Positions 1 to 64,000 of a DNA stretch of 64,000 bases are shown piece by piece. The notes under the pieces are model-generated. The model was not told the origin of the DNA. It did not search any database and worked only from the letters and a program-made list of their open reading frames with translations. Every line of letters starts with the position of its first letter. Position 1 is the stretch's first letter. The position numbers and the translations under genes are program-made. The DNA comes from Kordia aestuariivivens. Lineage in GTDB: Bacteria; Bacteroidota; Bacteroidia; Flavobacteriales; Flavobacteriaceae. The DNA lies in assembly GCF_014397005.1 (NCBI RefSeq), contig NZ_JACGWS010000010.1, positions 62,001 through 126,000 on the forward strand, written 5' to 3'.

Positions 1-605
1 CAGATTTAACATTTAGGCGCTATACAATGTTATTGCCTATACCGTTATTAGTCCTTTTTTATTTTTTAAAAAAAGATACTAAAAGCGTACTATACTTAGC
101 AGCATTAGCATCATTTATGGTGGCAGATTATTTTTTTCGCATTGAAGGCGGACAATTTATTGAAGGTGTTGTTGCTACAAGTGTCGGAATTGGATTGTAC
201 GGTATTATTGTATTGATAAATTCACATTATATTTCTACACGAAGAATTTTAATTAGCACAGTCCCTTTTTTGGGAATATACATGATTCCATTTGTGTTTT
301 TTATAGAAAAAATACCTGATGACATTTTCAGTCAAATCGTTGCGTATACATTTGCCATTGGTTATTTTTCTTTTTTGACGATTCTTACGTATGTAAGTAA
401 ACCTAGTTTGGTGACAAAAAAACTATTAATTGCAGGCATTAGTACCATTTGCATGGGAATTCTTTACGGAATTTTTCTATTTGTATATACGAACAGAATA
501 GTTGGAATTGGCGCCAACATCCTTTTTATGGTTTCCAATTATTCCATGTGGCGCTATATGATGATAAAAGATACGCAAGCAAAAGAAGAAATTATTTTAC
601 GATAA
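1..605 (+). CDS. YhhN/lysoplasmalogenase-like membrane protein, 5'-truncated by window edge
   Basis: The reading frame is open from base 3 with no stop upstream, so the first methionine at base 27 is probably internal and the gene begins outside the window. The visible protein is almost entirely hydrophobic, with about seven to eight membrane segments. Its opening segment (RRYTMLLPIPLLVLFYFLKK) fits the K-P-L-x-M-P-L start of YhhN-family proteins, some of which hydrolyse the vinyl-ether bond of lysoplasmalogens. It ends in a short charged cytoplasmic tail (KDTQAKEEIILR). It converges with the minus-strand metallophosphatase and overlaps its end by 14 nt. The family call is by topology and the opening motif only. 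Confidence 0.6.
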   Translation, partial: DLTFRRYTMLLPIPLLVLFYFLKKDTKSVLYLAALASFMVADYFFRIEGGQFIEGVVATSVGIGLYGIIVLINSHYISTRRILISTVPFLGIYMIPFVFFIEKIPDDIFSQIVAYTFAIGYFSFLTILTYVSKPSLVTKKLLIAGISTICMGILYGIFLFVYTNRIVGIGANILFMVSNYSMWRYMMIKDTQAKEEIILR

Positions 606-1512
606 TCGACTTTCCGTTTGCAATCACATTTTTTTCATCGTCAAAATAAAAGTCAATTCTACCTACATACAAACCATACGCACCAACTTGATTCACTAAA
701 ACAGAATCACCATTCAGGTTTTTCTCAATCGTTGGTTTTGGTAAGAATGTGTGTGTGTGTCCTCCAATAATCAAATCGATATTTTTGGTTTTCTTCGCTA
801 AAATCAAATCAGAAGGTCTATCAGGATGTTTAGAATATTTGTATCCTAAATGTGACAAACAAATGACCAAATCGCACTTTTCTTCTTCTTTTAAGATTCG
901 ACTCATATCTTGCGCAGATTCAATAGGATCGTTGTACACCGTTTCTTTGTACATGCGCTTGTCTACCAAACCATTCAACTTGATTCCAAGGCCAAAAATT
1001 CCAATCTTAATTCCGTCTTTTATAAAAATCTTATACGGTTTCACATGCGTGTCCATTACCGTATTTGTAAAGTCATAATTTGCCGAAACAAACTCAAAAT
1101 CAGCATTTGGCAATTGCGCGTACAATCCGTCAATACCATTGTCGTAATCGTGGTTTCCAATTGTAGCCAAATCGTATTTCATCATGCTCATGAGCTTAAA
1201 CTCCAATTCGCCACCATAATAATTAAAATATGGTGTTCCTTGGAAAATATCACCTGCATCAAGCAATAATGTATTTGGGTTTTCCTTTCTAATATTTGCA
1301 ATCAAACTTGCTCTGCGCGCCGCACCACCTTGATTTGGGTTTCGAGCATCATTTGCATCAAAAGGATCAATGTGACTGTGCACATCATTGGTATGTAAAA
1401 TGGTAATATGTTTCTTTGCGTTATTCGCTGTAAAACTTTGTAAAGACAAACCTCCTAAAGTTACAAAAGCACCTGTTGCTAACGAATGTTGTATAAAATC
1501 TCTTCTTTTCAT
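592..1512 (-). CDS. 5'-nucleotidase N-terminal-type metallophosphatase (Tat-type signal)
   Basis: This 306-residue calcineurin-like phosphoesterase has the metal-binding motifs of the 5'-nucleotidase/UshA family in order: HTNDVHSH near residue 40, LDAGDIFQG, TIGNHDYDNG and IGGHTHT. The N-terminus (MKRRDFIQHSLATGAF) has a twin-arginine-like motif and a hydrophobic stretch, so export through Tat is likely. The usual C-terminal substrate domain is missing and is encoded by the adjacent upstream gene (1525-2274), 12 nt away on the same strand. The two products probably work together as a periplasmic nucleotidase or 2',3'-cyclic phosphodiesterase; the exact substrate cannot be told. Confidence 0.85.
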   Translation of the reverse strand: MKRRDFIQHSLATGAFVTLGGLSLQSFTANNAKKHITILHTNDVHSHIDPFDANDARNPNQGGAARRASLIANIRKENPNTLLLDAGDIFQGTPYFNYYGGELEFKLMSMMKYDLATIGNHDYDNGIDGLYAQLPNADFEFVSANYDFTNTVMDTHVKPYKIFIKDGIKIGIFGLGIKLNGLVDKRMYKETVYNDPIESAQDMSRILKEEEKCDLVICLSHLGYKYSKHPDRPSDLILAKKTKNIDLIIGGHTHTFLPKPTIEKNLNGDSVLVNQVGAYGLYVGRIDFYFDDEKNVIANGKSIIVK

Positions 1513-1524
1513 CTGAATATAGGT

Positions 1525-2274
1525 TTATTGCTTTACAAATCTGCCATCCAATCGTGCAGGAATTGTGTCTACGCTTTTAAAATAATCAATCATTGCATTT
1601 CTAATCTTATAATCTAACACTTCCAATGTCACAGGGTTTTTTAAGAAATTCATGCGATCGCCGCCATTTTGCAAATAATCAGAAGTCACTACATGATATG
1701 TTTTACCGTCTTCAATTGGTTTTCCGTTCACTAAAGCTTCCAGTAGTTTGTAATCTTTATCTAATTTAATGGTCAAGCCAGCAATTGGATGTGCTCTTTT
1801 CGCAGTTACTAAATAATCAACCAAACCATGTACATTTTCGGAAGTCAATTCAGCGACTACAATAGAATTCTCAAAAGGCATTACATTAAAAGCAGTTTGT
1901 GTTTTAATTGGACCTTTCGGAATTGGCGCACGAATTCCACCATGATTCAGTAAACAGATATCAATATTTTTTCCTGTACGTTTATTAAAAATAGGCTCAC
2001 TTTGCGATCTTACAAAATCTGACATTAAATTACCAATCGTCGTTTCTAGTTCGCCGTCGTTTTTATGCATGTCTATTGGCGCATAACTCAACACTTTGCT
2101 CATATCTTCTTTGATACGATCACGATAAGGTTTTATATAGTCTTCTATAGCTTGATCTGCGGGTAAGGAATCGCTTATCGTAATACGTTTCCCTTCAATT
2201 CGGGAAATACTTTGTTTTTCTTTGGCACAAGCAACAACTAAAAAAACTACGAGCAGTGCAACAATTTTTTTCAT
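1525..2274 (-). CDS. 5'-nucleotidase C-terminal domain lipoprotein
   Basis: This 249-residue protein starts with a lipoprotein signal (hydrophobic stretch, then VVAC with Cys16) and then carries only the 5'-nucleotidase C-terminal domain. Recognisable substrate-binding motifs are NHGGIRAPIPKG, MPFENSIV and DYLQNGGDRMNF. It is the first gene of a two-gene minus-strand unit and the metallophosphatase follows after 12 nt, so the pair is a split version of the usual one-chain enzyme. The lipid anchor would hold the substrate domain at a membrane while its partner is Tat-exported. This split is common in Flavobacteriia as far as I know. Confidence 0.85.
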   Translation of the reverse strand: MKKIVALLVVFLVVACAKEKQSISRIEGKRITISDSLPADQAIEDYIKPYRDRIKEDMSKVLSYAPIDMHKNDGELETTIGNLMSDFVRSQSEPIFNKRTGKNIDICLLNHGGIRAPIPKGPIKTQTAFNVMPFENSIVVAELTSENVHGLVDYLVTAKRAHPIAGLTIKLDKDYKLLEALVNGKPIEDGKTYHVVTSDYLQNGGDRMNFLKNPVTLEVLDYKIRNAMIDYFKSVDTIPARLDGRFVKQ

Positions 2275-2580
2275 CTGTTTATTTTTATTTTCTTGATTAG
2301 GTCAGATGGAATTCGCATACGAAGTATTTAAAATTTAGGTATGCTTATTTCATGTAAAATAAATATGTGGCAAATTATGAAAAAACATAGATACAATTGG
2401 CGCGAACTACACTAAAAAAATGTAAACACACACACTTTTTTTGTGATTCCTTGCCGAAAATCGACGTTCGTTGTTAAAAATTGACGCTTACTAAATATAT
2501 TTTTTGTTTTCGGAAGTGACACGTATCTTGCAGTATAACTAGCGTTAAACAGGGTAAAAGTTTGCTTTTTATTTACTAGA

Positions 2581-2618
2581 AAGAGATATGTACATCAGTA
2601 TGTGTCTCTTTTTTTTAT
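2581..2618 (+). terminator. hairpin plus T-run upstream of DUF6913 gene
   Basis: AAGAGA and TCTCTT pair across an AT-rich interior that can itself fold (TGTAC/GTATG), and eight T follow. No plus-strand gene ends before it, so it could end a small RNA started in 2275-2580 or act as a leader attenuator. A longer reading of the DUF6913 frame would begin inside this hairpin, which is one reason to prefer the later start. Confidence 0.5.
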
Positions 2619-2628
2619 TTAAAAAGAT

Positions 2629-2636
2629 TATTTTTG
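2629..2636 (+). promoter_or_regulatory. -7 promoter box of DUF6913-dapA unit
   Basis: TATTTTTG is an exact match to the Bacteroidota TAnnTTTG box. It lies after the hairpin T-run and ends 20 nt before the chosen ATG at 2657, giving a short leader for the DUF6913-dapA-channel unit. Confidence 0.55.
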
Positions 2637-2656
2637 TGAAGAATCAAATAGAATAC

Positions 2657-3166
2657 ATGTTTTTAAAAGCATTACAATACAAATCCTCTAAGAAACTATT
2701 GACGCAAAAGCTCGACAAAGTCGCAACAAAAGAAGTCAATACGAACCCTGTAAAAACTGTCGGAATCATCATAAATGCTGATGAAACTGATAATATTCAA
2801 GAGATTTTGGACGGTTTGAAGCTACCAGCTGAGATTAATATATTGTGTTATCACAAAGAATTTAAAAAAACACGAACGCTTGCGTATCCAGTTTTTTATG
2901 AAAAAGACTTTGGTTGGAAAGGAAAACCGAAAACTGAAGATTTGAAACATTTTCTTGAAAAACCGTTTGATTTATTAATTAGTTATTACAGTGAAAACAT
3001 AGTACCATTGCAATTAGTTTCAGGTTTGCACAAAGCAAATTTTAAAGTTGGTATTTCTGGAAGCGATCAACAGATTCATGATTTGATTATTCAAACAGAA
3101 AAAAGCGAAATTGCAACATTTACAAAGGAACTGCATACATATTTACACATACTAAACAAACTATAA
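2657..3166 (+). CDS. DUF6913-type conserved protein
   Basis: The open frame reaches back to 2588, but that start lies in a terminator-like hairpin and upstream of a -7 box, so I start at [13 protein letters not shown] (2657), giving 169 residues. The protein is soluble, with a basic N-terminus, a Rossmann-like strand ([10 protein letters not shown]), a central aromatic block ([15 protein letters not shown]) and a hydrophobic strand ending in LLISYYSEN. This matches the small protein usually found just before dapA in Flavobacteriia; its role is unknown. dapA begins 2 nt after its stop, so the two are almost certainly co-transcribed. Confidence 0.7.
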
Positions 3167-3168
3167 AC

Positions 3169-4050
3169 ATGAAGAAATTCATAGGAACTGGCGTTGCATT
3201 GGTCACACCTTTTAACAAAGATGGTTCAGTAGATACACACGCACTAACAAACATCGTAACACATGTGATTGAAGGCGGAATTGAATATTTAGTTGTTTTG
3301 GGAACTACGGCAGAAAGTGCGGTATTGACTTCCGATGAAAAGAAACTTGTGGTTGATACTATTGTAAAGGCGAACAATAATCGTTTGCCAATTGTTTTAG
3401 GAATTGGCGGAAATAATACGGCAGCAGTTGTAGCTGAATTAAAAACAACCGATTTGCAACATATTGATGCTGTTCTATCTGTTTCTCCATTTTATAATAA
3501 ACCCACACAAGAAGGAATTTATCAGCATTTCAAAGCGATTTCTGAAGCAAGTCCAAAACCAATAATTTTATACAATGTTCCAGGAAGAACGGCGAGCAAT
3601 ATGTTGCCAGAAACTATCATTCGTTTAGCGAATGATTTTGAAAATATTATTGCCGTAAAAGAAGCTGCGGGCGATATTGTACAAGCGATGCGCTTGCTAA
3701 AAGATGCGCCAAAAGATTTCTTGGTAATTTCGGGTGATGATATGATAACGATGCCAATGGTATTTGCGGGTGGCGCAGGTGTCATTTCTGTGATTGGACA
3801 AGGCTATCCAACACAATTCTCAGAAATGGTACGTTTAGGATTGGCAGGCAAGATAAAAGAAGCCAACGAAATTTTATATACGTTAATGCCAGCGATTGAT
3901 TATATTTTTGAAGAAGGAAATCCAGCAGGAATCAAAGCGATTTTTGAAAAACTAAAATTGTCAACTGCAACAGTTCGCTTGCCACTTGTGGAAGCTTCGG
4001 ACGCACTCAAGCAAAAGTTGAATCATTTTACGGACAGATTGAATTCATAA
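3169..4050 (+). CDS. dapA: 4-hydroxy-tetrahydrodipicolinate synthase
   Basis: It condenses pyruvate with aspartate semialdehyde in the first committed step of lysine and diaminopimelate synthesis, in the cytoplasm. The 293-residue length is typical. Visible residues include the substrate loop GTTAES (45-50), Tyr135 in ILYNVPGR, Arg140 in PGRTASN and the Schiff-base Lys164 in [11 protein letters not shown]-terminal helical part (residues 225-293) is present. It follows the DUF6913 gene by 2 nt, and the potassium channel gene starts 5 nt downstream, so it sits in the middle of a compact operon. Confidence 0.97.
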
Positions 4051-4055
4051 ACTGA

Positions 4056-4973
4056 ATGGCAAAAAAAGTAAAAGATCCAGGGTTTGGCGAATCTACGATT
4101 ACGAGTGCAAAACGAATTGTAAACAAAGACGGTTCGTTTAACATAAAACATCTGCATGGAAAAACAGGCATTTCTGCGTTGTATGCGTATTTGGTAGATA
4201 TTAGTTGGACGCGCTTTTTTTTCTTGGTACTCTCCGCATACTTTGTATTGAATATGGTTTTTGCCACTATTTATGTTTCCATCGGAGTTGAATTTATTTC
4301 TGTAGAACCACAATCATTTCTAGTTGATTTTGTCAATGCATTTTTCTTTTCATCACAAACTGTCACAACTTTGGGTTATGGAGCCATGGCGCCGACGAGT
4401 TTGCTATCGGGAATTGTTTCTAGTTGCCAAGCGTTGATTGGATTATTGAGTTTTTCATTCATCACAGGATTGTTGTACGGACGTTTTTCAAAACCAAAAG
4501 CCTCTATTGAATTCAGCGATAACATCATTTACAGAGATTTTAAAGAAGGAAAAGCATTGATGTTTCGTTTGATGAATAGCAAAACGGATGTCATGATCAA
4601 TCCGAAAGCATCAGTTACGTTAGCAATTACCGAACCACACAAAGAACATGGTTACAAGCGTAATTTTTATCAGTTGCAACTAGAAAGAGATCACATTACC
4701 TATTTGCCAACCACATGGACATTGGTGCATGAAATTATTGAAGAATCGCCTTTGTATAAATTTAGCAAAGAAGAATTAAAAAATCTAAATGGCGAATTTT
4801 TAATCATGGTAACGTATTATGATGAAGCTTTTAACGAAGAAGTGTACAAACTCCATTCGTATACGTTTGAAGAATTACTCATGGATGTAGCGTTTGAAAA
4901 AGCATTCTATTTTGATGAAGATGGTTATACTGTGTTAGATCATCATAAAATTAGTCATACTAGGAAGTTGTAA
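4056..4973 (+). CDS. inward-rectifier-type (KirBac-like) potassium channel
   Basis: The 305-residue protein has a short cytoplasmic N-terminus, a first membrane helix (about residues 52-78), a pore helix with the potassium filter TTLGYG (104-109), a second helix (about 118-145) and a large C-terminal beta-rich cytoplasmic domain. That layout is the KirBac/Kir family rather than the voltage-gated one. The C-terminal part carries Kir-type strands such as SVTLAITEPH and LVHEIIEESPLY. It follows dapA by 5 nt. Gating ligand and physiological role cannot be read from sequence. Confidence 0.9.
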   Translation: MAKKVKDPGFGESTITSAKRIVNKDGSFNIKHLHGKTGISALYAYLVDISWTRFFFLVLSAYFVLNMVFATIYVSIGVEFISVEPQSFLVDFVNAFFFSSQTVTTLGYGAMAPTSLLSGIVSSCQALIGLLSFSFITGLLYGRFSKPKASIEFSDNIIYRDFKEGKALMFRLMNSKTDVMINPKASVTLAITEPHKEHGYKRNFYQLQLERDHITYLPTTWTLVHEIIEESPLYKFSKEELKNLNGEFLIMVTYYDEAFNEEVYKLHSYTFEELLMDVAFEKAFYFDEDGYTVLDHHKISHTRKL

Positions 4974-4974
4974 G

Positions 4975-5056
4975 ACATTTAGATTTCTTAGATCGTTAGA
5001 TTTTTGGACTGTTCCATAACTAAAATCATTAAAGAATCTAAGTCGTCTAACCGTGA
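4975..5056. repeat. TTAGATT-rich degenerate repeat
   Basis: Degenerate units (TTAGATTTCTTAGATCGTTA, then an inverted AGAATCTAAGTCGTCTAACC) occupy the gap between the channel gene and bamD. The same vocabulary recurs at 23322-23395 and near 44668-44700. Nothing coding is visible; it looks like a scattered flavobacterial intergenic repeat. Confidence 0.4.
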
Positions 5057-5158
5057 TATTTCAACAAAAAAGTTAAAACTCTGCTAAAGAATATTGAATT
5101 CAAATATCTAAAGTTATTTTAGCGACTTAAAATGTTTTTATAATACATAATAAATACC

Positions 5159-5166
5159 TATTTTTG
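5159..5166 (+). promoter_or_regulatory. -7 promoter box of bamD operon (leaderless arrangement)
   Basis: TATTTTTG is an exact TAnnTTTG match ending only 4 nt before the bamD ATG at 5171. With a start site a few bases after the box, the transcript would begin at or next to the start codon. Confidence 0.6.
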
Positions 5167-5170
5167 CAAG

Positions 5171-5977
5171 ATGTTTAAAAAGATGAGGAAATTTCTATTA
5201 TTAGTTTTAATAACTGTGATGCTGGCTTCGTGTAGTGAATACCAAAAAGCACTAAAGACGGAGGATATAAAAATTAAATACGAATTAGCTGAGCGTTTAT
5301 ATAAAGAAGGAAAGTTTAAAAAAGCAAGTAGACTTTTTGAACAAATCGTTCCAAAATATCGTGGAAAGCCACAAGGAGAGCGTGTAACGTATTTATATGC
5401 ACGATCATTATTTGAAACTGAGCTGTATTTTACGGCAGCGTATCAATTTGAGCGTTTCACTAAATCGTACGCAAAAAGTGATAGTATTCAAGCAGCAACT
5501 TTTTACGAAGCGAAAAGTTATTATATGGAATCGCCTCGTTACAGCATTGATCAAACAGAAACAATCAAAGCAATTAACAAGCTTCAATCATTCATCAATA
5601 ACTATCCAGATTCAGAACTTTTGGACAAAGCAAATGTGATGGTTGATGAATTGACAACGAAAGTTGAGAAAAAAGCATTTGAAATTGCCAAACAATACAA
5701 TACGATCTCTGATTACAAATCATCGATCAAAGCAACGGAAAACTTCCTTTCAGATTACCCTGGAACATCTTTTAGAGAAGATGCAATGTTTTTAAAATTA
5801 GATGCAATGTACAATCTTGCAACAAAAAGTTTTATAACATTAATGGAAGGACGTTTCAATGAAGCAGCATCAGCATACAAAACGTTGGTGAAGTTTTACC
5901 CAGAAACTAAATACAAAGAAGAAGCTGATTCAATTATGGCTTCCATAACAGAAGAATTAGGAAAAATTTCAAAATAA
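5171..5977 (+). CDS. bamD: outer-membrane assembly lipoprotein BamD
   Basis: BamD is the essential lipoprotein partner of BamA in inserting beta-barrel proteins into the outer membrane. The 268-residue product begins with a signal peptide ending in MLASC (Cys21), followed by helical TPR-like repeats with the typical pattern AERLYKEGKFKKASRLFEQI, then AAYQFERFTKSYAKS and KAINKLQSFINNYPDSE. Length and order match bacteroidotal BamD. It heads the bamD-rpoZ-coaBC-DUF4835 unit: rpoZ starts 9 nt downstream. Start at 5171 is favoured by the -7 box just before it; the next Met (residue 5) is possible. Confidence 0.93.
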   Translation: MFKKMRKFLLLVLITVMLASCSEYQKALKTEDIKIKYELAERLYKEGKFKKASRLFEQIVPKYRGKPQGERVTYLYARSLFETELYFTAAYQFERFTKSYAKSDSIQAATFYEAKSYYMESPRYSIDQTETIKAINKLQSFINNYPDSELLDKANVMVDELTTKVEKKAFEIAKQYNTISDYKSSIKATENFLSDYPGTSFREDAMFLKLDAMYNLATKSFITLMEGRFNEAASAYKTLVKFYPETKYKEEADSIMASITEELGKISK

Positions 5978-5986
5978 CCCTTAAAT

Positions 5987-6313
5987 ATGGTTGATATTAA
6001 AAACTTAGATGCTCCAATTAGCACAACGACAATCGAAAGAAATCAGTTTGACGCACCAACAGAAAATATTTACGAAGCAATTTCTGTAGTTGCCAAAAGA
6101 GCAATCCAAATCAACGCTGAAATTAAAAAAGAATTGATCGAGAAATTAGATGAATTTGCTACACACAACGATAGTTTAGAAGAAATTTTCGAAAACAAAG
6201 AGCAAATCGAAGTATCTAAATTCTACGAGAAACTTCCAAAACCACACGCTATTGCAGTACAAGAATGGTTGGAAGAAAAAATTTACTACCGTAACACAAA
6301 AGAAGAAGCTTAA
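5987..6313 (+). CDS. rpoZ: RNA polymerase omega subunit
   Basis: This 108-residue acidic and helical protein corresponds to the divergent RpoZ-like omega subunit of Bacteroidota, which supports assembly of the beta' subunit. The segment NIYEAISVVAKRAIQINAEI is the family-typical part: a short helix, then the conserved A-x-R-A-x-Q-I-N pattern. It lies 9 nt after bamD and 3 nt before coaBC, the usual order for this phylum. Confidence 0.9.
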   Translation: MVDIKNLDAPISTTTIERNQFDAPTENIYEAISVVAKRAIQINAEIKKELIEKLDEFATHNDSLEEIFENKEQIEVSKFYEKLPKPHAIAVQEWLEEKIYYRNTKEEA

Positions 6314-6316
6314 TAT

Positions 6317-7528
6317 ATGTCAATTTTAAGGGGCAAAAAAGTATTACTAGGCGTTACCGCTGGAATTGCCGCTTATAAAACAGCTTCTCTAGTACGGTTA
6401 TTTATAAAAGCAGGCGCTGAAATCCAAGTGGTTATGACGCCTGCTTCTAAAGACTTCATTACACCGTTAACGTTATCTACGCTATCTAAAAATCCTGTAC
6501 ACTCATCTTTTACCAATGAAGATGATGAAAACGATATGTGGACAAACCACGTTGAACTTGGTTTATGGGCAGACTTTATGTTGATTGCGCCAGCAACAGC
6601 AAACACAATGTCTAAAATGGCAACTGGAAACAGTGATAACTTATTACTCGCTACGTATCTTTCTGCAAAATGCCCAGTATATTTTGCGCCAGCAATGGAT
6701 TTGGATATGTACAAACATCCATCTACTAAAAATTCTTTTGAAAAATTAACCAGTTTTGGAAACATCATGATTCCTGCGACAAGCGGCGAATTGGCAAGCG
6801 GTTTGGTTGGAGAAGGGCGTATGGCTGAGCCAGAAGACATGGTAACTTTTATTGAAAATGATATCCTTGGAAAGCTTCCGCTGAAAGGGAAAAAAGTGGT
6901 AATTACCGCAGGTCCAACCTATGAAGCAATTGATCCTGTACGTTTTATTGGAAATCATTCTTCAGGAAAAATGGGCTACGAATTGGCGCGTACAGCTGCA
7001 AACTTAGGTGCTGAGGTGATTCTAATCGTCGGCCCAAACAATCAAAATATAAAACATTCATCGGTGCGCGTTGTCAATGTAATTAGTGCGGAAGATATGT
7101 ATAATGCGGCCCACGAAGATTTTCCATCAGCAGATATTGCCATCTTATCGGCAGCAGTTGCAGATTATAAACCAAAAGATGTTGCTTCTCAGAAAATAAA
7201 AAAGAAGGATTCAACGTTAACCATAGAGCTGATCAAAACAAAAGACATCTTAGCATCTTTAGGAGCCATCAAAACAACACAATTTTTAGTTGGTTTTGCA
7301 TTGGAAACGAACAATGAACTAGAAAATGCAAAAGGAAAGCTCACAAAGAAAAACCTAGACATGATTGTCTTAAATTCTTTAAATGATAAAGGAGCAGGAT
7401 TTGGAAAGCCAACGAATAAAGTGACGATTATTGACAAAAAAATGAATACCTTAGCTTTTGGGTTAAAGCCCAAATCTGAAGTAGCCAACGATATATTTAG
7501 TGAAATTTTAAAGCGAATCCATGCGTAA
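6317..7528 (+). CDS. coaBC: bifunctional phosphopantothenoylcysteine decarboxylase/synthetase
   Basis: CoaBC joins cysteine to phosphopantothenate and decarboxylates the product in coenzyme A synthesis. The N-terminal flavoprotein domain (about 1-180) shows GVTAGIAAYK, His78 in TNHVELG, APATANTMSKMATG and PAMDLDMY. The C-terminal synthetase domain (about 187-400) shows VITAGPTYEAIDPVRFIGNH and AAVADYKP. Where many family members have A-C-G before GxGRM in the decarboxylase, this one reads ELASGLVGEGRM with serine; I believe this form occurs in other Bacteroidota but did not check. The stop overlaps the next gene by 8 nt, a sign of translational coupling. Confidence 0.95.
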   Translation: MSILRGKKVLLGVTAGIAAYKTASLVRLFIKAGAEIQVVMTPASKDFITPLTLSTLSKNPVHSSFTNEDDENDMWTNHVELGLWADFMLIAPATANTMSKMATGNSDNLLLATYLSAKCPVYFAPAMDLDMYKHPSTKNSFEKLTSFGNIMIPATSGELASGLVGEGRMAEPEDMVTFIENDILGKLPLKGKKVVITAGPTYEAIDPVRFIGNHSSGKMGYELARTAANLGAEVILIVGPNNQNIKHSSVRVVNVISAEDMYNAAHEDFPSADIAILSAAVADYKPKDVASQKIKKKDSTLTIELIKTKDILASLGAIKTTQFLVGFALETNNELENAKGKLTKKNLDMIVLNSLNDKGAGFGKPTNKVTIIDKKMNTLAFGLKPKSEVANDIFSEILKRIHA

Positions 7529-8411
7529 TCTTGTTTTAAGTATCTTATTTTTAAGTGTAGTATCTTTTGCAACTGCACAAGAACTGAATTGTCAAATCAC
7601 GATTGATGCACAACAAGTCAATCAGACAAATCAGCAAATCTTTAAAACACTTGAGCGCTCATTGAATGATTTTGTAAACAAAACACAATGGACAAATAAA
7701 AAATATGCTCCTTCAGAGCGTATTAATGCTAGTATGGTGATCAATGTATCACAATACAATTCAGACGAGTTTGTCGCAACAATTCAGGTGCAATCTTCAC
7801 GACCAATTTACAATTCGTCATTTGAATCGCCTACATTTAACTTTAACGATCGACAATTTAGATTTATCTATCAAGAATTTCAACCAATTGTATATAACCC
7901 GAATGCATTTACAAGCAACTTAGTCGCTGTTGTAGCGTATTATGTATATGTAATTTTGGGAATTGATGCAGATACATTTTCGCTTCGTGGCGGATCTGAT
8001 TATTATGCACAAGCACAACAAATTGTAAACCTTTCGCAACCGACGGCATTTGTAGGTTGGAAAGAAGCAGACGGAAACAGAACACGTTGGAGGCTGTTGG
8101 ACAATATGTTAAACAATACATACAAAGAATATAGAACCGTAATGTACAACTACCACAGAGTAGGAATGGACATGATGGCAGACGATCCGCGAGCAGCAAA
8201 AAGTACCATTGCGAAAAGCTTAGAACTTTTCAAAGCATTGAATAACCGACGACCAAATGCATTTTTACTACAAACATTTTTTGATGCAAAAGCAGAAGAA
8301 ATCGAAAGAATTTATTCTGGTGGGCCAAAAATAAATATCACGCAATTGGTAGAAACCTTAAATAGAGTCGCGCCATTTCACGCTTCTAAGTGGGAAAAAA
8401 TTAAATTCTGA
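7521..8411 (+). CDS. DUF4835 family secreted protein
   Basis: The 296-residue protein has a cleavable signal peptide (MRNLVLSILFLSVVSFATAQ, cut after AQ). The opening ELNCQITIDAQQVNQTNQQI and the internal RPIYNSSFESPTFNFNDRQF are characteristic of DUF4835, which is found beside coaBC and recN in Bacteroidota. It probably acts in the periplasm. No catalytic motif is visible. It overlaps coaBC by 8 nt and is the last gene of the bamD unit; recN has its own -7 box 28 nt after the stop. Confidence 0.88.
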   Translation: MRNLVLSILFLSVVSFATAQELNCQITIDAQQVNQTNQQIFKTLERSLNDFVNKTQWTNKKYAPSERINASMVINVSQYNSDEFVATIQVQSSRPIYNSSFESPTFNFNDRQFRFIYQEFQPIVYNPNAFTSNLVAVVAYYVYVILGIDADTFSLRGGSDYYAQAQQIVNLSQPTAFVGWKEADGNRTRWRLLDNMLNNTYKEYRTVMYNYHRVGMDMMADDPRAAKSTIAKSLELFKALNNRRPNAFLLQTFFDAKAEEIERIYSGGPKINITQLVETLNRVAPFHASKWEKIKF

Positions 8412-8438
8412 TTTTTACGAAAATCTAGTGCAATAGTC

Positions 8439-8446
8439 TATTTTTG
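8439..8446 (+). promoter_or_regulatory. -7 promoter box of recN
   Basis: TATTTTTG is an exact TAnnTTTG match in the 57-nt gap before recN. It ends 22 nt before the GTG start and suggests that recN is transcribed separately from the bamD unit. Confidence 0.5.
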
Positions 8447-8468
8447 TAGTTGACTAAAATTCTACTGC

Positions 8469-10124
8469 GTGCTCACACATTTATCTATAAAAAACTTTGC
8501 GTTAATCGATTCTTTACAAGTCGAATTTGACAAAGGATTAACTATTATTACTGGGGAAACTGGTGCTGGAAAATCAATTCTTCTGGGCGGTTTGGCATTA
8601 ATATTAGGGAAAAGAGCCGATTTGTCTTCATTGAAAGATACAACACGTAAATGTGTGATAGAAGCTGAATTTGCAGTTAAAAAATACAATCTCAAAACTT
8701 TTTTTGAAACGAATGATCTTGATTATGATCATCAAACGATTATCAGACGTGAAATATTACCTTCGGGGAAATCGAGAGCGTTTGTAAATGATGTTCCTGT
8801 CCGATTGGATGTGTTGAATGCGCTTGGCGATCAATTGATCGATATTCATTCGCAACAGCAAACATTACAACTTACCGACAATCAATTTCAGTTTCAAGTC
8901 ATTGATACCTTGGCTAATGTTTCGGAAGAAGTAGAAGTGTATCAGGCTTTGCTCAAAACATATCAAATCACACAAAAAGAATTACAAAAAACTCGTAACG
9001 AGCAAGCGGCACTTGAAAAAGAGCACGATTATAATATGTTTTTGCTAAAAGAACTAGAAGAAGCAAAACTAGAAAGTTTAGTATTGGCAGATTTAGAAAC
9101 GCAATACGAACGTTTGAACAATGCGGAAGACATCAAAACAAATTTGGGCGCTTCTGAACAAATGTTATCTGACGAACAAGTTGGAATTTTAAACTTACTT
9201 TCCGAACTGCAAGTTACCACAGGAAAACTATCAAGTATAGCTCCAGAATTTGAATCGTTAGCAGAACGCGTCAAGAGTTCGTATATAGAATTGGATGATA
9301 TTTATAATGAAATAATGAATTTGGAAGGTGAAGTTGAGTTCAATCCAGAGCAACTGGAAGAAATCTCAGCGAAGCTGCAAAAAATATTTGATCTACAAAA
9401 AAAACATACGGTACAAAGTATAGAGGAGTTACTAGCCATTCAAGCGGAACTTTCAGAAAAAGCGCAGGTATCAGAAAGTATTGAGGATGTAATTCTTGCC
9501 AAAGAAAAAGAACTGTCAATACATAGCAAACAATTAACAGCATTTGCAAAATCCATTCATAAAAAACGCATCGAAGGAATTCCGACACTAACACAACAAT
9601 TGGAAAATATGTTAGCGACGTTAGGAATGCCAAATGCACGATTTGACATTAAAATACAACGCACCGATCAATTCTATTCCAATGGAATGGACGATTTACA
9701 ATTCTTATTTGCTGCAAACAAAGGTGGAAATTTTAATGAATTGAAAAAAGCGGCTTCTGGCGGAGAATTATCGCGTGTAATGTTGTGTATCAAAGCAATT
9801 CTATCGAAATATATGCAATTGCCAACGATTATGTTTGATGAGATTGATACAGGAGTTTCGGGTGAAGTAGCTAATAAAATGGCAAAAATTATGCAAAACA
9901 TGGGGAAAACTATGCAAGTATTTTCCATTACGCATTTACCGCAAATTGCAGCTAAAGGGAAGCAGCATTTCAAAGTATACAAACAAGATATCAACGAAAT
10001 TACAACGACACATTTAAAACAATTGAAAGATGATGAGCGCGTATTGGAAATTGCACAAATGTTGAGTGGTGCAAAAATATCCGATTCGGCTTTAGCGAAT
10101 GCAAAGGAATTATTGAATTCCTAA
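8469..10124 (+). CDS. recN: DNA repair protein RecN
   Basis: RecN is an SMC-like ATPase that acts at double-strand breaks. The 551-residue length is normal. The N-terminal half has Walker A (TGETGAGKS, residues 28-36). The middle (about 150-370) is coiled coil with heptad-like E/K/L runs. The C-terminal half has the ABC signature SGGELSRVMLCIKAI and Walker B MFDEIDTGVSG. The start is GTG at 8469, giving MLTHLSIKNFALID, the usual beginning of the family; no better ATG exists upstream. It stands alone behind its own -7 box. Confidence 0.96.
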   Translation: MLTHLSIKNFALIDSLQVEFDKGLTIITGETGAGKSILLGGLALILGKRADLSSLKDTTRKCVIEAEFAVKKYNLKTFFETNDLDYDHQTIIRREILPSGKSRAFVNDVPVRLDVLNALGDQLIDIHSQQQTLQLTDNQFQFQVIDTLANVSEEVEVYQALLKTYQITQKELQKTRNEQAALEKEHDYNMFLLKELEEAKLESLVLADLETQYERLNNAEDIKTNLGASEQMLSDEQVGILNLLSELQVTTGKLSSIAPEFESLAERVKSSYIELDDIYNEIMNLEGEVEFNPEQLEEISAKLQKIFDLQKKHTVQSIEELLAIQAELSEKAQVSESIEDVILAKEKELSIHSKQLTAFAKSIHKKRIEGIPTLTQQLENMLATLGMPNARFDIKIQRTDQFYSNGMDDLQFLFAANKGGNFNELKKAASGGELSRVMLCIKAILSKYMQLPTIMFDEIDTGVSGEVANKMAKIMQNMGKTMQVFSITHLPQIAAKGKQHFKVYKQDINEITTTHLKQLKDDERVLEIAQMLSGAKISDSALANAKELLNS

Positions 10125-10171
10125 AACAGAATATTCGACACAATCACATCGCTCAATTAAATCTTTTACCA

Positions 10172-10179
10172 TATCTTTG
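10172..10179 (+). promoter_or_regulatory. -7 promoter box of fabI
   Basis: TATCTTTG is an exact TAnnTTTG match, 28 nt before the fabI ATG, in the 83-nt gap after recN. Confidence 0.5.
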
Positions 10180-10207
10180 AACTACTAAACGACTAAAAAT
10201 AACAAGC

Positions 10208-11023
10208 ATGTCATATAACTTATTAAAAGGCAAACGAGGAATCATCTTTGGTGCTTTAGACGAAAATTCTATTGCATGGAAAACTGCTGTACGTGTTCAT
10301 GAAGAAGGCGGAACATTTGTATTAACCAATGCGCCAATAGCACTGCGTATGGGAACCATAAAAAACTTAGCTGAGCAAACAGGTTCAGAAGTTATTCCTG
10401 CAGATGCTACAAGCCTTGAAGATCTTCAAAACTTAGTTGACAAATCAATGGAGATTTTAGGTGGAAAAATTGACTTTGTATTGCACTCTATCGGAATGTC
10501 TGTAAATGTTCGTAAAGGAAGACATTACACAGATATGAACTACGATTGGACAACCAAAGGTTGGGACATTTCTGCGGTTTCTTTTCACAAAGTAATGCAA
10601 ACACTTTACAAATCAGACGCAATGAGCGAATGGGGAAGTATTGTGGCGTTAACATACATGGCAGCACAGCGTACATTCCCAGATTACAATGATATGGCAG
10701 ACAACAAGTCGTACTTAGAATCTATTGCGCGTAGTTTTGGATATTTCTTTGGGAAAGACAAAAAAGTGCGTGTCAACACCATTTCACAATCGCCAACTCC
10801 AACCACAGCTGGTCAAGGTGTAAAAGGATTTGACGGATTTATTTCGTACGCCGAAAAAATGTCACCATTAGGAAACGCAACTGCATTAGATTGCGCAAAC
10901 TATACCGTAACATTATTCTCTGATTTAACAAAGAGAGTTACGATGCAAAACTTATACAATGATGGAGGATTTTCTAACACAGGCGTAAGTCAGGAAGTCA
11001 TTGAACGATTCACAGAAGAATAA
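10208..11023 (+). CDS. fabI: enoyl-ACP reductase (FabI type)
   Basis: FabI carries out the last reduction of each fatty-acid elongation cycle. The 271-residue short-chain dehydrogenase shows the FabI-type cofactor motif GALDENSIAWKTA, the LHSIG strand and the catalytic Tyr-x6-Lys as YNDMADNK. The C-terminal NDGGFSNTG segment is also typical. It has its own -7 box and a strong terminator, so it is probably monocistronic. Confidence 0.95.
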   Translation: MSYNLLKGKRGIIFGALDENSIAWKTAVRVHEEGGTFVLTNAPIALRMGTIKNLAEQTGSEVIPADATSLEDLQNLVDKSMEILGGKIDFVLHSIGMSVNVRKGRHYTDMNYDWTTKGWDISAVSFHKVMQTLYKSDAMSEWGSIVALTYMAAQRTFPDYNDMADNKSYLESIARSFGYFFGKDKKVRVNTISQSPTPTTAGQGVKGFDGFISYAEKMSPLGNATALDCANYTVTLFSDLTKRVTMQNLYNDGGFSNTGVSQEVIERFTEE

Positions 11024-11049
11024 AAATACCATTCATAGTACAAAAAATG

Positions 11050-11075
11050 CCGCTAATCCCTTAGCGGTTTTTTTT
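11050..11075 (+). terminator. terminator after fabI
   Basis: CCGCTAA and TTAGCGG form a perfect 7-bp stem around TCCC, followed by eight T. It lies 27 nt after the fabI stop. Confidence 0.9.
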
Positions 11076-11116
11076 ATGGAAAAAAGTAGTATATTTAACT
11101 GTGTAAAAAATTGTAT

Positions 11117-12847
11117 ATGAATAAATTACTACACTTTTCTCCTTTCGTTTTAATATCATTTTTCAGCTTACATCTACATGCGCAGTCGTATTTTGAAGAT
11201 CAAGCAACGGCTTTAGGTATTGGAGATCATAGTGGAACAATTTATTTAGGTGGTGGAATTTCTTTTTGCGATTTTAATGATGATGGATGGGACGATATCA
11301 CGATTGCAACACAAACTGGTGATCCATTAAAAATCTACAAAAACAATGGAGACGGAACGTTTTCACTTGAAACTACCCTGAATCCAGACAATAATACGCA
11401 ACAAAAACAAGTCGTTTGGGTTGATTATGATAATGATGGCGATAAAGATTTATACATTGCAAGTGATGTAGGCGGAAGTCGTTTATACAGAAATGATGTC
11501 ACTACTTTGGTTAATGTTTCAACTACTTGCGGATTGCCAACGGCAGTTCAAGATAATTATGGTGCTTCTTGGGGCGATTATAACAATGATGGACATTTAG
11601 ATGTATTTCTTTGTAATAGAGGAGAAATTACACCACAGCAAAACTATCTCTACAAAAATAATGGTGACGGAACCTTCTCAAATGTTAGTAATACTGCGGG
11701 AATCAGTACAGGAAGCCACTTATCATTCTGTTCCGCATTTTTTGATTATAATAATGACGGTTGGCAAGATATTTATATTGCAAATGATAAATTACCGAAT
11801 CCAAACATACTTTACAAAAACAATGGAGACGGCACATTTACAGATGTAAGTGCTGCGTCTGGAACAAATATTTCAATAGATGCGATGTCTGTTACCATTA
11901 GCGATTACAATAGCGATAGTTGGTTTGACATTTATGTAACTAATGGAATTGATGGAAACTACTTCTTGCTAAATAATGGCGATGGAACCTTTACCAACAT
12001 TGCAGCGAGTTCAGGAACTATGTTTAACAGTATTGCTTGGGGATCTGTATTCTTAGATGCTGAAAATGATGGCGATCTTGACTTATACGTAAGTGGTTCA
12101 TTTGATGGAAGTAATCCGAGTTTTCTAGCTGCTGCGCTCTACACAAACAATGGAAACGAAACATTCAGTATAGAAAGTAGTGCTAGTTTTGCCAATGACA
12201 ACAGAGAAAGTTACGCAAACGCAATTGGAGACACTGACAATGATGGTTTTCCCGAAATTGTCGTTAGCAATTCAGGTGGAGACAATATATTTCTATGGAA
12301 AAACGAAACGACAAGCGCAAACAACTGGCTCAAAGTAGGATTAGAAGGTGTTGCAAGTAATAAACAAGGTATTGGTGCTACTATTGAACTCAAAAGTGGC
12401 GCTAGTATTCAATACAGATATACGGTTTGTGGTGAAGGTTATCTTGGGCAAAACTCAGGAAAAGAATTCTTTGGAATTGGCACGAATACAGTGATCGATT
12501 ATTTGAAAGTAACCTGGTTAAGTGGCGCGCAAGACATTTTATACAATGTAACCCCAAATCAACTCATCAATATCGTAGAGGGCAGTAGTCCATTAAGTAC
12601 GGATGAATTTGAAACGGCAAACATCATCAATGTCTATCCAAACCCAACTACGGGAAAACTCTGGATCAATTCAAATACAAATGAAAACTATGAATACACT
12701 ATTTTTGATACTAAAGGAATACTCGTAAAAAACGGAAAAGTAACTCAGGAAAAATATATAGATATCACTAACTTCGCTTCGGGTTACTACGTACTCAAAA
12801 TTACAGAAGAAAATAGTACATTCAACAAAAAAATAATAGTAAAATAA
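11117..12847 (+). CDS. FG-GAP/VCBS repeat protein with UnbV/ASPIC domain and T9SS tail (copy 1)
   Basis: A TTG start at 11111 is possible, but the ATG at 11117 gives a clean signal peptide ending in LHLHAQ and 576 residues. Residues about 25-390 hold repeated calcium-type motifs such as DFNDDGWDD, DYDNDGDKD and DYNNDGWQD, separated by LYKNNGDGTF units, as in FG-GAP/VCBS beta-propellers. Residues about 395-480 match the ASPIC/UnbV domain (NNWLKVGLEG, GEGYLGQNS, VTWLSGAQD). The last 70 residues (VYPNPTTGKLWIN to KKIIVK) are a type IX secretion sorting domain, so the protein should be exported to the surface. A close paralog follows after 21 nt. Confidence 0.88.
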   Translation: MNKLLHFSPFVLISFFSLHLHAQSYFEDQATALGIGDHSGTIYLGGGISFCDFNDDGWDDITIATQTGDPLKIYKNNGDGTFSLETTLNPDNNTQQKQVVWVDYDNDGDKDLYIASDVGGSRLYRNDVTTLVNVSTTCGLPTAVQDNYGASWGDYNNDGHLDVFLCNRGEITPQQNYLYKNNGDGTFSNVSNTAGISTGSHLSFCSAFFDYNNDGWQDIYIANDKLPNPNILYKNNGDGTFTDVSAASGTNISIDAMSVTISDYNSDSWFDIYVTNGIDGNYFLLNNGDGTFTNIAASSGTMFNSIAWGSVFLDAENDGDLDLYVSGSFDGSNPSFLAAALYTNNGNETFSIESSASFANDNRESYANAIGDTDNDGFPEIVVSNSGGDNIFLWKNETTSANNWLKVGLEGVASNKQGIGATIELKSGASIQYRYTVCGEGYLGQNSGKEFFGIGTNTVIDYLKVTWLSGAQDILYNVTPNQLINIVEGSSPLSTDEFETANIINVYPNPTTGKLWINSNTNENYEYTIFDTKGILVKNGKVTQEKYIDITNFASGYYVLKITEENSTFNKKIIVK

Positions 12848-12868
12848 TCCCCTCAATTCAATAACGTA

Positions 12869-14608
12869 ATGTCAATAAATAAAATAGGATACTTTCTTTT
12901 TTCATTTCTACTATTTGGCTTTAGCCTAAATCTTCATGCGCAAGTATATTTTCAGGATCAAGCAACTGCCTTAGGAGTTGGTGACAGTGGAGGAACCATC
13001 TATTTGGGTGGAGGAATTTCTTTTTGTGATTTTAATAATGATGGATGGGATGATATCACGATAGCAACACAAAGTGGCGACCCTTTAAAAATCTACAAAA
13101 ATAATGGAGACGGAACGTTTTCGCTTGAATCGACACTAAATCCAAACAACAATTCAAATCAAAAGCAAGTCGTGTGGGTTGATTTTGACAATGATGGCGA
13201 TAAAGATTTATACATCACAAGTGATGTGAGTGGAAACAAACTTTATAGAAATGATGGAACTACTTTTACCGACATCACATCAACTTCAGGATTGCCTACT
13301 GTAAATCTATTTACGTATGGTGCTTCTTGGGGCGATTATGACAATGACGGTCACTTAGATGTGTTTATATCCAATAGAGACATCAATTTAGCAACACCAA
13401 ACTACTTATACAAAAACAATGGAAATGGTACGTTTACGGATGTAAGTATAACTTCAGGAATAGGAACAGGAAGTCATTTATCATTCTGTGCAGCATTCTT
13501 TGATTACAACAATGATGGTTGGCAAGATATATACATTGCGAACGATAAAGTATCTCAAGAAAACCTATTATACAGTAACAATGGCGATGGTACATTTACT
13601 GAAATAGGGCAGAGCTCAGGAACCAATGTTGCCATAGACGCAATGTCAACAACTATCGGTGATTATAACAATGATGGATGGTTTGATATCTACGTAACCA
13701 ATGGTCCTCCAGGAAATGTGCTATTCACAAACAATGGAAATGGTACTTTTACAAATGATGCTTTTGAATCAGGAACAATATTCAACAGTGTAGGTTGGGG
13801 ATCCGTATTCTTGGATGCAGAAAATGATGGTGATTTAGATTTATATGTAAGTGGCGCTATGGATGGAAGCATTCCGAGTTTAATTTCTGCGGCATTCTAT
13901 GAAAATAATAACAATGGTGCATTCACACTATCCAATACTAGTGTTGGTTTTGTTGGAGATACACGTGTAAGTTATGGAAATGCAATAGGCGATACTGACA
14001 ATGACGGTTTTCCCGAAATCATAGTAAACAATGATGGAGGAGACAATATCTTCCTTTGGAAAAATCAAACAACTTCAACGAATAATTGGTTGAAGGTTGA
14101 CCTAGAAGGTACTACAAGTAACAAACAAGGTGTTGGATCACGAATAGAAATAAGTGCTGGTGGACAAATTCAATATCGATATACACTATGTGGAGAAGGT
14201 TATCTAGGACAAAACTCAGATACAGAATTTTTTGGAATAGGAGCAAATACCAATATTGATTATGTAAAAATAACATGGTTAAGTGGAATGCAAGACATTC
14301 TATACAATGTAACATCAAACCAAAAAATTAATATTATTGAAGGCAGTAATCCATTAAGTACCGAAGAGTTTCAAGTAAAAAACGAAATTCGAGTATATCC
14401 GAACCCAACAACGGGAAAAATTTGGATTAATTTTGATACAAATGAAGACTACAAATACATTCTTTTTGACAGTAAAGGAATACGTGTAAAAAATGGACAA
14501 ATCACTGAGCAAAAATATATCAATATAGCCGACTTATCTTCAGGTTATTATTTGCTTAAAATTTTAGGAAAAACAGCAGTATATACTAAAAAAATAATGT
14601 TAAAATAA
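12869..14608 (+). CDS. FG-GAP/VCBS repeat protein with UnbV/ASPIC domain and T9SS tail (copy 2)
   Basis: This 579-residue protein is a tandem paralog of the gene ending 21 nt upstream. It has the same order: signal peptide ending in LHAQ, propeller repeats (DFNNDGWDD, DFDNDGDKD, DYDNDGHLD, DYNNDGWFD), UnbV/ASPIC domain (NNWLKVDLEG, GEGYLGQNSD, ITWLSGMQD) and a T9SS type A sorting tail (VYPNPTTGKIWIN to KKIMLK). Long stretches are nearly identical between the copies. The pair is probably one operon. Surface binding or adhesion is a guess from the architecture; the ligand is unknown. Confidence 0.88.
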   Translation: MSINKIGYFLFSFLLFGFSLNLHAQVYFQDQATALGVGDSGGTIYLGGGISFCDFNNDGWDDITIATQSGDPLKIYKNNGDGTFSLESTLNPNNNSNQKQVVWVDFDNDGDKDLYITSDVSGNKLYRNDGTTFTDITSTSGLPTVNLFTYGASWGDYDNDGHLDVFISNRDINLATPNYLYKNNGNGTFTDVSITSGIGTGSHLSFCAAFFDYNNDGWQDIYIANDKVSQENLLYSNNGDGTFTEIGQSSGTNVAIDAMSTTIGDYNNDGWFDIYVTNGPPGNVLFTNNGNGTFTNDAFESGTIFNSVGWGSVFLDAENDGDLDLYVSGAMDGSIPSLISAAFYENNNNGAFTLSNTSVGFVGDTRVSYGNAIGDTDNDGFPEIIVNNDGGDNIFLWKNQTTSTNNWLKVDLEGTTSNKQGVGSRIEISAGGQIQYRYTLCGEGYLGQNSDTEFFGIGANTNIDYVKITWLSGMQDILYNVTSNQKINIIEGSNPLSTEEFQVKNEIRVYPNPTTGKIWINFDTNEDYKYILFDSKGIRVKNGQITEQKYINIADLSSGYYLLKILGKTAVYTKKIMLK

Positions 14609-14644
14609 TCTTAAATATATACTGTAAGAAAGCCCTTTTTTTGT

Positions 14645-14690
14645 GTGTTTTGTCGACAATAAGTGTTCGTTTGTCGATATTTCCGTGGTT
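14645..14690. promoter_or_regulatory. paired TGTCGA half-sites before the Fn3 gene
   Basis: TTGTCGAC and TTGTCGAT occur as direct repeats 21 bp apart about 75-100 nt before the start at 14755. One helical-turn-pair spacing suits a dimeric regulator such as a LytTR protein, but that assignment is only inference. Confidence 0.3.
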
Positions 14691-14754
14691 GATTCAAAAA
14701 AAAGGTGGTTCTTTAAATTGATATTCAACTAACTAACAAAAAATCAGACTTTTT

Positions 14755-17625
14755 ATGAAAAAAATTACACTTAAAATTTTTATGGTAATGTTCTTGTTAG
14801 GTACCTATATAGGTGTCTCACAAACATTAAACCAAGCCGCAAGTTGGCCTAACGCAAACTGGACTTTATCAGGTACGTTTACAGCAGGAGGGTTACTATC
14901 TGACCCAACAGTAGCTGGCACTACTTTTACCTTTGACGACGATGCTGCTGGTAACGGTTCGGCTGATGATATTCAAGCAACATCACCAGTAATCGATTTA
15001 ACTGCTGCTAATGGAGCAGGAGAAACATGGATTACTATTAGTGGTGACTTTGTATACAGAGAACTTGGAGGAGATGTATTAAACATCGAAATCTATGATG
15101 CGGATGCAATGACTTGGTCAGCTGCTCAAACGTTTGCTGGAAACTCTACAAATACAGATTTCCAAACATGTGCTGCAACAGCAGCGTATACAACTGCAGT
15201 AATCAATATTGCAGGATATACAGCAACACAATTGTCAGGATTCCAATATCGTTTTACATATGATGATCAAGGCGGATGGCAATGGGGTTGGTGTTTAACT
15301 TCACCAACAATTGTTTCTGCGGCACCACCATCATGTCCAGATCCATCGGCATTAACTGCAACTAATATTGACGGTTTTTCTGCTGATTTAGGATGGACAG
15401 AAGCAGGAAGTGCTACATTATGGAATGTTGAATTAGTAGATATTACTGGTGGAGGAACTGTAACAGGAACTGCAACAGCTACTGGCGTTGCAAATCCATA
15501 TATGGCTACAGGATTAACACCTTCTAATAATTACGAATATTATGTACAAGCTGATTGTGGAGGAAGTACTTCTGCATGGGTTGGACCTTTTGCATTTTCA
15601 ACTACGGTTGCATGTCCAGCTCCAAGTGCATTAACAGCTACGAATATTTTAACGACTACTGCAGACCTTGGATGGACTGCTGGAGCAGGAGAAACATTAT
15701 GGGACGTTGAAATCGTAGACATTACTGCTGCTGGAGTTGCCACAGGAACACCAACTGCTTCTGGCGTTGCCAATCCTTATGGTGCTTCAGGTTTAACACC
15801 AAATAATAATTATGAATTTTATGTAAGAGCAGATTGTGCTGCAAATGGAACTTCTACATGGGTTGGACCATTCGCATTTACGACTGCATGTACAGCGTTT
15901 ACAGCACCATATTCGGAAGACTTCGAAAATGCAGGTGTAGTACCAAGTTGTTGGACACTTGGAGGAGATGAAAACTGGTTATTTAATACTGCTGGACCTA
16001 ACCATGTTGGTAACGGTGGAACAATTACAGGAAGCACGCCTTCAGGGAATTTCTACGCAGTAGTAGATGATTCTACACCAGATGCAGCAAATGCTGAATT
16101 AACATCTCCTTTTGTTGATGTTTCTGGTTTAACAACACCAGCACTTATTTTCTATGAAATTAGTAACAATGAAGGAAATCCTAACGCAACGTTAACAGTT
16201 AGTGTATGGGATGGAGCTATGTGGAATGTAGTTGGAACATACAATACAAACACTGTAGCCGGATGGGAACAAAAAGTAGTAGACTTAAGTGGATTAACAT
16301 TTACAGGAGACGCACAAGTACGTTTCTCAGTTGCAGATTCAGGAAGTTTCTATGATGACATCGCTATTGATGATGTTTCTTTAGAAGAATTACCAAGTTG
16401 TCCAGATCCTTCTACATTAACTGCTACTGCTATCACTGATACAACAGCTGATTTAGGATGGACTGAAACAGGTTCAGCTACATTATGGAATGTTGAATTA
16501 GTTGATGTAACTGCTGGAGGAACTGTAACAGGAACTGCTACAGCTACAGGCGTTGCAAACCCATATATGGCAACAGGATTAACAGAAAATAATAACTATG
16601 AATTCTATGTACAGTCTGACTGTGGACCAGGAGGAACTTCTAATTGGGTTGGACCATTTGCATTCACAACATTAGAAACATGTCCTACACCATCAGCGTT
16701 AACAGCAACCAATATTATGGAAACAAGTGCTGATTTAGGTTGGACAGAAAACGGAGTAGCTACTTTATGGAACATCGAATTAGTAGATATTACTGCAGGT
16801 GGAACACAAACAATGACTCCAACTGCTTCTGGCGTTGCAAATCCTTATGCTGCTACTGGTTTAGTTGGAGATAACTCATACCAGTTTTATGTACAAGCAG
16901 ATTGTGGTGTTGATGGAACATCAGCTTGGGCTGGACCATTTTCATTCGCTACACCGTATGTAGCTGTACCACCAGATTGTACGAATGGAATATTCTTAGA
17001 TTCAGGTGGAGCTAGTGGAGATTACTCAGCGGGTGAAAATATTACCTATACAATTTGTCCAGATAACCCAGCTACTCAAACAATAGAAGTTGAATTTACA
17101 GCATTTAGTACAGAAAATAATGGAGCAGCTGCATGTTATGATGGATTAACAATACATGATGGACCAGATGCATTATCAGCAACAATTGATCCTCCAGGAG
17201 GTGGAACAGTTTGGTGTTGGGATTTAAATGATACTCCAGCTGTTGGTACAGGTGACTTACTAGGAATGATGATTGAATCTACGGATCCTTCAGGATGTTT
17301 AACATTTGTATTTACATCTGACGGTTCTGTACAAAGATCAGGATGGGAAGCAATGGTAAATTGTAATCCACTATCTACGATTTCTTTTGAAAATGGACGT
17401 GCTTTCACATTCTATCCAAACCCAGTTGATAACAAATTGACATTGGTAGCAGGAAAAAGAATCGAAAACGTAACGTTTTATAACATTTTAGGAGCACAAG
17501 TATTAACAACTTCTCCTAATGCATTATCAAAAGATGTTGATACATCAGCATTAACTGCAGGAACGTACTTTGTACAAGTAACTGTTGAAGGTGTAACGGA
17601 TACGATCAAGATTATTAAGCAATAA
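14755..17625 (+). CDS. large secreted protein with four Fn3-like repeats, CUB-like domain and T9SS tail
   Basis: The 956-residue protein begins with a signal peptide (about 1-22). Four similar fibronectin-III-like repeats of about 90 residues follow the pattern CPxPSALTATNI, ADLGWTE, LWNVELVDIT, GVANPYxATGL and WVGPFAFTT; they begin near residues 193, 287, 548 and 642. Jelly-roll/MAM-like stretches occupy about 25-190 and 380-545 (PYSEDFENAGVVPSCW). A CUB-like region (about 742-870) has CYDGLTIHDGP. The end (FYPNPVDNKLTL to IKIIKQ) is a T9SS type A sorting tail. It is probably a cell-surface adhesin or enzyme scaffold; no catalytic domain is recognised. Confidence 0.85.
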   Translation: MKKITLKIFMVMFLLGTYIGVSQTLNQAASWPNANWTLSGTFTAGGLLSDPTVAGTTFTFDDDAAGNGSADDIQATSPVIDLTAANGAGETWITISGDFVYRELGGDVLNIEIYDADAMTWSAAQTFAGNSTNTDFQTCAATAAYTTAVINIAGYTATQLSGFQYRFTYDDQGGWQWGWCLTSPTIVSAAPPSCPDPSALTATNIDGFSADLGWTEAGSATLWNVELVDITGGGTVTGTATATGVANPYMATGLTPSNNYEYYVQADCGGSTSAWVGPFAFSTTVACPAPSALTATNILTTTADLGWTAGAGETLWDVEIVDITAAGVATGTPTASGVANPYGASGLTPNNNYEFYVRADCAANGTSTWVGPFAFTTACTAFTAPYSEDFENAGVVPSCWTLGGDENWLFNTAGPNHVGNGGTITGSTPSGNFYAVVDDSTPDAANAELTSPFVDVSGLTTPALIFYEISNNEGNPNATLTVSVWDGAMWNVVGTYNTNTVAGWEQKVVDLSGLTFTGDAQVRFSVADSGSFYDDIAIDDVSLEELPSCPDPSTLTATAITDTTADLGWTETGSATLWNVELVDVTAGGTVTGTATATGVANPYMATGLTENNNYEFYVQSDCGPGGTSNWVGPFAFTTLETCPTPSALTATNIMETSADLGWTENGVATLWNIELVDITAGGTQTMTPTASGVANPYAATGLVGDNSYQFYVQADCGVDGTSAWAGPFSFATPYVAVPPDCTNGIFLDSGGASGDYSAGENITYTICPDNPATQTIEVEFTAFSTENNGAAACYDGLTIHDGPDALSATIDPPGGGTVWCWDLNDTPAVGTGDLLGMMIESTDPSGCLTFVFTSDGSVQRSGWEAMVNCNPLSTISFENGRAFTFYPNPVDNKLTLVAGKRIENVTFYNILGAQVLTTSPNALSKDVDTSALTAGTYFVQVTVEGVTDTIKIIKQ

Positions 17626-17648
17626 TCAATCTTTTAAATATCAAAAAT

Positions 17649-17676
17649 AAAAGCCACCAATTTGGTGGCTTTTTTT
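17649..17676 (+). terminator. terminator after the Fn3 protein gene
   Basis: AAAAGCCACCAA and TTGGTGGCTTTT form a near-perfect stem with a minimal loop and a T-run. It starts 23 nt after the stop at 17625. Confidence 0.9.
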
Positions 17677-17688
17677 ATGCGATTAATT

Positions 17689-17696
17689 TACATTTG
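17689..17696 (+). promoter_or_regulatory. -7 promoter box of glycosyltransferase operon (leaderless arrangement)
   Basis: TACATTTG is an exact TAnnTTTG match that ends 4 nt before the ATG at 17701. It follows the preceding terminator by 12 nt, so it most likely drives the glycosyltransferase-YbbR-coaE unit with little or no leader. Confidence 0.6.
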
Positions 17697-17700
17697 TGGC

Positions 17701-18708
17701 ATGCATATAAAGTTCTCCATAATTGTTCCTGTCTATAACAGACCTGATGAAGTAGAAGAATTACTCCAAAGTATCACTGCGCAAACTTGCAAAGAAGATT
17801 TTGAAGTAGTGATTGTGGAAGATGGTTCTACAATTCCTGCAAAAGCAGTGATTGATGAATATGCAGACAAACTGAATATTAGTTATTATTTTAAACCAAA
17901 TTCAGGGCCTGGCGATTCTCGAAACTACGGAATGAAACGCGCGCAAGGAAACTATTTCCTCATATTTGATTCCGACTGTATTTTACCACCACAATACCTG
18001 ACGGAAGTATCAAAAGCATTGCAAAAACAATATGTTGACTGTTTTGGTGGACCAGATGCAGCACACAGTTCGTTCACAACCATACAAAAAGCAATTAGTT
18101 ATGCAATGACTGCTTTTTTAACTACCGGAGGAATTAGAGGTGGAAAAAATGCAGTAAATAAATTTCAACCAAGAAGTTTCAACATGGGAATTTCTAAAGA
18201 AGTCTTTGAAAAAACACAAGGTTTTGGACAAATTCATCCCGGAGAAGACCCAGATTTAACAATTCGTATCTGGAAAGCGGGTTATGAAACCATTCTGATT
18301 CCAGAAGCTTTTGTATACCACAAACGAAGAATTTCTTGGGAAAAATTTCACATTCAAGTCAATAAATTTGGAATGGTGCGTCCTATCTTAAATCTTTGGC
18401 ATCCAGAAACGGCAAAACTTACGTATTGGTTTCCAACGATATTCTGTATTGGATTGCTTCTTTCTGTAGTATTCAGTATATTTTTAGGATTTCATTGGTT
18501 TTTAATCGCTTATGGCGTATATTTTGTAGCCATACTATTAGATGCATTACGAACAACGAAAAGTATTAAAATTGCTTTGTTAGCTATGCTTGCCGTTTGT
18601 ATTCAATTTTATGGATATGGAGTTGGGTTTTTAAAATCGACCATTGCACTGAAAATATTTAAACAAGAGCCAGTAAAAAGATTTCCAAAACTATTTTTTA
18701 AAAAATAA
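17701..18708 (+). CDS. family 2 glycosyltransferase with C-terminal membrane segments
   Basis: The frame extends upstream to a TTG inside the terminator of the previous gene, so I start at the ATG at 17701 (MHIKFSIIVPVYNRPDE), giving 335 residues. The GT-A fold shows FSIIVPVYNR, VIVEDGS, the acidic metal motif IFDSDCILP and the acceptor region GEDPDLTIRIWKAGY. The last 90 residues contain two to three membrane helices, so it acts on a lipid-linked or membrane acceptor. The sugar and acceptor are not predictable. YbbR-like gene follows after 2 nt. Confidence 0.88.
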   Translation: MHIKFSIIVPVYNRPDEVEELLQSITAQTCKEDFEVVIVEDGSTIPAKAVIDEYADKLNISYYFKPNSGPGDSRNYGMKRAQGNYFLIFDSDCILPPQYLTEVSKALQKQYVDCFGGPDAAHSSFTTIQKAISYAMTAFLTTGGIRGGKNAVNKFQPRSFNMGISKEVFEKTQGFGQIHPGEDPDLTIRIWKAGYETILIPEAFVYHKRRISWEKFHIQVNKFGMVRPILNLWHPETAKLTYWFPTIFCIGLLLSVVFSIFLGFHWFLIAYGVYFVAILLDALRTTKSIKIALLAMLAVCIQFYGYGVGFLKSTIALKIFKQEPVKRFPKLFFKK

Positions 18709-18710
18709 CA

Positions 18711-19673
18711 ATGATAAAAGGAATTCGAAGTCTATTGACAGAAACACTTAAAGGGAAAAAAATCAATGTATTTTTTATCTTCTTTATCGTTTCTTTTATT
18801 GTGTGGACTTTGGTCAGACTTTCTGACACGTATACAGATACCATCAAAATGAAGGTTGCGTATACGAATCTTTCCAATGATAAAATCATATTAGGAAGTC
18901 AAAAAAATACGATTGAAGCACAAGTAAAAACGACAGGTTTTCGGATGTTGCGTCAAAAATTGTTCAAAAAAGAAATTGAAGTTGATTTAAAAAATATCAA
19001 TAAAGTAAGAGCTAGCGAAACATATTATGTGCTTTCAGATGCAGCCATCAACAAACATATTTATCAAGACATTGAAATATTAAAAGTTTTTCCGGATACG
19101 TTATTTTTAAAATTAGGAAAAAATAAAACAAAGGAAGTTCCAGTAATTCATCAATTGGAATTAGCGTTTGAAAATGGTTACAATCTTTATGACTCTTTAC
19201 AAATTGAACCAAAAACCATTGAAATTTCTGGGCCAGAAGATGTTGTAGATCAGTTAAAAGTTGTGTATACGGAAATTAGAAAACTAGAAGATATTAATAA
19301 AAATATTGATCTGCCGCTTAAAATTTTAAAAAATGATTCGCTTACGCGACTAAAATATTCGCAACCTACTGTAAAAGCAATCGCGAAAGTAGATAAGTTT
19401 ACAGAAGGAAAGTTAAGCATTCAATTGCGTGTTCAGAATCTTCCGCAAGGCTATACGATCAAGCTATTTCCAAAAGAAGTCACAATTACGTACACGGCGA
19501 ATGTGTCTGATTTTAATAACATTACAGCAAACGATTTTGCAATTTATTGTGATTACAAGGACATTGAAAACACCAATGCTTCTTTTTTCATTCCAAAATT
19601 GGGTAAATTTCCTAAAACAGTAAAATCGCATCGCATTGAAAACAGAAAAATAAACTTTTTAATCAAAAAATGA
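18711..19673 (+). CDS. YbbR-like domain protein
   Basis: The 320-residue protein has one N-terminal membrane helix (about 19-38, INVFFIFFIVSFIVWTLV) and then beta-rich YbbR-like repeats facing the periplasm, with family-like segments PKTIEISGPEDVVDQLKVV and VRVQNLPQGY-type turns. In Firmicutes YbbR (CdaR) regulates a diadenylate cyclase; here no such gene is nearby, so the role is open. It sits between the glycosyltransferase (2 nt) and coaE (4-nt overlap), and this coupling to coaE is common in Flavobacteriia. Confidence 0.8.
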   Translation: MIKGIRSLLTETLKGKKINVFFIFFIVSFIVWTLVRLSDTYTDTIKMKVAYTNLSNDKIILGSQKNTIEAQVKTTGFRMLRQKLFKKEIEVDLKNINKVRASETYYVLSDAAINKHIYQDIEILKVFPDTLFLKLGKNKTKEVPVIHQLELAFENGYNLYDSLQIEPKTIEISGPEDVVDQLKVVYTEIRKLEDINKNIDLPLKILKNDSLTRLKYSQPTVKAIAKVDKFTEGKLSIQLRVQNLPQGYTIKLFPKEVTITYTANVSDFNNITANDFAIYCDYKDIENTNASFFIPKLGKFPKTVKSHRIENRKINFLIKK

Positions 19674-20254
19674 TTGTAGGTCTCACAGGTGGAATAGGTA
19701 GCGGCAAAACCACCATTGCTAAAATGTTTCATGAACTTGGTGTTTCTATTTACATTGCGGATATAGAAGCTAAAAAACTCATGCATACTTCCGAAGCTAT
19801 CAAAAAAGAATTAATAGCTGCTTTTGGTAAAGAAACCTATGTAAATGGTGAGTTGAACAGAAGTTATTTGTCAAATATTGTTTTCAATCAACCCAAAGAA
19901 TTACAAAAAATAAATGCTATTGTACATCCGCGCGTTGGACAACATTTCAAAGATTGGTACGAAGCACGTAGTGATGAAAAGTATGTTATAAAAGAAGCCG
20001 CAATCCTTTTTGAAAATGATTCTTATAAACAATGCGATAAAATTATTACGGTAGTTGCACCTATAGAAGAACGTTTTCGTCGTATCTTGTTGAGAGATAC
20101 AACAACACGAGAAGCTGTTCAAGACAGAATGAACAATCAGTGGAGTGACGAGAAAAAAATGGCACTTTCAGATTATATTATCCATAATGTAGATTTGGCT
20201 CAAGCAAGAGCACAGGTATTTAAAATACATCAAGAAATCTCGCTGTTATGCTAG
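19670..20254 (+). CDS. coaE: dephospho-CoA kinase
   Basis: CoaE phosphorylates the ribose of dephospho-CoA in the last step of CoA synthesis. The 194-residue protein has the P-loop GLTGGIGSGKTT at its start, the acidic DIEAKKLM motif, the HPRV motif and the lid arginines in RFRRILLRD. It overlaps the YbbR-like gene by 4 nt (ATGA). With coaBC at 6.3 kb, two CoA genes fall in this window in separate operons. Confidence 0.95.
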   Translation: MIVGLTGGIGSGKTTIAKMFHELGVSIYIADIEAKKLMHTSEAIKKELIAAFGKETYVNGELNRSYLSNIVFNQPKELQKINAIVHPRVGQHFKDWYEARSDEKYVIKEAAILFENDSYKQCDKIITVVAPIEERFRRILLRDTTTREAVQDRMNNQWSDEKKMALSDYIIHNVDLAQARAQVFKIHQEISLLC

Positions 20255-20322
20255 AAAATCTGACGAAATTAACATATTTGTTAAGGTTTGGTTAAAAAGT
20301 TATTATAACCGAGATTATACGT

Positions 20323-20330
20323 TAATTTTG
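20323..20330 (+). promoter_or_regulatory. -7 promoter box of the two-component operon (leaderless arrangement)
   Basis: TAATTTTG is an exact TAnnTTTG match ending 5 nt before the kinase ATG at 20336, so the mRNA is predicted to start at or near the start codon. Confidence 0.6.
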
Positions 20331-20335
20331 ATCAA

Positions 20336-21916
20336 ATGAGTAAACGATTATTTGTTGTTCTAGTCATTTTGATGAGTTTATCGCTCATCGGGATCATATT
20401 TGTTCAAGGATATTGGATTGCTTCTGCTGTGAAAGAAAAGCAAGAATCCTTCTCGTTGAATGCAAATCAAATTTTAACACATGTATCCGAAAGTGTCACT
20501 GATCGTGAAGACAGAAGATATTATTTAAAGTTTCAAAATTTAATTGACAGTGTTGGTGAGCCAAAAGATACACAGCTTACCAATGTTTTTCAAATTAGAA
20601 GTAGAGACGAGAAAAATAATGAAACAAGCATTTTCACTAGAGGTATCATAGAAGAAAATTACAATATTTTCCCTACGTTCATTGATAGTACTAAAGAAGA
20701 CGATAGCACCTCCATAAAAAATTACAAGCGTTTTGAAACGCGTACCATTTATAGAGAAGATCTATTAGACAATGCAAGTGTGAAACTCTCACCTGTGCAA
20801 AAATTTAAGAAAATCAGCAATGTCTCTAAAGTAATGGCAGCATACAAGGATATCATTAATGAATTGACACGACAAACTCCACTTCATGAGCGGATAACAA
20901 GTGAAGTGCTTGATTTTTTATTGCAAAGATACTTAGATGAACAAGACTCAGATTTAGACTTTGAGTTTGGTGTATATGATGATGGATTAGCAACAAAAAT
21001 AAAGTCTGATAATTTCAAAATTACGAATGAAGGAATGTATAGTGTTCCACTTTTTGAAGAGAGTGATCGTCAAAGTGGATATACATTATATGTAAGTTTT
21101 CCCAAAAAAAACAAATATGTATTATCGTCCATCATGGGAATGGCAATTATGTCCATCGTTTTTACGTTAATTATTATCATAGCATATTCGAGTGCATTGT
21201 ATCAATTAATTAAACAAAAACAGATTTCAGAAATAAAAACTGATTTCATCAACAATATGACACACGAATTCAAAACACCAATTGCTACAATAAACTTAGC
21301 GTTGGATGCAGTAAGGAATCCGAAAGTTATTGATGACAAAGAAAAAGTAAAGCGTTATCTTAGAATGATTCGTGAAGAAAATAAACGAATGCATGCACAA
21401 GTAGAAAACGTATTGCAAATTTCTAAACTGGAAAAAAATCAGTTGGAAATAAGTAAGGAAGAGATGGATGTTCACGACTTAATCGAGGATGCAATGTCGC
21501 ACATTGAGTTAATCGTTGAAGATAAAAAAGGATATATAAAAACACACCTTAATGCCACGGACTCAATGGTCATGGCAAATGATACACACTTTACCAACGT
21601 ATTGGTAAACATTTTAGACAATGGTGTAAAATATACTGAAGGTGAACCAAAAATTGACATTTACACTGAAACAGTGAAAAATTATATACAGATTACAATA
21701 AAAGATCAAGGACAAGGAATGTCTAAATCTGTACAGAAGAGAATATTTGAAAAATTTTATAGAGAACACACAGGTGACATACATAATGTAAAAGGGCACG
21801 GACTAGGCTTAGCTTACGTAAAACGGATCGTAGACGACCATCAAGGTCAAGTATCTGTTGAAAGTGAAAAAGGCAAAGGAAGTACATTCATTATCAAATT
21901 ACCATTAATATCGTAA
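20336..21916 (+). CDS. sensor histidine kinase (RprX-like)
   Basis: The 526-residue membrane kinase has helix 1 (about 5-30), a periplasmic sensor region of about 230 residues, helix 2 (about 262-290) and the kinase core. His310 in MTHEFKTPIATINLAL is the predicted phosphorylation site. ATP-binding motifs are NVLVNILDNGVKYTEG (N box), DQGQGMS (G1), FEKFYREHTGD (F) and GHGLGLAYVKRI (G2). The response regulator follows 13 nt later, so the pair forms one operon. The order and length resemble RprX/RprY of Bacteroides, but the signal is unknown. Confidence 0.93.
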   Translation: MSKRLFVVLVILMSLSLIGIIFVQGYWIASAVKEKQESFSLNANQILTHVSESVTDREDRRYYLKFQNLIDSVGEPKDTQLTNVFQIRSRDEKNNETSIFTRGIIEENYNIFPTFIDSTKEDDSTSIKNYKRFETRTIYREDLLDNASVKLSPVQKFKKISNVSKVMAAYKDIINELTRQTPLHERITSEVLDFLLQRYLDEQDSDLDFEFGVYDDGLATKIKSDNFKITNEGMYSVPLFEESDRQSGYTLYVSFPKKNKYVLSSIMGMAIMSIVFTLIIIIAYSSALYQLIKQKQISEIKTDFINNMTHEFKTPIATINLALDAVRNPKVIDDKEKVKRYLRMIREENKRMHAQVENVLQISKLEKNQLEISKEEMDVHDLIEDAMSHIELIVEDKKGYIKTHLNATDSMVMANDTHFTNVLVNILDNGVKYTEGEPKIDIYTETVKNYIQITIKDQGQGMSKSVQKRIFEKFYREHTGDIHNVKGHGLGLAYVKRIVDDHQGQVSVESEKGKGSTFIIKLPLIS

Positions 21917-21929
21917 TATCGTAACTAAC

Positions 21930-22643
21930 ATGGAGATTCAAAACAAAAAAATTTTATTAGTAGAAGATGATCCGAATTTTGGAACTGTATTAAAAGACTA
22001 TTTATCAATGAACGATTATGATGTTGTTCATGCAAAGAACGGAATGGAAGGATTTGAAAAATTCAAAAAAGACAATTACGACCTTTGCATACTAGACGTC
22101 ATGATGCCGTACAAGGATGGTTTTACACTTGCGAAAGAAATTCGTGAAAAAAATACAGAAGTTCCTATCATTTTCTTAACCGCGAAAGCATTAAAAGAAG
22201 ATGTAATGAAAGGCTACAAAGTAGGCGCAGACGACTACTTAAACAAACCTTTCGATTCGGAAGTATTATTGATGAAAATCAAAGCAATAATGCAGCGTAA
22301 AACATCAGATTCTGTCGCAGACAGCAAACAATTCGAATTTGTAATTGGGAGGTTTAAACTAAACTCTAAACTTCGTTTCTTAACATTTGACGACGAAGAA
22401 CCAAACAAATTATCTCCAAAGGAGAACGAATTATTACGTTTGTTAGCTTTGCACGAAAATGATTTAATGCCAAGAGAATTAGCATTAACCAAAATTTGGA
22501 GAGATGATAACTATTTCACTTCTAGATCAATGGATGTATACATAGCAAAACTACGTAAATATCTGAAACCAGACGAAGACGTAGAAATCTTAAACATTCA
22601 CGGAGAAGGATTTAGATTGGTCATTAAAAACAAAGCAGAATAA
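21930..22643 (+). CDS. OmpR-family response regulator (RprY-like)
   Basis: The 237-residue protein has a receiver domain (about 7-120) with acidic pocket VEDD, phosphoacceptor Asp56 in CILDVMMP, the threonine in FLTAKAL and Lys in NKPFDSE. A winged-helix DNA-binding domain (about 140-232) ends in RSMDVYIAKLRKYLKPD and GEGFRLV. It follows its kinase by 13 nt and precedes a terminator. Target genes cannot be deduced here. Confidence 0.95.
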   Translation: MEIQNKKILLVEDDPNFGTVLKDYLSMNDYDVVHAKNGMEGFEKFKKDNYDLCILDVMMPYKDGFTLAKEIREKNTEVPIIFLTAKALKEDVMKGYKVGADDYLNKPFDSEVLLMKIKAIMQRKTSDSVADSKQFEFVIGRFKLNSKLRFLTFDDEEPNKLSPKENELLRLLALHENDLMPRELALTKIWRDDNYFTSRSMDVYIAKLRKYLKPDEDVEILNIHGEGFRLVIKNKAE

Positions 22644-22682
22644 ATAACTGCGCGTTTCCCCAATAAACACTTGAAAAAACAT

Positions 22683-22707
22683 AGTCGACACTAATTGTCG
22701 ACTTTTT
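22683..22707. terminator. terminator between response regulator and cupin gene
   Basis: AGTCGACA and TGTCGACT pair across a 5-nt loop, followed by five T. It lies between convergent genes and could serve both strands (the minus strand is less T-rich). Confidence 0.75.
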
Positions 22708-22710
22708 CAT

Positions 22711-23217
22711 TTATTCTCTAGTAAGTCTATGGATAATATTTTCATGTTTTGGATACAAAGCGGTAAGTTCTGAACGCTTAGCTAATTCGAAATCATCAAA
22801 GTCAAATCCTGGCGCAACGGTACAACCGACAAAAGCATACGAATCTTCTTTTGCTACGCTTGACGCGAACCAACAACCCGCCGGAACTACTAATTGTGGC
22901 TGTTCTCCTTGGCTAAAATCCATCCCAACCTTGTGTTCTGTGTAATTTCCTTGGCTATCAATTACATGAACGCTTAATGTGCTTCCGCCATAAAAATGCC
23001 AAATTTCATCTTGCTTAATTCTATGAAAAGCAGAAAAATTTTCGGAAGTCAATACAAAATAAATACTCGTACAATAACTCCGATCGCCTGAAAAATCATC
23101 GGGTAATGTTTCCTTTGAAAGTAGTTTTTCACTTCTGTATACTTCTTTATAAAATCCGCCTTCTGGATGTGGCAACAACTCTAAGCTTTTTACTAATTTA
23201 TTTATTTCTTGATTCAT
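22711..23217 (-). CDS. cupin protein of the DUF985 family
   Basis: The 168-residue single-domain cupin has the family opening LELLPHPEGGFYKEVYRS, the barrel motif FHRIKQDEIWHFYGG with potential metal-binding His and Glu, and VPAGCWFASSV followed by CTVAPGFDFDDFEL. DUF985 proteins are small soluble cupins of unknown reaction. It is a single gene convergent with the two-component operon. A run of eight GTTT units begins 51 nt upstream of its start. Confidence 0.85.
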   Translation of the reverse strand: MNQEINKLVKSLELLPHPEGGFYKEVYRSEKLLSKETLPDDFSGDRSYCTSIYFVLTSENFSAFHRIKQDEIWHFYGGSTLSVHVIDSQGNYTEHKVGMDFSQGEQPQLVVPAGCWFASSVAKEDSYAFVGCTVAPGFDFDDFELAKRSELTALYPKHENIIHRLTRE

Positions 23218-23268
23218 GATGGTTTCTTGGGTTTCTAGGTATTGGGTTTTGGGTCGCTTCGCTTTTGG

Positions 23269-23300
23269 GTTTGTTTGTTTGTTTGTTTGTTTGTTTGTTT
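23269..23300. repeat. tetranucleotide repeat (GTTT) x 8
   Basis: Eight uninterrupted GTTT units occupy this gap between miaA and the DUF985 cupin gene, 51 nt upstream of the cupin start (which reads leftwards). A small CCAGC/GCTGG hairpin (23302-23315) adjoins it. Such a run is prone to slippage and may vary among strains. Confidence 0.95.
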
Positions 23301-23321
23301 GCCAGCTTTCGCTGGATGTTT

Positions 23322-23395
23322 TAATTGGAAATCTAAGTTAGTCCAAGAAGTCTAAAAATCCAACATGTCTAACAATCTAAGTCAGTCTAACCAAG
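23322..23395. repeat. TCTAA-rich degenerate repeat
   Basis: Units such as AATCTAAGTTAGTCCAAG, AAGTCTAAAAATCC and CAATCTAAGTCAGTCTAACC lie between miaA and the GTTT run and reach the end of miaA. They are reverse-complement relatives of 4975-5056. Confidence 0.4.
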
Positions 23396-24292
23396 TCTAC
23401 TCTCAATCTCCTTCACAATCGTTTCTATATGTTCTTGATAATCAAACCAAATGGTACTTTCATCTTTTCGAAACCAAGTTCCTTGTCGTTTGGCAAAACG
23501 GCGTGTATTTTTTTTAATCTCGCTAATGGCGAAATCTAAGGTATAATTTCCATCTAAATATTCAAAAAGCTCGCGATAGCCAACTGTTTGTAATGCATTC
23601 AATGCTTTGTGCGGATACAATGCTTTGGCTTCTTCCAACAAACCTTCTTCCATCATAATATCCACGCGTTGATTGATGCGATTGTACATAATTGGACGAT
23701 CGGCTGTTAAGCCAACTTTAATAGCCGTAAAATTTCGATCGGCAGTTTTATCTTTCAAAAAGCTCGAATAAGGTTTCCCGCTTCCAATACATATTTCCAA
23801 AGCGCGAATCAAACGATGCGGATTTCCAAGTGCTACACGTTCATAATAGGTAGGATCGAGCTGCAACAATTGTTGCTGTAAAGATTCGATGCCGTCTGTT
23901 TCTAATTGTTGATTTAAATCTTCTCTGATTTTCGGATCAACTTTCGGAAATTCATCCAAACCTTTCAAAACGGCATCTACATACAATCCGCTTCCACCAA
24001 CCATAATTACAATGTCATGCTGTTGAAACAATTCATGAAGTTTTTCAATCGCGTCTTTTTCAAACTGACCGACATTATACGAATCAAAAATGCTAATATG
24101 TTGTATAAAATGGTGCTCAGCTGCGCTCAATTCTTCTTTTGAAGGAACCGCAGTACCAATAGTCATTTCTTTAAAAAACTGTCGCGAATCGCACGAAATA
24201 ATAGCGGTATTAAAATGATTGGCAAGTTGTATGCTCAATGCAGTTTTACCGATAGCCGTAGCGCCAACAATAGAAATTAGGTATTTAGACAT
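23387..24292 (-). CDS. miaA: tRNA dimethylallyltransferase
   Basis: MiaA adds the isopentenyl group to A37 of tRNAs that read codons starting with U. The 301-residue length is typical. Visible motifs are the P-loop GATAIGKTALS, the SCDSRQFF aspartate region, MVGGSGLYVDAVLKGLD, the NPHRLIRALEI segment and the C-terminal QTVGYRELFEYLDG and RRFAKRQGTWFRKD. The ion channel gene ends 12 nt upstream on the same strand, so they may be co-transcribed. Confidence 0.96.
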   Translation of the reverse strand: MSKYLISIVGATAIGKTALSIQLANHFNTAIISCDSRQFFKEMTIGTAVPSKEELSAAEHHFIQHISIFDSYNVGQFEKDAIEKLHELFQQHDIVIMVGGSGLYVDAVLKGLDEFPKVDPKIREDLNQQLETDGIESLQQQLLQLDPTYYERVALGNPHRLIRALEICIGSGKPYSSFLKDKTADRNFTAIKVGLTADRPIMYNRINQRVDIMMEEGLLEEAKALYPHKALNALQTVGYRELFEYLDGNYTLDFAISEIKKNTRRFAKRQGTWFRKDESTIWFDYQEHIETIVKEIESRLG

Positions 24293-24304
24293 GAAAAAGG
24301 TTCG

Positions 24305-25135
24305 TTAATCAGTTTCTTCAGGATGTAAGCTTTCGCCACAATGAAAACAATAGTCAGCATTGTCTTTATGACCATCCGTAGCACAATGTGGACACGATTG
24401 TGTATTCAAATCAATATCATTCTTGTCCATAGTTGCAAATTCGGCAGAAACAATTCCCGTAGGAACGGCAATAATTCCATAACCCATAATCATAATCAAA
24501 GAAGCAATAGCTTGTCCCAAAGGAGTACCTGGCGCAATATCTCCGTAACCAACTGTTGTTAGTGTTACAATTGCCCAATAAATGCTTCGTGGAATGCTCG
24601 TAAAGCCACTTTCTTCACCGCTTTCTACCAAGTACATGATAGAACCTAAAATGGTACATAAAATCAAGATAAACATAATAAATACACCGATTTTAATTCT
24701 ACTCGCTTTTAAAGCACGCATAAGATTATTTGATTCACCTATATAACGCGCAAGTTTTAAAATACGGAAAACGCGCATTAATCGCAACGCCCGTAATGCA
24801 ATTAATGATTGCGATCCAACAATGAAAAAGGATAAGTACATTGGAATGGTTGATAAAAAATCAATAATTCCATAAAAGCTAAAAATGTACTGTGTTGGTT
24901 TGCGAATGGAAATGATTCTGGCAATATATTCAAGTGAAAATAATACCGTAATTACCCATTCGGCTATATTTAATAATTCACCATGCTTATCTGAAAATTC
25001 AGTGACACTTTCGAGCATTACCAGTATAATACTAGTAATAATCAACACGAGTAAAACTAAATCAAATAGTTTTCCCGCAGGTGTATCTGCTTCATAGATA
25101 ACTTCGTGAAGTTTAGATTTCCAATCTTTCGCCAT
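24305..25135 (-). CDS. voltage-gated-type potassium channel with C-terminal zinc ribbon
   Basis: The 276-residue channel has six membrane helices. The fourth carries regular arginines (RALRLMRVFRILKLARYI), as in voltage sensors, and the pore has the filter TTVGYGD. The cytoplasmic tail ends in CPHC and CFHC pairs separated by 13 residues, a small zinc-ribbon-like module. The paired cysteines are unusual on a short channel tail and may bind zinc or act as a redox switch. It precedes miaA by 12 nt on the minus strand. Confidence 0.9.
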   Translation of the reverse strand: MAKDWKSKLHEVIYEADTPAGKLFDLVLLVLIITSIILVMLESVTEFSDKHGELLNIAEWVITVLFSLEYIARIISIRKPTQYIFSFYGIIDFLSTIPMYLSFFIVGSQSLIALRALRLMRVFRILKLARYIGESNNLMRALKASRIKIGVFIMFILILCTILGSIMYLVESGEESGFTSIPRSIYWAIVTLTTVGYGDIAPGTPLGQAIASLIMIMGYGIIAVPTGIVSAEFATMDKNDIDLNTQSCPHCATDGHKDNADYCFHCGESLHPEETD

Positions 25136-25155
25136 GTTGCTAATTTACTATTATT

Positions 25156-27126
25156 TTAGGAATTCTTCTTCTTTATTGTTAAGAGTGTATTTTTTTGAAT
25201 TTTCACCAAATTCGTAAAGAAGTTTTTTAGCAATTCATATTCTTCAGTGGTATAATGAAATTGATTAATTAAAAGTTCAAATGTTATATTGAGTTTTCCA
25301 TTTTGCTGAACAGTTGTAAGCTTACAAATAGCTTTGTTTTCTCCAATGGTAAATGTTTGATTTTTTGGTAAATTCCCAAATTCATAATTCGGCGGAAGCG
25401 ATAGTAAAAAACGAGTTGTATATATTCTTGGATGTGCAAAATCTACAGGATAGGTACGTTTTTTAAGCGTAAAAGGATTCTTTGGAAATGCTTTAAACAC
25501 AAATGGATCTAGGTATAACGTGTTATTTGCCGGTTCTTTATCAATTTCAAATTCAAAAAACTCCTTTAGCGGAAGCTCTGCATTTTCTTTGTCAGTTATT
25601 TTATAATCCAAAATTTCCAAACCTTCATATTCAGTTTCAATCGTATTTAAGTATTCTTCGTTTTTTTCTTTATCGAATGTGTTTCGTTTACTAAGTGCAA
25701 AATGTCCCGTGAGTGCATTTGCAAATTTTCCTTTGATTGTTCCATCTTCTTCTAAAGTTAAACTAATTGATGTTGTCAGTCGATTCACAAGGTTTGGAGT
25801 AATTGTTTCCCAATAGCTTTTTTTATTAAAATTGAGCGCTCTTCCTTTATAGTTTAATGCTAACATGGGTAAAATTCCAAATGGTGCAGCTTTTTCTGAC
25901 GCATCTAAAAAGTATACTTTTCCTTTAATAATTACTTTTACAATCAAATAATTAAAATCAGACATTACAGGATAATCCTGTGTCGGAATGCTGTGATCTC
26001 TTGTTGCTATTAATAATACTTCTGCACGAATTCCTGCGGCATGCATCGCATTCATTAATGATAAATTAATCTCGGAGATACTTCCTTCTTTTCTTTGAAA
26101 TGCTTTTCTAATATCATTTTCATCCAGTCCACCTATTTTAGTATTCCATACAAAATGATCTCTGATAAATTGATAAACTTTTTTCGCCTTTTCAAGTTTT
26201 TGCTTTGTCTTCAAAATTTCTTTTGGTAAAAAATCTTTAAGCATTGATTTTTTTAAGATCCGTCTAATGTATTGCTTATTCGAATTTATTGACCTGTCAA
26301 ATTCTTCCCATGTTTTTAATTGTCCATAACCACTAAATCCAAAACTTCTATAATGTGCCAATTTGAATTCAATTCTAGAAATATAATTTTCATAGGACAG
26401 TGAAAATTGTTCTTTTCTAAACGCAGGAACATCTTTTACTGCATATCGAACTATTTCGCAATCTACAGCTTTGTCTGAATCAGGAACTTCAAAACAATTT
26501 TCAATAACGTATGCGCCATTTACCGTTAATTTTAAATTACCTTTAAATGAGCGTAGAAAGCGATAATTTGCGGGTATTTTGGCATTAAATTCACTATAAA
26601 CTTTTGGAATATTTGATTGAAAAAACCAAGGTCTAAATGAAAACGTAAAAGGCGAAATAAGTGTGTATTGATATTCAATGACACTCCCAACTTTTACATT
26701 GGGCAACAACAATTTTAGTTCGTTATAATCATCTTTAACATTTATCCTAATAATTTGGTCTTCCTGTAAAGTACTAGAACCATCAAGATTGTGTGTAATG
26801 GCTTTAATATTTACGATTTCTTCTTCGGAGAATTTTGATTTAATAAAAGGAATGATAATATTTCCTTCTTCTAAACCAGCTATACTAAGGATTTTTATTT
26901 TTGCGTAATAATGAAGTTTTGTATATGTATCTTCATTTTCTTCTATGTATTCAAATGTTTTTTTTGCATTTTCATATAAAACGACTGCAGGAGCCGTAGA
27001 ATCTTTTCGATAGACTTGCATGTTGAGTTCTTCTTCGGAAACCTTGTTAAATCGTTCTTCAAAAGGATTTTGTCCAAAACAAGAAGCTGAAAAAAGACAA
27101 AAGAGTAATAGTTGAAAATACTTCAT
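25156..27126 (-). CDS. DUF3857/transglutaminase-like secreted protein (copy 2)
   Basis: The 656-residue protein has a signal peptide (MKYFQLLLFCLFSASCFGQ). The N-terminal DUF3857-type part (about 40-260) shows KAITHNLDGS, KVGSVIEYQYTLISPF and FQSNIPKVYSEFNAKIP. A transglutaminase-like core follows (about 300-420), with AKKVYQFIRDHFVWN, NLSLMNAMHAAGIRAEVLLIATRDH and YFLDASEKAAPFG. The usual catalytic cysteine is not obvious: the NLSL segment replaces the common G-x-C-x-D/E pattern, so catalysis is doubtful. It lies 33 nt after a closely related gene on the same strand. Confidence 0.83.
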   Translation of the reverse strand: MKYFQLLLFCLFSASCFGQNPFEERFNKVSEEELNMQVYRKDSTAPAVVLYENAKKTFEYIEENEDTYTKLHYYAKIKILSIAGLEEGNIIIPFIKSKFSEEEIVNIKAITHNLDGSSTLQEDQIIRINVKDDYNELKLLLPNVKVGSVIEYQYTLISPFTFSFRPWFFQSNIPKVYSEFNAKIPANYRFLRSFKGNLKLTVNGAYVIENCFEVPDSDKAVDCEIVRYAVKDVPAFRKEQFSLSYENYISRIEFKLAHYRSFGFSGYGQLKTWEEFDRSINSNKQYIRRILKKSMLKDFLPKEILKTKQKLEKAKKVYQFIRDHFVWNTKIGGLDENDIRKAFQRKEGSISEINLSLMNAMHAAGIRAEVLLIATRDHSIPTQDYPVMSDFNYLIVKVIIKGKVYFLDASEKAAPFGILPMLALNYKGRALNFNKKSYWETITPNLVNRLTTSISLTLEEDGTIKGKFANALTGHFALSKRNTFDKEKNEEYLNTIETEYEGLEILDYKITDKENAELPLKEFFEFEIDKEPANNTLYLDPFVFKAFPKNPFTLKKRTYPVDFAHPRIYTTRFLLSLPPNYEFGNLPKNQTFTIGENKAICKLTTVQQNGKLNITFELLINQFHYTTEEYELLKNFFTNLVKIQKNTLLTIKKKNS

Positions 27127-27159
27127 TAAATAACATTAAAATTCTTAATAAACATACGA

Positions 27160-29121
27160 TTATTTCTTCTTAATTGCTAATCGTGTATTTTTTTGTAGAA
27201 TAGATAATTTACTAAAAAAGGCTTTCAATTCTTGGTATTCTTCCGCAGTGAAATGAAAATTGTTGATAATCAGTTTGAAAGACATGTTTAATTGCCCGTT
27301 TTGTTGCACAACATTGAGTCCACAAATCGCTTTATCGCCAGCAATTGAAAACCGTTGATCTTCAGGAACGCTTGTAAATTCGTAGTTATCAGGAAGCGAC
27401 ATTAAAAAACGCGTTGTGTAAATTCGCGAATACGCAAAATCTACAGGATATTGTCGTTCTTCTAGTTTGAAAGGATTCTTAGAAAATATTTTCATGAAAA
27501 ACGGATCTAAAAAAGTTTCTGAATTTGAAAATCCATCTTCATCAAATTCAAAAGAAAATATTTCTTTGATCGGTTTTTCAACATTGGAGCGTTCTTCTGC
27601 TTTGTATTCTTCAATTTCTATAAACGACAATTGCGTTTCCAATTCGTCCAAATAACTTTCCGTACTTTGTTCAGCTAATTCATTTCGTTTTTCATACGCT
27701 AAATAGCCTGTATTGACTTGTGAAATTTTCCCCTTAGCGCTTCCATCATCACTCACAGCAATGCTTACAACCGTATTTTGGCGATTTTCTGCGAACGGAC
27801 TAATCGTGTACCAATAACTAGGTTTTTTAAAATCCATCGCGCGTCCGTTGTAATTGAGTGCGCGAATTGGAAGCAATCCAAATGATAATGATTTATCAGT
27901 TGCATCTAGTAAAAATGTTTCTCCGCCAATCGTTACTTTCGCAATTAAATAATTAAAATCAGACATCACAGGGTGCTTTTGCGTCGGTAAACCTTTGGCA
28001 CGCGAGGACAACATAATGGTTTCTGTTTTAATATCGGCAGCCAATAAACTATTGATCAATGATAAATTGATTTCTGCGACATTTCCTGATTTTTCTTGGA
28101 ACGCTCTTCGAACACTTGCATCACCAAAAAGACCGTATTTTCCATTCCAATTGTAATGTTCTTTAATGAACGCATATATTTTTTTAGCTTTTTTTAATTT
28201 GGAAGATTCCTTTAAAATAGCATCAGACAATTGATTTTTAAAGTAATTATTCTTTCGCACTTGCATGCCAATATCTTTATCTCTTCGCATGTCTTTATCA
28301 ACGGCTTTCCATGATTTTGTATACGTATCTGTTCCGCCATCAAAACGCTTGAATTCAGACAATTCAAAAGAAATTTTTGACAAATAGTTGTTTCGCGAAA
28401 GCATATACGATTCTTCTTTAAAAGCAGGAATATCTTTCATAGCGTACTTTAATACTTCGCAATCGGCTTTATCAACAAAACCTTGAATTTTAAAGCATCT
28501 TTTTTCCACAGAAGCTTCATTAACAGCAAGTTTTTGAAAACCTTTTAAAGTTCTGTTATAGCGGTAATTGGCAGGAATTTTTGCATTAAATTCACTGTAC
28601 ATTTTTGGAATATTAGATTGAAAATCCCAACCTTCAAAGTTGTAAATAAAAGGCGATTCTAAGGTATATTGGTATTCAATAACGCTTCCTACTTTTGCAT
28701 TTGGAAACGTAAATCGTTTTTCAGAATAGTAACCATTTACATCCACCAAGAAAATTTGATCTTTTGCCAAATGGTCTATTTTACTTGGATTGTGCGTAAT
28801 CGCTTTGACGTTTTTTATGTATTCACTTGATTTATCATTTTTGTAGATTGGAATTTTAATATTCGCTTCTTCAAGTCCTTGCTTGTCTAGTATTTTAATT
28901 CTGGCATAAAAATGTTTTATCAAACGAATGCGATCGTTAATGACATCAAAATAATTTTCGCCGTATTCTTCTAAGACAACCGCATGCGCTGTGGTATCTT
29001 TTTCGTAAACGGTCATGTTTAACTCCTCTTGTGAGATTTTATTAAACTTATCGCTCATAGAATTTTGTCCATAACTCAATGAAGTGCACAGAAAGGTAAG
29101 TAATAGGTAAATCGGTTTCAT
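27160..29121 (-). CDS. DUF3857/transglutaminase-like secreted protein (copy 1)
   Basis: This 653-residue protein is the first of a tandem pair and shares its layout with its neighbour: signal peptide ending in SYGQ, DUF3857 region (KAITHNPSKID, KVGSVIEYQYTLESPF, FQSNIPKMYSEFNAKIP), transglutaminase-like core (KKIYAFIKEHYNWN, EINLSLINSLLAADIKTE, FLLDATDKSLSFG) and a C-terminal beta-rich region ending FSKLSILQKNTRLAIKKK. The cysteine of active transglutaminases again appears replaced. Both are probably periplasmic; their role is unknown. Confidence 0.83.
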   Translation of the reverse strand: MKPIYLLLTFLCTSLSYGQNSMSDKFNKISQEELNMTVYEKDTTAHAVVLEEYGENYFDVINDRIRLIKHFYARIKILDKQGLEEANIKIPIYKNDKSSEYIKNVKAITHNPSKIDHLAKDQIFLVDVNGYYSEKRFTFPNAKVGSVIEYQYTLESPFIYNFEGWDFQSNIPKMYSEFNAKIPANYRYNRTLKGFQKLAVNEASVEKRCFKIQGFVDKADCEVLKYAMKDIPAFKEESYMLSRNNYLSKISFELSEFKRFDGGTDTYTKSWKAVDKDMRRDKDIGMQVRKNNYFKNQLSDAILKESSKLKKAKKIYAFIKEHYNWNGKYGLFGDASVRRAFQEKSGNVAEINLSLINSLLAADIKTETIMLSSRAKGLPTQKHPVMSDFNYLIAKVTIGGETFLLDATDKSLSFGLLPIRALNYNGRAMDFKKPSYWYTISPFAENRQNTVVSIAVSDDGSAKGKISQVNTGYLAYEKRNELAEQSTESYLDELETQLSFIEIEEYKAEERSNVEKPIKEIFSFEFDEDGFSNSETFLDPFFMKIFSKNPFKLEERQYPVDFAYSRIYTTRFLMSLPDNYEFTSVPEDQRFSIAGDKAICGLNVVQQNGQLNMSFKLIINNFHFTAEEYQELKAFFSKLSILQKNTRLAIKKK

Positions 29122-29213
29122 CTGTTTATTTTTTACTTTGGTGAGATAAATTACGCCAATAATTAGATCATTTCATAATATAAATGATGAATTGTGATGG
29201 CAAATCTTACACG

Positions 29214-30578
29214 TTATTGCAGTGGAATAATTTTAAATCTATTTTTTCGGCGAAGATGACTCTGAATAATATGTTGCACATCGCGGTTATCTTGCATCGG
29301 AGTAATGATGGATTTTAGCACTTCAATATTTGTAACTTGATAGTTAAGCGTGTAAAAACCAAAACCTTTATACTGACCATTTTCAATTAAAATTGCGCTC
29401 CGTTCATCATGATGGCGACCTTTGTCAACAATCAACATATTTTTATTGGAATAACTATATTTTTCAATAGCTTCTTGAACACGTTTATTATACGAAGCAA
29501 CATCTTCAAGCTTGATACATGCGCCATCACATTCCTTGATCGTATATTGAAAACAATGCGATTTTGACGTATACAATTCGTTGACCTTTTGACACAATTT
29601 GAAATCTTCCGTAAGCTTAAACATCACGTGTTTTGCTTGCGCCATATTGGTAAATGTGGTAATGTGCTTTTTGCGTCCATCAGCTTTTTCAATGCGCAAT
29701 CCTATATAACCATTTTCATCGGTATAAGAAGCCATTGCAAACTGAAAGATTGTTTTGCGCTGTGCGCGATTGTAGAGTGGTTTTTTAAGCTTAATTTCTT
29801 CACTCTCTTTTAAAAGTGCGACTAATTCACTTCCCGTACGTTCAAAGGTAACGGCAACCACTTGTTTTTGAATCTTTTTAGATTTGTTGTTGGTGCCAGT
29901 AAAATGTTGATTGACTCGTTTTTTGATGTTTTTACTTTTCCCAATATAAATAATATCGCCGTCGGCATTGTGCATGTAATATACACCTGTATCAGAAGGC
30001 ACACTTTCAATAATATCGAGTAGGCGAGTCGCTACTTTTTTTCTAATATCTGTTTTTACGGCTTGCTGAATGATTGTTTTCTCAGAATCTTTATCGAGCA
30101 AAAGCTGAAAGAGTTTTACGGTTGCTAGCGCATCACCAGAAGCTCTGTGTCTGTCGCTCATTGGAATTCCGAGTGCGCGCACAAGTTTTCCTAGTTTATA
30201 AGACTCCATTTCTGGAATGAGCTTTTTGGACAATTCAACCGTGCATAAAGATTTGCGTTTATATTCGAATCCTAAGCGCTTATATTCCATTTGAAGAATG
30301 CGAGAATCAAAACTTGCGTTGTGTGCAACCAAAATGCAATCTTCTGTAATCTCTACAATGCGTTTGGCAACTTCGTAAAATTTTGGCGCATCGCGAAGCA
30401 TTTTGCTATTAATTCCTGTCAAATTTACCACAAATGGTTGAATTGGTTTTTCAGGATTTACCAAGCTAATAAACTGATCAACAACTTTATGACCGTCAAA
30501 TTTATAGATTGCAATTTCCGTGATGCCTTCTTCATTGTATTTTCCACCAGTGGTTTCTATGTCTACTATTGCGTACAA
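29214..30578 (-). CDS. DnaQ-like exonuclease fused to UvrC-type GIY-YIG domain
   Basis: The 454-residue protein joins two nuclease modules. Residues 1-165 are a DEDDh 3'-5' exonuclease: AIVDIETTGG (motif I), VAHNASFDSRIL (motif II) and HRASGDALAT (motif III). Residues about 195-280 are a GIY-YIG domain (TGVYYMHNADGDIIYIGKSKNI, with the conserved R and E downstream). The rest resembles the spacer of Cho/UvrC N-termini. Such fusions are known in Bacteroidota and are linked to DNA repair; the precise substrate is not known to me. It follows yggS by 57 nt on the minus strand. Confidence 0.88.
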   Translation of the reverse strand: MYAIVDIETTGGKYNEEGITEIAIYKFDGHKVVDQFISLVNPEKPIQPFVVNLTGINSKMLRDAPKFYEVAKRIVEITEDCILVAHNASFDSRILQMEYKRLGFEYKRKSLCTVELSKKLIPEMESYKLGKLVRALGIPMSDRHRASGDALATVKLFQLLLDKDSEKTIIQQAVKTDIRKKVATRLLDIIESVPSDTGVYYMHNADGDIIYIGKSKNIKKRVNQHFTGTNNKSKKIQKQVVAVTFERTGSELVALLKESEEIKLKKPLYNRAQRKTIFQFAMASYTDENGYIGLRIEKADGRKKHITTFTNMAQAKHVMFKLTEDFKLCQKVNELYTSKSHCFQYTIKECDGACIKLEDVASYNKRVQEAIEKYSYSNKNMLIVDKGRHHDERSAILIENGQYKGFGFYTLNYQVTNIEVLKSIITPMQDNRDVQHIIQSHLRRKNRFKIIPLQ

Positions 30579-30635
30579 TCTATATGCGTTGTTTTTAGAT
30601 TAGGGTATAAATATAAAAATAACCTAAGGATTAAC

Positions 30636-31304
30636 TTAGATTGCTGACGTATAATTTCGGCTCCCAAAAATACTACTTCCAATTCTTACCATGTTGCTAC
30701 CAGTTGCAATTGCCAATTCGTAATCGCCACTCATGCCCATAGAAATGATTTCTAATGATGTGTGTTTGGGTTGTAAACTATCGAAAGTGTTTTTTAAATG
30801 CTTGAATTCTTTTTTAACTTGAGTTTCATCATCTGTAAAAGTAGCCATGCCCATGAGTCCAACAATTGCAATATTTTCAAGTTCTTTACATTCGTCAGAA
30901 GCGAGTAGTGTAGCAGCGTCTTCGGCAGACATTCCAAATTTAGAATCTTCTTCCGCAATTTTTATTTGAAGTAAGCATTTAATAATTCGATCGTGCTTTT
31001 TCGCTTGTTTATTGATTTCTCTTAAAAGTTTAAAATTATCCACACCATGAATTAAATCTACAAACTCAGCCATGTATTTGACTTTATTTCGCTGTACATG
31101 ACCAATCATGTGCCAAGAAATGTCTTTGGGAAGCACTTCCCATTTTTCTGTCATTTCCTGAATTTTGTTTTCACCAAATATGCGTTGTCCAGCATCGTAC
31201 GCTTCTTGCAAGTCAGCAACAGGTTTCGTTTTGGAAACCGCAACTAAAGTTACGTGTGTAGGTAATTCGGTATGTAATGTTTTTATTTTTTCTGAAATTG
31301 ACAT
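30636..31304 (-). CDS. YggS-family PLP homeostasis protein
   Basis: The 222-residue alanine-racemase-N-fold protein binds pyridoxal phosphate through Lys25 in VAVSKTKP. Other typical motifs are FGENKIQEM, WHMIGHVQRNK, LLQIKIAEEDSKFGM and MGMSGDYELAIATGSNMVRIGSSIFG. The family regulates free PLP and related amino-acid metabolism rather than catalysing a known reaction. The preceding 109-nt gap on this strand contains a 7-bp tandem repeat. Confidence 0.93.
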   Translation of the reverse strand: MSISEKIKTLHTELPTHVTLVAVSKTKPVADLQEAYDAGQRIFGENKIQEMTEKWEVLPKDISWHMIGHVQRNKVKYMAEFVDLIHGVDNFKLLREINKQAKKHDRIIKCLLQIKIAEEDSKFGMSAEDAATLLASDECKELENIAIVGLMGMATFTDDETQVKKEFKHLKNTFDSLQPKHTSLEIISMGMSGDYELAIATGSNMVRIGSSIFGSRNYTSAI

Positions 31305-31351
31305 TCTTAAAATTATATTTTTTTGCTATTATAATAGGTAAAGTAATTTCA

Positions 31352-31392
31352 CTCACAACTCACAACTCACAACTCACAACTCACAACTCACA
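31352..31392. repeat. 7-bp tandem repeat (CTCACAA, five full units plus a partial)
   Basis: Five CTCACAA units and a CTCACA remnant lie between the DUF1015 gene and yggS. They are followed by GAGCGAAGTCGAGATG, which resembles part of a common flavobacterial intergenic repeat. Confidence 0.9.
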
Positions 31393-31413
31393 TCGAGCGA
31401 AGTCGAGATGAAC

Positions 31414-32637
31414 TCAAAACTCATAAATCACAACACCACTGCGCAATTTTGGTTCTATGTACGTACTTTTTGGCGGCATGGTTAAGCCTTCGTCTGCAAT
31501 GCGTTTCATTTCTTCTACATTGGCAGGAACTAAGCCAAAACCAACGGCAAATTCTTTTGCGTCTATGCGGTTTTTCATTTCAATAACATTGTGTTTGTCA
31601 TATCCGTAATCAATTCGGCTATCGTTGCGTAAATCGGTAATGCCTAAAATGGGTTTTAATATGGTAACATATAAAATATGTGTGTCTAATTCGCTTAACG
31701 AATCTGTAAACTCATAACTTGTCTTTCGTAAGTATAACGAATAGAATTCGCCATCTAAATACATGCTAAAGTGATGTTTTTTAGAGGGTTTGTATAATTC
31801 GTGACCTCTGTTTTCAATCCGAAATAATTCATCTAATTTCAATAAAAACTGCTCTTTAGACAATCCGTTCAAGTCTTTTATCAAGCGATTGAACTCTGAG
31901 ATTCGCAATTGCGATTCAGGAATGAGATAACTCATAAATGCATTGTATGCTTCGTTTCCAGTATTTTTTAAATCTTCTCCTAATAAAAATGAAGAAGCCG
32001 ATCGATGATGCCCGTCCGCAATATAAATAGCGTCCATTTTTGAAAATTCATCTTGAATCATTTGAATATCTTTTGCATCTTCCACCAACCATAAATAATG
32101 TGTATCTCTATACGTTGTAGTAAATTCAAACTCAGCACGTGTTTGTGTGTACGATTCTAAAATATTTTCAATTACATTAGAATCAGGATAGGTCAGCAAT
32201 ACAGGTTCGGCATTGAAACCTACAGTTTTTAAATATTCTTTAAATATTTGTTCTCTGTATTCAATGGTATCTTCATGACGTTTGATGACATTGTTTTTAT
32301 AATCTTCCGTACTTGCAGCGGCTACAATTCCTGTAAATACTTTTTGTTCCCGATTGACAACTCTGTAAATGTAAAAACACGGTTTTTTATCTTGCACAAA
32401 AATATCATCTTCTTTAAATTCTAAATAGCGATTACGAACCAAGCGATAGCGCTCTTTCCCTGAGATTTCTTTGTGATATTTATACCCAGGATTTACAATG
32501 TGTAAAAATGAAAACGGATTAAAATCTAAGCGCGCTTCACGTTCGTCTTGCGTATAGCTTTGATACGATCGTGCAGCGACTAAACTTACTTTGTCGCGTG
32601 TTGGTCGAACTGCTTTAAAAGGATTTATTTTTGCCAC
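31414..32637 (-). CDS. DUF1015 family protein
   Basis: The 407-residue soluble protein starts MAKINPFKAVRPTRDKVSLVA and contains the DUF1015 hallmarks NPFSFLHIVNP, FYIYRVV, YIADGHHRSASSFL and FAVGFGLVPANVEEMKRIADEG. The function of the family is not established; it often neighbours serine-pathway genes, which are absent here. It starts 1 nt after the M23 peptidase gene, so it belongs to the unit running from the hydroxyacyl-CoA dehydrogenase. Confidence 0.92.
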   Translation of the reverse strand: MAKINPFKAVRPTRDKVSLVAARSYQSYTQDEREARLDFNPFSFLHIVNPGYKYHKEISGKERYRLVRNRYLEFKEDDIFVQDKKPCFYIYRVVNREQKVFTGIVAAASTEDYKNNVIKRHEDTIEYREQIFKEYLKTVGFNAEPVLLTYPDSNVIENILESYTQTRAEFEFTTTYRDTHYLWLVEDAKDIQMIQDEFSKMDAIYIADGHHRSASSFLLGEDLKNTGNEAYNAFMSYLIPESQLRISEFNRLIKDLNGLSKEQFLLKLDELFRIENRGHELYKPSKKHHFSMYLDGEFYSLYLRKTSYEFTDSLSELDTHILYVTILKPILGITDLRNDSRIDYGYDKHNVIEMKNRIDAKEFAVGFGLVPANVEEMKRIADEGLTMPPKSTYIEPKLRSGVVIYEF

Positions 32638-32638
32638 G

Positions 32639-33259
32639 TTAGTTTCTGTTAGCTTTTATAAATGTTGTCGGATTCAAATACCCTAAAGTTTCTTTACTGT
32701 ATCCGCCACCAATATCCATGAGAATACTATCGCGAATTTCTAAGTGTAAATGTGCATAATAAGCACCATCAGCATTGCCAATAGTTCCTATTTGAGTGCC
32801 TTTTGTGACAAAGCTACCTTTTTTTACAGAGATTTTATCACAATGTGCATACAACGATTCATAATAGTTGTTTTTATACTGATGAATGATGCGAATTACA
32901 TTTCCCCAACCACTGCCAATGTCTTCGGTAAAATTGACATAACCATTGCCAATTGCATAAATTGGATCGCCTAAGTCTGTATTTCCGCCACCTTTTCCAT
33001 TCCAATCGTCGCCTAAGTGATTGTTTACGGTAAATTTTTGTGCGTTGTAATAACCGTTTCCATTCGGTTTCCCGACAGGAAAATCGAATCCTGAAGCTTT
33101 AAAAGTTGGTTTTTTCTCGAATATAGAATCAAAAAAGACGAATGCATGTTTAGGTGCGTTCGTCTTTTGTATCTTTATTTTAGCTGTACTCGCGTTATTT
33201 TTAGTTGTTTCTTGACAACCAAATACACATAAGCATAGTATGAAAATGAGTTGCTTCAA
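32639..33259 (-). CDS. M23 peptidase family lipoprotein (LytM-like)
   Basis: The 206-residue protein has a lipoprotein signal (LCLCVFGC, Cys15) and a LytM-type peptidoglycan endopeptidase domain. Zinc-ligand motifs are HLGDDWNG (H-x-x-x-D) and HLHLEIRD (H-x-H), with the intermediate GYVNFTEDIGSGWGNVIRI and YAHCDKISVKKG of the family. It probably cuts peptide cross-links in the periplasm. Its start overlaps the stop of the YcxB-like gene by 4 nt. Confidence 0.92.
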   Translation of the reverse strand: MKQLIFILCLCVFGCQETTKNNASTAKIKIQKTNAPKHAFVFFDSIFEKKPTFKASGFDFPVGKPNGNGYYNAQKFTVNNHLGDDWNGKGGGNTDLGDPIYAIGNGYVNFTEDIGSGWGNVIRIIHQYKNNYYESLYAHCDKISVKKGSFVTKGTQIGTIGNADGAYYAHLHLEIRDSILMDIGGGYSKETLGYLNPTTFIKANRN

Positions 33260-33696
33260 GCTTTTATATGCGCTTTAAAAGTATGTTGATCTTCTTCAGT
33301 ATAAAATATATCTTTTGGAATGTAGATATAACTATTCATCGTAAGATAGACTAACCAATATTTTTCATTGTCAACAGCATTTCTAATATCTACAAATAAC
33401 CATGCTGATGTGCCATCATTTTTTGTGAGTTGAAATTTATTTTGATCAAATTGCAATTGTGTTTCTGCAAAAAATGGTTTTAAATTTTTAAAAAAGCACC
33501 AAAGTAATATACATAAACCAACAAAAACTAAAGTGCAAATACTGCATAATCCTATAAAACGCGTCCTTTCCCAACCTAGTAATAGTGTTAAATACAACAG
33601 AAATGGAATGAGCTGTATACTATTTCTTTTCAATTGAGAAAATAAAATAGCTCGGTACATTTTCTTGGTCAAATGATACGCTTTAGTAGCAACCAT
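33256..33696 (-). CDS. YcxB-like membrane protein
   Basis: The 146-residue protein has two membrane helices (about 28-44 and 50-70) and a soluble C-terminal part with FAETQLQFDQNKFQLTKNDG, WLFVDIRNAVDNEKYWLVYL and YIYIPKDIFYTEEDQHTF. This arrangement fits the YcxB-like family, whose role is unknown. It shares one base with the dehydrogenase stop and overlaps the M23 gene by 4 nt, so translation is probably coupled. Confidence 0.7.
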   Translation of the reverse strand: MVATKAYHLTKKMYRAILFSQLKRNSIQLIPFLLYLTLLLGWERTRFIGLCSICTLVFVGLCILLWCFFKNLKPFFAETQLQFDQNKFQLTKNDGTSAWLFVDIRNAVDNEKYWLVYLTMNSYIYIPKDIFYTEEDQHTFKAHIKA

Positions 33697-34583
33697 TAGC
33701 TAAACATTTTTGCTACTTTCTCCGCTTTTCTACTTTCTGAATAGTCATAGAAACCTTCTCCAGATTTTATACCTAATTTTCCAGCCATCACCATATTTAC
33801 TAATAGTGGACACGGCGCGTATTTAGGATTTTTGAATCCTTCATACATAACGTTTAAGATAGATAAACAAACATCTAACCCAATAAAATCAGCCAATTGT
33901 AATGGCCCCATCGGATGCGCCATCCCTAATTTCATAACTGTATCAATTTCCGAAACACCAGCAACGCCATTGTATAACGTCTCGATTGATTCGTTGATCA
34001 TTGGCATTAAAATTCTATTGGCTACAAATCCAGGATAATCGTTTACTTCTGTTGGAACTTTGTTCAATTGCTTTGAAAGTTCCATAATGGTATTCGTTAC
34101 TTCGTCAGAAGTATTGTACCCACGAATGATTTCCACCAATTTCATAATCGGCACAGGGTTCATAAAGTGCATTCCAATCACCATTTCTGGACGCGAAGTT
34201 ACTGCTGCAATTTGTGTGATAGAGATTGAAGATGTATTCGTCGCTAAGATGGTGTCTTTTGGACATAATGCGTCTAAGTCTCTAAATATTTTAAGTTTTA
34301 AATCGATGTTTTCAGTAGCTGCTTCTACGACTAAATCTACATTTCCAACACCTTCTTTGGTAGAAGTAAAGGTTGTAATATTGTTTAGGGTTTGTTGTTT
34401 GTCTTCTTCCGAAATACGTTCTTTGGCAACCATACGATCTAAATTTTTCGTAATCGTTGCAATTCCTTTATCTAAAGAAGCTTGTGAAATATCTATTAGT
34501 TGAACTTTAAAGCCAAATTGTGCAAATGTATGCGCAATTCCATTGCCCATTGTTCCTGCTCCGATAACAGCTATATTTTTCAT
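33696..34583 (-). CDS. 3-hydroxybutyryl-CoA dehydrogenase-type enzyme
   Basis: The 295-residue protein is a 3-hydroxyacyl-CoA dehydrogenase: NAD motif VIGAGTMGNGIAHTFAQ at the start, LVVEAATENIDLK, ATNTSSISITQIA, the catalytic region GMHFMNPVPIMKLVE (His in MHFMNP) and PGFVANRILMPMINE. It oxidises 3-hydroxyacyl-CoA in fatty-acid or butanoate metabolism. It is the first gene of the minus-strand unit leading through YcxB-like, M23 and DUF1015 genes. Confidence 0.93.
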   Translation of the reverse strand: MKNIAVIGAGTMGNGIAHTFAQFGFKVQLIDISQASLDKGIATITKNLDRMVAKERISEEDKQQTLNNITTFTSTKEGVGNVDLVVEAATENIDLKLKIFRDLDALCPKDTILATNTSSISITQIAAVTSRPEMVIGMHFMNPVPIMKLVEIIRGYNTSDEVTNTIMELSKQLNKVPTEVNDYPGFVANRILMPMINESIETLYNGVAGVSEIDTVMKLGMAHPMGPLQLADFIGLDVCLSILNVMYEGFKNPKYAPCPLLVNMVMAGKLGIKSGEGFYDYSESRKAEKVAKMFS

Positions 34584-34735
34584 AATATTTGTATAATTTA
34601 CTTAGTCTGTAATTTTATTTTTTTTGTATATGTATATCAATAAGATTTAGATCTTAAAAGCTTTTAATAATAGCGAAAACGTTATCGTATATGGAAAAAG
34701 CATTCGTATGACTTATTGATTAGTACTAAGAATCT

Positions 34736-35701
34736 TTATTTATTAAATTTTTTGATGATCTGAATGGCGATGCGTAACGCTTCCGTTCCTTGTTCTAGCG
34801 AAACAATTGGAGTTGTATCGTTGTTGATGGCATCTGCAAACGTTTCTAATTCTTCCAGAATGGCGTTGTTTTCGGCAATTTCAGGATTTTCAAAATAGAT
34901 TTGCTTTTTTACACCTTCTGCGTTTTGAAGAATCATTGCATACTCATCTTCTTCTTTAGGCGCATCTTTCATTTTTACGACTTCAACTTTCTTTTCCAAG
35001 AAATCAACAGCAATGTATGCATCACGTTGAAAGAAACGTGATTTACGCATGTTTTTCATGGAAATTCGACTTGACGTCAGATTGGCAACACAACCATTTT
35101 CAAACTCCAAACGTGCATTGGCAATATCAGGTGAATTGCTAATGACAGAAACTCCACTTGCATTAATTTTAACCACTTTAGATTTAACCACACTTAAAAT
35201 GGCATCAATATCATGAATCATTAAATCTAACACCACAGGAACATCTGTTCCACGCGGATTAAATTCTGCCAAACGATGTGTTTCAATAAACATGGGCGAA
35301 TTGATCTGATCTTTTACCGCTTTAAACGCAGGATTGAAACGTTCTACATGTCCAACTTGCCCTTTTACCTTATGCTGGTTAGCTAACGCAATTAATTCTT
35401 CAGCTTCGGCAACCGTATTGGTAATTGGTTTTTCGATAAAAACGTGTTTCCCTTTGATGATTGCTTTTTTAGCACATTCGTGATGTGAAAGCGTAGGAGT
35501 CACAATATCTACAACATCTACAACATCTATCAATGCATCGATCGTATCAAAATAGGTGTATCCAAATTCCTTTACTATTTTCTTAGCATATTCAGGATTT
35601 GCATCATAAAAACCGATAAGTTCGTATTGAGAAGATTCTTGTAATAATCGAAGATGAATTTTTCCTAAGTGTCCAGCACCTAAAACTCCAGCTTTTAACA
35701 T
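34736..35701 (-). CDS. Gfo/Idh/MocA family oxidoreductase
   Basis: The 321-residue NAD(P)-dependent enzyme has the Rossmann motif AGVLGAGHLGKIHLRLL, the EKP motif in GKHVFIEKPITNT and the family segment DLMIHDIDAILSVV with a potential catalytic His. Members act on sugars, inositols or biliverdin; the substrate cannot be inferred. It stands alone between two gaps of about 150 and 200 bp. Confidence 0.9.
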   Translation of the reverse strand: MLKAGVLGAGHLGKIHLRLLQESSQYELIGFYDANPEYAKKIVKEFGYTYFDTIDALIDVVDVVDIVTPTLSHHECAKKAIIKGKHVFIEKPITNTVAEAEELIALANQHKVKGQVGHVERFNPAFKAVKDQINSPMFIETHRLAEFNPRGTDVPVVLDLMIHDIDAILSVVKSKVVKINASGVSVISNSPDIANARLEFENGCVANLTSSRISMKNMRKSRFFQRDAYIAVDFLEKKVEVVKMKDAPKEEDEYAMILQNAEGVKKQIYFENPEIAENNAILEELETFADAINNDTTPIVSLEQGTEALRIAIQIIKKFNK

Positions 35702-35889
35702 ATAAATGTGTTTTCCACAAAAATAATTTATTTTTCTAAAACCGATGGAGTTCTCACTAACAATTATGTATTATTTATATTTTTAAGTCTTAATCTTTTG
35801 GAATCTTTCATTTAGAAGTTGAAATCCATTCGCACACAATGACTTGTGTTTTTTGAAACATATTTAGGGAATTAGACAAAAAATAAAAC

Positions 35890-35897
35890 TATTTTTG
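35890..35897 (+). promoter_or_regulatory. -7 promoter box of pcm (near-leaderless)
   Basis: TATTTTTG is an exact TAnnTTTG match ending 7 nt before the pcm ATG at 35905. Confidence 0.55.
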
Positions 35898-35904
35898 TGC
35901 GTGT

Positions 35905-36546
35905 ATGAAAGATACGTTGAAACATAAAGGAATGCGAAATCAGTTAGCGCAAATTGTTGCTAGCAAGGGAATTACAGATGAAAATGTATTGAATGGAATT
36001 CGTAAAATTCCACGTCATTTGTTTATGGATTCTAGTTTTGAAGCACATGCGTATCAAGACAAAGCGTTTCCTATTGGCGCGGACCAAACCATTTCACAAC
36101 CTTTTACGGTAGCATTTCAATCACAATTATTAGAAGTTTCTAAAGATGCTAAAATTTTAGAAATAGGAACAGGAAGTGGCTATCAAACCGCAATGTTGCT
36201 CGAATTGGGCGCAAAAGTGTACAGTATAGAGCGTCAAAAGGAATTATTTAAGCGTACGAGTCTATTCTTGCCAAAATTGGGCTACCGACCAAAGAAATTA
36301 ATTTTTGGCGATGGTTACAAAGGATTACCAGCCGAAGCACCTTTTGATGGGATTGTTGTCACAGCTGGCGCGCCGTATGTACCAAAACCATTATTATCAC
36401 AACTTAAAATAGGAGGAAAGTTGGTTATTCCGGTCGGTGATAAAGCGCAAATCATGACGCTATTCGTCCGAACTTCAGAAAAAGAGTTTACAAAAAAAGA
36501 ATTTGGGGAATTTCGCTTTGTACCTATGTTAGAAAATAAAAACTAA
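35905..36546 (+). CDS. pcm: protein-L-isoaspartate O-methyltransferase
   Basis: Pcm methylates isoaspartyl residues in aged proteins to allow their repair. The 213-residue protein has the family entry [10 protein letters not shown], the substrate loop [16 protein letters not shown], the SAM motif [19 protein letters not shown] and [19 protein letters not shown]. It converges with smpB, overlapping its end by 4 nt. Confidence 0.95.
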
Positions 36547-37001
36547 CGAAAATCTTTCTTAACACGCGCTAAATCACGTTTGTTGTCGCGATCTTTAATC
36601 GTTTCACGCTTGTCATGAATTTTTTTACCTTTTGCTAACGCAATGGTGAGTTTCGCCAATCCTCTGTCATTCAAAAATAAACGTAAAGGAACAATCGTCA
36701 ATCCAGCGTTTTTAACTTCTTTATGCAGACTGCGCAATTCTTTTTTATTCAATAATAACTTACGCGTACTTCGTGGTTTATGGTTGTAGTGCGTTCCGAA
36801 AGCGTATTCTTCAATATACATATTCACTACAAAAAGTTCGCCGCGCTCATTAAACTCGCAGAAACTTTCAGCAATGGAAGCTTTGCTTTGGCGAATAGAT
36901 TTAATCTCAGTTCCAGTCAAGACAATTCCTGCCGTGTACTTATCTAAGACTTCATATTCGAAGCGCGCTTTTTTGTTTTGTATGTTGATATTATTTTTCA
37001 T
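36543..37001 (-). CDS. smpB: SsrA-binding protein SmpB
   Basis: SmpB binds tmRNA and delivers it to stalled ribosomes. The 152-residue protein shows [52 protein letters not shown] and the basic tail [19 protein letters not shown]. Length and motifs are fully typical. It converges with pcm with a 4-nt overlap. No tmRNA gene is visible in the window. Confidence 0.97.
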
Positions 37002-37186
37002 TGGTTGCCAAAGGTACTAACATTTATCAGAATGGCAAACTAGTGTAGGGCTAAGGTTAATTTTATGTTGAAAATATAGTATAAAAGCTATAAATGTTGC
37101 ATCATGAAGTCGGTTCTGATGAATTTGATAATTAATATGAAAATGAAGCTTTTATGATTATTTATGCACTCGTAATTTACTAATTG

Positions 37187-37208
37187 ATCGTGATTTATAA
37201 ATCACGAT
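37187..37208. promoter_or_regulatory. 22-bp perfect palindrome upstream of peptide P1
   Basis: The left half ATCGTGATTTA is exactly mirrored by the right half. It lies 33 nt before the -7 box of P1 and 72 nt before its ATG. Related elements with the same spacing precede P2 (38554-38575) and P4 (47267-47288). It is a likely binding site for a dimeric activator common to these three genes. Confidence 0.75.
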
Positions 37209-37240
37209 TTACTTTCTTATTTATCTCTTTTCTTTATAGT

Positions 37241-37248
37241 TAGTTTTG
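37241..37248 (+). promoter_or_regulatory. -7 promoter box of peptide P1
   Basis: TAGTTTTG is an exact TAnnTTTG match. No TTG-type -33 element is visible; the region between box and palindrome is pyrimidine-rich. That fits a promoter that needs an activator. Confidence 0.55.
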
Positions 37249-37279
37249 AATTCTTATTAATTTTTAAAACTGTATTAGT

Positions 37280-37513
37280 ATGAAAAAAAGAAATTTAAAT
37301 AGCTTAAAGCTTAACAAAAAAACGATTTCAAGTCTAAAGGAATCAGGAAAAATTACAGGAGGAACTGGTACTTGTCCAGCTGTTACTTATTTTATATGTC
37401 CCATAGTTGTCTCCCTGCTTGTTTGCCCTGATGATTCTGCAGATGGTTGCACTGGTACTCCCGATGAAACAATGACTTGTGCAGATTGGTCATGTGGATG
37501 TCCGATGAAGTAA
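37280..37513 (+). CDS. double-glycine precursor peptide P1 (class I lanthipeptide-like)
   Basis: The 77-residue peptide has a leader of 28 residues with SLKLNKKTISSL and ends in GG (27-28), the form of RiPP precursors in Bacteroidota, including those annotated as class I lanthipeptides. The 49-residue core has seven cysteines; Thr or Ser precede three or four of them, and the end is TMTCADWSCGCP. Its closest relative is P2 (38646), and the C-terminus is shared with P4. No modification or export gene lies nearby, so processing would need enzymes from elsewhere. The palindrome and -7 box upstream set it in the same regulatory group as P2 and P4. The product is unknown. Confidence 0.82.
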   Translation: MKKRNLNSLKLNKKTISSLKESGKITGGTGTCPAVTYFICPIVVSLLVCPDDSADGCTGTPDETMTCADWSCGCPMK

Positions 37514-37630
37514 GTTAACACGCTTACAAAGTATAGGTTGTTTAAAGAGTCTTGAAAAACGTTATCTCCGTATAGTGGACAAGTTCGTTGGTTATTGGTA
37601 TGATTATAGACAAGATATAGCAATAGATTT

Positions 37631-37657
37631 AAGCGAACTTCGGTTCGCTTTTCTTTT
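37631..37657 (+). terminator. terminator after P1
   Basis: AAGCGAAC and GTTCGCTT form a perfect 8-bp stem on a TTCG tetraloop, followed by TTCTTTT. It lies 117 nt past the P1 stop, so the P1 message has a long 3' tail. Confidence 0.88.
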
Positions 37658-37826
37658 GATTTCACTTCAAAAAAATTAGTCTGTTGCAGTTAATGTCAAT
37701 TTATATTTTAAGTCAAATTCATCTTGGTCAAATAGAAAAAATTATGTTTTAAAATACTATGACTTTTGTCATTTTTATGCGAGAAATGCAGCAATACATT
37801 TGTGCTATAATTTTAAATATAGACTT

Positions 37827-38474
37827 ATGAAAAAAGCAATATTAGGTGTTTTTTTAATGTTAGGAATGTTTCAACTAGCAGCACAAGAAGATGTAAAGCA
37901 ACAAGATACTAATAAGAAATGGCAAGTTCGTGCGCGTTTTATTTCAGTAATTCCAAGTGAGAGTGCTTCTATTGAAGCTATTGGCGGTGATGTTTCTATT
38001 TCTACGTCGTATGTTCCAGAGTTGGATTTTACATATTTTTTCACAAAAAATTGGGCAGCAGAATTAATTTTAGCCACAACAAATCATGATGTCGAAGCGA
38101 TCAATACAGCGGCAGGAAACATAGATTTAGGCGATGTTTGGTTATTGCCACCAACGTTAACGGTTCAATATCACTTTCCAATAGGAGACTTTAAACCATA
38201 CATTGGAACAGGATTAAATTATACAATTTTTTATGGCGCAGACGAAGGTCCAGTAGCTGATGATGTAAGTTATGATAATAGTATTGGTTTTGCCTTTCAA
38301 GCTGGACTTGACTATGCACTAAACGATACTTGGTTTTTGAATTTAGACTTGAAGAAAATATTACTTCAGACTGATGCAACAGTCAATGCAAATACTGCAT
38401 TAGGCGCGACTGTTGGAGCAGATGTAGACATCAATCCGTTAGTGATTGGTTTTGGTGTCGGAATGAAGTTTTAA
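37827..38474 (+). CDS. OmpW/AlkL-family outer-membrane protein
   Basis: The frame opens at 37800, but the ATG at 37827 begins a proper signal peptide (MKKAILGVFLMLGMFQLAAQ), giving 215 residues. Eight amphipathic strands follow, with family-like WQVRARFISVIPSESA, VDFTYFFTKNWAAELILA-type segment, PTLTVQYHFPIGDFKPYIGTGLNYT and a terminal aromatic FGVGMKF. OmpW proteins are small eight-strand barrels that pass hydrophobic molecules. It lies between peptides P1 and P2 and ends at a terminator nearly identical to that of P2. Confidence 0.88.
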   Translation: MKKAILGVFLMLGMFQLAAQEDVKQQDTNKKWQVRARFISVIPSESASIEAIGGDVSISTSYVPELDFTYFFTKNWAAELILATTNHDVEAINTAAGNIDLGDVWLLPPTLTVQYHFPIGDFKPYIGTGLNYTIFYGADEGPVADDVSYDNSIGFAFQAGLDYALNDTWFLNLDLKKILLQTDATVNANTALGATVGADVDINPLVIGFGVGMKF

Positions 38475-38495
38475 TAGTTGTTCAAATATGAAATG

Positions 38496-38523
38496 AAAAA
38501 CGCTACTGAGAAGTGGCGTTTTT
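38496..38523 (+). terminator. terminator after ompW-like gene
   Basis: AACGCTACT and AGTGGCGTT pair around a GAGA loop and are followed by T5. It differs by only one base from the terminator at 38911-38938, where the T-G wobble becomes a C-G pair. Confidence 0.88.
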
Positions 38524-38553
38524 CTATGGAAATACCAATTGTTTTATAAATTA

Positions 38554-38575
38554 ATCGTTATTTATAAATCACGAC
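38554..38575. promoter_or_regulatory. near-palindrome upstream of peptide P2
   Basis: The site has the same ATTTATAAAT core and the same right-hand ATCACGA half as the P1 element, with two mismatched pairs. It is 33 nt before the P2 -7 box and 71 nt before the ATG. Confidence 0.7.
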
Positions 38576-38607
38576 TTGCTTAATTTTTTCCTTCTTTTTT
38601 TTGGAAC

Positions 38608-38615
38608 TATTTTCG
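38608..38615 (+). promoter_or_regulatory. -7 promoter box of peptide P2
   Basis: TATTTTCG matches TAnnTTTG at seven of eight positions, 31 nt before the ATG, matching the P1 layout. Confidence 0.45.
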
Positions 38616-38645
38616 ATCAATTATTAATTCTAAAAATTCTGAGAA

Positions 38646-38888
38646 ATGAAAAAAAGAGACTTAAACAGTTTAAAACTTAATAAAAAAGTTATATCTAATT
38701 TAAGCGATAAAAATAAAATTACTGGAGGAAGTGCTATTGAATGTGCTCTAACTATGTGGGTGTGCCCAATAGTTTCATATACGATTTCCTTAGCTGTTTG
38801 TCCTGATGATTCTGCAAATGGTTGCACGACTACTCCAGATGAAACTATGACTTGTGCTGACTGGTCTTGTGGTTGTCCAGAGAAATAG
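38646..38888 (+). CDS. double-glycine precursor peptide P2 (class I lanthipeptide-like)
   Basis: The 80-residue peptide has a 28-residue leader (SLKLNKKVISNL, ending ITGG) and a core with seven cysteines. It is a close paralog of P1: both have the block CPDDSA(D/N)GCT followed by TPDETMTCADWSCGCP, and differences lie mainly in the core's first 25 residues. The hydrophobic middle (MWVCPIVSYTISLAVCP) is notable for a secreted peptide. Upstream palindrome spacing equals that of P1. The gene is followed after 22 nt by its own terminator. No processing enzyme is visible. Confidence 0.82.
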   Translation: MKKRDLNSLKLNKKVISNLSDKNKITGGSAIECALTMWVCPIVSYTISLAVCPDDSANGCTTTPDETMTCADWSCGCPEK

Positions 38889-38910
38889 TTTTGAAGACTA
38901 AGTTAAAGCA

Positions 38911-38938
38911 AAAAACGCCACTGAGAAGTGGCGTTTTT
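38911..38938 (+). terminator. terminator after P2
   Basis: AACGCCACT and AGTGGCGTT form a perfect stem on a GAGA loop with T5. It is a one-base variant of the terminator at 38496-38523, pointing to duplication of this block. Confidence 0.92.
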
Positions 38939-38962
38939 CTATTTTTTTAAAAGAAGATTTAT

Positions 38963-39502
38963 CTAATTAAGCGTCAATAATTGTACTGTTTTTGAATCTC
39001 CAGTAATGGTTACGATATATAAATTTCCGTTATTACTATCGTCAATATGTTCAAATTTTTCTTCATTCAACAATCTATTTACAAAATCGGGTGTCGTATT
39101 GCTATGCCCAACAATTAAGGTTGTTTTTCCTCCGGTATTCGCTAAAAATTGTTTAAAATCGATTTTAAATGGATGATATAATGTGAGTTCTAACTCGTTC
39201 GCTTCTGCTGTTGGAACTGCGGTTTCTTTAGTTCTGTTGTAATCCGTAGAGTAGACAGCATCAAATTTTACATTTTTAAGGACGTCTGACCAATATACGG
39301 CTCTATTGTTTCCTTCTTTGGTTAATTTTGGATCTTTATTTTTCTTGTCGCTACGATCTTTTTCCGCATGACGGATTAAGTAATAGACAGAAGTTTCAAC
39401 TTCAACTTCGGTTTCAGTTTCAACTTCAATTTCTTTTGATTCTTGCGCAAAGCAATTCATCAATAAGAATAAACTCAACAGTACTAAAATGTTTTTTTTC
39501 AT
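38963..39502 (-). CDS. secreted histidine phosphatase family protein
   Basis: The 179-residue protein has a signal peptide (MKKNILVLLSLFLLMNCFAQ), an acidic linker of EVETETEVEVE repeats (residues 23-35) and a histidine phosphatase (phosphoglycerate mutase-like) domain. The catalytic motif is LIRHAEKDRS, the second arginine is in YNRTKET, and the second histidine is in VGHSNTTPDFVN. It is smaller than full-length family members, as in SixA-type phosphatases. The substrate is unknown. The gene is convergent with P2. Confidence 0.88.
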   Translation of the reverse strand: MKKNILVLLSLFLLMNCFAQESKEIEVETETEVEVETSVYYLIRHAEKDRSDKKNKDPKLTKEGNNRAVYWSDVLKNVKFDAVYSTDYNRTKETAVPTAEANELELTLYHPFKIDFKQFLANTGGKTTLIVGHSNTTPDFVNRLLNEEKFEHIDDSNNGNLYIVTITGDSKTVQLLTLN

Positions 39503-39524
39503 CGGATATTTTTAATTTTTGTGT

Positions 39525-40223
39525 TTAAATGATTGCCAATGCAATTTCGATCATTTCTTTAAAAGTTTCTGCACGTTCATCAGAAGTTGTGGTTTCATGA
39601 GTCACTAAACTATCAGAAATAGTCAATAAAGATAGTGCTTTTACATTAAATCGTGCAGCGAGTGTATACAAAGATGCCGTTTCCATCTCTACGCAAAGCA
39701 CGCCGTATTTCGCCCATTTTTTATAATATTCAGGATCTTCTTGATAAAATACATCACTCGTTAAGATGTTTCCTGCCTTTACAGGAATATTTTTTTCTTT
39801 CGCGGCATTGATCGCTGCTAAGAACAATTCGGCATTAGCCGTAGGAGCAAAAGTTTCGCCCGTAAATGGCAATTCATTCATACTACTATTGGAAGATGAA
39901 GACATTGCAATGACGATATCGCGAATGTTTACATCTTTTTGATACGAACCAGCGCTACCAACACGAATCAGTTTTTGTACATCGTATTCATTGATCAATT
40001 CGTGAATATAAATACTAATAGAAGGCGCGCCCATTCCGGTTCCTTGTACAGATACAGGTTTTCCTTTGTAGGTACCTGTGTAGCCAAACATTCCTCTAAC
40101 ATCGTTGTATAAAACAGGATTGTCAAAGAAGGTTTCTGCAATCCATTTGGCACGCATAGGATCGCCAGGAAGTAAAACCGTTGGTGCTATTTCGCCTTTT
40201 TTAGCTTCAATATGTATGCTCAT
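39525..40223 (-). CDS. deoD: purine-nucleoside phosphorylase
   Basis: The 232-residue DeoD-type enzyme splits purine nucleosides with phosphate. It shows the phosphate-binding [43 protein letters not shown] and the nucleoside-binding [13 protein letters not shown] with [10 protein letters not shown]. It follows deoC by 3 nt on the minus strand, forming a nucleoside salvage unit. Confidence 0.95.
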
Positions 40224-40226
40224 AAC

Positions 40227-40892
40227 TTAATAGGTATTTTTTGATGATGTTTTATTGATAATTGCAATTCCGTTGGAAGTTCCTAAGCGAGAAACGCCCG
40301 TGTCAATATACATTTTAGCCGTTTCGTAATCTCTGATTCCGCCAGAAGCTTTTAGTTTTGCCTGTCCGTTTACGGCTTTTTTCATGAGTAGAATGTCTTC
40401 TACTGTTGCGCCGCCAGTTCCAAATCCGGTAGAAGTTTTTACAAAATCTGCGCCAGCTGCAACAGCAAGTTCGGAAGCTTTTATTTTTTCTTCACCCGAA
40501 AGATAACAGGTTTCAATAATTACTTTGAGAACAGCATCGCCAGCGGCTTTTTTTAGTTGTTGAATTTCTTCTTTGACTAAATTTTCTTTTCCCGATTTCA
40601 ACCAGCCAATATTAATCACCATGTCAAATTCGTCTGCGCCATCTTGTTTCGCTTGAAGCAACTCAGCAACTTTTGCTTCTGTACTCATTGCGCCCAATGG
40701 AAAACCAATGACGCTACAAACCTGTACGGAAGCACTATTTTTTAAACACTCTTTCGCTAGTTTTACATGACAACTATTCACGCAAACGGAGAAAAAATCG
40801 TGTTCTAACGCTTCTTTACAGAGTTGTTGAATATCTGCAATTGTAGCGTTTGGTTTTAGTAACGTGTGATCTATATATCGGTTGATGTTCAT
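40227..40892 (-). CDS. deoC: deoxyribose-phosphate aldolase
   Basis: The frame opens further upstream, but the ATG at 40892 gives MNINRYIDHTLLKPNAT, the usual start, and 221 residues. DeoC splits deoxyribose-5-phosphate to acetaldehyde and glyceraldehyde-3-phosphate. It has VCSVIGFPLG, DEFDMVINIGWLKSG, the active Lys region VLKVIIETCYL and ADFVKTSTGFGTGGATVED. With deoD 3 nt downstream it feeds deoxynucleoside carbon into central metabolism. Confidence 0.95.
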   Translation of the reverse strand: MNINRYIDHTLLKPNATIADIQQLCKEALEHDFFSVCVNSCHVKLAKECLKNSASVQVCSVIGFPLGAMSTEAKVAELLQAKQDGADEFDMVINIGWLKSGKENLVKEEIQQLKKAAGDAVLKVIIETCYLSGEEKIKASELAVAAGADFVKTSTGFGTGGATVEDILLMKKAVNGQAKLKASGGIRDYETAKMYIDTGVSRLGTSNGIAIINKTSSKNTY

Positions 40893-41214
40893 ATTTATTT
40901 TTATATTGTTAAGTACATGACAAAAGAGCCAAAACATGTTTAGTATCCTAAATAACTTTCTAGCTCTTTTCTTTGCTTGCCCAAAGAAAATGAACCAAAA
41001 GAAAAGGCACTTTTATGAGGAATTTTTAGTTCTTTTCTAAAGAAGAACTAAAACCGTACTACAAACACTAAATTTTTTCCAAGGCTTCAAAAATTTTCAA
41101 CGTGTTTGTATTACTATTCTGCATAAAAGATAAACCACGAGTTGTCATTTAATCTTTTACTAAATTGTAAAGCGTAAATATATCTAAAAAATCATTTCAA
41201 AAACCTGATATTTA
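40893..41214. repeat. intergenic stretch with two inverted repeats
   Basis: Within this 322-bp gap lie two hairpins. At 40968-40989, TTTCTTTG and CAAAGAAA enclose CTTGCC, part of a CTTTGCTTGCCCAAAG motif that I have seen as a scattered intergenic repeat in other bacteria. At 41024-41053, TTTTAGTTCTT and AAGAACTAAAA form an 11-bp stem. No coding region is apparent. One of them may terminate transcription from the thioesterase gene, but neither has a clear T-run on the minus strand. Confidence 0.5.
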
Positions 41215-41703
41215 TCACGAAACTGTTGCCAATCGTAAACTTTTAATACGTTCATCAAAATTTGTTTCTGTAATTGGAAGTACCGCATTCTCGAATAAAT
41301 TTATATATTTATCGTTGTGTTCGTGTGCTTTTCCTTTTAGAATATTGAAGTGAATAAACGAACTCCATAAAACAGCTTTTAGTTCTGTTTTTGCTTCGTT
41401 CCACATGCGGATTTCCACTAATAAGTGCCTTTTGCTAAATTGTAATAGTTGTGAATCAATCGTCACGGTTTCCATCACAAATGCTGGTCTGATGTACGAT
41501 ATTTGATGTGAACCAACCACCCAAGTTGTACCAGTTGTCTTAGCTGTTTCAAAAATATCTAAGTCGTAATGAGTAATTAATTGATCTTCTCGCGCGTTGA
41601 TGAGGTAATCTAAGTATTTGCTATTATTCAAGTGGTTCAGCGGATCGCAATCTTGAAATCGTATTTTACTCTTGCTTTCTAAAATTTTTGGTAAGTTTTC
41701 CAT
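41215..41703 (-). CDS. acyl-CoA thioesterase (4HBT hot-dog family)
   Basis: The 162-residue protein has the 4-hydroxybenzoyl-CoA thioesterase motif RFQDCDPLNHLNNSKYLDYL, with the conserved aspartate, and the later strands HQISYIRPAFVMETVTID and VEIRMWNEAKTELKAVL. It likely cleaves acyl-CoA thioesters in the cytoplasm. A TetR gene lies upstream on the same strand, and a copy of its probable operator sits 182 bp before the start codon here. Confidence 0.85.
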   Translation of the reverse strand: MENLPKILESKSKIRFQDCDPLNHLNNSKYLDYLINAREDQLITHYDLDIFETAKTTGTTWVVGSHQISYIRPAFVMETVTIDSQLLQFSKRHLLVEIRMWNEAKTELKAVLWSSFIHFNILKGKAHEHNDKYINLFENAVLPITETNFDERIKSLRLATVS

Positions 41704-41739
41704 TAATAATTTATTTTTAATATCAATTATTGTTTAAAA

Positions 41740-41875
41740 TGAGCTATAAATAATTTGAATTATATCAAGTCCAAATAAAATAGAAAATCAAAGCATAGCC
41801 ATAGCTACGGTTTTATTTTATATTGAAATGTGGGCATTATAGAAACGAATTATATAGTTTGTTTTAAATGATTAT
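41740..41875. repeat. AT-rich intergenic element with GCATAGCCATAGCTACG core
   Basis: Between the TetR gene and the thioesterase gene is an AT-rich block whose centre GCATAGCCATAGCTACG is flanked by AATAAAATA and TTTATTTTATA arms. The reverse complement of that centre occurs with one change at 47833-47850. It looks like a dispersed element. Confidence 0.4.
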
Positions 41876-41884
41876 TGATATAGT

Positions 41885-41898
41885 ATACCAATCGGTAT
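41885..41898. promoter_or_regulatory. TetR-type operator upstream of thioesterase gene
   Basis: ATACCAATCGGTAT is a palindrome with one mismatched pair and differs by one base from the perfect site at 42542-42555 beside the tetR start. It lies 22 bp past the tetR stop. Confidence 0.7.
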
Positions 41899-41920
41899 AT
41901 TTTTGATTAAAAAAATAGTT

Positions 41921-42517
41921 TTATGCTCTTAATTCTTCGTTGATCATTTTATCTACTTGATCCATAGTGTCTTTGATATAAAATTCATCATCCATCGTAT
42001 ATGCCATAAAAATTGCACCTTGAATCATGGTGTCAATACGTTTGGCAGCATACATGGCGTTTACTTTTGTTGAAATTTCTCCAATGGCAATTCCATCTTC
42101 AATAATTGATGCCAATTGATCTTGAATTCGTTGAATGATCACGCGCACTTTTTCGAGTAATAGTGAGTTTTGATTGTTCGCGTCGACGCCAATATTCAAA
42201 ATTGGACAACCGCCCATTTTGTTGGCATACATATAATAGTTTCGATAAAAATCTGAAATCAACAAGAGTTTTTCAATAGGCGAATCGCTTTGCTCCATGT
42301 GCTTGACAATTTCCTGCATCAAACTTTTCACCATGAATTTAAACGCAGCAATAGCCAATTGCTCTTTGTTTTCAAAGTTGCCGTAAATCGCACCTTTTGT
42401 CAAGCCTGTCGCTTTGGTGAGATCAGAAATGCTCGTTGCTGCGTAGCCATTCTTGTTAAAAATAGGCGCAACCGTCTCAATGATATATGTGGCTGTTTTT
42501 TCGGCTTTTGTGGTCAT
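41921..42517 (-). CDS. TetR/AcrR-family repressor
   Basis: The 198-residue protein has an N-terminal HTH of TetR type (NGYAATSISDLTKATGLTKG then AIYGNFENKEQLA) and a helical C-terminal ligand domain with CPILNIGVDANNQNSLLLEK. Two copies of ATACC-x4-GGTAT, one 24 bp upstream of its start and one just after its stop, are the probable operators, so it likely represses itself and the thioesterase downstream. The peptide P3 promoter region lies just beyond the first operator on the opposite strand and could also be controlled. Confidence 0.92.
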   Translation of the reverse strand: MTTKAEKTATYIIETVAPIFNKNGYAATSISDLTKATGLTKGAIYGNFENKEQLAIAAFKFMVKSLMQEIVKHMEQSDSPIEKLLLISDFYRNYYMYANKMGGCPILNIGVDANNQNSLLLEKVRVIIQRIQDQLASIIEDGIAIGEISTKVNAMYAAKRIDTMIQGAIFMAYTMDDEFYIKDTMDQVDKMINEELRA

Positions 42518-42540
42518 GGGAACAAATATACTAAAAATAA

Positions 42541-42556
42541 TATACCGATCGGTATA
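42541..42556. promoter_or_regulatory. TetR-type operator between tetR and peptide P3
   Basis: TATACCGATCGGTATA is a perfect 16-bp palindrome, 24 bp upstream of the tetR start and directly before direct-repeat copy A. It is the expected autorepression site. Confidence 0.8.
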
Positions 42557-42560
42557 AAAT

Positions 42561-42633
42561 ATGTTTTATAGTTATAACGTAGTGGAAGTATTGTTTCTGT
42601 GTATATATAAGTAATTGATTATAAGTAAATTTA
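42561..42633. repeat. 73-bp direct repeat, copy A (upstream of P3)
   Basis: This copy aligns without gaps to 42851-42923 with 9 mismatches in 73. It contains ATTGTTTCT and ends in TAAATTTA, a seven-of-eight match to the -7 box. It probably carries the P3 promoter. The two copies are 290 bp apart and bracket the P3 gene. Confidence 0.9.
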
Positions 42634-42660
42634 GGATGTTAACTTAAAATAAAACATATA

Positions 42661-42849
42661 ATGAAAAAAAGAAATCTAACTGTAAAATTGAATTTGAGAA
42701 AGAAAATAATTGCTTCTCTAGATTTAAGAAAGCTTCATGGAGGAATTGGAAATGCAAGTGATGACCCAACAACTGTTGATAATTCATTGGGAAAGCAGAG
42801 TACCTGTCCAATAGAAACATGTACATGTGTAGATCCTGTACGACTATAA
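42661..42849 (+). CDS. double-glycine precursor peptide P3 (class I lanthipeptide-like)
   Basis: The 62-residue peptide has a leader with the family layout (LNLRKKIIASL) ending in GG at 27-28, here as LHGG. The 34-residue core starts IGNASDDPTT and has three cysteines close together, CPIETCTC, each preceded by Thr or in T-C pairs. It differs from the P1/P2/P4 group in core and control region: it sits between two 73-bp direct repeats and next to a TetR operator. It has no visible partner enzyme. Confidence 0.75.
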   Translation: MKKRNLTVKLNLRKKIIASLDLRKLHGGIGNASDDPTTVDNSLGKQSTCPIETCTCVDPVRL

Positions 42850-42850
42850 A

Positions 42851-42923
42851 ATGTTTTATTGTTAAAACGTAGTCAAAGTATTGTTTCTATGTATTTGTAA
42901 ATAATTGATTATTAGTAAATTTA
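42851..42923. repeat. 73-bp direct repeat, copy B (downstream of P3)
   Basis: This is the second copy, 2 bp after the P3 stop, also ending in TAAATTTA. Transcription from it would run into the region 42929-43054, which has a long-range inverted repeat and a terminator but no coding frame of note. Confidence 0.9.
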
Positions 42924-42928
42924 CTTTT

Positions 42929-43054
42929 TGATTATAGCATGGTGTTTTTTTAATCCGAATGAAACATCACTAGAATTGTTATAATCAAATCATACATCTT
43001 GAGTTAGTTAAACGAAGATAGAAGTGTGTGTTTGCATGTACTTCTATCTTTTTT
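42929..43054 (+). ncRNA. candidate small RNA between repeat copy B and terminator
   Basis: The segment begins just after the promoter-like end of copy B. TGATTATA (42929-42936) pairs with TATAATCA (42980-42987), with a further GTGTTT/AAACAT helix inside, and the segment ends at a strong terminator. It has no start codon with a plausible product. This is inference from layout; it may instead be the remains of a second peptide cassette or a leader for mqo. Confidence 0.3.
43015..43054 (+). terminator. terminator upstream of mqo
   Basis: AAGATAGAAGT and ACTTCTATCTT form a perfect 11-bp stem with a 14-nt loop and a T-run. It sits 60 nt before the mqo start. It ends either the P3 transcript or a short RNA, or acts as an attenuator. 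Confidence 0.85.
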
Positions 43055-43114
43055 GTTTGCGTTTTTGCTATTTTTTATAGTTTGATTTTTTACTTTAGGA
43101 AAAAATTAAATTAT

Positions 43115-44608
43115 ATGACTTCTCAAAAGATAAACGTAAATACGGATTACGATCTTATTTGCGTTGGCGGCGGTATCATGAGCGCTTCTTTAGCTTTATT
43201 AGTAAAATTGGTACAGCCAACATTGAAAGTCTTAATTTTAGAACGCTTAGATAAAGTTGCATTGGAAAGTTCCGCAGCTTGGAATAATGCAGGAACAGGA
43301 CATTCTGCTTTGTGCGAACTCAATTATACACCCGAAAATGGAGACGGCTCGATTGATATTAGCAAAGCGTTGAAAATTTGTAAACAGTTTGAAATTTCAA
43401 AACAATTTTGGTCATACTTAGTCGAAAAGAATTTAATTAAAGATCCTGGCGCGTTTATTCAGAAAATGCCGCATTATAGTTGGGTTACTGGGGAAGAAAA
43501 CGCCGCTTTTTTGCAAAAACGATACGAAACATTGACAGCTCATTTTATGTTTGATTCGATGGAATTTACCAATGATGTTTCAAAAATGAAGGAATGGTTT
43601 CCGCTTATCGCGAAGGATAGAGGAGAAGATGAAACCTTAGCCGCTACAAAAATAGAACGCGGAACTGGCGTGAATTATGGAAATTTAACCCGAAAACTGT
43701 TTGAAATTTTAGAAAATGAATACGATACCAAAGTACAATGCAATCAGGATGTATTAGATATTGATCCGGATGATGAAGTAGAATGGTCCGTAAAAGTTGA
43801 AAATACAAAAACTGATGAAGTTCAGCACTTAGATGCAAAACATGTATTTATTGGCGCTGGCGGTGGAAGTTTGTTGTTGTTACAGAAAGTTGAGATTGAC
43901 GAAAAAGATGGTTACGGCGGTTTTCCTGTGAGTGGCGAATGGCTCGTTTGTAAAAATGAAGAAATTATTCAACAGCATTTAGGAAAAGTATATAGCAAAG
44001 CTGGAGTTGGCGATCCGCCAATGTCTACGCCACATTTAGATACACGTTATATTGATGGAAAGCGCGAATTGTTGTTTGGCCCTTTTGCAGGATTCAGTCC
44101 GAAGTTTTTAAAAGAAGGTTCGCGGTTGGATTTATTCAAATCGATTAAGTTTGATAATATTCCTTCGATGTTTGGTGCATTTTGGCACAATTTACCTTTG
44201 ACAAAGTATTTGGTAGAACAAGTGCTCATGTCTCATGACGATCGTATGGACGATTTGCGAAAGTTTGTAAAAGATGCAAAAAATGAAGATTGGGAATTGA
44301 TGGTTGCTGGACAACGTGTGCAAATCATCAAAAAGGATGAATTTGAAGGCGGAAAGCTTCAATTTGGAACTGAAGTTATTCATAGCAAAGATGGAAGCAT
44401 TACCGCATTGTTAGGCGCTTCGCCTGGTGCTTCTACGGCAGTGCAAATTATGTTAGAAGTGTTAGAAATTGCTTTTCCAGAAGAAGTACATTCCGATCAC
44501 GGAAAAAAACTATTAAAAGAATTAGTTCCTTTTTGGAAACAGGAATTGACAAAAGAAGTGTTTCAAGCGCAATTGGAAGTTTCTAATAAGGCTTTGGGAT
44601 TGGTTTAG
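43115..44608 (+). CDS. mqo: malate:quinone oxidoreductase
   Basis: The frame extends back to 43028 across the preceding terminator, so the ATG at 43115 (MTSQKINVNTDYDLICVGGG) is the likely start, giving 497 residues. Mqo oxidises malate to oxaloacetate and passes electrons to the quinone pool at the inner membrane. It has the FAD-binding LICVGGGIMSASLALLV, SSAAWNNAGTGHSALCELNY and the late GASPGASTAVQIMLEVL. It is a single gene with a degenerate repeat behind it. Confidence 0.95.
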   Translation: MTSQKINVNTDYDLICVGGGIMSASLALLVKLVQPTLKVLILERLDKVALESSAAWNNAGTGHSALCELNYTPENGDGSIDISKALKICKQFEISKQFWSYLVEKNLIKDPGAFIQKMPHYSWVTGEENAAFLQKRYETLTAHFMFDSMEFTNDVSKMKEWFPLIAKDRGEDETLAATKIERGTGVNYGNLTRKLFEILENEYDTKVQCNQDVLDIDPDDEVEWSVKVENTKTDEVQHLDAKHVFIGAGGGSLLLLQKVEIDEKDGYGGFPVSGEWLVCKNEEIIQQHLGKVYSKAGVGDPPMSTPHLDTRYIDGKRELLFGPFAGFSPKFLKEGSRLDLFKSIKFDNIPSMFGAFWHNLPLTKYLVEQVLMSHDDRMDDLRKFVKDAKNEDWELMVAGQRVQIIKKDEFEGGKLQFGTEVIHSKDGSITALLGASPGASTAVQIMLEVLEIAFPEEVHSDHGKKLLKELVPFWKQELTKEVFQAQLEVSNKALGLV

Positions 44609-44611
44609 TTC

Positions 44612-44700
44612 TCAGTTCTCGGTTTTCAGGACGAAGTCGAAATGCACGAAGTATCAAATCTAAAAATCAAAAAGCGTATAAGCGCATCTAAAAATCTAAC
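44612..44700. repeat. degenerate repeat remnant after mqo
   Basis: The gap between mqo and the HxlR gene has GGACGAAGTCGAAATG and several ATCTAAAAATC units, which resemble the remnants near 31393 and 23322. No gene is seen. Confidence 0.35.
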
Positions 44701-45031
44701 CCTCTATCTTTTCGCCTTTATTCTCTTTTCCCCACTTTTGCATGCTGTGAATAATTGGCATAAGTGATTCGCCTGTTTCTGTCAAAAAATATTCAACTCT
44801 AGGGGGAATTTCCGCATAAATTTTTCTCACGATAATTTCATCTCTTTCAAGTTCCCGAAGTTGCGTCGTTAACATTTGTTTGCTAATCCCTTGAATTCTT
44901 CTGTGCAGCTTCCCAAAACGATTTAGTTTATTAGAAATTAGATATAAAACGATGGGTTTCCACTTTCCTCCAATTTTAGTCATACAATATACAACGGGGC
45001 AATTATTATACATTATTTGATCTTCGTCCAT
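44696..45031 (-). CDS. HxlR-family transcriptional regulator
   Basis: The 111-residue winged-helix protein has the family entry NCPVVYCMTKIGGKWKPIVL (Cys11 and Cys16), RFGKLHRRIQGISKQMLTTQ and the wing region VEYFLTETGESLMPII. HxlR regulators often sense thiol-reactive electrophiles through the N-terminal cysteine. It is divergent from a cupin-CPBP unit, with a palindrome AAGTAACTACTT in the shared gap, so it probably controls that unit. Confidence 0.93.
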   Translation of the reverse strand: MDEDQIMYNNCPVVYCMTKIGGKWKPIVLYLISNKLNRFGKLHRRIQGISKQMLTTQLRELERDEIIVRKIYAEIPPRVEYFLTETGESLMPIIHSMQKWGKENKGEKIEG

Positions 45032-45106
45032 TATTTTTTCAATTTTTATTTAATTATAAAGTTAGCGTTTTCAGTATAAGTCTTATTTAAAGACTATGTT
45101 AGTTTT

Positions 45107-45118
45107 AAGTAACTACTT
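45107..45118. promoter_or_regulatory. candidate HxlR operator
   Basis: AAGTAACTACTT is an inverted repeat of AAGTA around a 2-bp centre, located 22 nt upstream of the -7 box of the cupin gene and 76 nt from the hxlR start. A second dyad (AAGTCTT and AAGACT at about 45078-45095) lies closer to hxlR. Confidence 0.55.
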
Positions 45119-45139
45119 GCTAAAATAATACTTATAATC

Positions 45140-45147
45140 TACTTTTG
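45140..45147 (+). promoter_or_regulatory. -7 promoter box of cupin-CPBP unit
   Basis: TACTTTTG is an exact TAnnTTTG match, ending 24 nt before the cupin ATG at 45172 and just downstream of the candidate HxlR operator. Confidence 0.55.
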
Positions 45148-45171
45148 GACTAAAGTATTAAAAAATTTATA

Positions 45172-45531
45172 ATGAAAGCAGTTAACCTAAAAGAGAAGTA
45201 TGACTTGTTTCACGATTATTGGAATCCTCGAATTGTAGCAGAATTAAATGGACAACACGTTAAAGTAGTCAAGGTAAAAGGAGAGCTAATTTGGCATCGT
45301 CATGAACATGAAGATGAGTTGTTTTATGTTATTAAAGGCAAACTAAAAATCTGCTTTGAGAACTCAGAAAAAACAATTAATGAAGGTGAATTATTTGTTG
45401 TTCCTAAAGGAATAACACATAAACCGATAGCTCAGGAAGAATGTTGGTTAGTACTATTTGAACCATCTGGCACAAAACATACAGGAGATCAAAAGTGCGA
45501 ACAAACAGTATCAAAATTTGAATGGATATAA
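45172..45531 (+). CDS. small cupin-domain protein
   Basis: The 119-residue protein is a single cupin barrel. Motif 1 is WHRHEHEDELFYVIKGKLKI with three His and one Glu as metal ligands; motif 2 is GELFVVPKGITHKPIA with the fourth His. The end is a short tail (HTGDQKCEQTVSKFEWI). It may bind a small molecule or act as an isomerase or dioxygenase; the substrate is unknown. It lies 12 nt before the CPBP gene and opposite the HxlR regulator. Confidence 0.88.
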   Translation: MKAVNLKEKYDLFHDYWNPRIVAELNGQHVKVVKVKGELIWHRHEHEDELFYVIKGKLKICFENSEKTINEGELFVVPKGITHKPIAQEECWLVLFEPSGTKHTGDQKCEQTVSKFEWI

Positions 45532-45543
45532 TCACGATATAGT

Positions 45544-46380
45544 ATGAAAAAAATTATTCAACATTGGGCTTCAAGAATTGTAATAGGTATTGTAGCTTGT
45601 GTCTTTGGCACATTCGTTATAAAAGAGTTTGTAACGCAACCTATTCTTGAGTTAATAATAGATTCTAAAGAAATCAGCGATGGAATTCAACAATTAGTAT
45701 CTGGCTTTTTAATTATTATAATTTACTATGTTTTGTATGTAAATTTAGAGAAAAGAAAACTGTATGAACTCGCACTAAACAAGTTTGGGAAAGACACTTC
45801 AATTGGCTTACTGACTGGTTTCGGACTTATTTCATTATGCGTACTTATTTTGTATGGATTGGGTTATTACGAAGCGTATGGTTTTAATGCATTTTCTGTT
45901 ATTTTACTTCCATTAACATTATTAATAGCTGCGGCTTTATTAGAAGAATTTGTATTTCGTGGCGTTATTTATAGAATTTTAGAAGAACGTTTTGGAACAA
46001 ACATCGCGTTGCTTCAAGCGTTGATTTTTGGCGTAGTTCATTATGGTAATGAAAATGCTACGATTACGTCGGTTTGGTTTGTGTTCATGCTTGGTGTTGT
46101 TTTGAGTCTTATGTATACGTATACGCAGCGACTTTGGCTGCCATTTTTCTTTCATCTTAGCTGGAATTTTGCCCAAATAGTATATGGAACACCACTTTCT
46201 GGAGATACTGATTTTAATGCGTTGCTAGCTAGTAAATTTAATGGACCTAGCTTGTTTATTGGTTCTGAATTTGGCTTAGAAGATTCTTTTTTCTCTATAC
46301 TGTTCATGACAGTACTTGCCATATATCTTTATTGGGTATGCAAGAAAAAAGGGAAGTTGAAATCTCTTACATCAGATTAA
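45544..46380 (+). CDS. CPBP-family intramembrane metalloprotease
   Basis: The 278-residue membrane protein has about eight helices. The family motifs are EEFVFRG (134-140), FGVVHYGNE and FHLSWNFAQIV, giving the Glu-Glu-Arg and two His needed for a CAAX-type (Abi) glutamic protease. Such proteins process prenylated proteins or take part in bacteriocin self-immunity in some bacteria; with peptide genes nearby, an immunity role is possible but only a guess. It is the second gene behind the cupin, under the presumed HxlR control. Confidence 0.88.
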   Translation: MKKIIQHWASRIVIGIVACVFGTFVIKEFVTQPILELIIDSKEISDGIQQLVSGFLIIIIYYVLYVNLEKRKLYELALNKFGKDTSIGLLTGFGLISLCVLILYGLGYYEAYGFNAFSVILLPLTLLIAAALLEEFVFRGVIYRILEERFGTNIALLQALIFGVVHYGNENATITSVWFVFMLGVVLSLMYTYTQRLWLPFFFHLSWNFAQIVYGTPLSGDTDFNALLASKFNGPSLFIGSEFGLEDSFFSILFMTVLAIYLYWVCKKKGKLKSLTSD

Positions 46381-46406
46381 TTTTAAAAAACTGAATATTC
46401 GAAGTA

Positions 46407-46519
46407 TTCTCGATACAATTTTCTATTTCGCTTTGCTTCATATAAAATCACTCGAATTGACGTTTAGTATTTCCAATCGTCATTTCGAGTGAATTTGTGA
46501 AACAAATTTGTATCGAGAA
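46407..46519. repeat. inverted-repeat element (TTCTCGATACAA ends)
   Basis: TTCTCGATACAA (46407-46418) pairs perfectly with TTGTATCGAGAA (46508-46519). Inside, TCACTCGAATTGACG (46448-46462) pairs with CGTCATTTCGAGTGA (46478-46492) with one or two mismatches. The whole of 113 bp can fold into one long hairpin. It is of a type I know to be scattered in flavobacterial genomes. It follows the CPBP gene and might also end transcription. Confidence 0.85.
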
Positions 46520-46582
46520 ATAGTTGAAATAAAAAAGCACTTTTAGTTTGTTTGTGGTGATAAGTTAGGCGTAGGTCATATG

Positions 46583-47155
46583 TTATTTTTCAGATAGAAT
46601 TTCTTCACTCAATCCTAAAATATATTTTATTGTTTTCTTTTGAGAATCATTTGTATGCTTTTCAGTATTATTAAGTTGAAAATAGTATTTCTCATCAGAT
46701 ATCACATTTTCTTTATCACGTTCCCTATTATTATAAATAGCAAAATATGCGTTTTCTTTTTTATAGTAGATGGTAATTTCTAATCTCCCTGAAGTTACAT
46801 TAGTAGTATCTTTATAATTGATTGTTTGATAGTATTCAGCTTTAACGACTTCGTTCGTTTTTTGATTCGTATATATATTTGTTACAAATCCTCCTGAACC
46901 AGTTTCTAGAAGTGAACGATCAAAAAATTGTAATGATCCTTCGATAATACGTGTAGTGATATATTTTGTACTGAATTCCATTTTATCAGAAATCTTAATC
47001 AAACTATCAGTTGTTGCATTTAATTTGGCAATTTCTGATGGTATTGAATTGTCATTCTTTTCTATAGAATCTTTTGCTTTACTTGTTTTCTTTGATGTAT
47101 TGAAAACACTGCAACCTGCAAAAACGATAAATACGATGTAGATGATTTTTTTCAA
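46583..47155 (-). CDS. hypothetical lipoprotein
   Basis: I do not recognise this 190-residue protein. A lipoprotein signal (IVFIVFAGC, Cys15) is followed by a Lys/Ser-rich linker, a helical stretch (residues about 38-60) and a beta-rich second half with TSGRLEITIYYKKENAYFAIYNN. It probably sits at a membrane surface. It is isolated between the inverted-repeat element and P4. Confidence 0.65.
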   Translation of the reverse strand: MKKIIYIVFIVFAGCSVFNTSKKTSKAKDSIEKNDNSIPSEIAKLNATTDSLIKISDKMEFSTKYITTRIIEGSLQFFDRSLLETGSGGFVTNIYTNQKTNEVVKAEYYQTINYKDTTNVTSGRLEITIYYKKENAYFAIYNNRERDKENVISDEKYYFQLNNTEKHTNDSQKKTIKYILGLSEEILSEK

Positions 47156-47266
47156 ATTGAGAAGAATTTACGGATAGTAATTAAGATAAAAAATCTAATG
47201 ACTTATTTTTAGTTTGTATATAGGCACAAGTTACAAACTTCCGCTAGCGTATGGATACACTTAGCT

Positions 47267-47288
47267 CTCTTTATTTATAAATTACGAT
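47267..47288. promoter_or_regulatory. half-conserved palindromic element upstream of P4
   Basis: The core ATTTATAAAT and right half TACGAT match the P1 palindrome; the left half has degenerated. It lies 33 nt before the -7-like box and 70 nt before the P4 ATG, the same layout as P1 and P2. Confidence 0.6.
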
Positions 47289-47320
47289 CAGCATTATTTT
47301 TTGTTTATTCTTTTTCCAAC

Positions 47321-47328
47321 TATTTTGG
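47321..47328 (+). promoter_or_regulatory. -7-like box of peptide P4
   Basis: TATTTTGG matches TAnnTTTG at seven of eight positions and has the same offset from the upstream element as in P1 and P2. Confidence 0.4.
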
Positions 47329-47357
47329 GTTAAATATTAATTTTAAAACCATTTACT

Positions 47358-47576
47358 ATGAAAAAAAAGAATCTTAAATTATTAAGTTTTAACAAAGAAT
47401 CAATCTCAACGCTACAATTTACAGATCAAATTAAAGGAGGTTCTGGTGGTTGTCAGCCTAGTGACATAATTCCACTTTGTCCAAGACCTGATGATACTTC
47501 AGCAAACGGATGTGAAACTGTACCAACTTATGAAACAATGACTTGTGCTAATTGGTCCTGTGCTTGTAATAAATAA
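47358..47576 (+). CDS. double-glycine precursor peptide P4 (class I lanthipeptide-like)
   Basis: The 72-residue peptide has a leader (LLSFNKESISTL, ending IKGG at 25-28) and a 44-residue core with six cysteines: CQPSDIIPLCPRPDD, NGCETVPTYE, then TMTCANWSCAC. The final TMTCA(D/N)WSC(G/A)C block is shared with P1 and P2, which are 9-10 kb away, and the promoter layout is also shared. It is followed after 143 nt by a terminator. A secreted protein with a cysteine-containing tail (48056) lies 480 bp downstream. Confidence 0.82.
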   Translation: MKKKNLKLLSFNKESISTLQFTDQIKGGSGGCQPSDIIPLCPRPDDTSANGCETVPTYETMTCANWSCACNK

Positions 47577-47719
47577 AAAGTTCAACATAATATTTCACTA
47601 AAGACAATTCACACAACTTTAACTTTTCCCAGTAAAATAAAGCCTTTCAAGCTGCGTTTATATAGTGAATCTTGTAGTTCAGGAACTATGAAAATAGTTC
47701 CATACTTTGTTAGTAATGA

Positions 47720-47751
47720 AAAGAGCAGCTTTTAAAGTTGCTCTTTTTTTT
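47720..47751 (+). terminator. terminator after P4
   Basis: AGAGCAGCTTT and AAAGTTGCTCT pair (one G-T wobble) across two or three loop bases and are followed by eight T. Confidence 0.88.
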
Positions 47752-47760
47752 GATCTTTAC

Positions 47761-47925
47761 TAATACCATTTTCACTTTAAAATTACTTACAAAAACTTGG
47801 GCTTTTTCCTTTATTCTTCAAAATAAAATTTAATCGTAGCTAAGGCTATGCTTAAATTTTCTTTTTTCCCTAAAGAAAAAATAACTGCCTTTTTATTGAG
47901 TAATTTTAAAGCAAAACTGATATAA
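47761..47925. repeat. MITE-like inverted-end element
   Basis: CTTTAAAATTACT (47775-47787) and AGTAATTTTAAAG (47899-47911) are exact inverted copies. Extending outwards the ends match at about 21 of 27 positions. The centre has CGTAGCTAAGGCTATGC, the inverse of the core at 41787-41805. No transposase is inside. Confidence 0.65.
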
Positions 47926-48055
47926 AACGATTTATATACTTCTTTGGTTTTACGTATTTTATGTACAATAACTGGTCTTTTCAATAGTTTTATGTTGATT
48001 ATCAGTTGATTGGTGAATTTATTGCTATCTTCAAATAGAAATAATATTCAAAATC

Positions 48056-50119
48056 ATGAAGAAACGTGTCCTGTCATTTTTTACATGCTTACTTTTAATC
48101 AACTATATATCGGCGCAACCTTCTGAATCTCAAAAGCCATCTTTAGACGCTAGATTCTATATTTCTACGGCAGATTTGAATGTATTACTCACAAATTTGC
48201 AAACAGCACCTTTTGTAAATGAAGGCTGTTCAGAAGGCGATTGCGAAAAAATGAACACCTATTACAATGCTTTATACAATCTACGAGAAGATGTACGGCA
48301 GTATTATTTAGCCTTAGACGCAAGTAAAAATATATCTAAAAATCAATGGTTTTTATACTTAGATCAGACGTATAAAAACGAAAACTTAAAATGGGCACTA
48401 ATTACAAATTTACGTTTTAAGGATGCTTGGGCTGGTGCTTCTTCATTCTTATTAGATGTAGCTTCTGGTGCGCAAATTTTCAAAGCAGGAAATCATATTT
48501 CTAAAAAAGGAATCGAGAAATTTTTACAAATACTAAATGATTTAGACGGTTTGTTGTCGCAAATAAATGCCTTGTACAAGCAAGTAAATACGGATAGTCA
48601 GGCAAATATTCTTTCTTCTGCAACTTCAGATGATTGGGCTAATTTGTATTCAGGATTAAAATCAGGATTGGATTTATTAGTGCAAGCTGTTGAGGTATAT
48701 AACAAAGTAGACGCGAGTTTAACAGGTTCAAAGCTTAAAAAAGCCCGAATTTCCAGAGGTTTTGCAATCACAGCGGCTGTTGGTCAATTGCTCAATATCT
48801 ATTCTAATTATGAGCGAAAAGGAATGAGAGACGCTATAAAAGAATTGGATAAAGTACTAAAACCAAACCAAGATGTGCAAACAGGTCATTACGATAAATA
48901 CATTTTAAAAAGAAAACGGTTAGATATTTTAGACAATATCAGAAAAGAAATCAATCTTCGGTATGACGGTGTATTTGATTTGAACCTACGTTGTAAAGGA
49001 ATCACGAAAAGAAAGCCCAGAAAAGCGATAGAAATTGGCGAACGCAAGTTTGGTAACGCATTAATGTATTACAAAGCGATACTATTGAAAACGACTCCTA
49101 ATTTGAAAAGTGCTTGGAAAGGTATTGAAGAATGTAATGAAATAGCTAGAAACATTCAGTTTATTGTGAATGATGGGCTTGGGAAAAAGCGTTCGACGTA
49201 TATAGAAATCATTCGAGAATCTGATCAGAAAAACTTATATACAGGTTCCACAAGTAGCAAAGCATCGATACTAAAATTATATCCAGATTCTTATACAATA
49301 GAAATTTATGATGGACATACATTCGATGGAATTCAAAGTCAAGGAACAACACTTAAAAACCTTGCTATCAAAGCAACGAAAGATAGTATTGTCACTTTAA
49401 GTCCTTACGGAAGAATAGAATTAAAAGTGGTTGATAAAGAAGGAAAGCTGCAAGAATTCAGGTATAGTTTCAAGAATAAAGAAAATAAAGAAATCGCGTA
49501 TGCGATGACTTCAAGTGCTAAAACGGTACGACGAGATTTACTGGCAGAAACATTCGATCTTGAATTGAGTTATAAATATAATTCGGAAAAAGAAATCAAG
49601 AAAAACATTAAAATTCAAGCAAATCAACTCAATAAATTACATTTTGTATACGATGATGGAACTTTTACACAAGAAGAAAATCCATTGGTAGAAACGGTCA
49701 ACGAAAGTGAAACTAGCACTTCAGATTTTAAACCGACAGCGCCTAAAGTCGCACCAGATGGTTGGGTTTCAGGAACAGTTTACAACACAACAAATGGTTC
49801 GTGCGATTGGAAAAATAAAACGCTAATCTTTATAAATCAAGGCGGATTTTTGATGAATTTAGCAACTGGTGAAATAAGCAAAGAAATCACAGTTCTGGCT
49901 GGAAAGGAAGCGAAAATTGCAGTTCCTGCGCGTGCTGAATCTTCTTTTTTAAGAGTATTTATGCTAGATGCAGATGGAAAACAGCGCATTTCTTTTTGGC
50001 TATTAAAAAAGCCGAAACATAATTGGTGGTATGCAGTTGGTTGCAATGATGGTTTTGGTTCGCAAAACACCTGTAATGATGGAAATGGAAACGCTGGTTG
50101 TGAATATTTGCCACATTGA
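48056..50119 (+). CDS. large hypothetical secreted protein with cysteine-containing tail
   Basis: I do not recognise this 687-residue protein. It has a signal peptide (MKKRVLSFFTCLLLINYISAQ). Residues about 30-330 are helical and may be coiled (ITTAAV-type and KELDKVLK runs). The middle (about 375-530) looks like beta-rich carboxypeptidase-regulatory-like folds (IEIYDGHTFDGIQS and VVDKEGKLQEFRYSFKNKE). The end (about 565-687) has WVSGTVYNTTNGSCDWKNKT and closes with a tail holding four cysteines (GCNDGFGSQNTCNDGNGNAG then CEYLPH). It follows P4 but with a terminator between, so a link is only suggested. Confidence 0.7.
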   Translation: MKKRVLSFFTCLLLINYISAQPSESQKPSLDARFYISTADLNVLLTNLQTAPFVNEGCSEGDCEKMNTYYNALYNLREDVRQYYLALDASKNISKNQWFLYLDQTYKNENLKWALITNLRFKDAWAGASSFLLDVASGAQIFKAGNHISKKGIEKFLQILNDLDGLLSQINALYKQVNTDSQANILSSATSDDWANLYSGLKSGLDLLVQAVEVYNKVDASLTGSKLKKARISRGFAITAAVGQLLNIYSNYERKGMRDAIKELDKVLKPNQDVQTGHYDKYILKRKRLDILDNIRKEINLRYDGVFDLNLRCKGITKRKPRKAIEIGERKFGNALMYYKAILLKTTPNLKSAWKGIEECNEIARNIQFIVNDGLGKKRSTYIEIIRESDQKNLYTGSTSSKASILKLYPDSYTIEIYDGHTFDGIQSQGTTLKNLAIKATKDSIVTLSPYGRIELKVVDKEGKLQEFRYSFKNKENKEIAYAMTSSAKTVRRDLLAETFDLELSYKYNSEKEIKKNIKIQANQLNKLHFVYDDGTFTQEENPLVETVNESETSTSDFKPTAPKVAPDGWVSGTVYNTTNGSCDWKNKTLIFINQGGFLMNLATGEISKEITVLAGKEAKIAVPARAESSFLRVFMLDADGKQRISFWLLKKPKHNWWYAVGCNDGFGSQNTCNDGNGNAGCEYLPH

Positions 50120-50139
50120 TAGTTACAATTTGCGCAAAA

Positions 50140-50277
50140 AAAAGAGGCTGTCTGAAAAGTTTTAAAAAGCTTCATTCTGAACTTGATTCAGAATCTCATT
50201 ACACTGATTTTCAATGATTATGAGAAACCGAATCAAGTTCGGTTTGACGAAACTTTGACTTTCTAGACAGCTTTAGG
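50140..50277. repeat. inverted-end repeat element (AGGCTGTCTGAAAAG ends)
   Basis: The left end GAGGCTGTCTGAAAAGTT and the right end GACTTTCTAGACAGCTT are inverted copies with few mismatches. Inside are ATTCTGAACTTGATTCAGAA (a dyad) and CCGAATCAAGTTCGG. A relative of the ATTCTGAA dyad occurs at 59700-59720. It lies between convergent 48056 and clpB and may act as a terminator for both. Confidence 0.75.
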
Positions 50278-50286
50278 TTATTTCAA

Positions 50287-52890
50287 TTATGCATTTACTA
50301 ATAAATCGGTTTGATTTCGAAAGACGAGTTTGTCATTAAACTCATCCAGCAAAATAATACTATCTACCGTGACTTTTCCGCTGAGAATTTCTTTGGAAAG
50401 TTCATTCAGTACTTTTCGCTGAATCACGCGTTTTACTGGTCGCGCACCAAACTGCGGATCGAATCCTTGTTGCGCTAAGTATGCAATTGCTTCTTCGGTT
50501 GCATCCAAGGTAATTTGCTGTTTTGCCAACATTTTTGTCACGCCTTTTAACTGTAAGCGAACAATTTCTTTAATATTTTCTTGTGATAATGGTGTAAACA
50601 TAACAATATCATCAATTCGATTTAAAAATTCTGGTCGAACGGTTTGTTTTAATAAACCTAAAACTTCCACTTTTGCCACTTCCATCGCTGTATCAATGTC
50701 TTTTACCGCTTTGAATTTTTCTTCAATAATATGACTTCCCATATTTGAAGTCATGATAATGATTGCATTCTTAAAATCGGCAACTCTACCTTTATTATCT
50801 GTCAAACGTCCTTCATCTAACACTTGTAACAGCACATTAAACGTATCAGGATGCGCTTTCTCAATTTCATCAAGCAATACCACAGAATATGGTTTTCTAC
50901 GCACAGCTTCCGTTAATTGTCCGCCTTCATCATAGCCAACGTATCCTGGAGGCGCACCCACCAATCTACTTACCGAATGTGATTCTTGGTATTCGCTCAT
51001 GTCAATTCGGGTCATTGCGCTTTCATCATCGAACAAATAGGCCGCAAGTGCTTTTGCCAATTCTGTCTTACCAACTCCGGTAGTTCCTAAGAAAAGGAAG
51101 GAACCAATTGGACGATTTGCGTCTTGCAATCCGGCGCGACTTCTACGAACCGCATCCGAAACGGCAATAATTGCTTCTTCTTGTCCAACGACACGTTTGT
51201 GCAATTCTGCTTCGAGTTGTAATAACTTTTCACGTTCACTTTGCAGCATTTTTGTCACAGGAATTCCTGTCCATTTCGCCACAACTTCCGCAATATCCTC
51301 ATTCGTTACTTCTTCTTTAATCAGCGCAGTTTCTTTATATAAAGACAATTCTTGCTGTAAATTATCTAACTGTTCTTGCGCTTCTTTTATTTTTCCGTAG
51401 CGCAATTCGGCAACTTTTCCATAGTTTCCTTCACGTTCTGCTCGTTCCGCTTCCGCGCGATAGTTCTCAATGGCTTCTTTTGTCGCTTGCACTTTATCAA
51501 CAACATCTTTTTCTGTCTGCCACTTTGCGAAAATTTCGTTACGTTCTTCTTTAAGATTTGCCAATTCTGCGTTTAAAGACTTTAGTTTTGTTTCATCTTT
51601 TTCACGCTTAATAGCTTCAATTTCAATTTCCAACTGCATGATGCGTCTGTCCAAAACATCTAAGTTTTCTGGTTTTGAATTAATTTCCATGCGTAATTTA
51701 GAAGCTGCTTCGTCAATTAAATCAATTGCTTTATCTGGCAAGAAACGATTTGTAATGTAGCGTTGCGATAATTCTACTGCTGCAATAATTGCTTCATCTT
51801 TGATTCGAACTTTGTGATGTGTTTCGTATTTTTCTTTGATTCCTCTCAGAATAGAAATCGCACTTTCTGTATCAGGTTCGTTCACCATAATTTTCTGGAA
51901 ACGACGTTCTAAGGCTTTGTCTTTTTCAAAGTATTTTTGATATTCATCTAAAGTCGTTGCACCAATTGCTCTGAGTTCGCCACGTGCCAATGCAGGTTTT
52001 AGAATGTTTGCTGCGTCCATCGCGCCTTGTCCGCCACCAGCACCAACTAAAGTGTGAATTTCGTCAATGAATAATACAATATCGCCATCTGCCGAAGTGA
52101 CTTCTTTGATAACCGCTTTTAAACGTTCTTCAAATTCTCCTTTAAATTTTGCACCTGCGATTAATGCGCCCATATCGAGCGAAAATATTTGTTTGTCTTT
52201 TAAGTTTTCGGGAACATCACCTTGAATGATTCGGTGTGCTAAACCTTCCGCAATAGCGGTTTTACCAACACCAGGTTCACCGACTAAGATTGGATTGTTT
52301 TTCGTTCTACGTGAAAGAATTTGCAATACTCTACGGATTTCTTCATCTCTACCAATAACAGGATCGAGTTTTCCATCATTTGCTAATTGATTTAAGTTGT
52401 TGGCGTATTTATTTAGCGAATTGTATGTTTCTTCTGCATTCGCAGATGTAACGCGTTCGCCTTTGCGCAATTCTTGAATCGCACTTTGTAAGCCTTTTTC
52501 AGTAACACCTTGATCTTTTAAGATTTGCGATATTTTACTTTTCGATTTGAAGATTGCCAAGACTAAATGTGACGTTGAAACGAATTCATCGCCCATATCT
52601 TTTGCAATAATACTTGCGTCTGTCAAGGTTTTTCCAGCCGCAGGCGAAAGCATGATATTTCCGCCACTTACTTTAGAAAAACTTGTCAGTGTACTTTCTA
52701 GAATTTGTTCTAATAAAGAAACATTTACATCTAGTTTTTTAAGTAGAAAGGGCAAAACATTGTCATCAACTTCCATGATTCCTTTAAAAAGGTGTTCATT
52801 TTCAATTTGTTGATGTCCGTATGTTTGCGTAAGTTGCTGCGCTTGTTGCACAGCTTCTTGTGATTTTATAGTATAATTATTAAAATTCAT
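50287..52890 (-). CDS. clpB: ATP-dependent chaperone ClpB
   Basis: ClpB pulls proteins out of aggregates together with DnaK. The 867-residue protein has the N-domain (about 1-150), AAA1 with Walker [16 protein letters not shown] and Walker [17 protein letters not shown], the coiled-coil middle domain (about 400-530), and AAA2 with [15 protein letters not shown] and [13 protein letters not shown]. Length and order are typical. It is a single gene with a 170-bp upstream gap; no CIRCE-like site was recognised. Confidence 0.97.
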
Positions 52891-53064
52891 AGCTGTATGT
52901 TATGTGTTTTTCTATAATTTTACAATTCTTATTCCAATTGTGAATAAGAGACAAAATGTCGGTTAAAGCGTGTGTTTACAAGACATTTTGGCATTTGAGC
53001 ATTTAAAAAGTTTGAAAGTTTTTTAAAAGCTTTTCGACTCACTGATTAAATTTACAACTTACCT

Positions 53065-53460
53065 ATGGGAATATTCAATAAAATGTTCGGAAGTTCTGAT
53101 GCTTCTGAAACTCCAGAGCCTTCAAAATTGCAATGGACGCCACTTACAAACGTTGATCAGTTAGACACTATTGTGGAAGAATCAAAAACACAACCTGTTG
53201 CTATTTTTAAGCATAGTACGCGTTGCGGAATTAGTAGAATGGTGATTAAGCAGTTTGAAAGTTCGTATGATTTGGAAGAAAATCAAATGAAAGTTTATTA
53301 TTTAGATTTATTGAATTACCGCCCAATTTCGGAAGAAATCGCAGCAAAATTCCAAGTATGGCATGAAAGTCCACAATTAGTTGTGCTAAAAAATGGTGTT
53401 ACAGTTGCGCATGCTTCACACAGTCAAATTAATGCTCTTTCTTTAGAACAGTACATTTAA
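53065..53460 (+). CDS. ytxJ: YtxJ-like bacillithiol-linked redox protein
   Basis: The 131-residue thioredoxin-fold protein has a single redox cysteine (Cys54 in KHSTRCGISRMV), VYYLDLLNYRPISEEIA and the cis-proline region HESPQLVVLKNG. It matches the YtxJ/DUF2847 family, linked to bacillithiol redox control, which also occurs in some Bacteroidota. It is divergent from clpB across 174 bp. Confidence 0.88.
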   Translation: MGIFNKMFGSSDASETPEPSKLQWTPLTNVDQLDTIVEESKTQPVAIFKHSTRCGISRMVIKQFESSYDLEENQMKVYYLDLLNYRPISEEIAAKFQVWHESPQLVVLKNGVTVAHASHSQINALSLEQYI

Positions 53461-53584
53461 CGTATTATTTTTCCATGTAAGCATAAGAATTAAGAATTTT
53501 TTAAGACAGATTTTACTTTCTTGTTTGTATCTTGAAACTATCATCATTCAATCAATCAAAAAACGTTCTTAAAATTAACTGCTC

Positions 53585-54706
53585 ATGGAAACTACCATTA
53601 ATCTATGGATAATGCTATTTTTTGCATTTGCCATACAATCCTTCGTACTCGGAATTTTATTTTTTTTAAAACGAAAAGGTGATCGAATTGCCAATTGCAT
53701 CTTTGGCGTTTTCTTATTATTATTTGCGTACAATCAAATTTTTAATTGTGCGTATTGGTCTAATTATCAAGGTTCTTTCGTAGAACATTTATCATTTACC
53801 AACTTTATTCCTTGGGTTTCGTACGGTCCGTTACTGTATATCTACATTAAACGTGTACTGAATCGAACTCCTTTTACTTGGCGCGATTTACAACATGCAA
53901 TTCCAATTGTTTGGATTTTTGCCGTATTTGGACGCTTTTACTTCTTACCATATAGTATTAAATTAGAACTTGTTGAAACTGGTAATTATGCTGATTATGT
54001 CAATTGGTGGCCGATTCCAAGATATTATATGGTGTTTACCGTTACATTATTGATGTTTTTGTATGTGATTAAAATTTACGGTTTGTACAAAAAAGATAAA
54101 GACAATGTACCATATCCACAACGTTTATGGGTAAAGTCGTTATGGATCTGTTTTACAGGATACACACTTATATTTTTCGCGTATTTCCTGTTGATTTATT
54201 TTCGATTATTGACTATTTCTAATGATTATTTAATTGGTTATGGAATTACATTTTTTATCGGAATTGTCACATATTTTAGTTTTATGCAGCCAAATATATT
54301 TTCGGGCACGATTTCGTTTCCGTTTGTAAAATATCAAAATAATGGCTTGTCATCTTCACTAGCAACGGAAATGAAAGATAAGTTGGTTTCTTTGATGGAA
54401 GCCGATAAATTATTTTTAGATAATTCGCTTACGCTAGATGTGTTATCGGATGAATTGAACTTATCGCGGCATCATACTTCGCAGTTAATCAATGAGTCTT
54501 TTAAGGTAAATTTCTTCGAATTTGTCAATAACTATCGGATTGACGAAGCTATCAAGCTGTTGAAGGATGAAAAAAGCAAATTAAACATCAATCAGATTAT
54601 ATATGCGGCAGGATTTAATAATCGAACTTCTTTTTACAACGCATTTAAGAAAAAGACAGGGATTTCGCCTAAATCATACAGAAACAAAAACAAAAAAGCT
54701 TTGTAA
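53585..54706 (+). CDS. membrane-anchored AraC-family regulator (copy 1)
   Basis: The 373-residue protein has seven or so membrane helices in its first 235 residues (WIMLFFAFAIQSFVLGILFF to GITFFIGIVTYFSFMQPN), then an AraC-type DNA-binding domain (about 270-370) with LDVLSDELNLSRHHTSQLIN and IIYAAGFNNRTSFYNAFKKK then TGISPKSYRNK. A paralog (59894) has the same architecture. Peptide genes P5 and P6 follow directly on the same strand, 150 nt away. The membrane part may sense an external ligand. It could control P5, P6 and P8, though this is inference. Confidence 0.9.
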   Translation: METTINLWIMLFFAFAIQSFVLGILFFLKRKGDRIANCIFGVFLLLFAYNQIFNCAYWSNYQGSFVEHLSFTNFIPWVSYGPLLYIYIKRVLNRTPFTWRDLQHAIPIVWIFAVFGRFYFLPYSIKLELVETGNYADYVNWWPIPRYYMVFTVTLLMFLYVIKIYGLYKKDKDNVPYPQRLWVKSLWICFTGYTLIFFAYFLLIYFRLLTISNDYLIGYGITFFIGIVTYFSFMQPNIFSGTISFPFVKYQNNGLSSSLATEMKDKLVSLMEADKLFLDNSLTLDVLSDELNLSRHHTSQLINESFKVNFFEFVNNYRIDEAIKLLKDEKSKLNINQIIYAAGFNNRTSFYNAFKKKTGISPKSYRNKNKKAL

Positions 54707-54807
54707 TATTCTTCATTTGATTTTGTAAACCTTTATCGGTTAGGATTTTTTTATACATTTTTCTCAGTTCCTTTAGGATAGAAATAAACGGCCATTTGTT
54801 TTGAAAA

Positions 54808-54838
54808 GTGGAAGCCGAAAAACTGATAGAGTAGGCAA
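54808..54838 (+). promoter_or_regulatory. 31-nt conserved leader element before P5
   Basis: The conserved part is GCCGAAAAACTGATAGAGTA followed by GGC. It occurs 18 nt before the P5 ATG; close copies precede P6 and P8. GCC and GGC can pair. Whether it acts as RNA or DNA is open. Confidence 0.7.
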
Positions 54839-54856
54839 AGTATTAAATATTATATC

Positions 54857-55054
54857 ATGAAAAAACAAGAAATTAAATTAGGGTTAAAAAAGTTTATTGT
54901 TTCTAACTTAAACGTTGACAGTGTAAAAGGAGGAACAGGAACTTTTCAACCAGAATCAGAAGACAGATTGAATTGTGAAACGGAAGGTTGTACGCAAGGT
55001 TGTATAACATTAGCATATACCAATTGTAATCAATGTCCATATACTACATGTTAA
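54857..55054 (+). CDS. double-glycine precursor peptide P5 (class I lanthipeptide-like)
   Basis: The 65-residue peptide has a leader (KLGLKKFIVSNL, ending VKGG at 25-26) and a 39-residue core with six cysteines spread through its second half (LNCETEGCTQGC, TNCNQCPYTTC). It is acidic after the GG and has no TMTCA block, so it is a different product type from P1/P2/P4. It follows the AraC gene and shares its leader element with P6 and P8. P6 begins 71 nt after its stop, so P5 and P6 are probably one transcript ending at 55389-55422. Confidence 0.8.
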   Translation: MKKQEIKLGLKKFIVSNLNVDSVKGGTGTFQPESEDRLNCETEGCTQGCITLAYTNCNQCPYTTC

Positions 55055-55068
55055 GCAATGTGACGAAA

Positions 55069-55099
55069 GTGTAAGCCGAAAAACGGATAGAGTAGGCAA
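55069..55099 (+). promoter_or_regulatory. 31-nt conserved leader element before P6
   Basis: It reads GCCGAAAAACGGATAGAGTA then GGC, with two changes from the P5 copy over the 31 nt. It starts only 14 nt after the P5 stop, leaving little space for a separate promoter, and ends 26 nt before the P6 ATG. Confidence 0.7.
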
Positions 55100-55125
55100 G
55101 ATTCAAAATTTAAAAGTAAATTATT

Positions 55126-55323
55126 ATGAAGAAAAAAAATATAACAAAGTCCTTAAAATTGAGTAAATCCAGCATAGCAAGTCTTGCGGATAAAGAGATC
55201 AAAGCTATAAAAGGTGGAGCATCAGCAGTTCCACATTTATGTCCAACTTTTATTCCTATTTTATGTTTAGTTACCTATCGTTCGTGTACGTTTACGGAAA
55301 CCTTCCGTACATGTCCGGTGTAA
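55126..55323 (+). CDS. double-glycine precursor peptide P6 (class I lanthipeptide-like)
   Basis: The 65-residue peptide has a slightly longer leader (LKLSKSSIASL, ending IKGG at 30-31). The 34-residue core is rich in Thr, Phe and Leu, with four cysteines (HLC, ILC, RSC, RTC) and no charge cluster; Ser or Thr are within two residues of several cysteines. It is the second gene of the P5-P6 pair and is followed by a strong terminator. No processing gene adjoins it. Confidence 0.8.
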   Translation: MKKKNITKSLKLSKSSIASLADKEIKAIKGGASAVPHLCPTFIPILCLVTYRSCTFTETFRTCPV

Positions 55324-55388
55324 TGAAATGGTTATAATCATAAAAATGATTACATACTAATTTTAATTAATTCTAATACTTTTTTCAG

Positions 55389-55422
55389 CAACTTCAGACT
55401 TCGGTTTGAAGTTGTTTTTTTT
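55389..55422. terminator. terminator after P6
   Basis: CAACTTCAGAC and GTTTGAAGTTG pair over 11 bp (one G-T) on a TTCG loop, followed by eight T on the plus strand. It sits between P6 and the convergent lipoprotein gene. Confidence 0.92.
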
Positions 55423-55439
55423 AAGAATATTTAGTATTG

Positions 55440-56627
55440 TTATCTGAATTTATTCCTGGTGATAATGGATTTTAATTTTGCTTTCAAATCTTCTCCAGTA
55501 TCATATACCATTTGTTCATTGCTAGGAAAAGGAACTGCTCTAACATTTGTAATGTTTATATATCGTTGATCTAGCGCTCTACGATCGCCATCAAAATTTG
55601 CGTAAATATGCTCAAAAGCAAATTCACTACTTATTGGAAACGCTTCAATAAGTTGCTTTGACTTATAATTTATATACTTTACTTGCCCAGCAACTCTAGT
55701 CGTTTTAAACTGTGTAAATTCATACAGCTCGCAACGAACGTTTTTATATTTATCTACCTTGATTTTAGTTCCCAAGCTATCTCTTAAAATTGTTCCGCTG
55801 TCGTCTGTTGCATATTCCCATCCATCTTTTATCTGTTTTTCTTTAATGATTTGTTTTTCTCTTATTTGTTCAGGAGAAATATTGATTTCTCTCAAATCGA
55901 GAATTAAGCCAAAGTCATATTGTATTTGAGGGATTTCATTTCCATGATATACAGTCCATAAATCATTTAATCCATAGGTGTTAAAGTTGAGTAAATCATC
56001 TTCTAAGCGTTGCGGAATTACTTTATCGGTACTATTGCTTAAAGTAACTAATACAAAATCAGTTCCTTTTACATGCGCTTCTTCCATTAAGCGACGCGTG
56101 TCTTTATAATTTGGTGATATTTTATCTATATACCTGAAATCATCATATACTTTTCTATATTCATTTTTTTGTTTTGTAGTACTTAACAATGATTTTGCAT
56201 TTGCATATAAATGTTCAGACAACTGATTTTTTGTATTAATAATTTCAGATGAATAATCTTGAATCCTGAATTTCGCATTGATACCTTTTTCTAAAATAGG
56301 CAATGGAAGTAATGGCTTGATCGTTTCTTGTCGATCGCTTATAGCAAGATACGTATTATAAATATCCTCTAACTTTTCAGGATTTCCATCCGCTTTTAAA
56401 AACTTAATTGTAGACAAATCTCTATCCAAAGCCTTCGCATACGCTTCTTGTAATAAAATAACATATTGCTGTTTTCTTTTACTTGTTTTATTCTTTTTAA
56501 GTTGATTAACAGCATCCTGAATCACGGAATCATAATTCCCTGTATTCAATGCTTCTTGTGTCTTTTTAACACCACCACAAGCGATTAAGAATAAAAATGC
56601 GGTCATTAAAAGTAGTATTTTTTTCAT
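55440..56627 (-). CDS. hypothetical lipoprotein with helical repeat region
   Basis: The frame extends to 56672, but the ATG at 56627 gives a proper lipoprotein signal (MKKILLLMTAFLFLIACGG, Cys17) and 395 residues. The N-terminal half is helical and TPR-like (EALNTGNYDSVIQDAVNQL, KQQYVILLQEAYAKAL). The C-terminal half is beta-rich (GWEYATDDSGTILRDSLGT then CELYEFTQFKTTRVAGQVKY). I do not recognise a named family. It is probably exposed at the outer membrane or in the periplasm. It stands alone on the minus strand. Confidence 0.72.
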   Translation of the reverse strand: MKKILLLMTAFLFLIACGGVKKTQEALNTGNYDSVIQDAVNQLKKNKTSKRKQQYVILLQEAYAKALDRDLSTIKFLKADGNPEKLEDIYNTYLAISDRQETIKPLLPLPILEKGINAKFRIQDYSSEIINTKNQLSEHLYANAKSLLSTTKQKNEYRKVYDDFRYIDKISPNYKDTRRLMEEAHVKGTDFVLVTLSNSTDKVIPQRLEDDLLNFNTYGLNDLWTVYHGNEIPQIQYDFGLILDLREINISPEQIREKQIIKEKQIKDGWEYATDDSGTILRDSLGTKIKVDKYKNVRCELYEFTQFKTTRVAGQVKYINYKSKQLIEAFPISSEFAFEHIYANFDGDRRALDQRYINITNVRAVPFPSNEQMVYDTGEDLKAKLKSIITRNKFR

Positions 56628-56789
56628 ACGTAATTCTTTAGGTTTGTTAGGTGTAAGCAATTTAGAGACCAAACTTTGTAAATATTATATTTTTTTAATA
56701 ATTACACTAAAATCTATGCATTTATAATGGCATTAATTCATGAATCATTAAATTTTTTAGAAATAGTGTGTAAAGATATTGTAGAATCT

Positions 56790-56797
56790 TAACTTCG
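56790..56797 (+). promoter_or_regulatory. -7-like box before the TauE/SafE gene (leaderless arrangement)
   Basis: TAACTTCG matches TAnnTTTG at seven of eight positions and ends 4 nt before the ATG at 56802. Confidence 0.4.
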
Positions 56798-56801
56798 CGC
56801 C

Positions 56802-57551
56802 ATGTGTGACCCAATTATTTATGTACTCTTAGGACTTGCTGTTGGCTATATTGGCGGATTTGCAGGAATTGGAGGCGGCCCATTTTTAGTTTCTTTTCTA
56901 GTACTGTATTGTGGAATGTCGCAATTGGTAGCGCAAGGAAATGTGCTCACCATGATGTTAGGGCCCATGAGCCTTCTAGGTGTTTTATCAATGTATGAAT
57001 ATGTAAAAAAGCAATGGCTCAATATTGCTATTGGCGTCATTGCATATTGTATATGTTCGTATTTTGGGGCCGTTTTTGCCTTTTACATTGGAGAAACTGA
57101 TTTAAAATATTACTTCGCTGTTCTATTGGTAATCATTGCGTTGATGCAATTTCGATCGTATTTAAGGAAGAATGCAAAAGCATCAGATAAAGAATTTATT
57201 TCTCCTTATTGGATTTTGATATTGGCAGCTTTCACAGGAATTTTAGGCGGTATGTTCGGAATTGGAGCTGGTGTGTTAATGGTACCAATATTAATAGGTA
57301 TTTTTAAACTAAAAAAAGAATATGCGCGCTCGTTAAGTTTGGCAATTTTAATTCCGCCTGTGAGTTATGGAGCGTTTATAAAATACAACTTTGAAAATCC
57401 TGTTGACTGGCAATTGGTTGGAATTCTTTTTGGAACCTACTTTATCTCAAACTTCTTCGGAGCCAAAATGGGAAGCAAAATTTCAGGAAAAGCATTCACC
57501 TTAGTGTATGGCGTTATCTTACTCTCCATTGCTGTTATTTATTTAGTTTGA
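56802..57551 (+). CDS. TauE/SafE-family anion permease
   Basis: The 249-residue membrane protein has about eight helices in two repeated halves. Each half has the family glycine-rich motif: GFAGIGGGPFLVSFLV near residue 20 and GILGGMFGIGAGVLMVPIL near residue 150. Members export sulfite, sulfoacetate or related organic anions, or move metals; the substrate is not predictable. It is a single gene upstream of P7. Confidence 0.92.
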   Translation: MCDPIIYVLLGLAVGYIGGFAGIGGGPFLVSFLVLYCGMSQLVAQGNVLTMMLGPMSLLGVLSMYEYVKKQWLNIAIGVIAYCICSYFGAVFAFYIGETDLKYYFAVLLVIIALMQFRSYLRKNAKASDKEFISPYWILILAAFTGILGGMFGIGAGVLMVPILIGIFKLKKEYARSLSLAILIPPVSYGAFIKYNFENPVDWQLVGILFGTYFISNFFGAKMGSKISGKAFTLVYGVILLSIAVIYLV

Positions 57552-57780
57552 TATTGTTTTCAAAACTACTTCTCATCAAGAAATAATCTTTTCTACAAAA
57601 AAATATAAATCATATCATATCATTTTAGCGAAGCCTATATAACGAATTAGCTGAGTTTGAATCTTACTATTTGATTTTCAGTATTTTAGATTAACAAAAT
57701 ATTAACTAATGTACTGTTTATTAATTAGTTAACTATGATCGGGATGAACGTTAGTTGTGTTTTTTTTTATTTCATTTGAA

Positions 57781-57823
57781 CAATTTATACAAGGTGTAAG
57801 CATGCACACTCTTGTATAAATTG
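57781..57823 (+). promoter_or_regulatory. long hairpin directly before peptide P7
   Basis: CAATTTATACAAG and CTTGTATAAATTG are perfect 13-bp inverted copies; inside, GTGT pairs with ACAC. It ends 22 nt before the P7 ATG. TTCATTTG (57770-57777) is a seven-of-eight -7 box just before it, which would put the hairpin at the 5' end of the P7 message. Confidence 0.75.
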
Positions 57824-57845
57824 TTTAATATTTAATCATACTATT

Positions 57846-58001
57846 ATGAAAAAACAAAAATCATTACAATCGTTAAGCTTAAAGAAAGCGCAAATAGCAA
57901 CCTTAAATACGAAAGCTGTGAAAGGAGGTGGAACGTATCCGCACTCATCTAGAGGTTCATTGAATCCCTTAAATTGTACAAATAGTGCATTTTGTTATTA
58001 A
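57846..58001 (+). CDS. double-glycine precursor peptide P7 (class I lanthipeptide-like)
   Basis: This 51-residue peptide has a leader (SLSLKKAQIATL, ending VKGG at 25-28) and a short core GTYPHSSRGSLNPLNCTNSA then FCY, with two cysteines. The block NPLNCT-x-SA-x-C-Y is shared with P8 (61211), 3.3 kb away, although the two have different upstream elements: P7 has a hairpin, P8 the conserved leader element. A terminator (58101-58132) follows at 100 nt. Confidence 0.8.
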   Translation: MKKQKSLQSLSLKKAQIATLNTKAVKGGGTYPHSSRGSLNPLNCTNSAFCY

Positions 58002-58100
58002 TAGTAATAAAATGAGGTTCAATTATTTCAAAAAGCATTCTTGATATTTTTTGAAATTTGAACATTACGTACTATATATATCCCACTCTTTTAAACTTAA

Positions 58101-58132
58101 AAATGCTGCTAAAATTTAGTGGCATTTTTTTA
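58101..58132 (+). terminator. terminator after P7
   Basis: AAATGCTGCTAAA pairs with TTTAGTGGCATTT (one wobble, one mismatch) and is followed by a T-run. Confidence 0.78.
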
Positions 58133-58309
58133 TAATATATGTTTCAGCACATATATTTTCTAGGTTTCTATAATTTTTTCTCCGTTTTACAACTTGTAAG
58201 TGGGCAATATTTGATTAAAAAATATAATTATTCTTACGATTTCATCTTCATAATAACCATCTTTTTTTTACGGTTTTCCATTCTTTTGTGCGCTTTTATT
58301 ATCGTATAA

Positions 58310-58347
58310 TTGGTAAACCAATTTGGTTTACCAGATTGGTTTACCAA
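58310..58347. promoter_or_regulatory. triple 12-mer operator before the alginate lyase gene
   Basis: Sites at 58310-58321 (TTGGTAAACCAA), 58323-58334 (TTGGTTTACCAG) and 58336-58347 (TTGGTTTACCAA) are near-palindromic; the first is the reverse complement of the third. The last ends 28 nt before the ATG at 58376, so binding would probably block or position transcription. LacI- or GntR-type regulators bind sites like this. Confidence 0.8.
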
Positions 58348-58375
58348 GTAAATTATTAATCACAAACCAAAAACC

Positions 58376-59674
58376 ATGAAACAATTTTTATCAAATCTAA
58401 CCTACAAACCAATGAAACTTTTGATGCTAGTCTGCTTAGTACTATGCTATTCGTGTTCTACAGAACTGGATTCAGAAATAGATGAAGAAGCTATTGAAAA
58501 TGGAAAGCAACCAATTTTACAAAAAAATGCTGAAATTACACCTGCAAGCGTCTCCGCAAATGGCGATGATGGCAATGTTCCACAAAATACACTAGACGGA
58601 AACTTAGGAACACGTTGGTCGTCAAATGGCTATAACGGAAAATATATCACATATGATTTAGGTTCTGTAAAATCGGTCTCGTCTGTAAAATTGGCTTTCT
58701 ATAAAGGCAATCAACGGAAAGCGTATTTTAAAATTAGAGTAGGTACATCAACTTCCAATTTACAAACCATTGTAGATAAAAAATCTTCTGGAAGTAGCGG
58801 AAATACAAACGGATTGGAAACCTATAGTTTCAATACTGTGAATGTACGTTACGTGCGAATTTCTTGCTTTGGAAACTCTTCAAGTTCGTGGAATAGTATT
58901 ACAGAAACAGAAATTTATGGAACTGGCGGAACTATTGGTGGTGGCGATTCACCCGGAGATAATTTAGGACTTACTTCAAACAATTGGAAACTAAACGGAT
59001 TTACTGGAAGTCCAGGGTCAGGAGCAACGTACAGAGACGATGTGTTGGCTTCTACGGGAGAAACTTTTGGAACGTACAACGATCCAAATTACTTTTATAC
59101 GGATGGAGAATGGACATTTTTTAAATGCTATAGAGGGTTAGGAGGTTCTTCAAACTCTGGAAACCCAAGAGTAGAACTCAGAGAAATGAGCAATGGAAAT
59201 CTTGCTAGTTGGAATGGTGGCTCTGGGAACAATACCATGACATTTACGGTTAGAGTGGATAGATTGCCACAAGATGCTGATAATGATGGAGGCGTTTTAT
59301 GTTTTGCGCAAATTCATGGACCAAGCAATACCGTTGATGATGTGATTAGAGTACAATTTTTAGGAGATGAAAATCAGAGCTCTGGCGGCGTGCGAATGAA
59401 AATTAGCGGTTACATCACTGAAGATGTGCAAGGAAGCAGCTTAATCATTGATAATGGTTACCAGTTAAACACGAGCTACACGTTTAAAATTTCTTATAAC
59501 AATGGAGTTGTAAAACTTTTTGATGGATCAAATGAAATCTTTTCGCAGGCAATTGGTACAAACACTTCTGGAAATTATTTTAAAGTTGGAAACTATTTAC
59601 AGTCTGTACAAGGCGCAAGTTATACAGGTTCAAACGGAGTTGTAAGAATCAAAAATTTAAGTATTACACATTAA
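58376..59674 (+). CDS. family 7 alginate lyase lipoprotein with F5/8-type carbohydrate-binding domain
   Basis: The 432-residue protein has a lipoprotein signal (LVCLVLCYSC; a second Met at residue 13 could be the start). Residues about 50-180 match a discoidin (F5/8, CBM32-like) domain: ASVSANGDDGNVPQNTLDGN, TRWSSNGYNGKYITYDLGS and VRYVRISCFGNS. Residues about 200-432 are PL7: NPRVELREM (catalytic Arg region), FAQIHGPSNTVDD with the conserved Q-I-H, and NYFKVGNYLQS. It would cleave alginate by beta-elimination at the cell surface. A triple operator lies just upstream. No SusC/SusD pair is nearby. Confidence 0.9.
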   Translation: MKQFLSNLTYKPMKLLMLVCLVLCYSCSTELDSEIDEEAIENGKQPILQKNAEITPASVSANGDDGNVPQNTLDGNLGTRWSSNGYNGKYITYDLGSVKSVSSVKLAFYKGNQRKAYFKIRVGTSTSNLQTIVDKKSSGSSGNTNGLETYSFNTVNVRYVRISCFGNSSSSWNSITETEIYGTGGTIGGGDSPGDNLGLTSNNWKLNGFTGSPGSGATYRDDVLASTGETFGTYNDPNYFYTDGEWTFFKCYRGLGGSSNSGNPRVELREMSNGNLASWNGGSGNNTMTFTVRVDRLPQDADNDGGVLCFAQIHGPSNTVDDVIRVQFLGDENQSSGGVRMKISGYITEDVQGSSLIIDNGYQLNTSYTFKISYNNGVVKLFDGSNEIFSQAIGTNTSGNYFKVGNYLQSVQGASYTGSNGVVRIKNLSITH

Positions 59675-59748
59675 GCTTTTCAAGAATTTGAAAAGCGAAA
59701 TTCTGAATTTAGTTCAGAATCTAACTATTTCCCGAATTAGCAAAAACG

Positions 59749-59781
59749 AAAAACTCCCAAAGGTCATTTTGGGAGTTTTTT
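59749..59781 (+). terminator. terminator after the alginate lyase gene
   Basis: AAAACTCCCAAA and TTTGGGAGTTTT form a 12-bp stem over a short loop, with a T-run. It lies 75 nt after the stop. Confidence 0.9.
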
Positions 59782-59893
59782 AATTTATCGATTCATATAA
59801 ATATCGATATAGAATTTAATACTTAATTACTTTTTAACTAACTTACTAAAGTTACCTGTTTTGTGATAAAAATTATTCATTTACTAACTGATT

Positions 59894-61021
59894 GTGACCA
59901 CACTTCATATAGACATATGGATTCTGCTATTTTTTGCTTTCTCTTTTCAAGCATTCACTTTAGGAATTTTATTTTTTCTAAAACAAAAAGGCGATAAAGT
60001 TGCCAATAAACTTTTTGGAATATTCTTGTTTTTATTTTCCTATAATTTGCTTTATAATTGTGCTTATTGGGCTACGAATAAAGGATTATATCATCCACAT
60101 TTATTGTATACAAACCTTATTCCTTGGGTTTTATACGGACCATTATTGTACTTGTACATTCGTCGCGTATTGTATCAAAAGAAAATGTTACTAAGAGACA
60201 GTTTGCATGCAATTCCATTATTGTTGATTTTTATAAAATATGGAGACTTTTTTATTTTATCGGCCACAGAAAAGCTTCAAAAAGCAATAAAAATAATGGC
60301 TTCCGAAGATATTACACCTTGCAAAATATACAAGGATTATATAATTATTATCGTCATGTTACTCATGTGTTTCTATGTGGGATTGATATACAAACAATAC
60401 CATACCTACAAAAAAGAAACTTCCTCTGCACAGATAAGACTTTGGATAATGTACTTGTTAGGAAGTTACACAGCATATCTACTTATATTTTCGTTGTATT
60501 ATTTGTTAGAATCTTTTCAATTAATGTCCCTTGCGGGAGATTATATCATCGGTTATTGTATTGTCGTTATTATTGGAATTGTTTCATACTTTAGCTTTAT
60601 GCAACCTGATATTTTTTCTGGTAAGAAAATCATTCCATATATAAAATATCAAAAAAATGGTATGTTAACATCCTTTGCGCTTGAAATGAAACAGCAATTG
60701 GAAGATTTAATGGAAATAGAAAAAGTATACTTAGATCATACATTGACGCTTGATAAACTCGCAGATTTGTTGAATCTTTCTAAACATCATACTTCACAAA
60801 TTATTAATGAATACTTTCAATCGAATTTCTTTGAATTTGTTAGTAATTATCGAATCAAAGAAGCGATTACTTTAATGTTAGATACTTCCAATACAATGAA
60901 CATTAACGAAATTATTGATGCAACGGGATTCAATAACCGTTCTTCATTTTACACAGCTTTTAAAAAGAAAACTGGTATGTCGCCTACATCGTATCAAAAA
61001 AAATCGTTCGAGCAGTTTTAA
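59894..61021 (+). CDS. membrane-anchored AraC-family regulator (copy 2)
   Basis: The start is taken as GTG at 59894, because the frame has a stop at 59885-59887 and no ATG before residue 90; alignment with copy 1 supports it (TTLHIDIWILLFFAF against TTINLWIMLFFAF). The 375-residue protein has about seven membrane helices (1-235), then an AraC domain (about 270-370) with LDKLADLLNLSKHHTSQIIN and IIDATGFNNRSSFYTAFKKK then TGMSPTSYQKK. Its DNA-reading helices are nearly the same as those of copy 1, so both may bind similar sites. Peptide P8 follows 189 nt later. Confidence 0.88.
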   Translation: MTTLHIDIWILLFFAFSFQAFTLGILFFLKQKGDKVANKLFGIFLFLFSYNLLYNCAYWATNKGLYHPHLLYTNLIPWVLYGPLLYLYIRRVLYQKKMLLRDSLHAIPLLLIFIKYGDFFILSATEKLQKAIKIMASEDITPCKIYKDYIIIIVMLLMCFYVGLIYKQYHTYKKETSSAQIRLWIMYLLGSYTAYLLIFSLYYLLESFQLMSLAGDYIIGYCIVVIIGIVSYFSFMQPDIFSGKKIIPYIKYQKNGMLTSFALEMKQQLEDLMEIEKVYLDHTLTLDKLADLLNLSKHHTSQIINEYFQSNFFEFVSNYRIKEAITLMLDTSNTMNINEIIDATGFNNRSSFYTAFKKKTGMSPTSYQKKSFEQF

Positions 61022-61157
61022 TTTTTTCCTGAAACGTTAGTCAATAATGATCGGGGTTGTACAAAAATTGTCAATCCTTGTCGGCTCACATGTGTTTTCT
61101 TACGCTTTTAATTTTCTTTGATAAAGAATTTGTTTGTGGCCAAAAACATTCTACAAA

Positions 61158-61188
61158 GCGGAATCCGAAAAGCTGATAGAGTAGGAAA
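61158..61188 (+). promoter_or_regulatory. 31-nt conserved leader element before P8
   Basis: It reads TCCGAAAAGCTGATAGAGTA then GGA. Compared with the P5 and P6 copies, GCC-GGC has become TCC-GGA, a change that keeps the pairing. It ends 22 nt before the P8 ATG. Confidence 0.7.
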
Positions 61189-61210
61189 ATTATTTTAATC
61201 TTTAATTATT

Positions 61211-61390
61211 ATGAAAAAAAAGAGTATATCAAATAGCTTAGTATTTAAAAAATCAGTTGTGGCTGAATTGAGCAATAAGAAAATGCAAGTCGTTCTAGGA
61301 GGATCAACAGCTACGACTTCAGCCATGCGTGAATGGTGTGCAACAATTAACCCATTAAATTGTACAATGAGTGCACAGTGTGCATACTAA
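61211..61390 (+). CDS. double-glycine precursor peptide P8 (class I lanthipeptide-like)
   Basis: The 59-residue peptide has a leader (LVFKKSVVAEL, ending VVLGG at 30-31) and a 28-residue core STATTSAMREWCATINPLNC then TMSAQCAY, with three cysteines and many Ser/Thr. The NPLNCT-x-SA-x-C block is shared with P7. It lies downstream of the second AraC paralog and carries the same leader element as P5 and P6. A strong terminator follows after 14 nt. No modification or export genes adjoin it. Confidence 0.82.
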   Translation: MKKKSISNSLVFKKSVVAELSNKKMQVVLGGSTATTSAMREWCATINPLNCTMSAQCAY

Positions 61391-61404
61391 TAAGTTGCAA
61401 TAAA

Positions 61405-61435
61405 AAAAGGCTATTGTAAGTAACAATAGCCTTTT
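61405..61435. terminator. bidirectional terminator between P8 and fumarylacetoacetase
   Basis: AAAAGGCTATTGT and ACAATAGCCTTTT form a perfect 13-bp stem on AAGTA. A-runs and T-runs on both sides allow it to work for P8 (plus) and the convergent fumarylacetoacetase gene (minus). Confidence 0.93.
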
Positions 61436-61442
61436 GAATTTC

Positions 61443-62732
61443 TTATTTCTTCTTCGGTTGAAAAACAGGCAATAATTTTGAAGAAACTTCTCCGAAACCA
61501 ATCCGTACATTATCATTCTTACAATGTCCACGCATGATTACCGTATCACCATCGTTGATAAACGTACGTTCAGAACCATCATTTAATTTCACAGGATTTT
61601 TTCCTGCCCAAGACAATTCTAACATCGAGCCGTACGAATCAGGTGTTTTACCTGATAACGTTCCACTTCCCATCATGTCACCCGAATTTACAGGACAACC
61701 ATTTACGGTGTGGTGTGTTAATTGTTGCGCCATGTTCCAGTACATATATTTAAAGTTAGAACGTGCAACAACAGTTTCTGTGCTGTTTTCTGGTTGAATA
61801 GCGACTTCTAAGTTGACGTCGTAACTTTTCTTTCCAGTATATTGTAAATATTCTAATTGTGGTTTTAATGGCTTAGGACTTTCTACTCGGAAAGGTTCCA
61901 ACGCATCCATCGTTACAATCCAAGGAGAGATTGAGGAAGCAAAACTTTTTCCTAAAAATGGTCCTAATGGTACATATTCCCACTTTTGAATATCGCGTGC
62001 GCTCCAATCATTAAATAAAACGACACCAAAAATATAATCTTCTGCTTCTTCAATAGGAATTGGTTCTCCTAAATGATTTGCATCTGTGGTAATAAACGCC
62101 ATTTCTAATTCAAAATCGACCCGTTTTGAAGGTCCAAATACTGGATTTTCAGCGCCAGCAGGCAATGTTTGTCCTTGTGGACGGTGAATTGGAATTCCTG
62201 ATGGAATGATCGAAGAACTTCTTCCGTGATATCCTACAGGTACATGAAGCCAGTTTGGCATCAATGCGTTTTCTACGCCTCTAAACATCGTACCAACATT
62301 GGTTGCATGTTCTATGCTTGAGTAAAAGTCTGTATAATCACCAATCTGAACTGGCAATTGCATTTCTATTTCGTCTAAAGTAAAAATGATCGTTTTTCTA
62401 TGTTCAGCCTGATCACGTAAGCTTGCATTATTTTCATCAAAAATATCTCCAATACGGTTACGAACCAATCGCCATGTTTTCTTTCCATCTGAAATGAAAT
62501 CATTTAAGCTATCTTGAAGAAAAATATCATCTGTTAAAGGAATTCCATCAAAATAACCTAATTGATGCAATGCGCCTAAATCAATGGCAAAGTCACCAAT
62601 TCGTGTTCCAATGGTAATTACATCATCTCTAGTAAGGAAAACACCAAAGGGAATATTTTGTATAGGGAAATCACTATTTGCAGCTACAGTAAGCCACGTT
62701 TTTCTGTTGGGATTATTGGTAGTATCTGGCAT
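61443..62732 (-). CDS. fahA: fumarylacetoacetase
   Basis: This enzyme hydrolyses fumarylacetoacetate to fumarate and acetoacetate in the last step of tyrosine and phenylalanine breakdown. The 429-residue length is typical. An N-terminal SH3-like domain (WLTVAANSDFPIQNIPFGVF) is followed by the catalytic region with DFYSSIEHATNVGTMFRG, VGYHGRSSSI, the metal ligands in FELEMAFIT, VVLFNDWSARDIQKWEYVPL and GSGTLSGKTPDSYGSMLELS. It is a single gene divergent from glyA. Confidence 0.95.
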   Translation of the reverse strand: MPDTTNNPNRKTWLTVAANSDFPIQNIPFGVFLTRDDVITIGTRIGDFAIDLGALHQLGYFDGIPLTDDIFLQDSLNDFISDGKKTWRLVRNRIGDIFDENNASLRDQAEHRKTIIFTLDEIEMQLPVQIGDYTDFYSSIEHATNVGTMFRGVENALMPNWLHVPVGYHGRSSSIIPSGIPIHRPQGQTLPAGAENPVFGPSKRVDFELEMAFITTDANHLGEPIPIEEAEDYIFGVVLFNDWSARDIQKWEYVPLGPFLGKSFASSISPWIVTMDALEPFRVESPKPLKPQLEYLQYTGKKSYDVNLEVAIQPENSTETVVARSNFKYMYWNMAQQLTHHTVNGCPVNSGDMMGSGTLSGKTPDSYGSMLELSWAGKNPVKLNDGSERTFINDGDTVIMRGHCKNDNVRIGFGEVSSKLLPVFQPKKK

Positions 62733-62820
62733 AGTTGTGTTGAATATTTATGATTTAATAAAAAATGTTATTTCTATTCAAATATATGAGTTTTCTATAT
62801 GAGTTTTGAAATCTATATCA

Positions 62821-62828
62821 TATTTTTG
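62821..62828 (+). promoter_or_regulatory. -7 promoter box of glyA
   Basis: TATTTTTG is an exact TAnnTTTG match ending 26 nt before the glyA ATG at 62855. Confidence 0.5.
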
Positions 62829-62854
62829 GATATTATTAACATAGACTCAAAATA

Positions 62855-64000
62855 ATGCAACGCGACGAACAAATTTTTGAATTAATTCAAGCCGAAAAAG
62901 AACGACAAAAAGAAGGATTAGAGTTGATTGCTTCTGAGAATTTTACAAGCGAACAAGTTATGGAAGCTGTAGGTTCTGTATTAACCAATAAATATGCTGA
63001 AGGATATCCCGGAAAACGCTATTATGGCGGCTGTGAAGTGGTAGACGAAGTAGAAACTATTGCAATTGATAGAGCAAAAGCTTTGTTTGGTGCAGTATGG
63101 GCTAATGTACAACCCCACAGTGGAAGTCAGGCAAATACCGCTGTTTTTGCAGCATGTTTAAAACCAGGCGATAAAATCTTAGGATTCGATTTGTCACATG
63201 GTGGACATTTAACACACGGATCTCCTGTAAACTTTTCAGGAAAATTATACGATCCTGTTTTTTATGGTGTAGAAGAAGAAACGGGTGTGTTGAATTATGA
63301 TAAAATTCAAGAAATCGCAACCAAAGAACAACCAAAAATGATCATTGCAGGTGCTTCTGCATATTCAAGAGATATCGATTTTGAACGCTTTCGCGAGATT
63401 GCAGATAGTGTAAATGCACTATTATTGGCAGATATTTCACATCCAGCAGGATTGATTGCAAAAGGTGTTTTAAACGATCCAATTCCACATTGTCATATTG
63501 TGACCACAACAACACACAAAACTTTACGTGGACCGCGTGGAGGATTGATTATGATGGGAAAAAACTTTGACAATCCATTTGGATTAAAGTTAAAGAACGG
63601 AAAATTAAAAAAGATGTCTTCATTATTAGACAGCGCCGTTTTTCCAGGAAATCAAGGTGGACCATTAGAACATGTAATTGCCGGAAAAGCAATTGCTTTT
63701 GGTGAAGCGTTGACGGATGAGTTTATGCATTACATCTTACAAGTACAGAAAAACGCCAAAGCAATGGCAGCCGCATTTATGGCAAAAGGATACAATATTA
63801 TTTCTGGAGGAACGGACAATCACATGATGTTGATTGATCTTAGAAATAAAAATATCACTGGAAAAGATGCTGAAAATGCACTTGGAAAAGCGGATATTAC
63901 GGTAAATAAAAACATGGTACCTTTTGACGATAAAAGCCCGTTTGTAACTTCTGGAATTCGTGTTGGAACTGCAGCAGTAACTACAAGAGGTTTACTAGAA
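62855..64000 (+). CDS. glyA: serine hydroxymethyltransferase, 3'-truncated by window edge
   Basis: The frame opens with ATG at 62855 ([20 protein letters not shown]) and stays open to the last base, giving 382 residues; the complete enzyme usually has about 420. It interconverts serine and glycine with tetrahydrofolate, using PLP. Typical segments are [40 protein letters not shown], the [16 protein letters not shown] region and the PLP-lysine motif [14 protein letters not shown]. It is divergent from fumarylacetoacetase. Confidence 0.96.

Follow-up and report, generated by a model that had tools for sequence, protein, structure and literature searches.

The window, by which we mean the whole 64,000-nucleotide stretch of Kordia aestuariivivens DNA analyzed here (on contig C2), contains eight small precursor genes on the + strand:

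37280..37513, + strand: precursor P1, 77 aa, core with seven Cys; NF038153 17.3 bits (cut-off 22); genome-built leader profile E 5e-15
38646..38888, + strand: precursor P2, 80 aa, core akin to those of P1 and P4; NF038153 below cut-off; genome-built leader profile E 3e-13
42661..42849, + strand: precursor P3, 62 aa; NF038153 below cut-off; genome-built leader profile E 1e-9
47358..47576, + strand: precursor P4, 72 aa, core akin to those of P1 and P2; NF038153 below cut-off; genome-built leader profile E 1e-12
54857..55054, + strand: precursor P5, 65 aa; absent from the NF038153 matches listed; genome-built leader profile E 7e-11
55126..55323, + strand: precursor P6, 65 aa; NF038153 28.9 bits, above cut-off
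57846..58001, + strand: precursor P7, 51 aa, core akin to that of P8; NF038153 below cut-off; genome-built leader profile E 2e-10
61211..61390, + strand: precursor P8, 59 aa; NF038153 28.9 bits, above cut-off

All eight open reading frames lie where the initial annotation had placed them, and direct reading bears out its description of a leader of 26 to 31 residues with a GG end and of cores with two to seven Cys. The cores do differ, as it had stated, but they are not all unrelated: by reading, P1, P2, and P4 have in common the C-terminal block SA-x-GC ... ETMTCA[DN]WSC, and P7 and P8 the block NPLNCT-x-SA-x-C. The NCBIfam model of the class I lanthipeptide leader, NF038153, places P6 and P8 above its cut-off of 22 bits and P1 to P4 and P7 below it, P5 being unlisted, and all eight reach E ≤ 6e-7 with a leader profile built from their own genome. 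At the level of sequence, P1 to P8 are confirmed as class I lanthipeptide-type precursors.

No LanB, LanC, YcaO, radical SAM, or C39-peptidase transporter gene had been seen in the window, and every match to Lant_dehydr_N, LANC_like, C39, and SPASM in the genome falls on contigs other than C2. The genome does hold RiPP enzymes: as had been proposed, candidate trans-acting LanB, LanC, and C39 genes are found elsewhere by a whole-genome search. There is exactly one Lant_dehydr_N (LanB_N) match in the whole genome, on contig C16, where the class I dehydratase is split into two proteins, Lant_dehydr_N and then Lant_dehydr_C, preceded by a LANC_like protein with the motifs WCYG and CHG. Genes for the glutamylation and elimination activities of LanB and for the LanC cyclase are present and adjoining, with HlyD and a C39 peptidase-ABC exporter located 6 to 8 kb further along the contig, and the leader of the precursors next to LanB is that of the scattered ones. 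The order sigma factor, TPR protein, LanC, LanB, LanB_C, HlyD, C39 is kept in all eight Kordia LanB loci compared.

Searches with the leader profile recovered P1 to P8 together with a genome-wide set, so that the eight peptides first described, though real, greatly underestimate the family. We observe at least 227 leader-bearing precursors in 1.43 Mb of the 5.46-Mb genome, a lower bound for the genome drawn mostly from stretches picked around matches. Extrapolation to a total was dropped because five arbitrary stretches (99.5 kb) held no precursor and the picked stretches cannot be scaled. In an earlier set, before further stretches were added, the profile (retrained on its own matches at E ≤ 0.01) found 215 real open reading frames at E ≤ 0.001 among 5,868 ORF starts. 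When these starts were shuffled or reversed, no match appeared at E ≤ 0.01, one (shuffled) at E ≤ 0.1, and five (four shuffled, one reversed) at E ≤ 1. NF038153 places 33 of its 126 matches across the genome above its cut-off, and PF14406 (Bacteroid_pep) found nothing in the genome, a result that is uninformative because its own controls gave none either. The 215 precursors fall into 125 groups; the 208 used for the contig count are spread over 23 contigs, and most of the counted precursors are not on the LanB contig. One LanB thus stands against 125 precursor groups, a prochlorosin-like logic of precursors unlinked to a single enzyme.

Across the 60 genomes searched, the leader is confined to those bearing LanB. 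Each of the 11 Kordia genomes has a single LanB and 124 to 130 leader matches, these counts being floors because at most 130 candidates per genome were scored. Among the other 49 genomes, four bear the leader, all with LanB, and 43 free of LanB have no leader at E ≤ 0.01. This co-occurrence and the LanB set itself support the assignment of the leader to the class I lanthipeptide type of Bacteroidota. It also bears on the idea that the precursors are mainly modified by other enzymes, namely, a LanM on contig C34, an APH/HopA1/LanC set on contig C44, or radical SAM/SPASM proteins, which we consider unlikely. The genome does encode a LanM of 957 aa (778 bits to TIGR03897), the HopA1, APH, and LanC set, and seven SPASM matches, all of which could modify some precursors. 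On contig C12 a SPASM enzyme is immediately followed by a leader-type ORF (L160:8040, E 4e-6), a weak one (L162:4331, E 0.03) lies near a grasp-with-SPASM pair, and P6, at 23.6 bits, is just under the 25-bit cut-off of the radical SAM-target family TIGR04149 (P8, 16.5 bits; the other six unlisted). Radical SAM-modified peptides are also named alongside lanthipeptides for Kordia in the cited part of PMC11118758. However, no leader-type precursor occurs in the 14 kb around the C44 set or in the 19 kb around the C34 set, and the leader is seen only in LanB-bearing genomes (SPASM was searched in this genome). LanM (DUF4135) is present in only 4 of the 11 Kordia genomes, yet all 11 have the leader in at least 124 matches, and LanM as a general modification route is rejected on this distribution. 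A repeat protein on contig C44 has no family match.

The composition of the cores is consistent with ring formation by a class I system. Both Ser/Thr and Cys, which rings require, are present in 206 of 208 cores, and in 207 the Ser/Thr are no fewer than the Cys; 7 of the 215 precursors, having no clear GG or GA, are omitted from these counts. The spacings [ST]-x(2 to 5)-C are overrepresented (z of 3.2, 3.2, 8.6, and 6.3, values inflated by kinship among the sequences) and C-x(3 to 7)-[ST] underrepresented, with C-x-[ST] and C-x(2)-[ST] (z of 5.5 and 3.0, likewise inflated) as exceptions to the Ser/Thr-before-Cys order.

A palindrome, TACGG-N5-CCGTA, lies about 62 nt before 29 of the 215 precursors, a count made on the same upstream regions from which it was derived, and before none of P1 to P8. 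A second family of GG-leader peptides is found under the same operator. Sigma-type promoters are not enriched before precursors, either as a two-box pattern (6 of 215 versus 21 of 606 other genes) or as a −7 box alone (33 of 215 versus 147 of 606).

C39 exporters handle unmodified peptides too. The Cys-rich cores and the second GG-leader family under the shared operator could accordingly be read as unmodified peptides held by disulfides, with LanB serving only a few adjoining precursors. We regard this as quite improbable, given the Ser/Thr-before-Cys bias (its two exceptions notwithstanding), the occurrence of the leader only together with LanB among the 60 genomes, and the common leader of LanB-adjoining and scattered precursors. 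A class I system acting on the whole set remains the reading that we prefer.

Two AraC-type regulators that had gone unremarked in the initial annotation precede P5/P6 and P8:

53585..54706, + strand: AraC-type regulator before P5, N-terminal half hydrophobic by reading, HTH_18 at the C terminus (Pfam E 3e-19)
59894..61021, + strand: second AraC-type regulator, built like the first, GTG start (Pfam HTH_18 E 4e-18)

The former ends 151 nt before P5 and has a homologue in 8 of 10 right-hand regions of other Kordia genomes; the latter lies 190 nt before P8, and both regulator and spacing (191 nt) are retained in genomes G008 and G001. Genome-wide, 63 of the 64 HTH_18 matches were located as ORFs. 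Among the HTH_18 genes of 520 to 640 aa, 29 of 35 have a same-strand precursor within 500 nt on their 3' side, versus 43 of 598 other genes (Fisher P = 1e-24), and in 28 of the 29 pairs the precursor follows at 69 to 125 nt. Two of the 35 (C13:56980 and C23:356182) are not TPR-like by reading and are kept as misses, which leaves 33 TPR-AraC genes; the TPR assignment is based on Pfam for one protein, on a structure model for another, and on length, alignment, and reading for the rest. At the LanB loci of other Kordia genomes, all 10 TPR-AraC genes are followed by a leader-like ORF at 84 to 90 nt (eight pass the profile), and in Aquimarina 11 of 16 have one within 300 nt (10 pass); matches of 920 to 1165 aa with 63 to 101 bits are excluded from these counts, and one Aquimarina match is a fragment at a locus edge.

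By a simple hydropathy test, an internal hydrophobic stretch is present in 33 of 33 TPR-AraC proteins, which suggests that the TPR domain is outside the membrane, and an N-terminal one in only 16. The predicted TPR structure (pLDDT 86) best matches the eukaryotic LGN; peptide-pheromone receptors rank lower, the structures of Rap and NprR matching the model at E about 2e-5, which indicates a common fold and is not proof of kinship. TPR domains and the cores paired with them show no codivergence (Mantel r = −0.01, P = 0.59).

Between species, the conservation of cores is about equal to that of leaders, or exceeds it, in the four families compared (P3, P5, P6, and P8). Core identity is 0.81 versus 0.58 for the leader in P5 (seven aligned homologues, the leader/core border being blurred by an alignment gap) and 0.77 versus 0.53 in P8 (six aligned homologues), and the block CP[IV]ETC[TS]C of P3 is retained in eight aligned syntenic Kordia homologues; the alignments omit two short homologues, G009 for P5 and G005 for P3. 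Precursor content does vary among Kordia species, and of the nine other genomes read in the left region, just one has a relative of P1/P2/P4 at the same site, as might be expected if the scattered precursors were decaying copies or selfish small genes useless to the cell. That explanation is disfavored as very improbable: core pN/pS is 0.21 to 0.24 for P5, P6, and P8 (P3, 0.45), cores are not less conserved than leaders, and both the regulator spacing and the operator position are fixed.

From the precursors, the single LanB set, the co-occurrence of leader and LanB, the fixed regulator pairing, and the common operator, all read in the DNA, we infer how the Kordia peptides would be modified and would signal. 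The split LanB, a glutamylation and an elimination protein, would bind the common leader L-x-L-x-K-x(2)-I-x(2)-L and dehydrate Ser/Thr of the core; LanC would then form thioether rings onto Cys, mostly 3 to 6 residues past Ser/Thr, and the C39 transporter would cleave behind GG and export the product. Production would be divided among many small units, some under a transcription factor acting at TACGG-N5-CCGTA, and about 30 precursors would follow a membrane regulator with its TPR domain outside and its AraC helix-turn-helix inside. Such a regulator most likely acts as the sensor of the peptide that its own unit exports, or of kin peptides, and so sets expression of the unit. We put the probability at roughly 0.8 that one such class I lanthipeptide system has at least 227 substrates, P1 to P8 among them, this mechanism and its regulator sensing included.

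The closest published parallel is given by the prochlorosins and SyncA of marine picocyanobacteria, where one promiscuous lanthionine enzyme (ProcM or SyncM) likewise acts on many diverse cores behind one leader type, with precursor genes far from the enzyme and a marine host. They are defined by a ProcM-type class II LanM and Nif11-type leaders, whereas in Kordia, with LanM in 4 of 11 genomes, we find a class I split LanB with LanC and an LxLxK leader of family NF038153. The highest figure for prochlorosin-type sets in the cited part of PMC10783134 is 83 per genome, versus at least 227 here, and the function of such large scattered sets is there called unknown. Bacteroidota class I lanthipeptides with an LxLxKx5L leader (NF038153; pinensins; Walker et al. 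2020, PMC7268733, as excerpted) are alike in leader motif, GG end, C39 protease, and split LanB. That search was confined to precursors near LanC genes, whereas most of those counted in Kordia are on contigs apart from LanB.

The RiPP richness of Kordia is already published: the TrRiPP study, in the text cited, presents the genus as an exemplar of RiPP-rich Flavobacteriaceae, with as many as 176 precursors for a single Bacteroidota genome, and the terms LanB, AraC, in trans, and dispersed do not occur in its main text (PMC11118758). Marsh et al. 2010 described, in the portion cited, a Kordia algicida cluster with LanB KAOT1_15523, LanC KAOT1_15518, and one LanA (PMC3091789); it is probably the same enzyme locus as that on C16, reported with a single LanA and no genome-wide set, unlike the at least 227 precursors here. 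In the literature searched we find no account of the shared enzyme set, the regulator pairing, or the operator. Titles and opening lines of abstracts yielded, for scattered LanB substrates, only prochlorosin work of this kind and, for a TPR-AraC/RiPP pairing, no more than a comment about TPR genes within RiPP clusters of Bacteroidales.

In RRNPP systems the TPR receptor gene lies directly before its small peptide gene. The 29 of 35 HTH_18 genes with an adjoining precursor resemble Rap and NprR in this arrangement; they differ in having a membrane helix plus an AraC domain fused to the TPR domain and a lanthipeptide leader on the peptide. RRNPP receptors are cytoplasmic and bind a reimported linear peptide; for the Kordia TPR domain, the internal hydrophobic stretch suggests a place outside the membrane.

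Tentatively, and at somewhat worse than even odds, Kordia may possess a peptide language with many channels. Some thirty TPR-AraC receptors in the membrane, each with its gene about 100 nt upstream of a lanthipeptide-type signal of its own, would operate beside about two hundred further lanthipeptides, and one enzyme set would mature and export all of these peptides. If so, this would be Gram-negative cell-cell signaling via modified peptides, and one class I LanB/LanC set would serve more substrates than the 83 per genome of the cited prochlorosin account (PMC10783134). It would also provide a candidate for the density signal behind the release of protease by Kordia algicida, whose filtrate hastens that release, with no acyl homoserine lactone detected and the factor left unidentified in the cited part of PMC3117869. 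The leader is now defined well enough for testing. The regulator-peptide pairs point to signaling as a possible role for large scattered lanthipeptide sets, and they make the question of protease release in K. algicida open to simple experiments.

The eight double-glycine precursors of the window, P1 to P8, are present as ORFs on the + strand where the initial annotation had placed them (ORF check). Its description of eight different cores holds only in part, since on direct reading P1, P2, and P4 have one core block in common and P7 and P8 another. NCBIfam model NF038153 places P6 and P8 above its cut-off and P1 to P4 and P7 under it, with P5 not among the matches, and Pfam gives weak sub-cut-off matches for P6 and P8 only. 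The leader profile search that the annotation had proposed, run with our own profile built from this genome, recovers all eight at E ≤ 6e-7. In 1.09 Mb of stretches this profile identifies 215 ORFs at E ≤ 0.001, here called precursors. With the same 5868 ORF starts, no shuffled or reversed sequence matched at E ≤ 0.01 and one shuffled sequence did at 0.1; because the profile was retrained on its own hits, these controls weigh more than the E-values.

The genome comprises 46 contigs with 5.46 Mb in total, and the window corresponds to C2:62001-126000. Adding more stretches, mostly picked around hits or AraC genes, brings the count to 227 precursors over 121 stretches, which amount to 1.43 Mb of unique sequence, and five arbitrary stretches (99.5 kb) contained none by the same profile. 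The first 215 form 125 groups, 78 of which are single genes, and are spread over 23 contigs (counted on 208 of 215). Over the whole genome, with 150 of 235 candidates scored, NF038153 gives at least 126 matches at E ≤ 1, of which 33 exceed the cut-off; among 14 control genomes, 3 have matches at that E and none has one above the cut-off.

A genome search for LanB/LanC-like and C39 genes, also suggested by the initial annotation, led to a single LanB (split class I dehydratase), which lies with a LanC cyclase and a C39 peptidase-ABC exporter on contig C16.

Putative modification loci of the K. aestuariivivens genome (G000; C, contig; L, fetched stretch)
C16, LanB locus: LANC_like (411 aa), then Lant_dehydr_N (751 aa, the single such protein in the genome), then Lant_dehydr_C (302 aa)
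C16, downstream: precursor at 11358, two TPR-AraC/precursor pairs, two precursors, HlyD, C39-ABC exporter
G000:C9:26729-28948 (L162:5730-7949): grasp-with-SPASM, an ATP-grasp and SPASM pair, assigned by family with the ATP-grasp partner 2 bits under cut-off

Among solved structures, LanB matches 9g04, which we take to be MadB (E 4e-51), and NisB (4wd9, 1e-23), while LanC has a structural match to NisC and contains WCYG and CHG. All 8 Kordia loci compared share this gene order, and the identity of C39 is 93 to 95%. LanB is 87 to 91% identical to eight Kordia records and 51 to 67% identical to twelve others, from Lacinutrix, Leptobacterium, Psychroserpens, Aquimarina, an unclassified Flavobacteriaceae, and one Aminicenantes MAG; by this measure the genome is that of a Kordia. 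Further C39 matches are a second exporter on C1 and a third, partial match on C44. The remaining RiPP enzymes are a LanM (C34), an APH/HopA1/LanC set (C44), and a partial LANC_like match (C17), and SPASM has 7 matches in the genome, that on C9 included. Two others of the 7, C12:111913 and C34:216636, resemble the C9 grasp-with-SPASM pair by neighborhood only. At G000:C44:60952-64349 (L156:2953-6350), APH-like, HopA1, and LanC genes are consecutive, after a 414-aa repeat protein without a family, a row that presumably resembles a class V lanthipeptide set. The class II LanM (G000:C34:229360-232233, L157) is full-length, and the 19 kb around it hold no leader-type precursor.

Across 60 genomes, leader matches (E ≤ 0.01) are present in 15, comprising all 11 Kordia, with at least 124 to 130 each (up to 130 candidates scored per genome), and four others with 1, 1, 1, and 5. 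LanB was found in 17 of the 60, the 15 leader-bearing genomes and two more, and none of the 43 LanB-negative genomes has a leader match at this threshold. DUF4135 (LanM) occurs in four, every one a Kordia (4 of 11). Given this co-occurrence and the limited presence of LanM in Kordia, the leader travels with LanB, not with LanM. A few precursors may have a different enzyme: on C12 (L160:6773-8195) a leader-type ORF (L160:8040, E 4e-6) comes directly after a SPASM radical SAM gene, at a distance of 92 nt, a pair that counts against one single modification route.

HTH_18 has 64 matches in the genome, 63 of which were located as ORFs. Those of 520 to 640 aa (TPR-AraC) have a same-strand precursor within 500 nt 3' in 29 of 35 cases, at a gap of 69 to 125 nt in 28 and 318 nt in one, compared with 43 of 598 other genes of at least 150 aa in the same stretches, and 2/19 and 2/9 for other HTH_18 classes. 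One further TPR-AraC, on C46, has a precursor-like ORF that is sub-threshold in our profile. The leader form [LFI]xKxx[IV][AVIT] occurs in 20 of 29 regulator-linked precursors versus 34 of 186 others. At other Kordia LanB loci a leader-like ORF lies 84 to 90 nt after 10 of 10 TPR-AraC genes (8 pass the profile, E ≤ 0.001), and in Aquimarina one lies within 300 nt after 11 of 16 (10 pass). The model of a K. algicida TPR-AraC (L056, pLDDT 86) comprises TPR helices from 38 to 335, a helix of 92 residues in which the membrane span would lie, and a C-terminal HTH; Foldseek ranks LGN first (E 7e-10), with the pheromone receptors Rap and NprR at about 2e-5. A different AraC type is encoded in the window upstream of P5 (at 151 nt) and of P8 (at 190 nt). 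Of 10 other genomes, 5 have P5 next to its regulator (151 to 167 nt), the P5 ORF being short in one of them (G009), and 2 have P8 next to its own (191 nt).

A palindrome and putative operator, TACGG-N5-CCGTA (≤2 mismatches), has its center 50 to 75 nt upstream of 29 of the 215 precursors, with an exact copy in 14 cases, against a density expectation of 1.2; other gap lengths (2 to 9) give no exact site at this distance. Because the motif was derived from these same upstream regions, the genome-wide test counts more. Exact palindromes number 41 in this genome versus 0 for the reversed pattern, 14 to 41 versus 0 to 3 in each of the 11 Kordia (sum, 242 versus 15), and 104 versus 113 summed over the other 49 genomes, where G049 (4 versus 0) and G024 (9 versus 0, though neither leader nor LanB was found there) are exceptions. 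Among 33 of the 41 exact sites, 18 have a precursor 59 to 71 nt downstream (in two cases with an internal start), 5 sit 60 to 65 nt before a second GG-leader family (MLKxI...GG, for which NCBIfam has no family over cut-off), 2 precede related secreted proteins, and 8 precede none of these. None of P1 to P8 has the palindrome before it.

Other genes behind the palindrome
L226:2336-2527, L142:5963-6148, L218:2617-2748, L130:4320-4475: MLKxI...GG family
L043:1517-3094 (S74 chaperone and Por sorting domains), L219:917-2395: related secreted proteins, palindrome 66 to 68 nt before start

Core counts are based on the 208 of 215 precursors whose GG/GA is clear, the other 7 being left out. Cys number 4.4 and Ser/Thr 7.8 per core on average; both are present in 206, and Ser/Thr equal or outnumber Cys in 207. 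Ser/Thr are in excess 3 to 6 residues before Cys and too rare 4 to 8 after it, with exceptions at 2 and 3 after (excess; z 5.5 and 3.0) and 2 before (too rare; z -2.4), values inflated by related sequences. On the whole, this spacing fits lanthionine rings. Homologues were taken from nine left and ten right regions beside clpB in ten other Kordia, with short ones (P5 in G009, P3 in G005) left out.

Precursor homologues, some perhaps close paralogues (other genomes aligned; mean aa identity, core/leader; pN/pS, core/leader)
P3: 8; 0.56/0.57; 0.45/0.50
P5: 6; 0.81/0.58; 0.21/0.38
P6: 4; 0.84/0.69; 0.21/0.27
P8: 5; 0.77/0.53; 0.24/0.49

Judging from these identities and pN/pS values, the cores are maintained by selection, not randomized.

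Walker et al. cover the leader and the split LanB, though only in the vicinity of LanC (PMC7268733), Marsh et al. list one LanB/LanC/LanA cluster for K. algicida (PMC3091789), and TrRiPP, which names Kordia, puts the maximum for a Bacteroidota genome at 176 precursors (PMC11118758). A lanthipeptide cluster is listed for K. antarctica (PMC7477175), many clusters for Kordia (PMC10734526), and up to 83 prochlorosins per genome (PMC10783134). The literature searched gave no account of a single trans-acting LanB, of TPR-AraC pairs, or of the operator. The RiPP richness of Kordia is already known, and the organization and regulation of the set appear new. Since K. algicida filtrate affects protease release with acyl homoserine lactone not detected (PMC3117869), the peptide-receptor pairs are testable candidates; a later study reports nutrient control as well and states that quorum sensing cannot be excluded (PMC10565126). 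We put the chance that these peptides act in signaling at about one in three.
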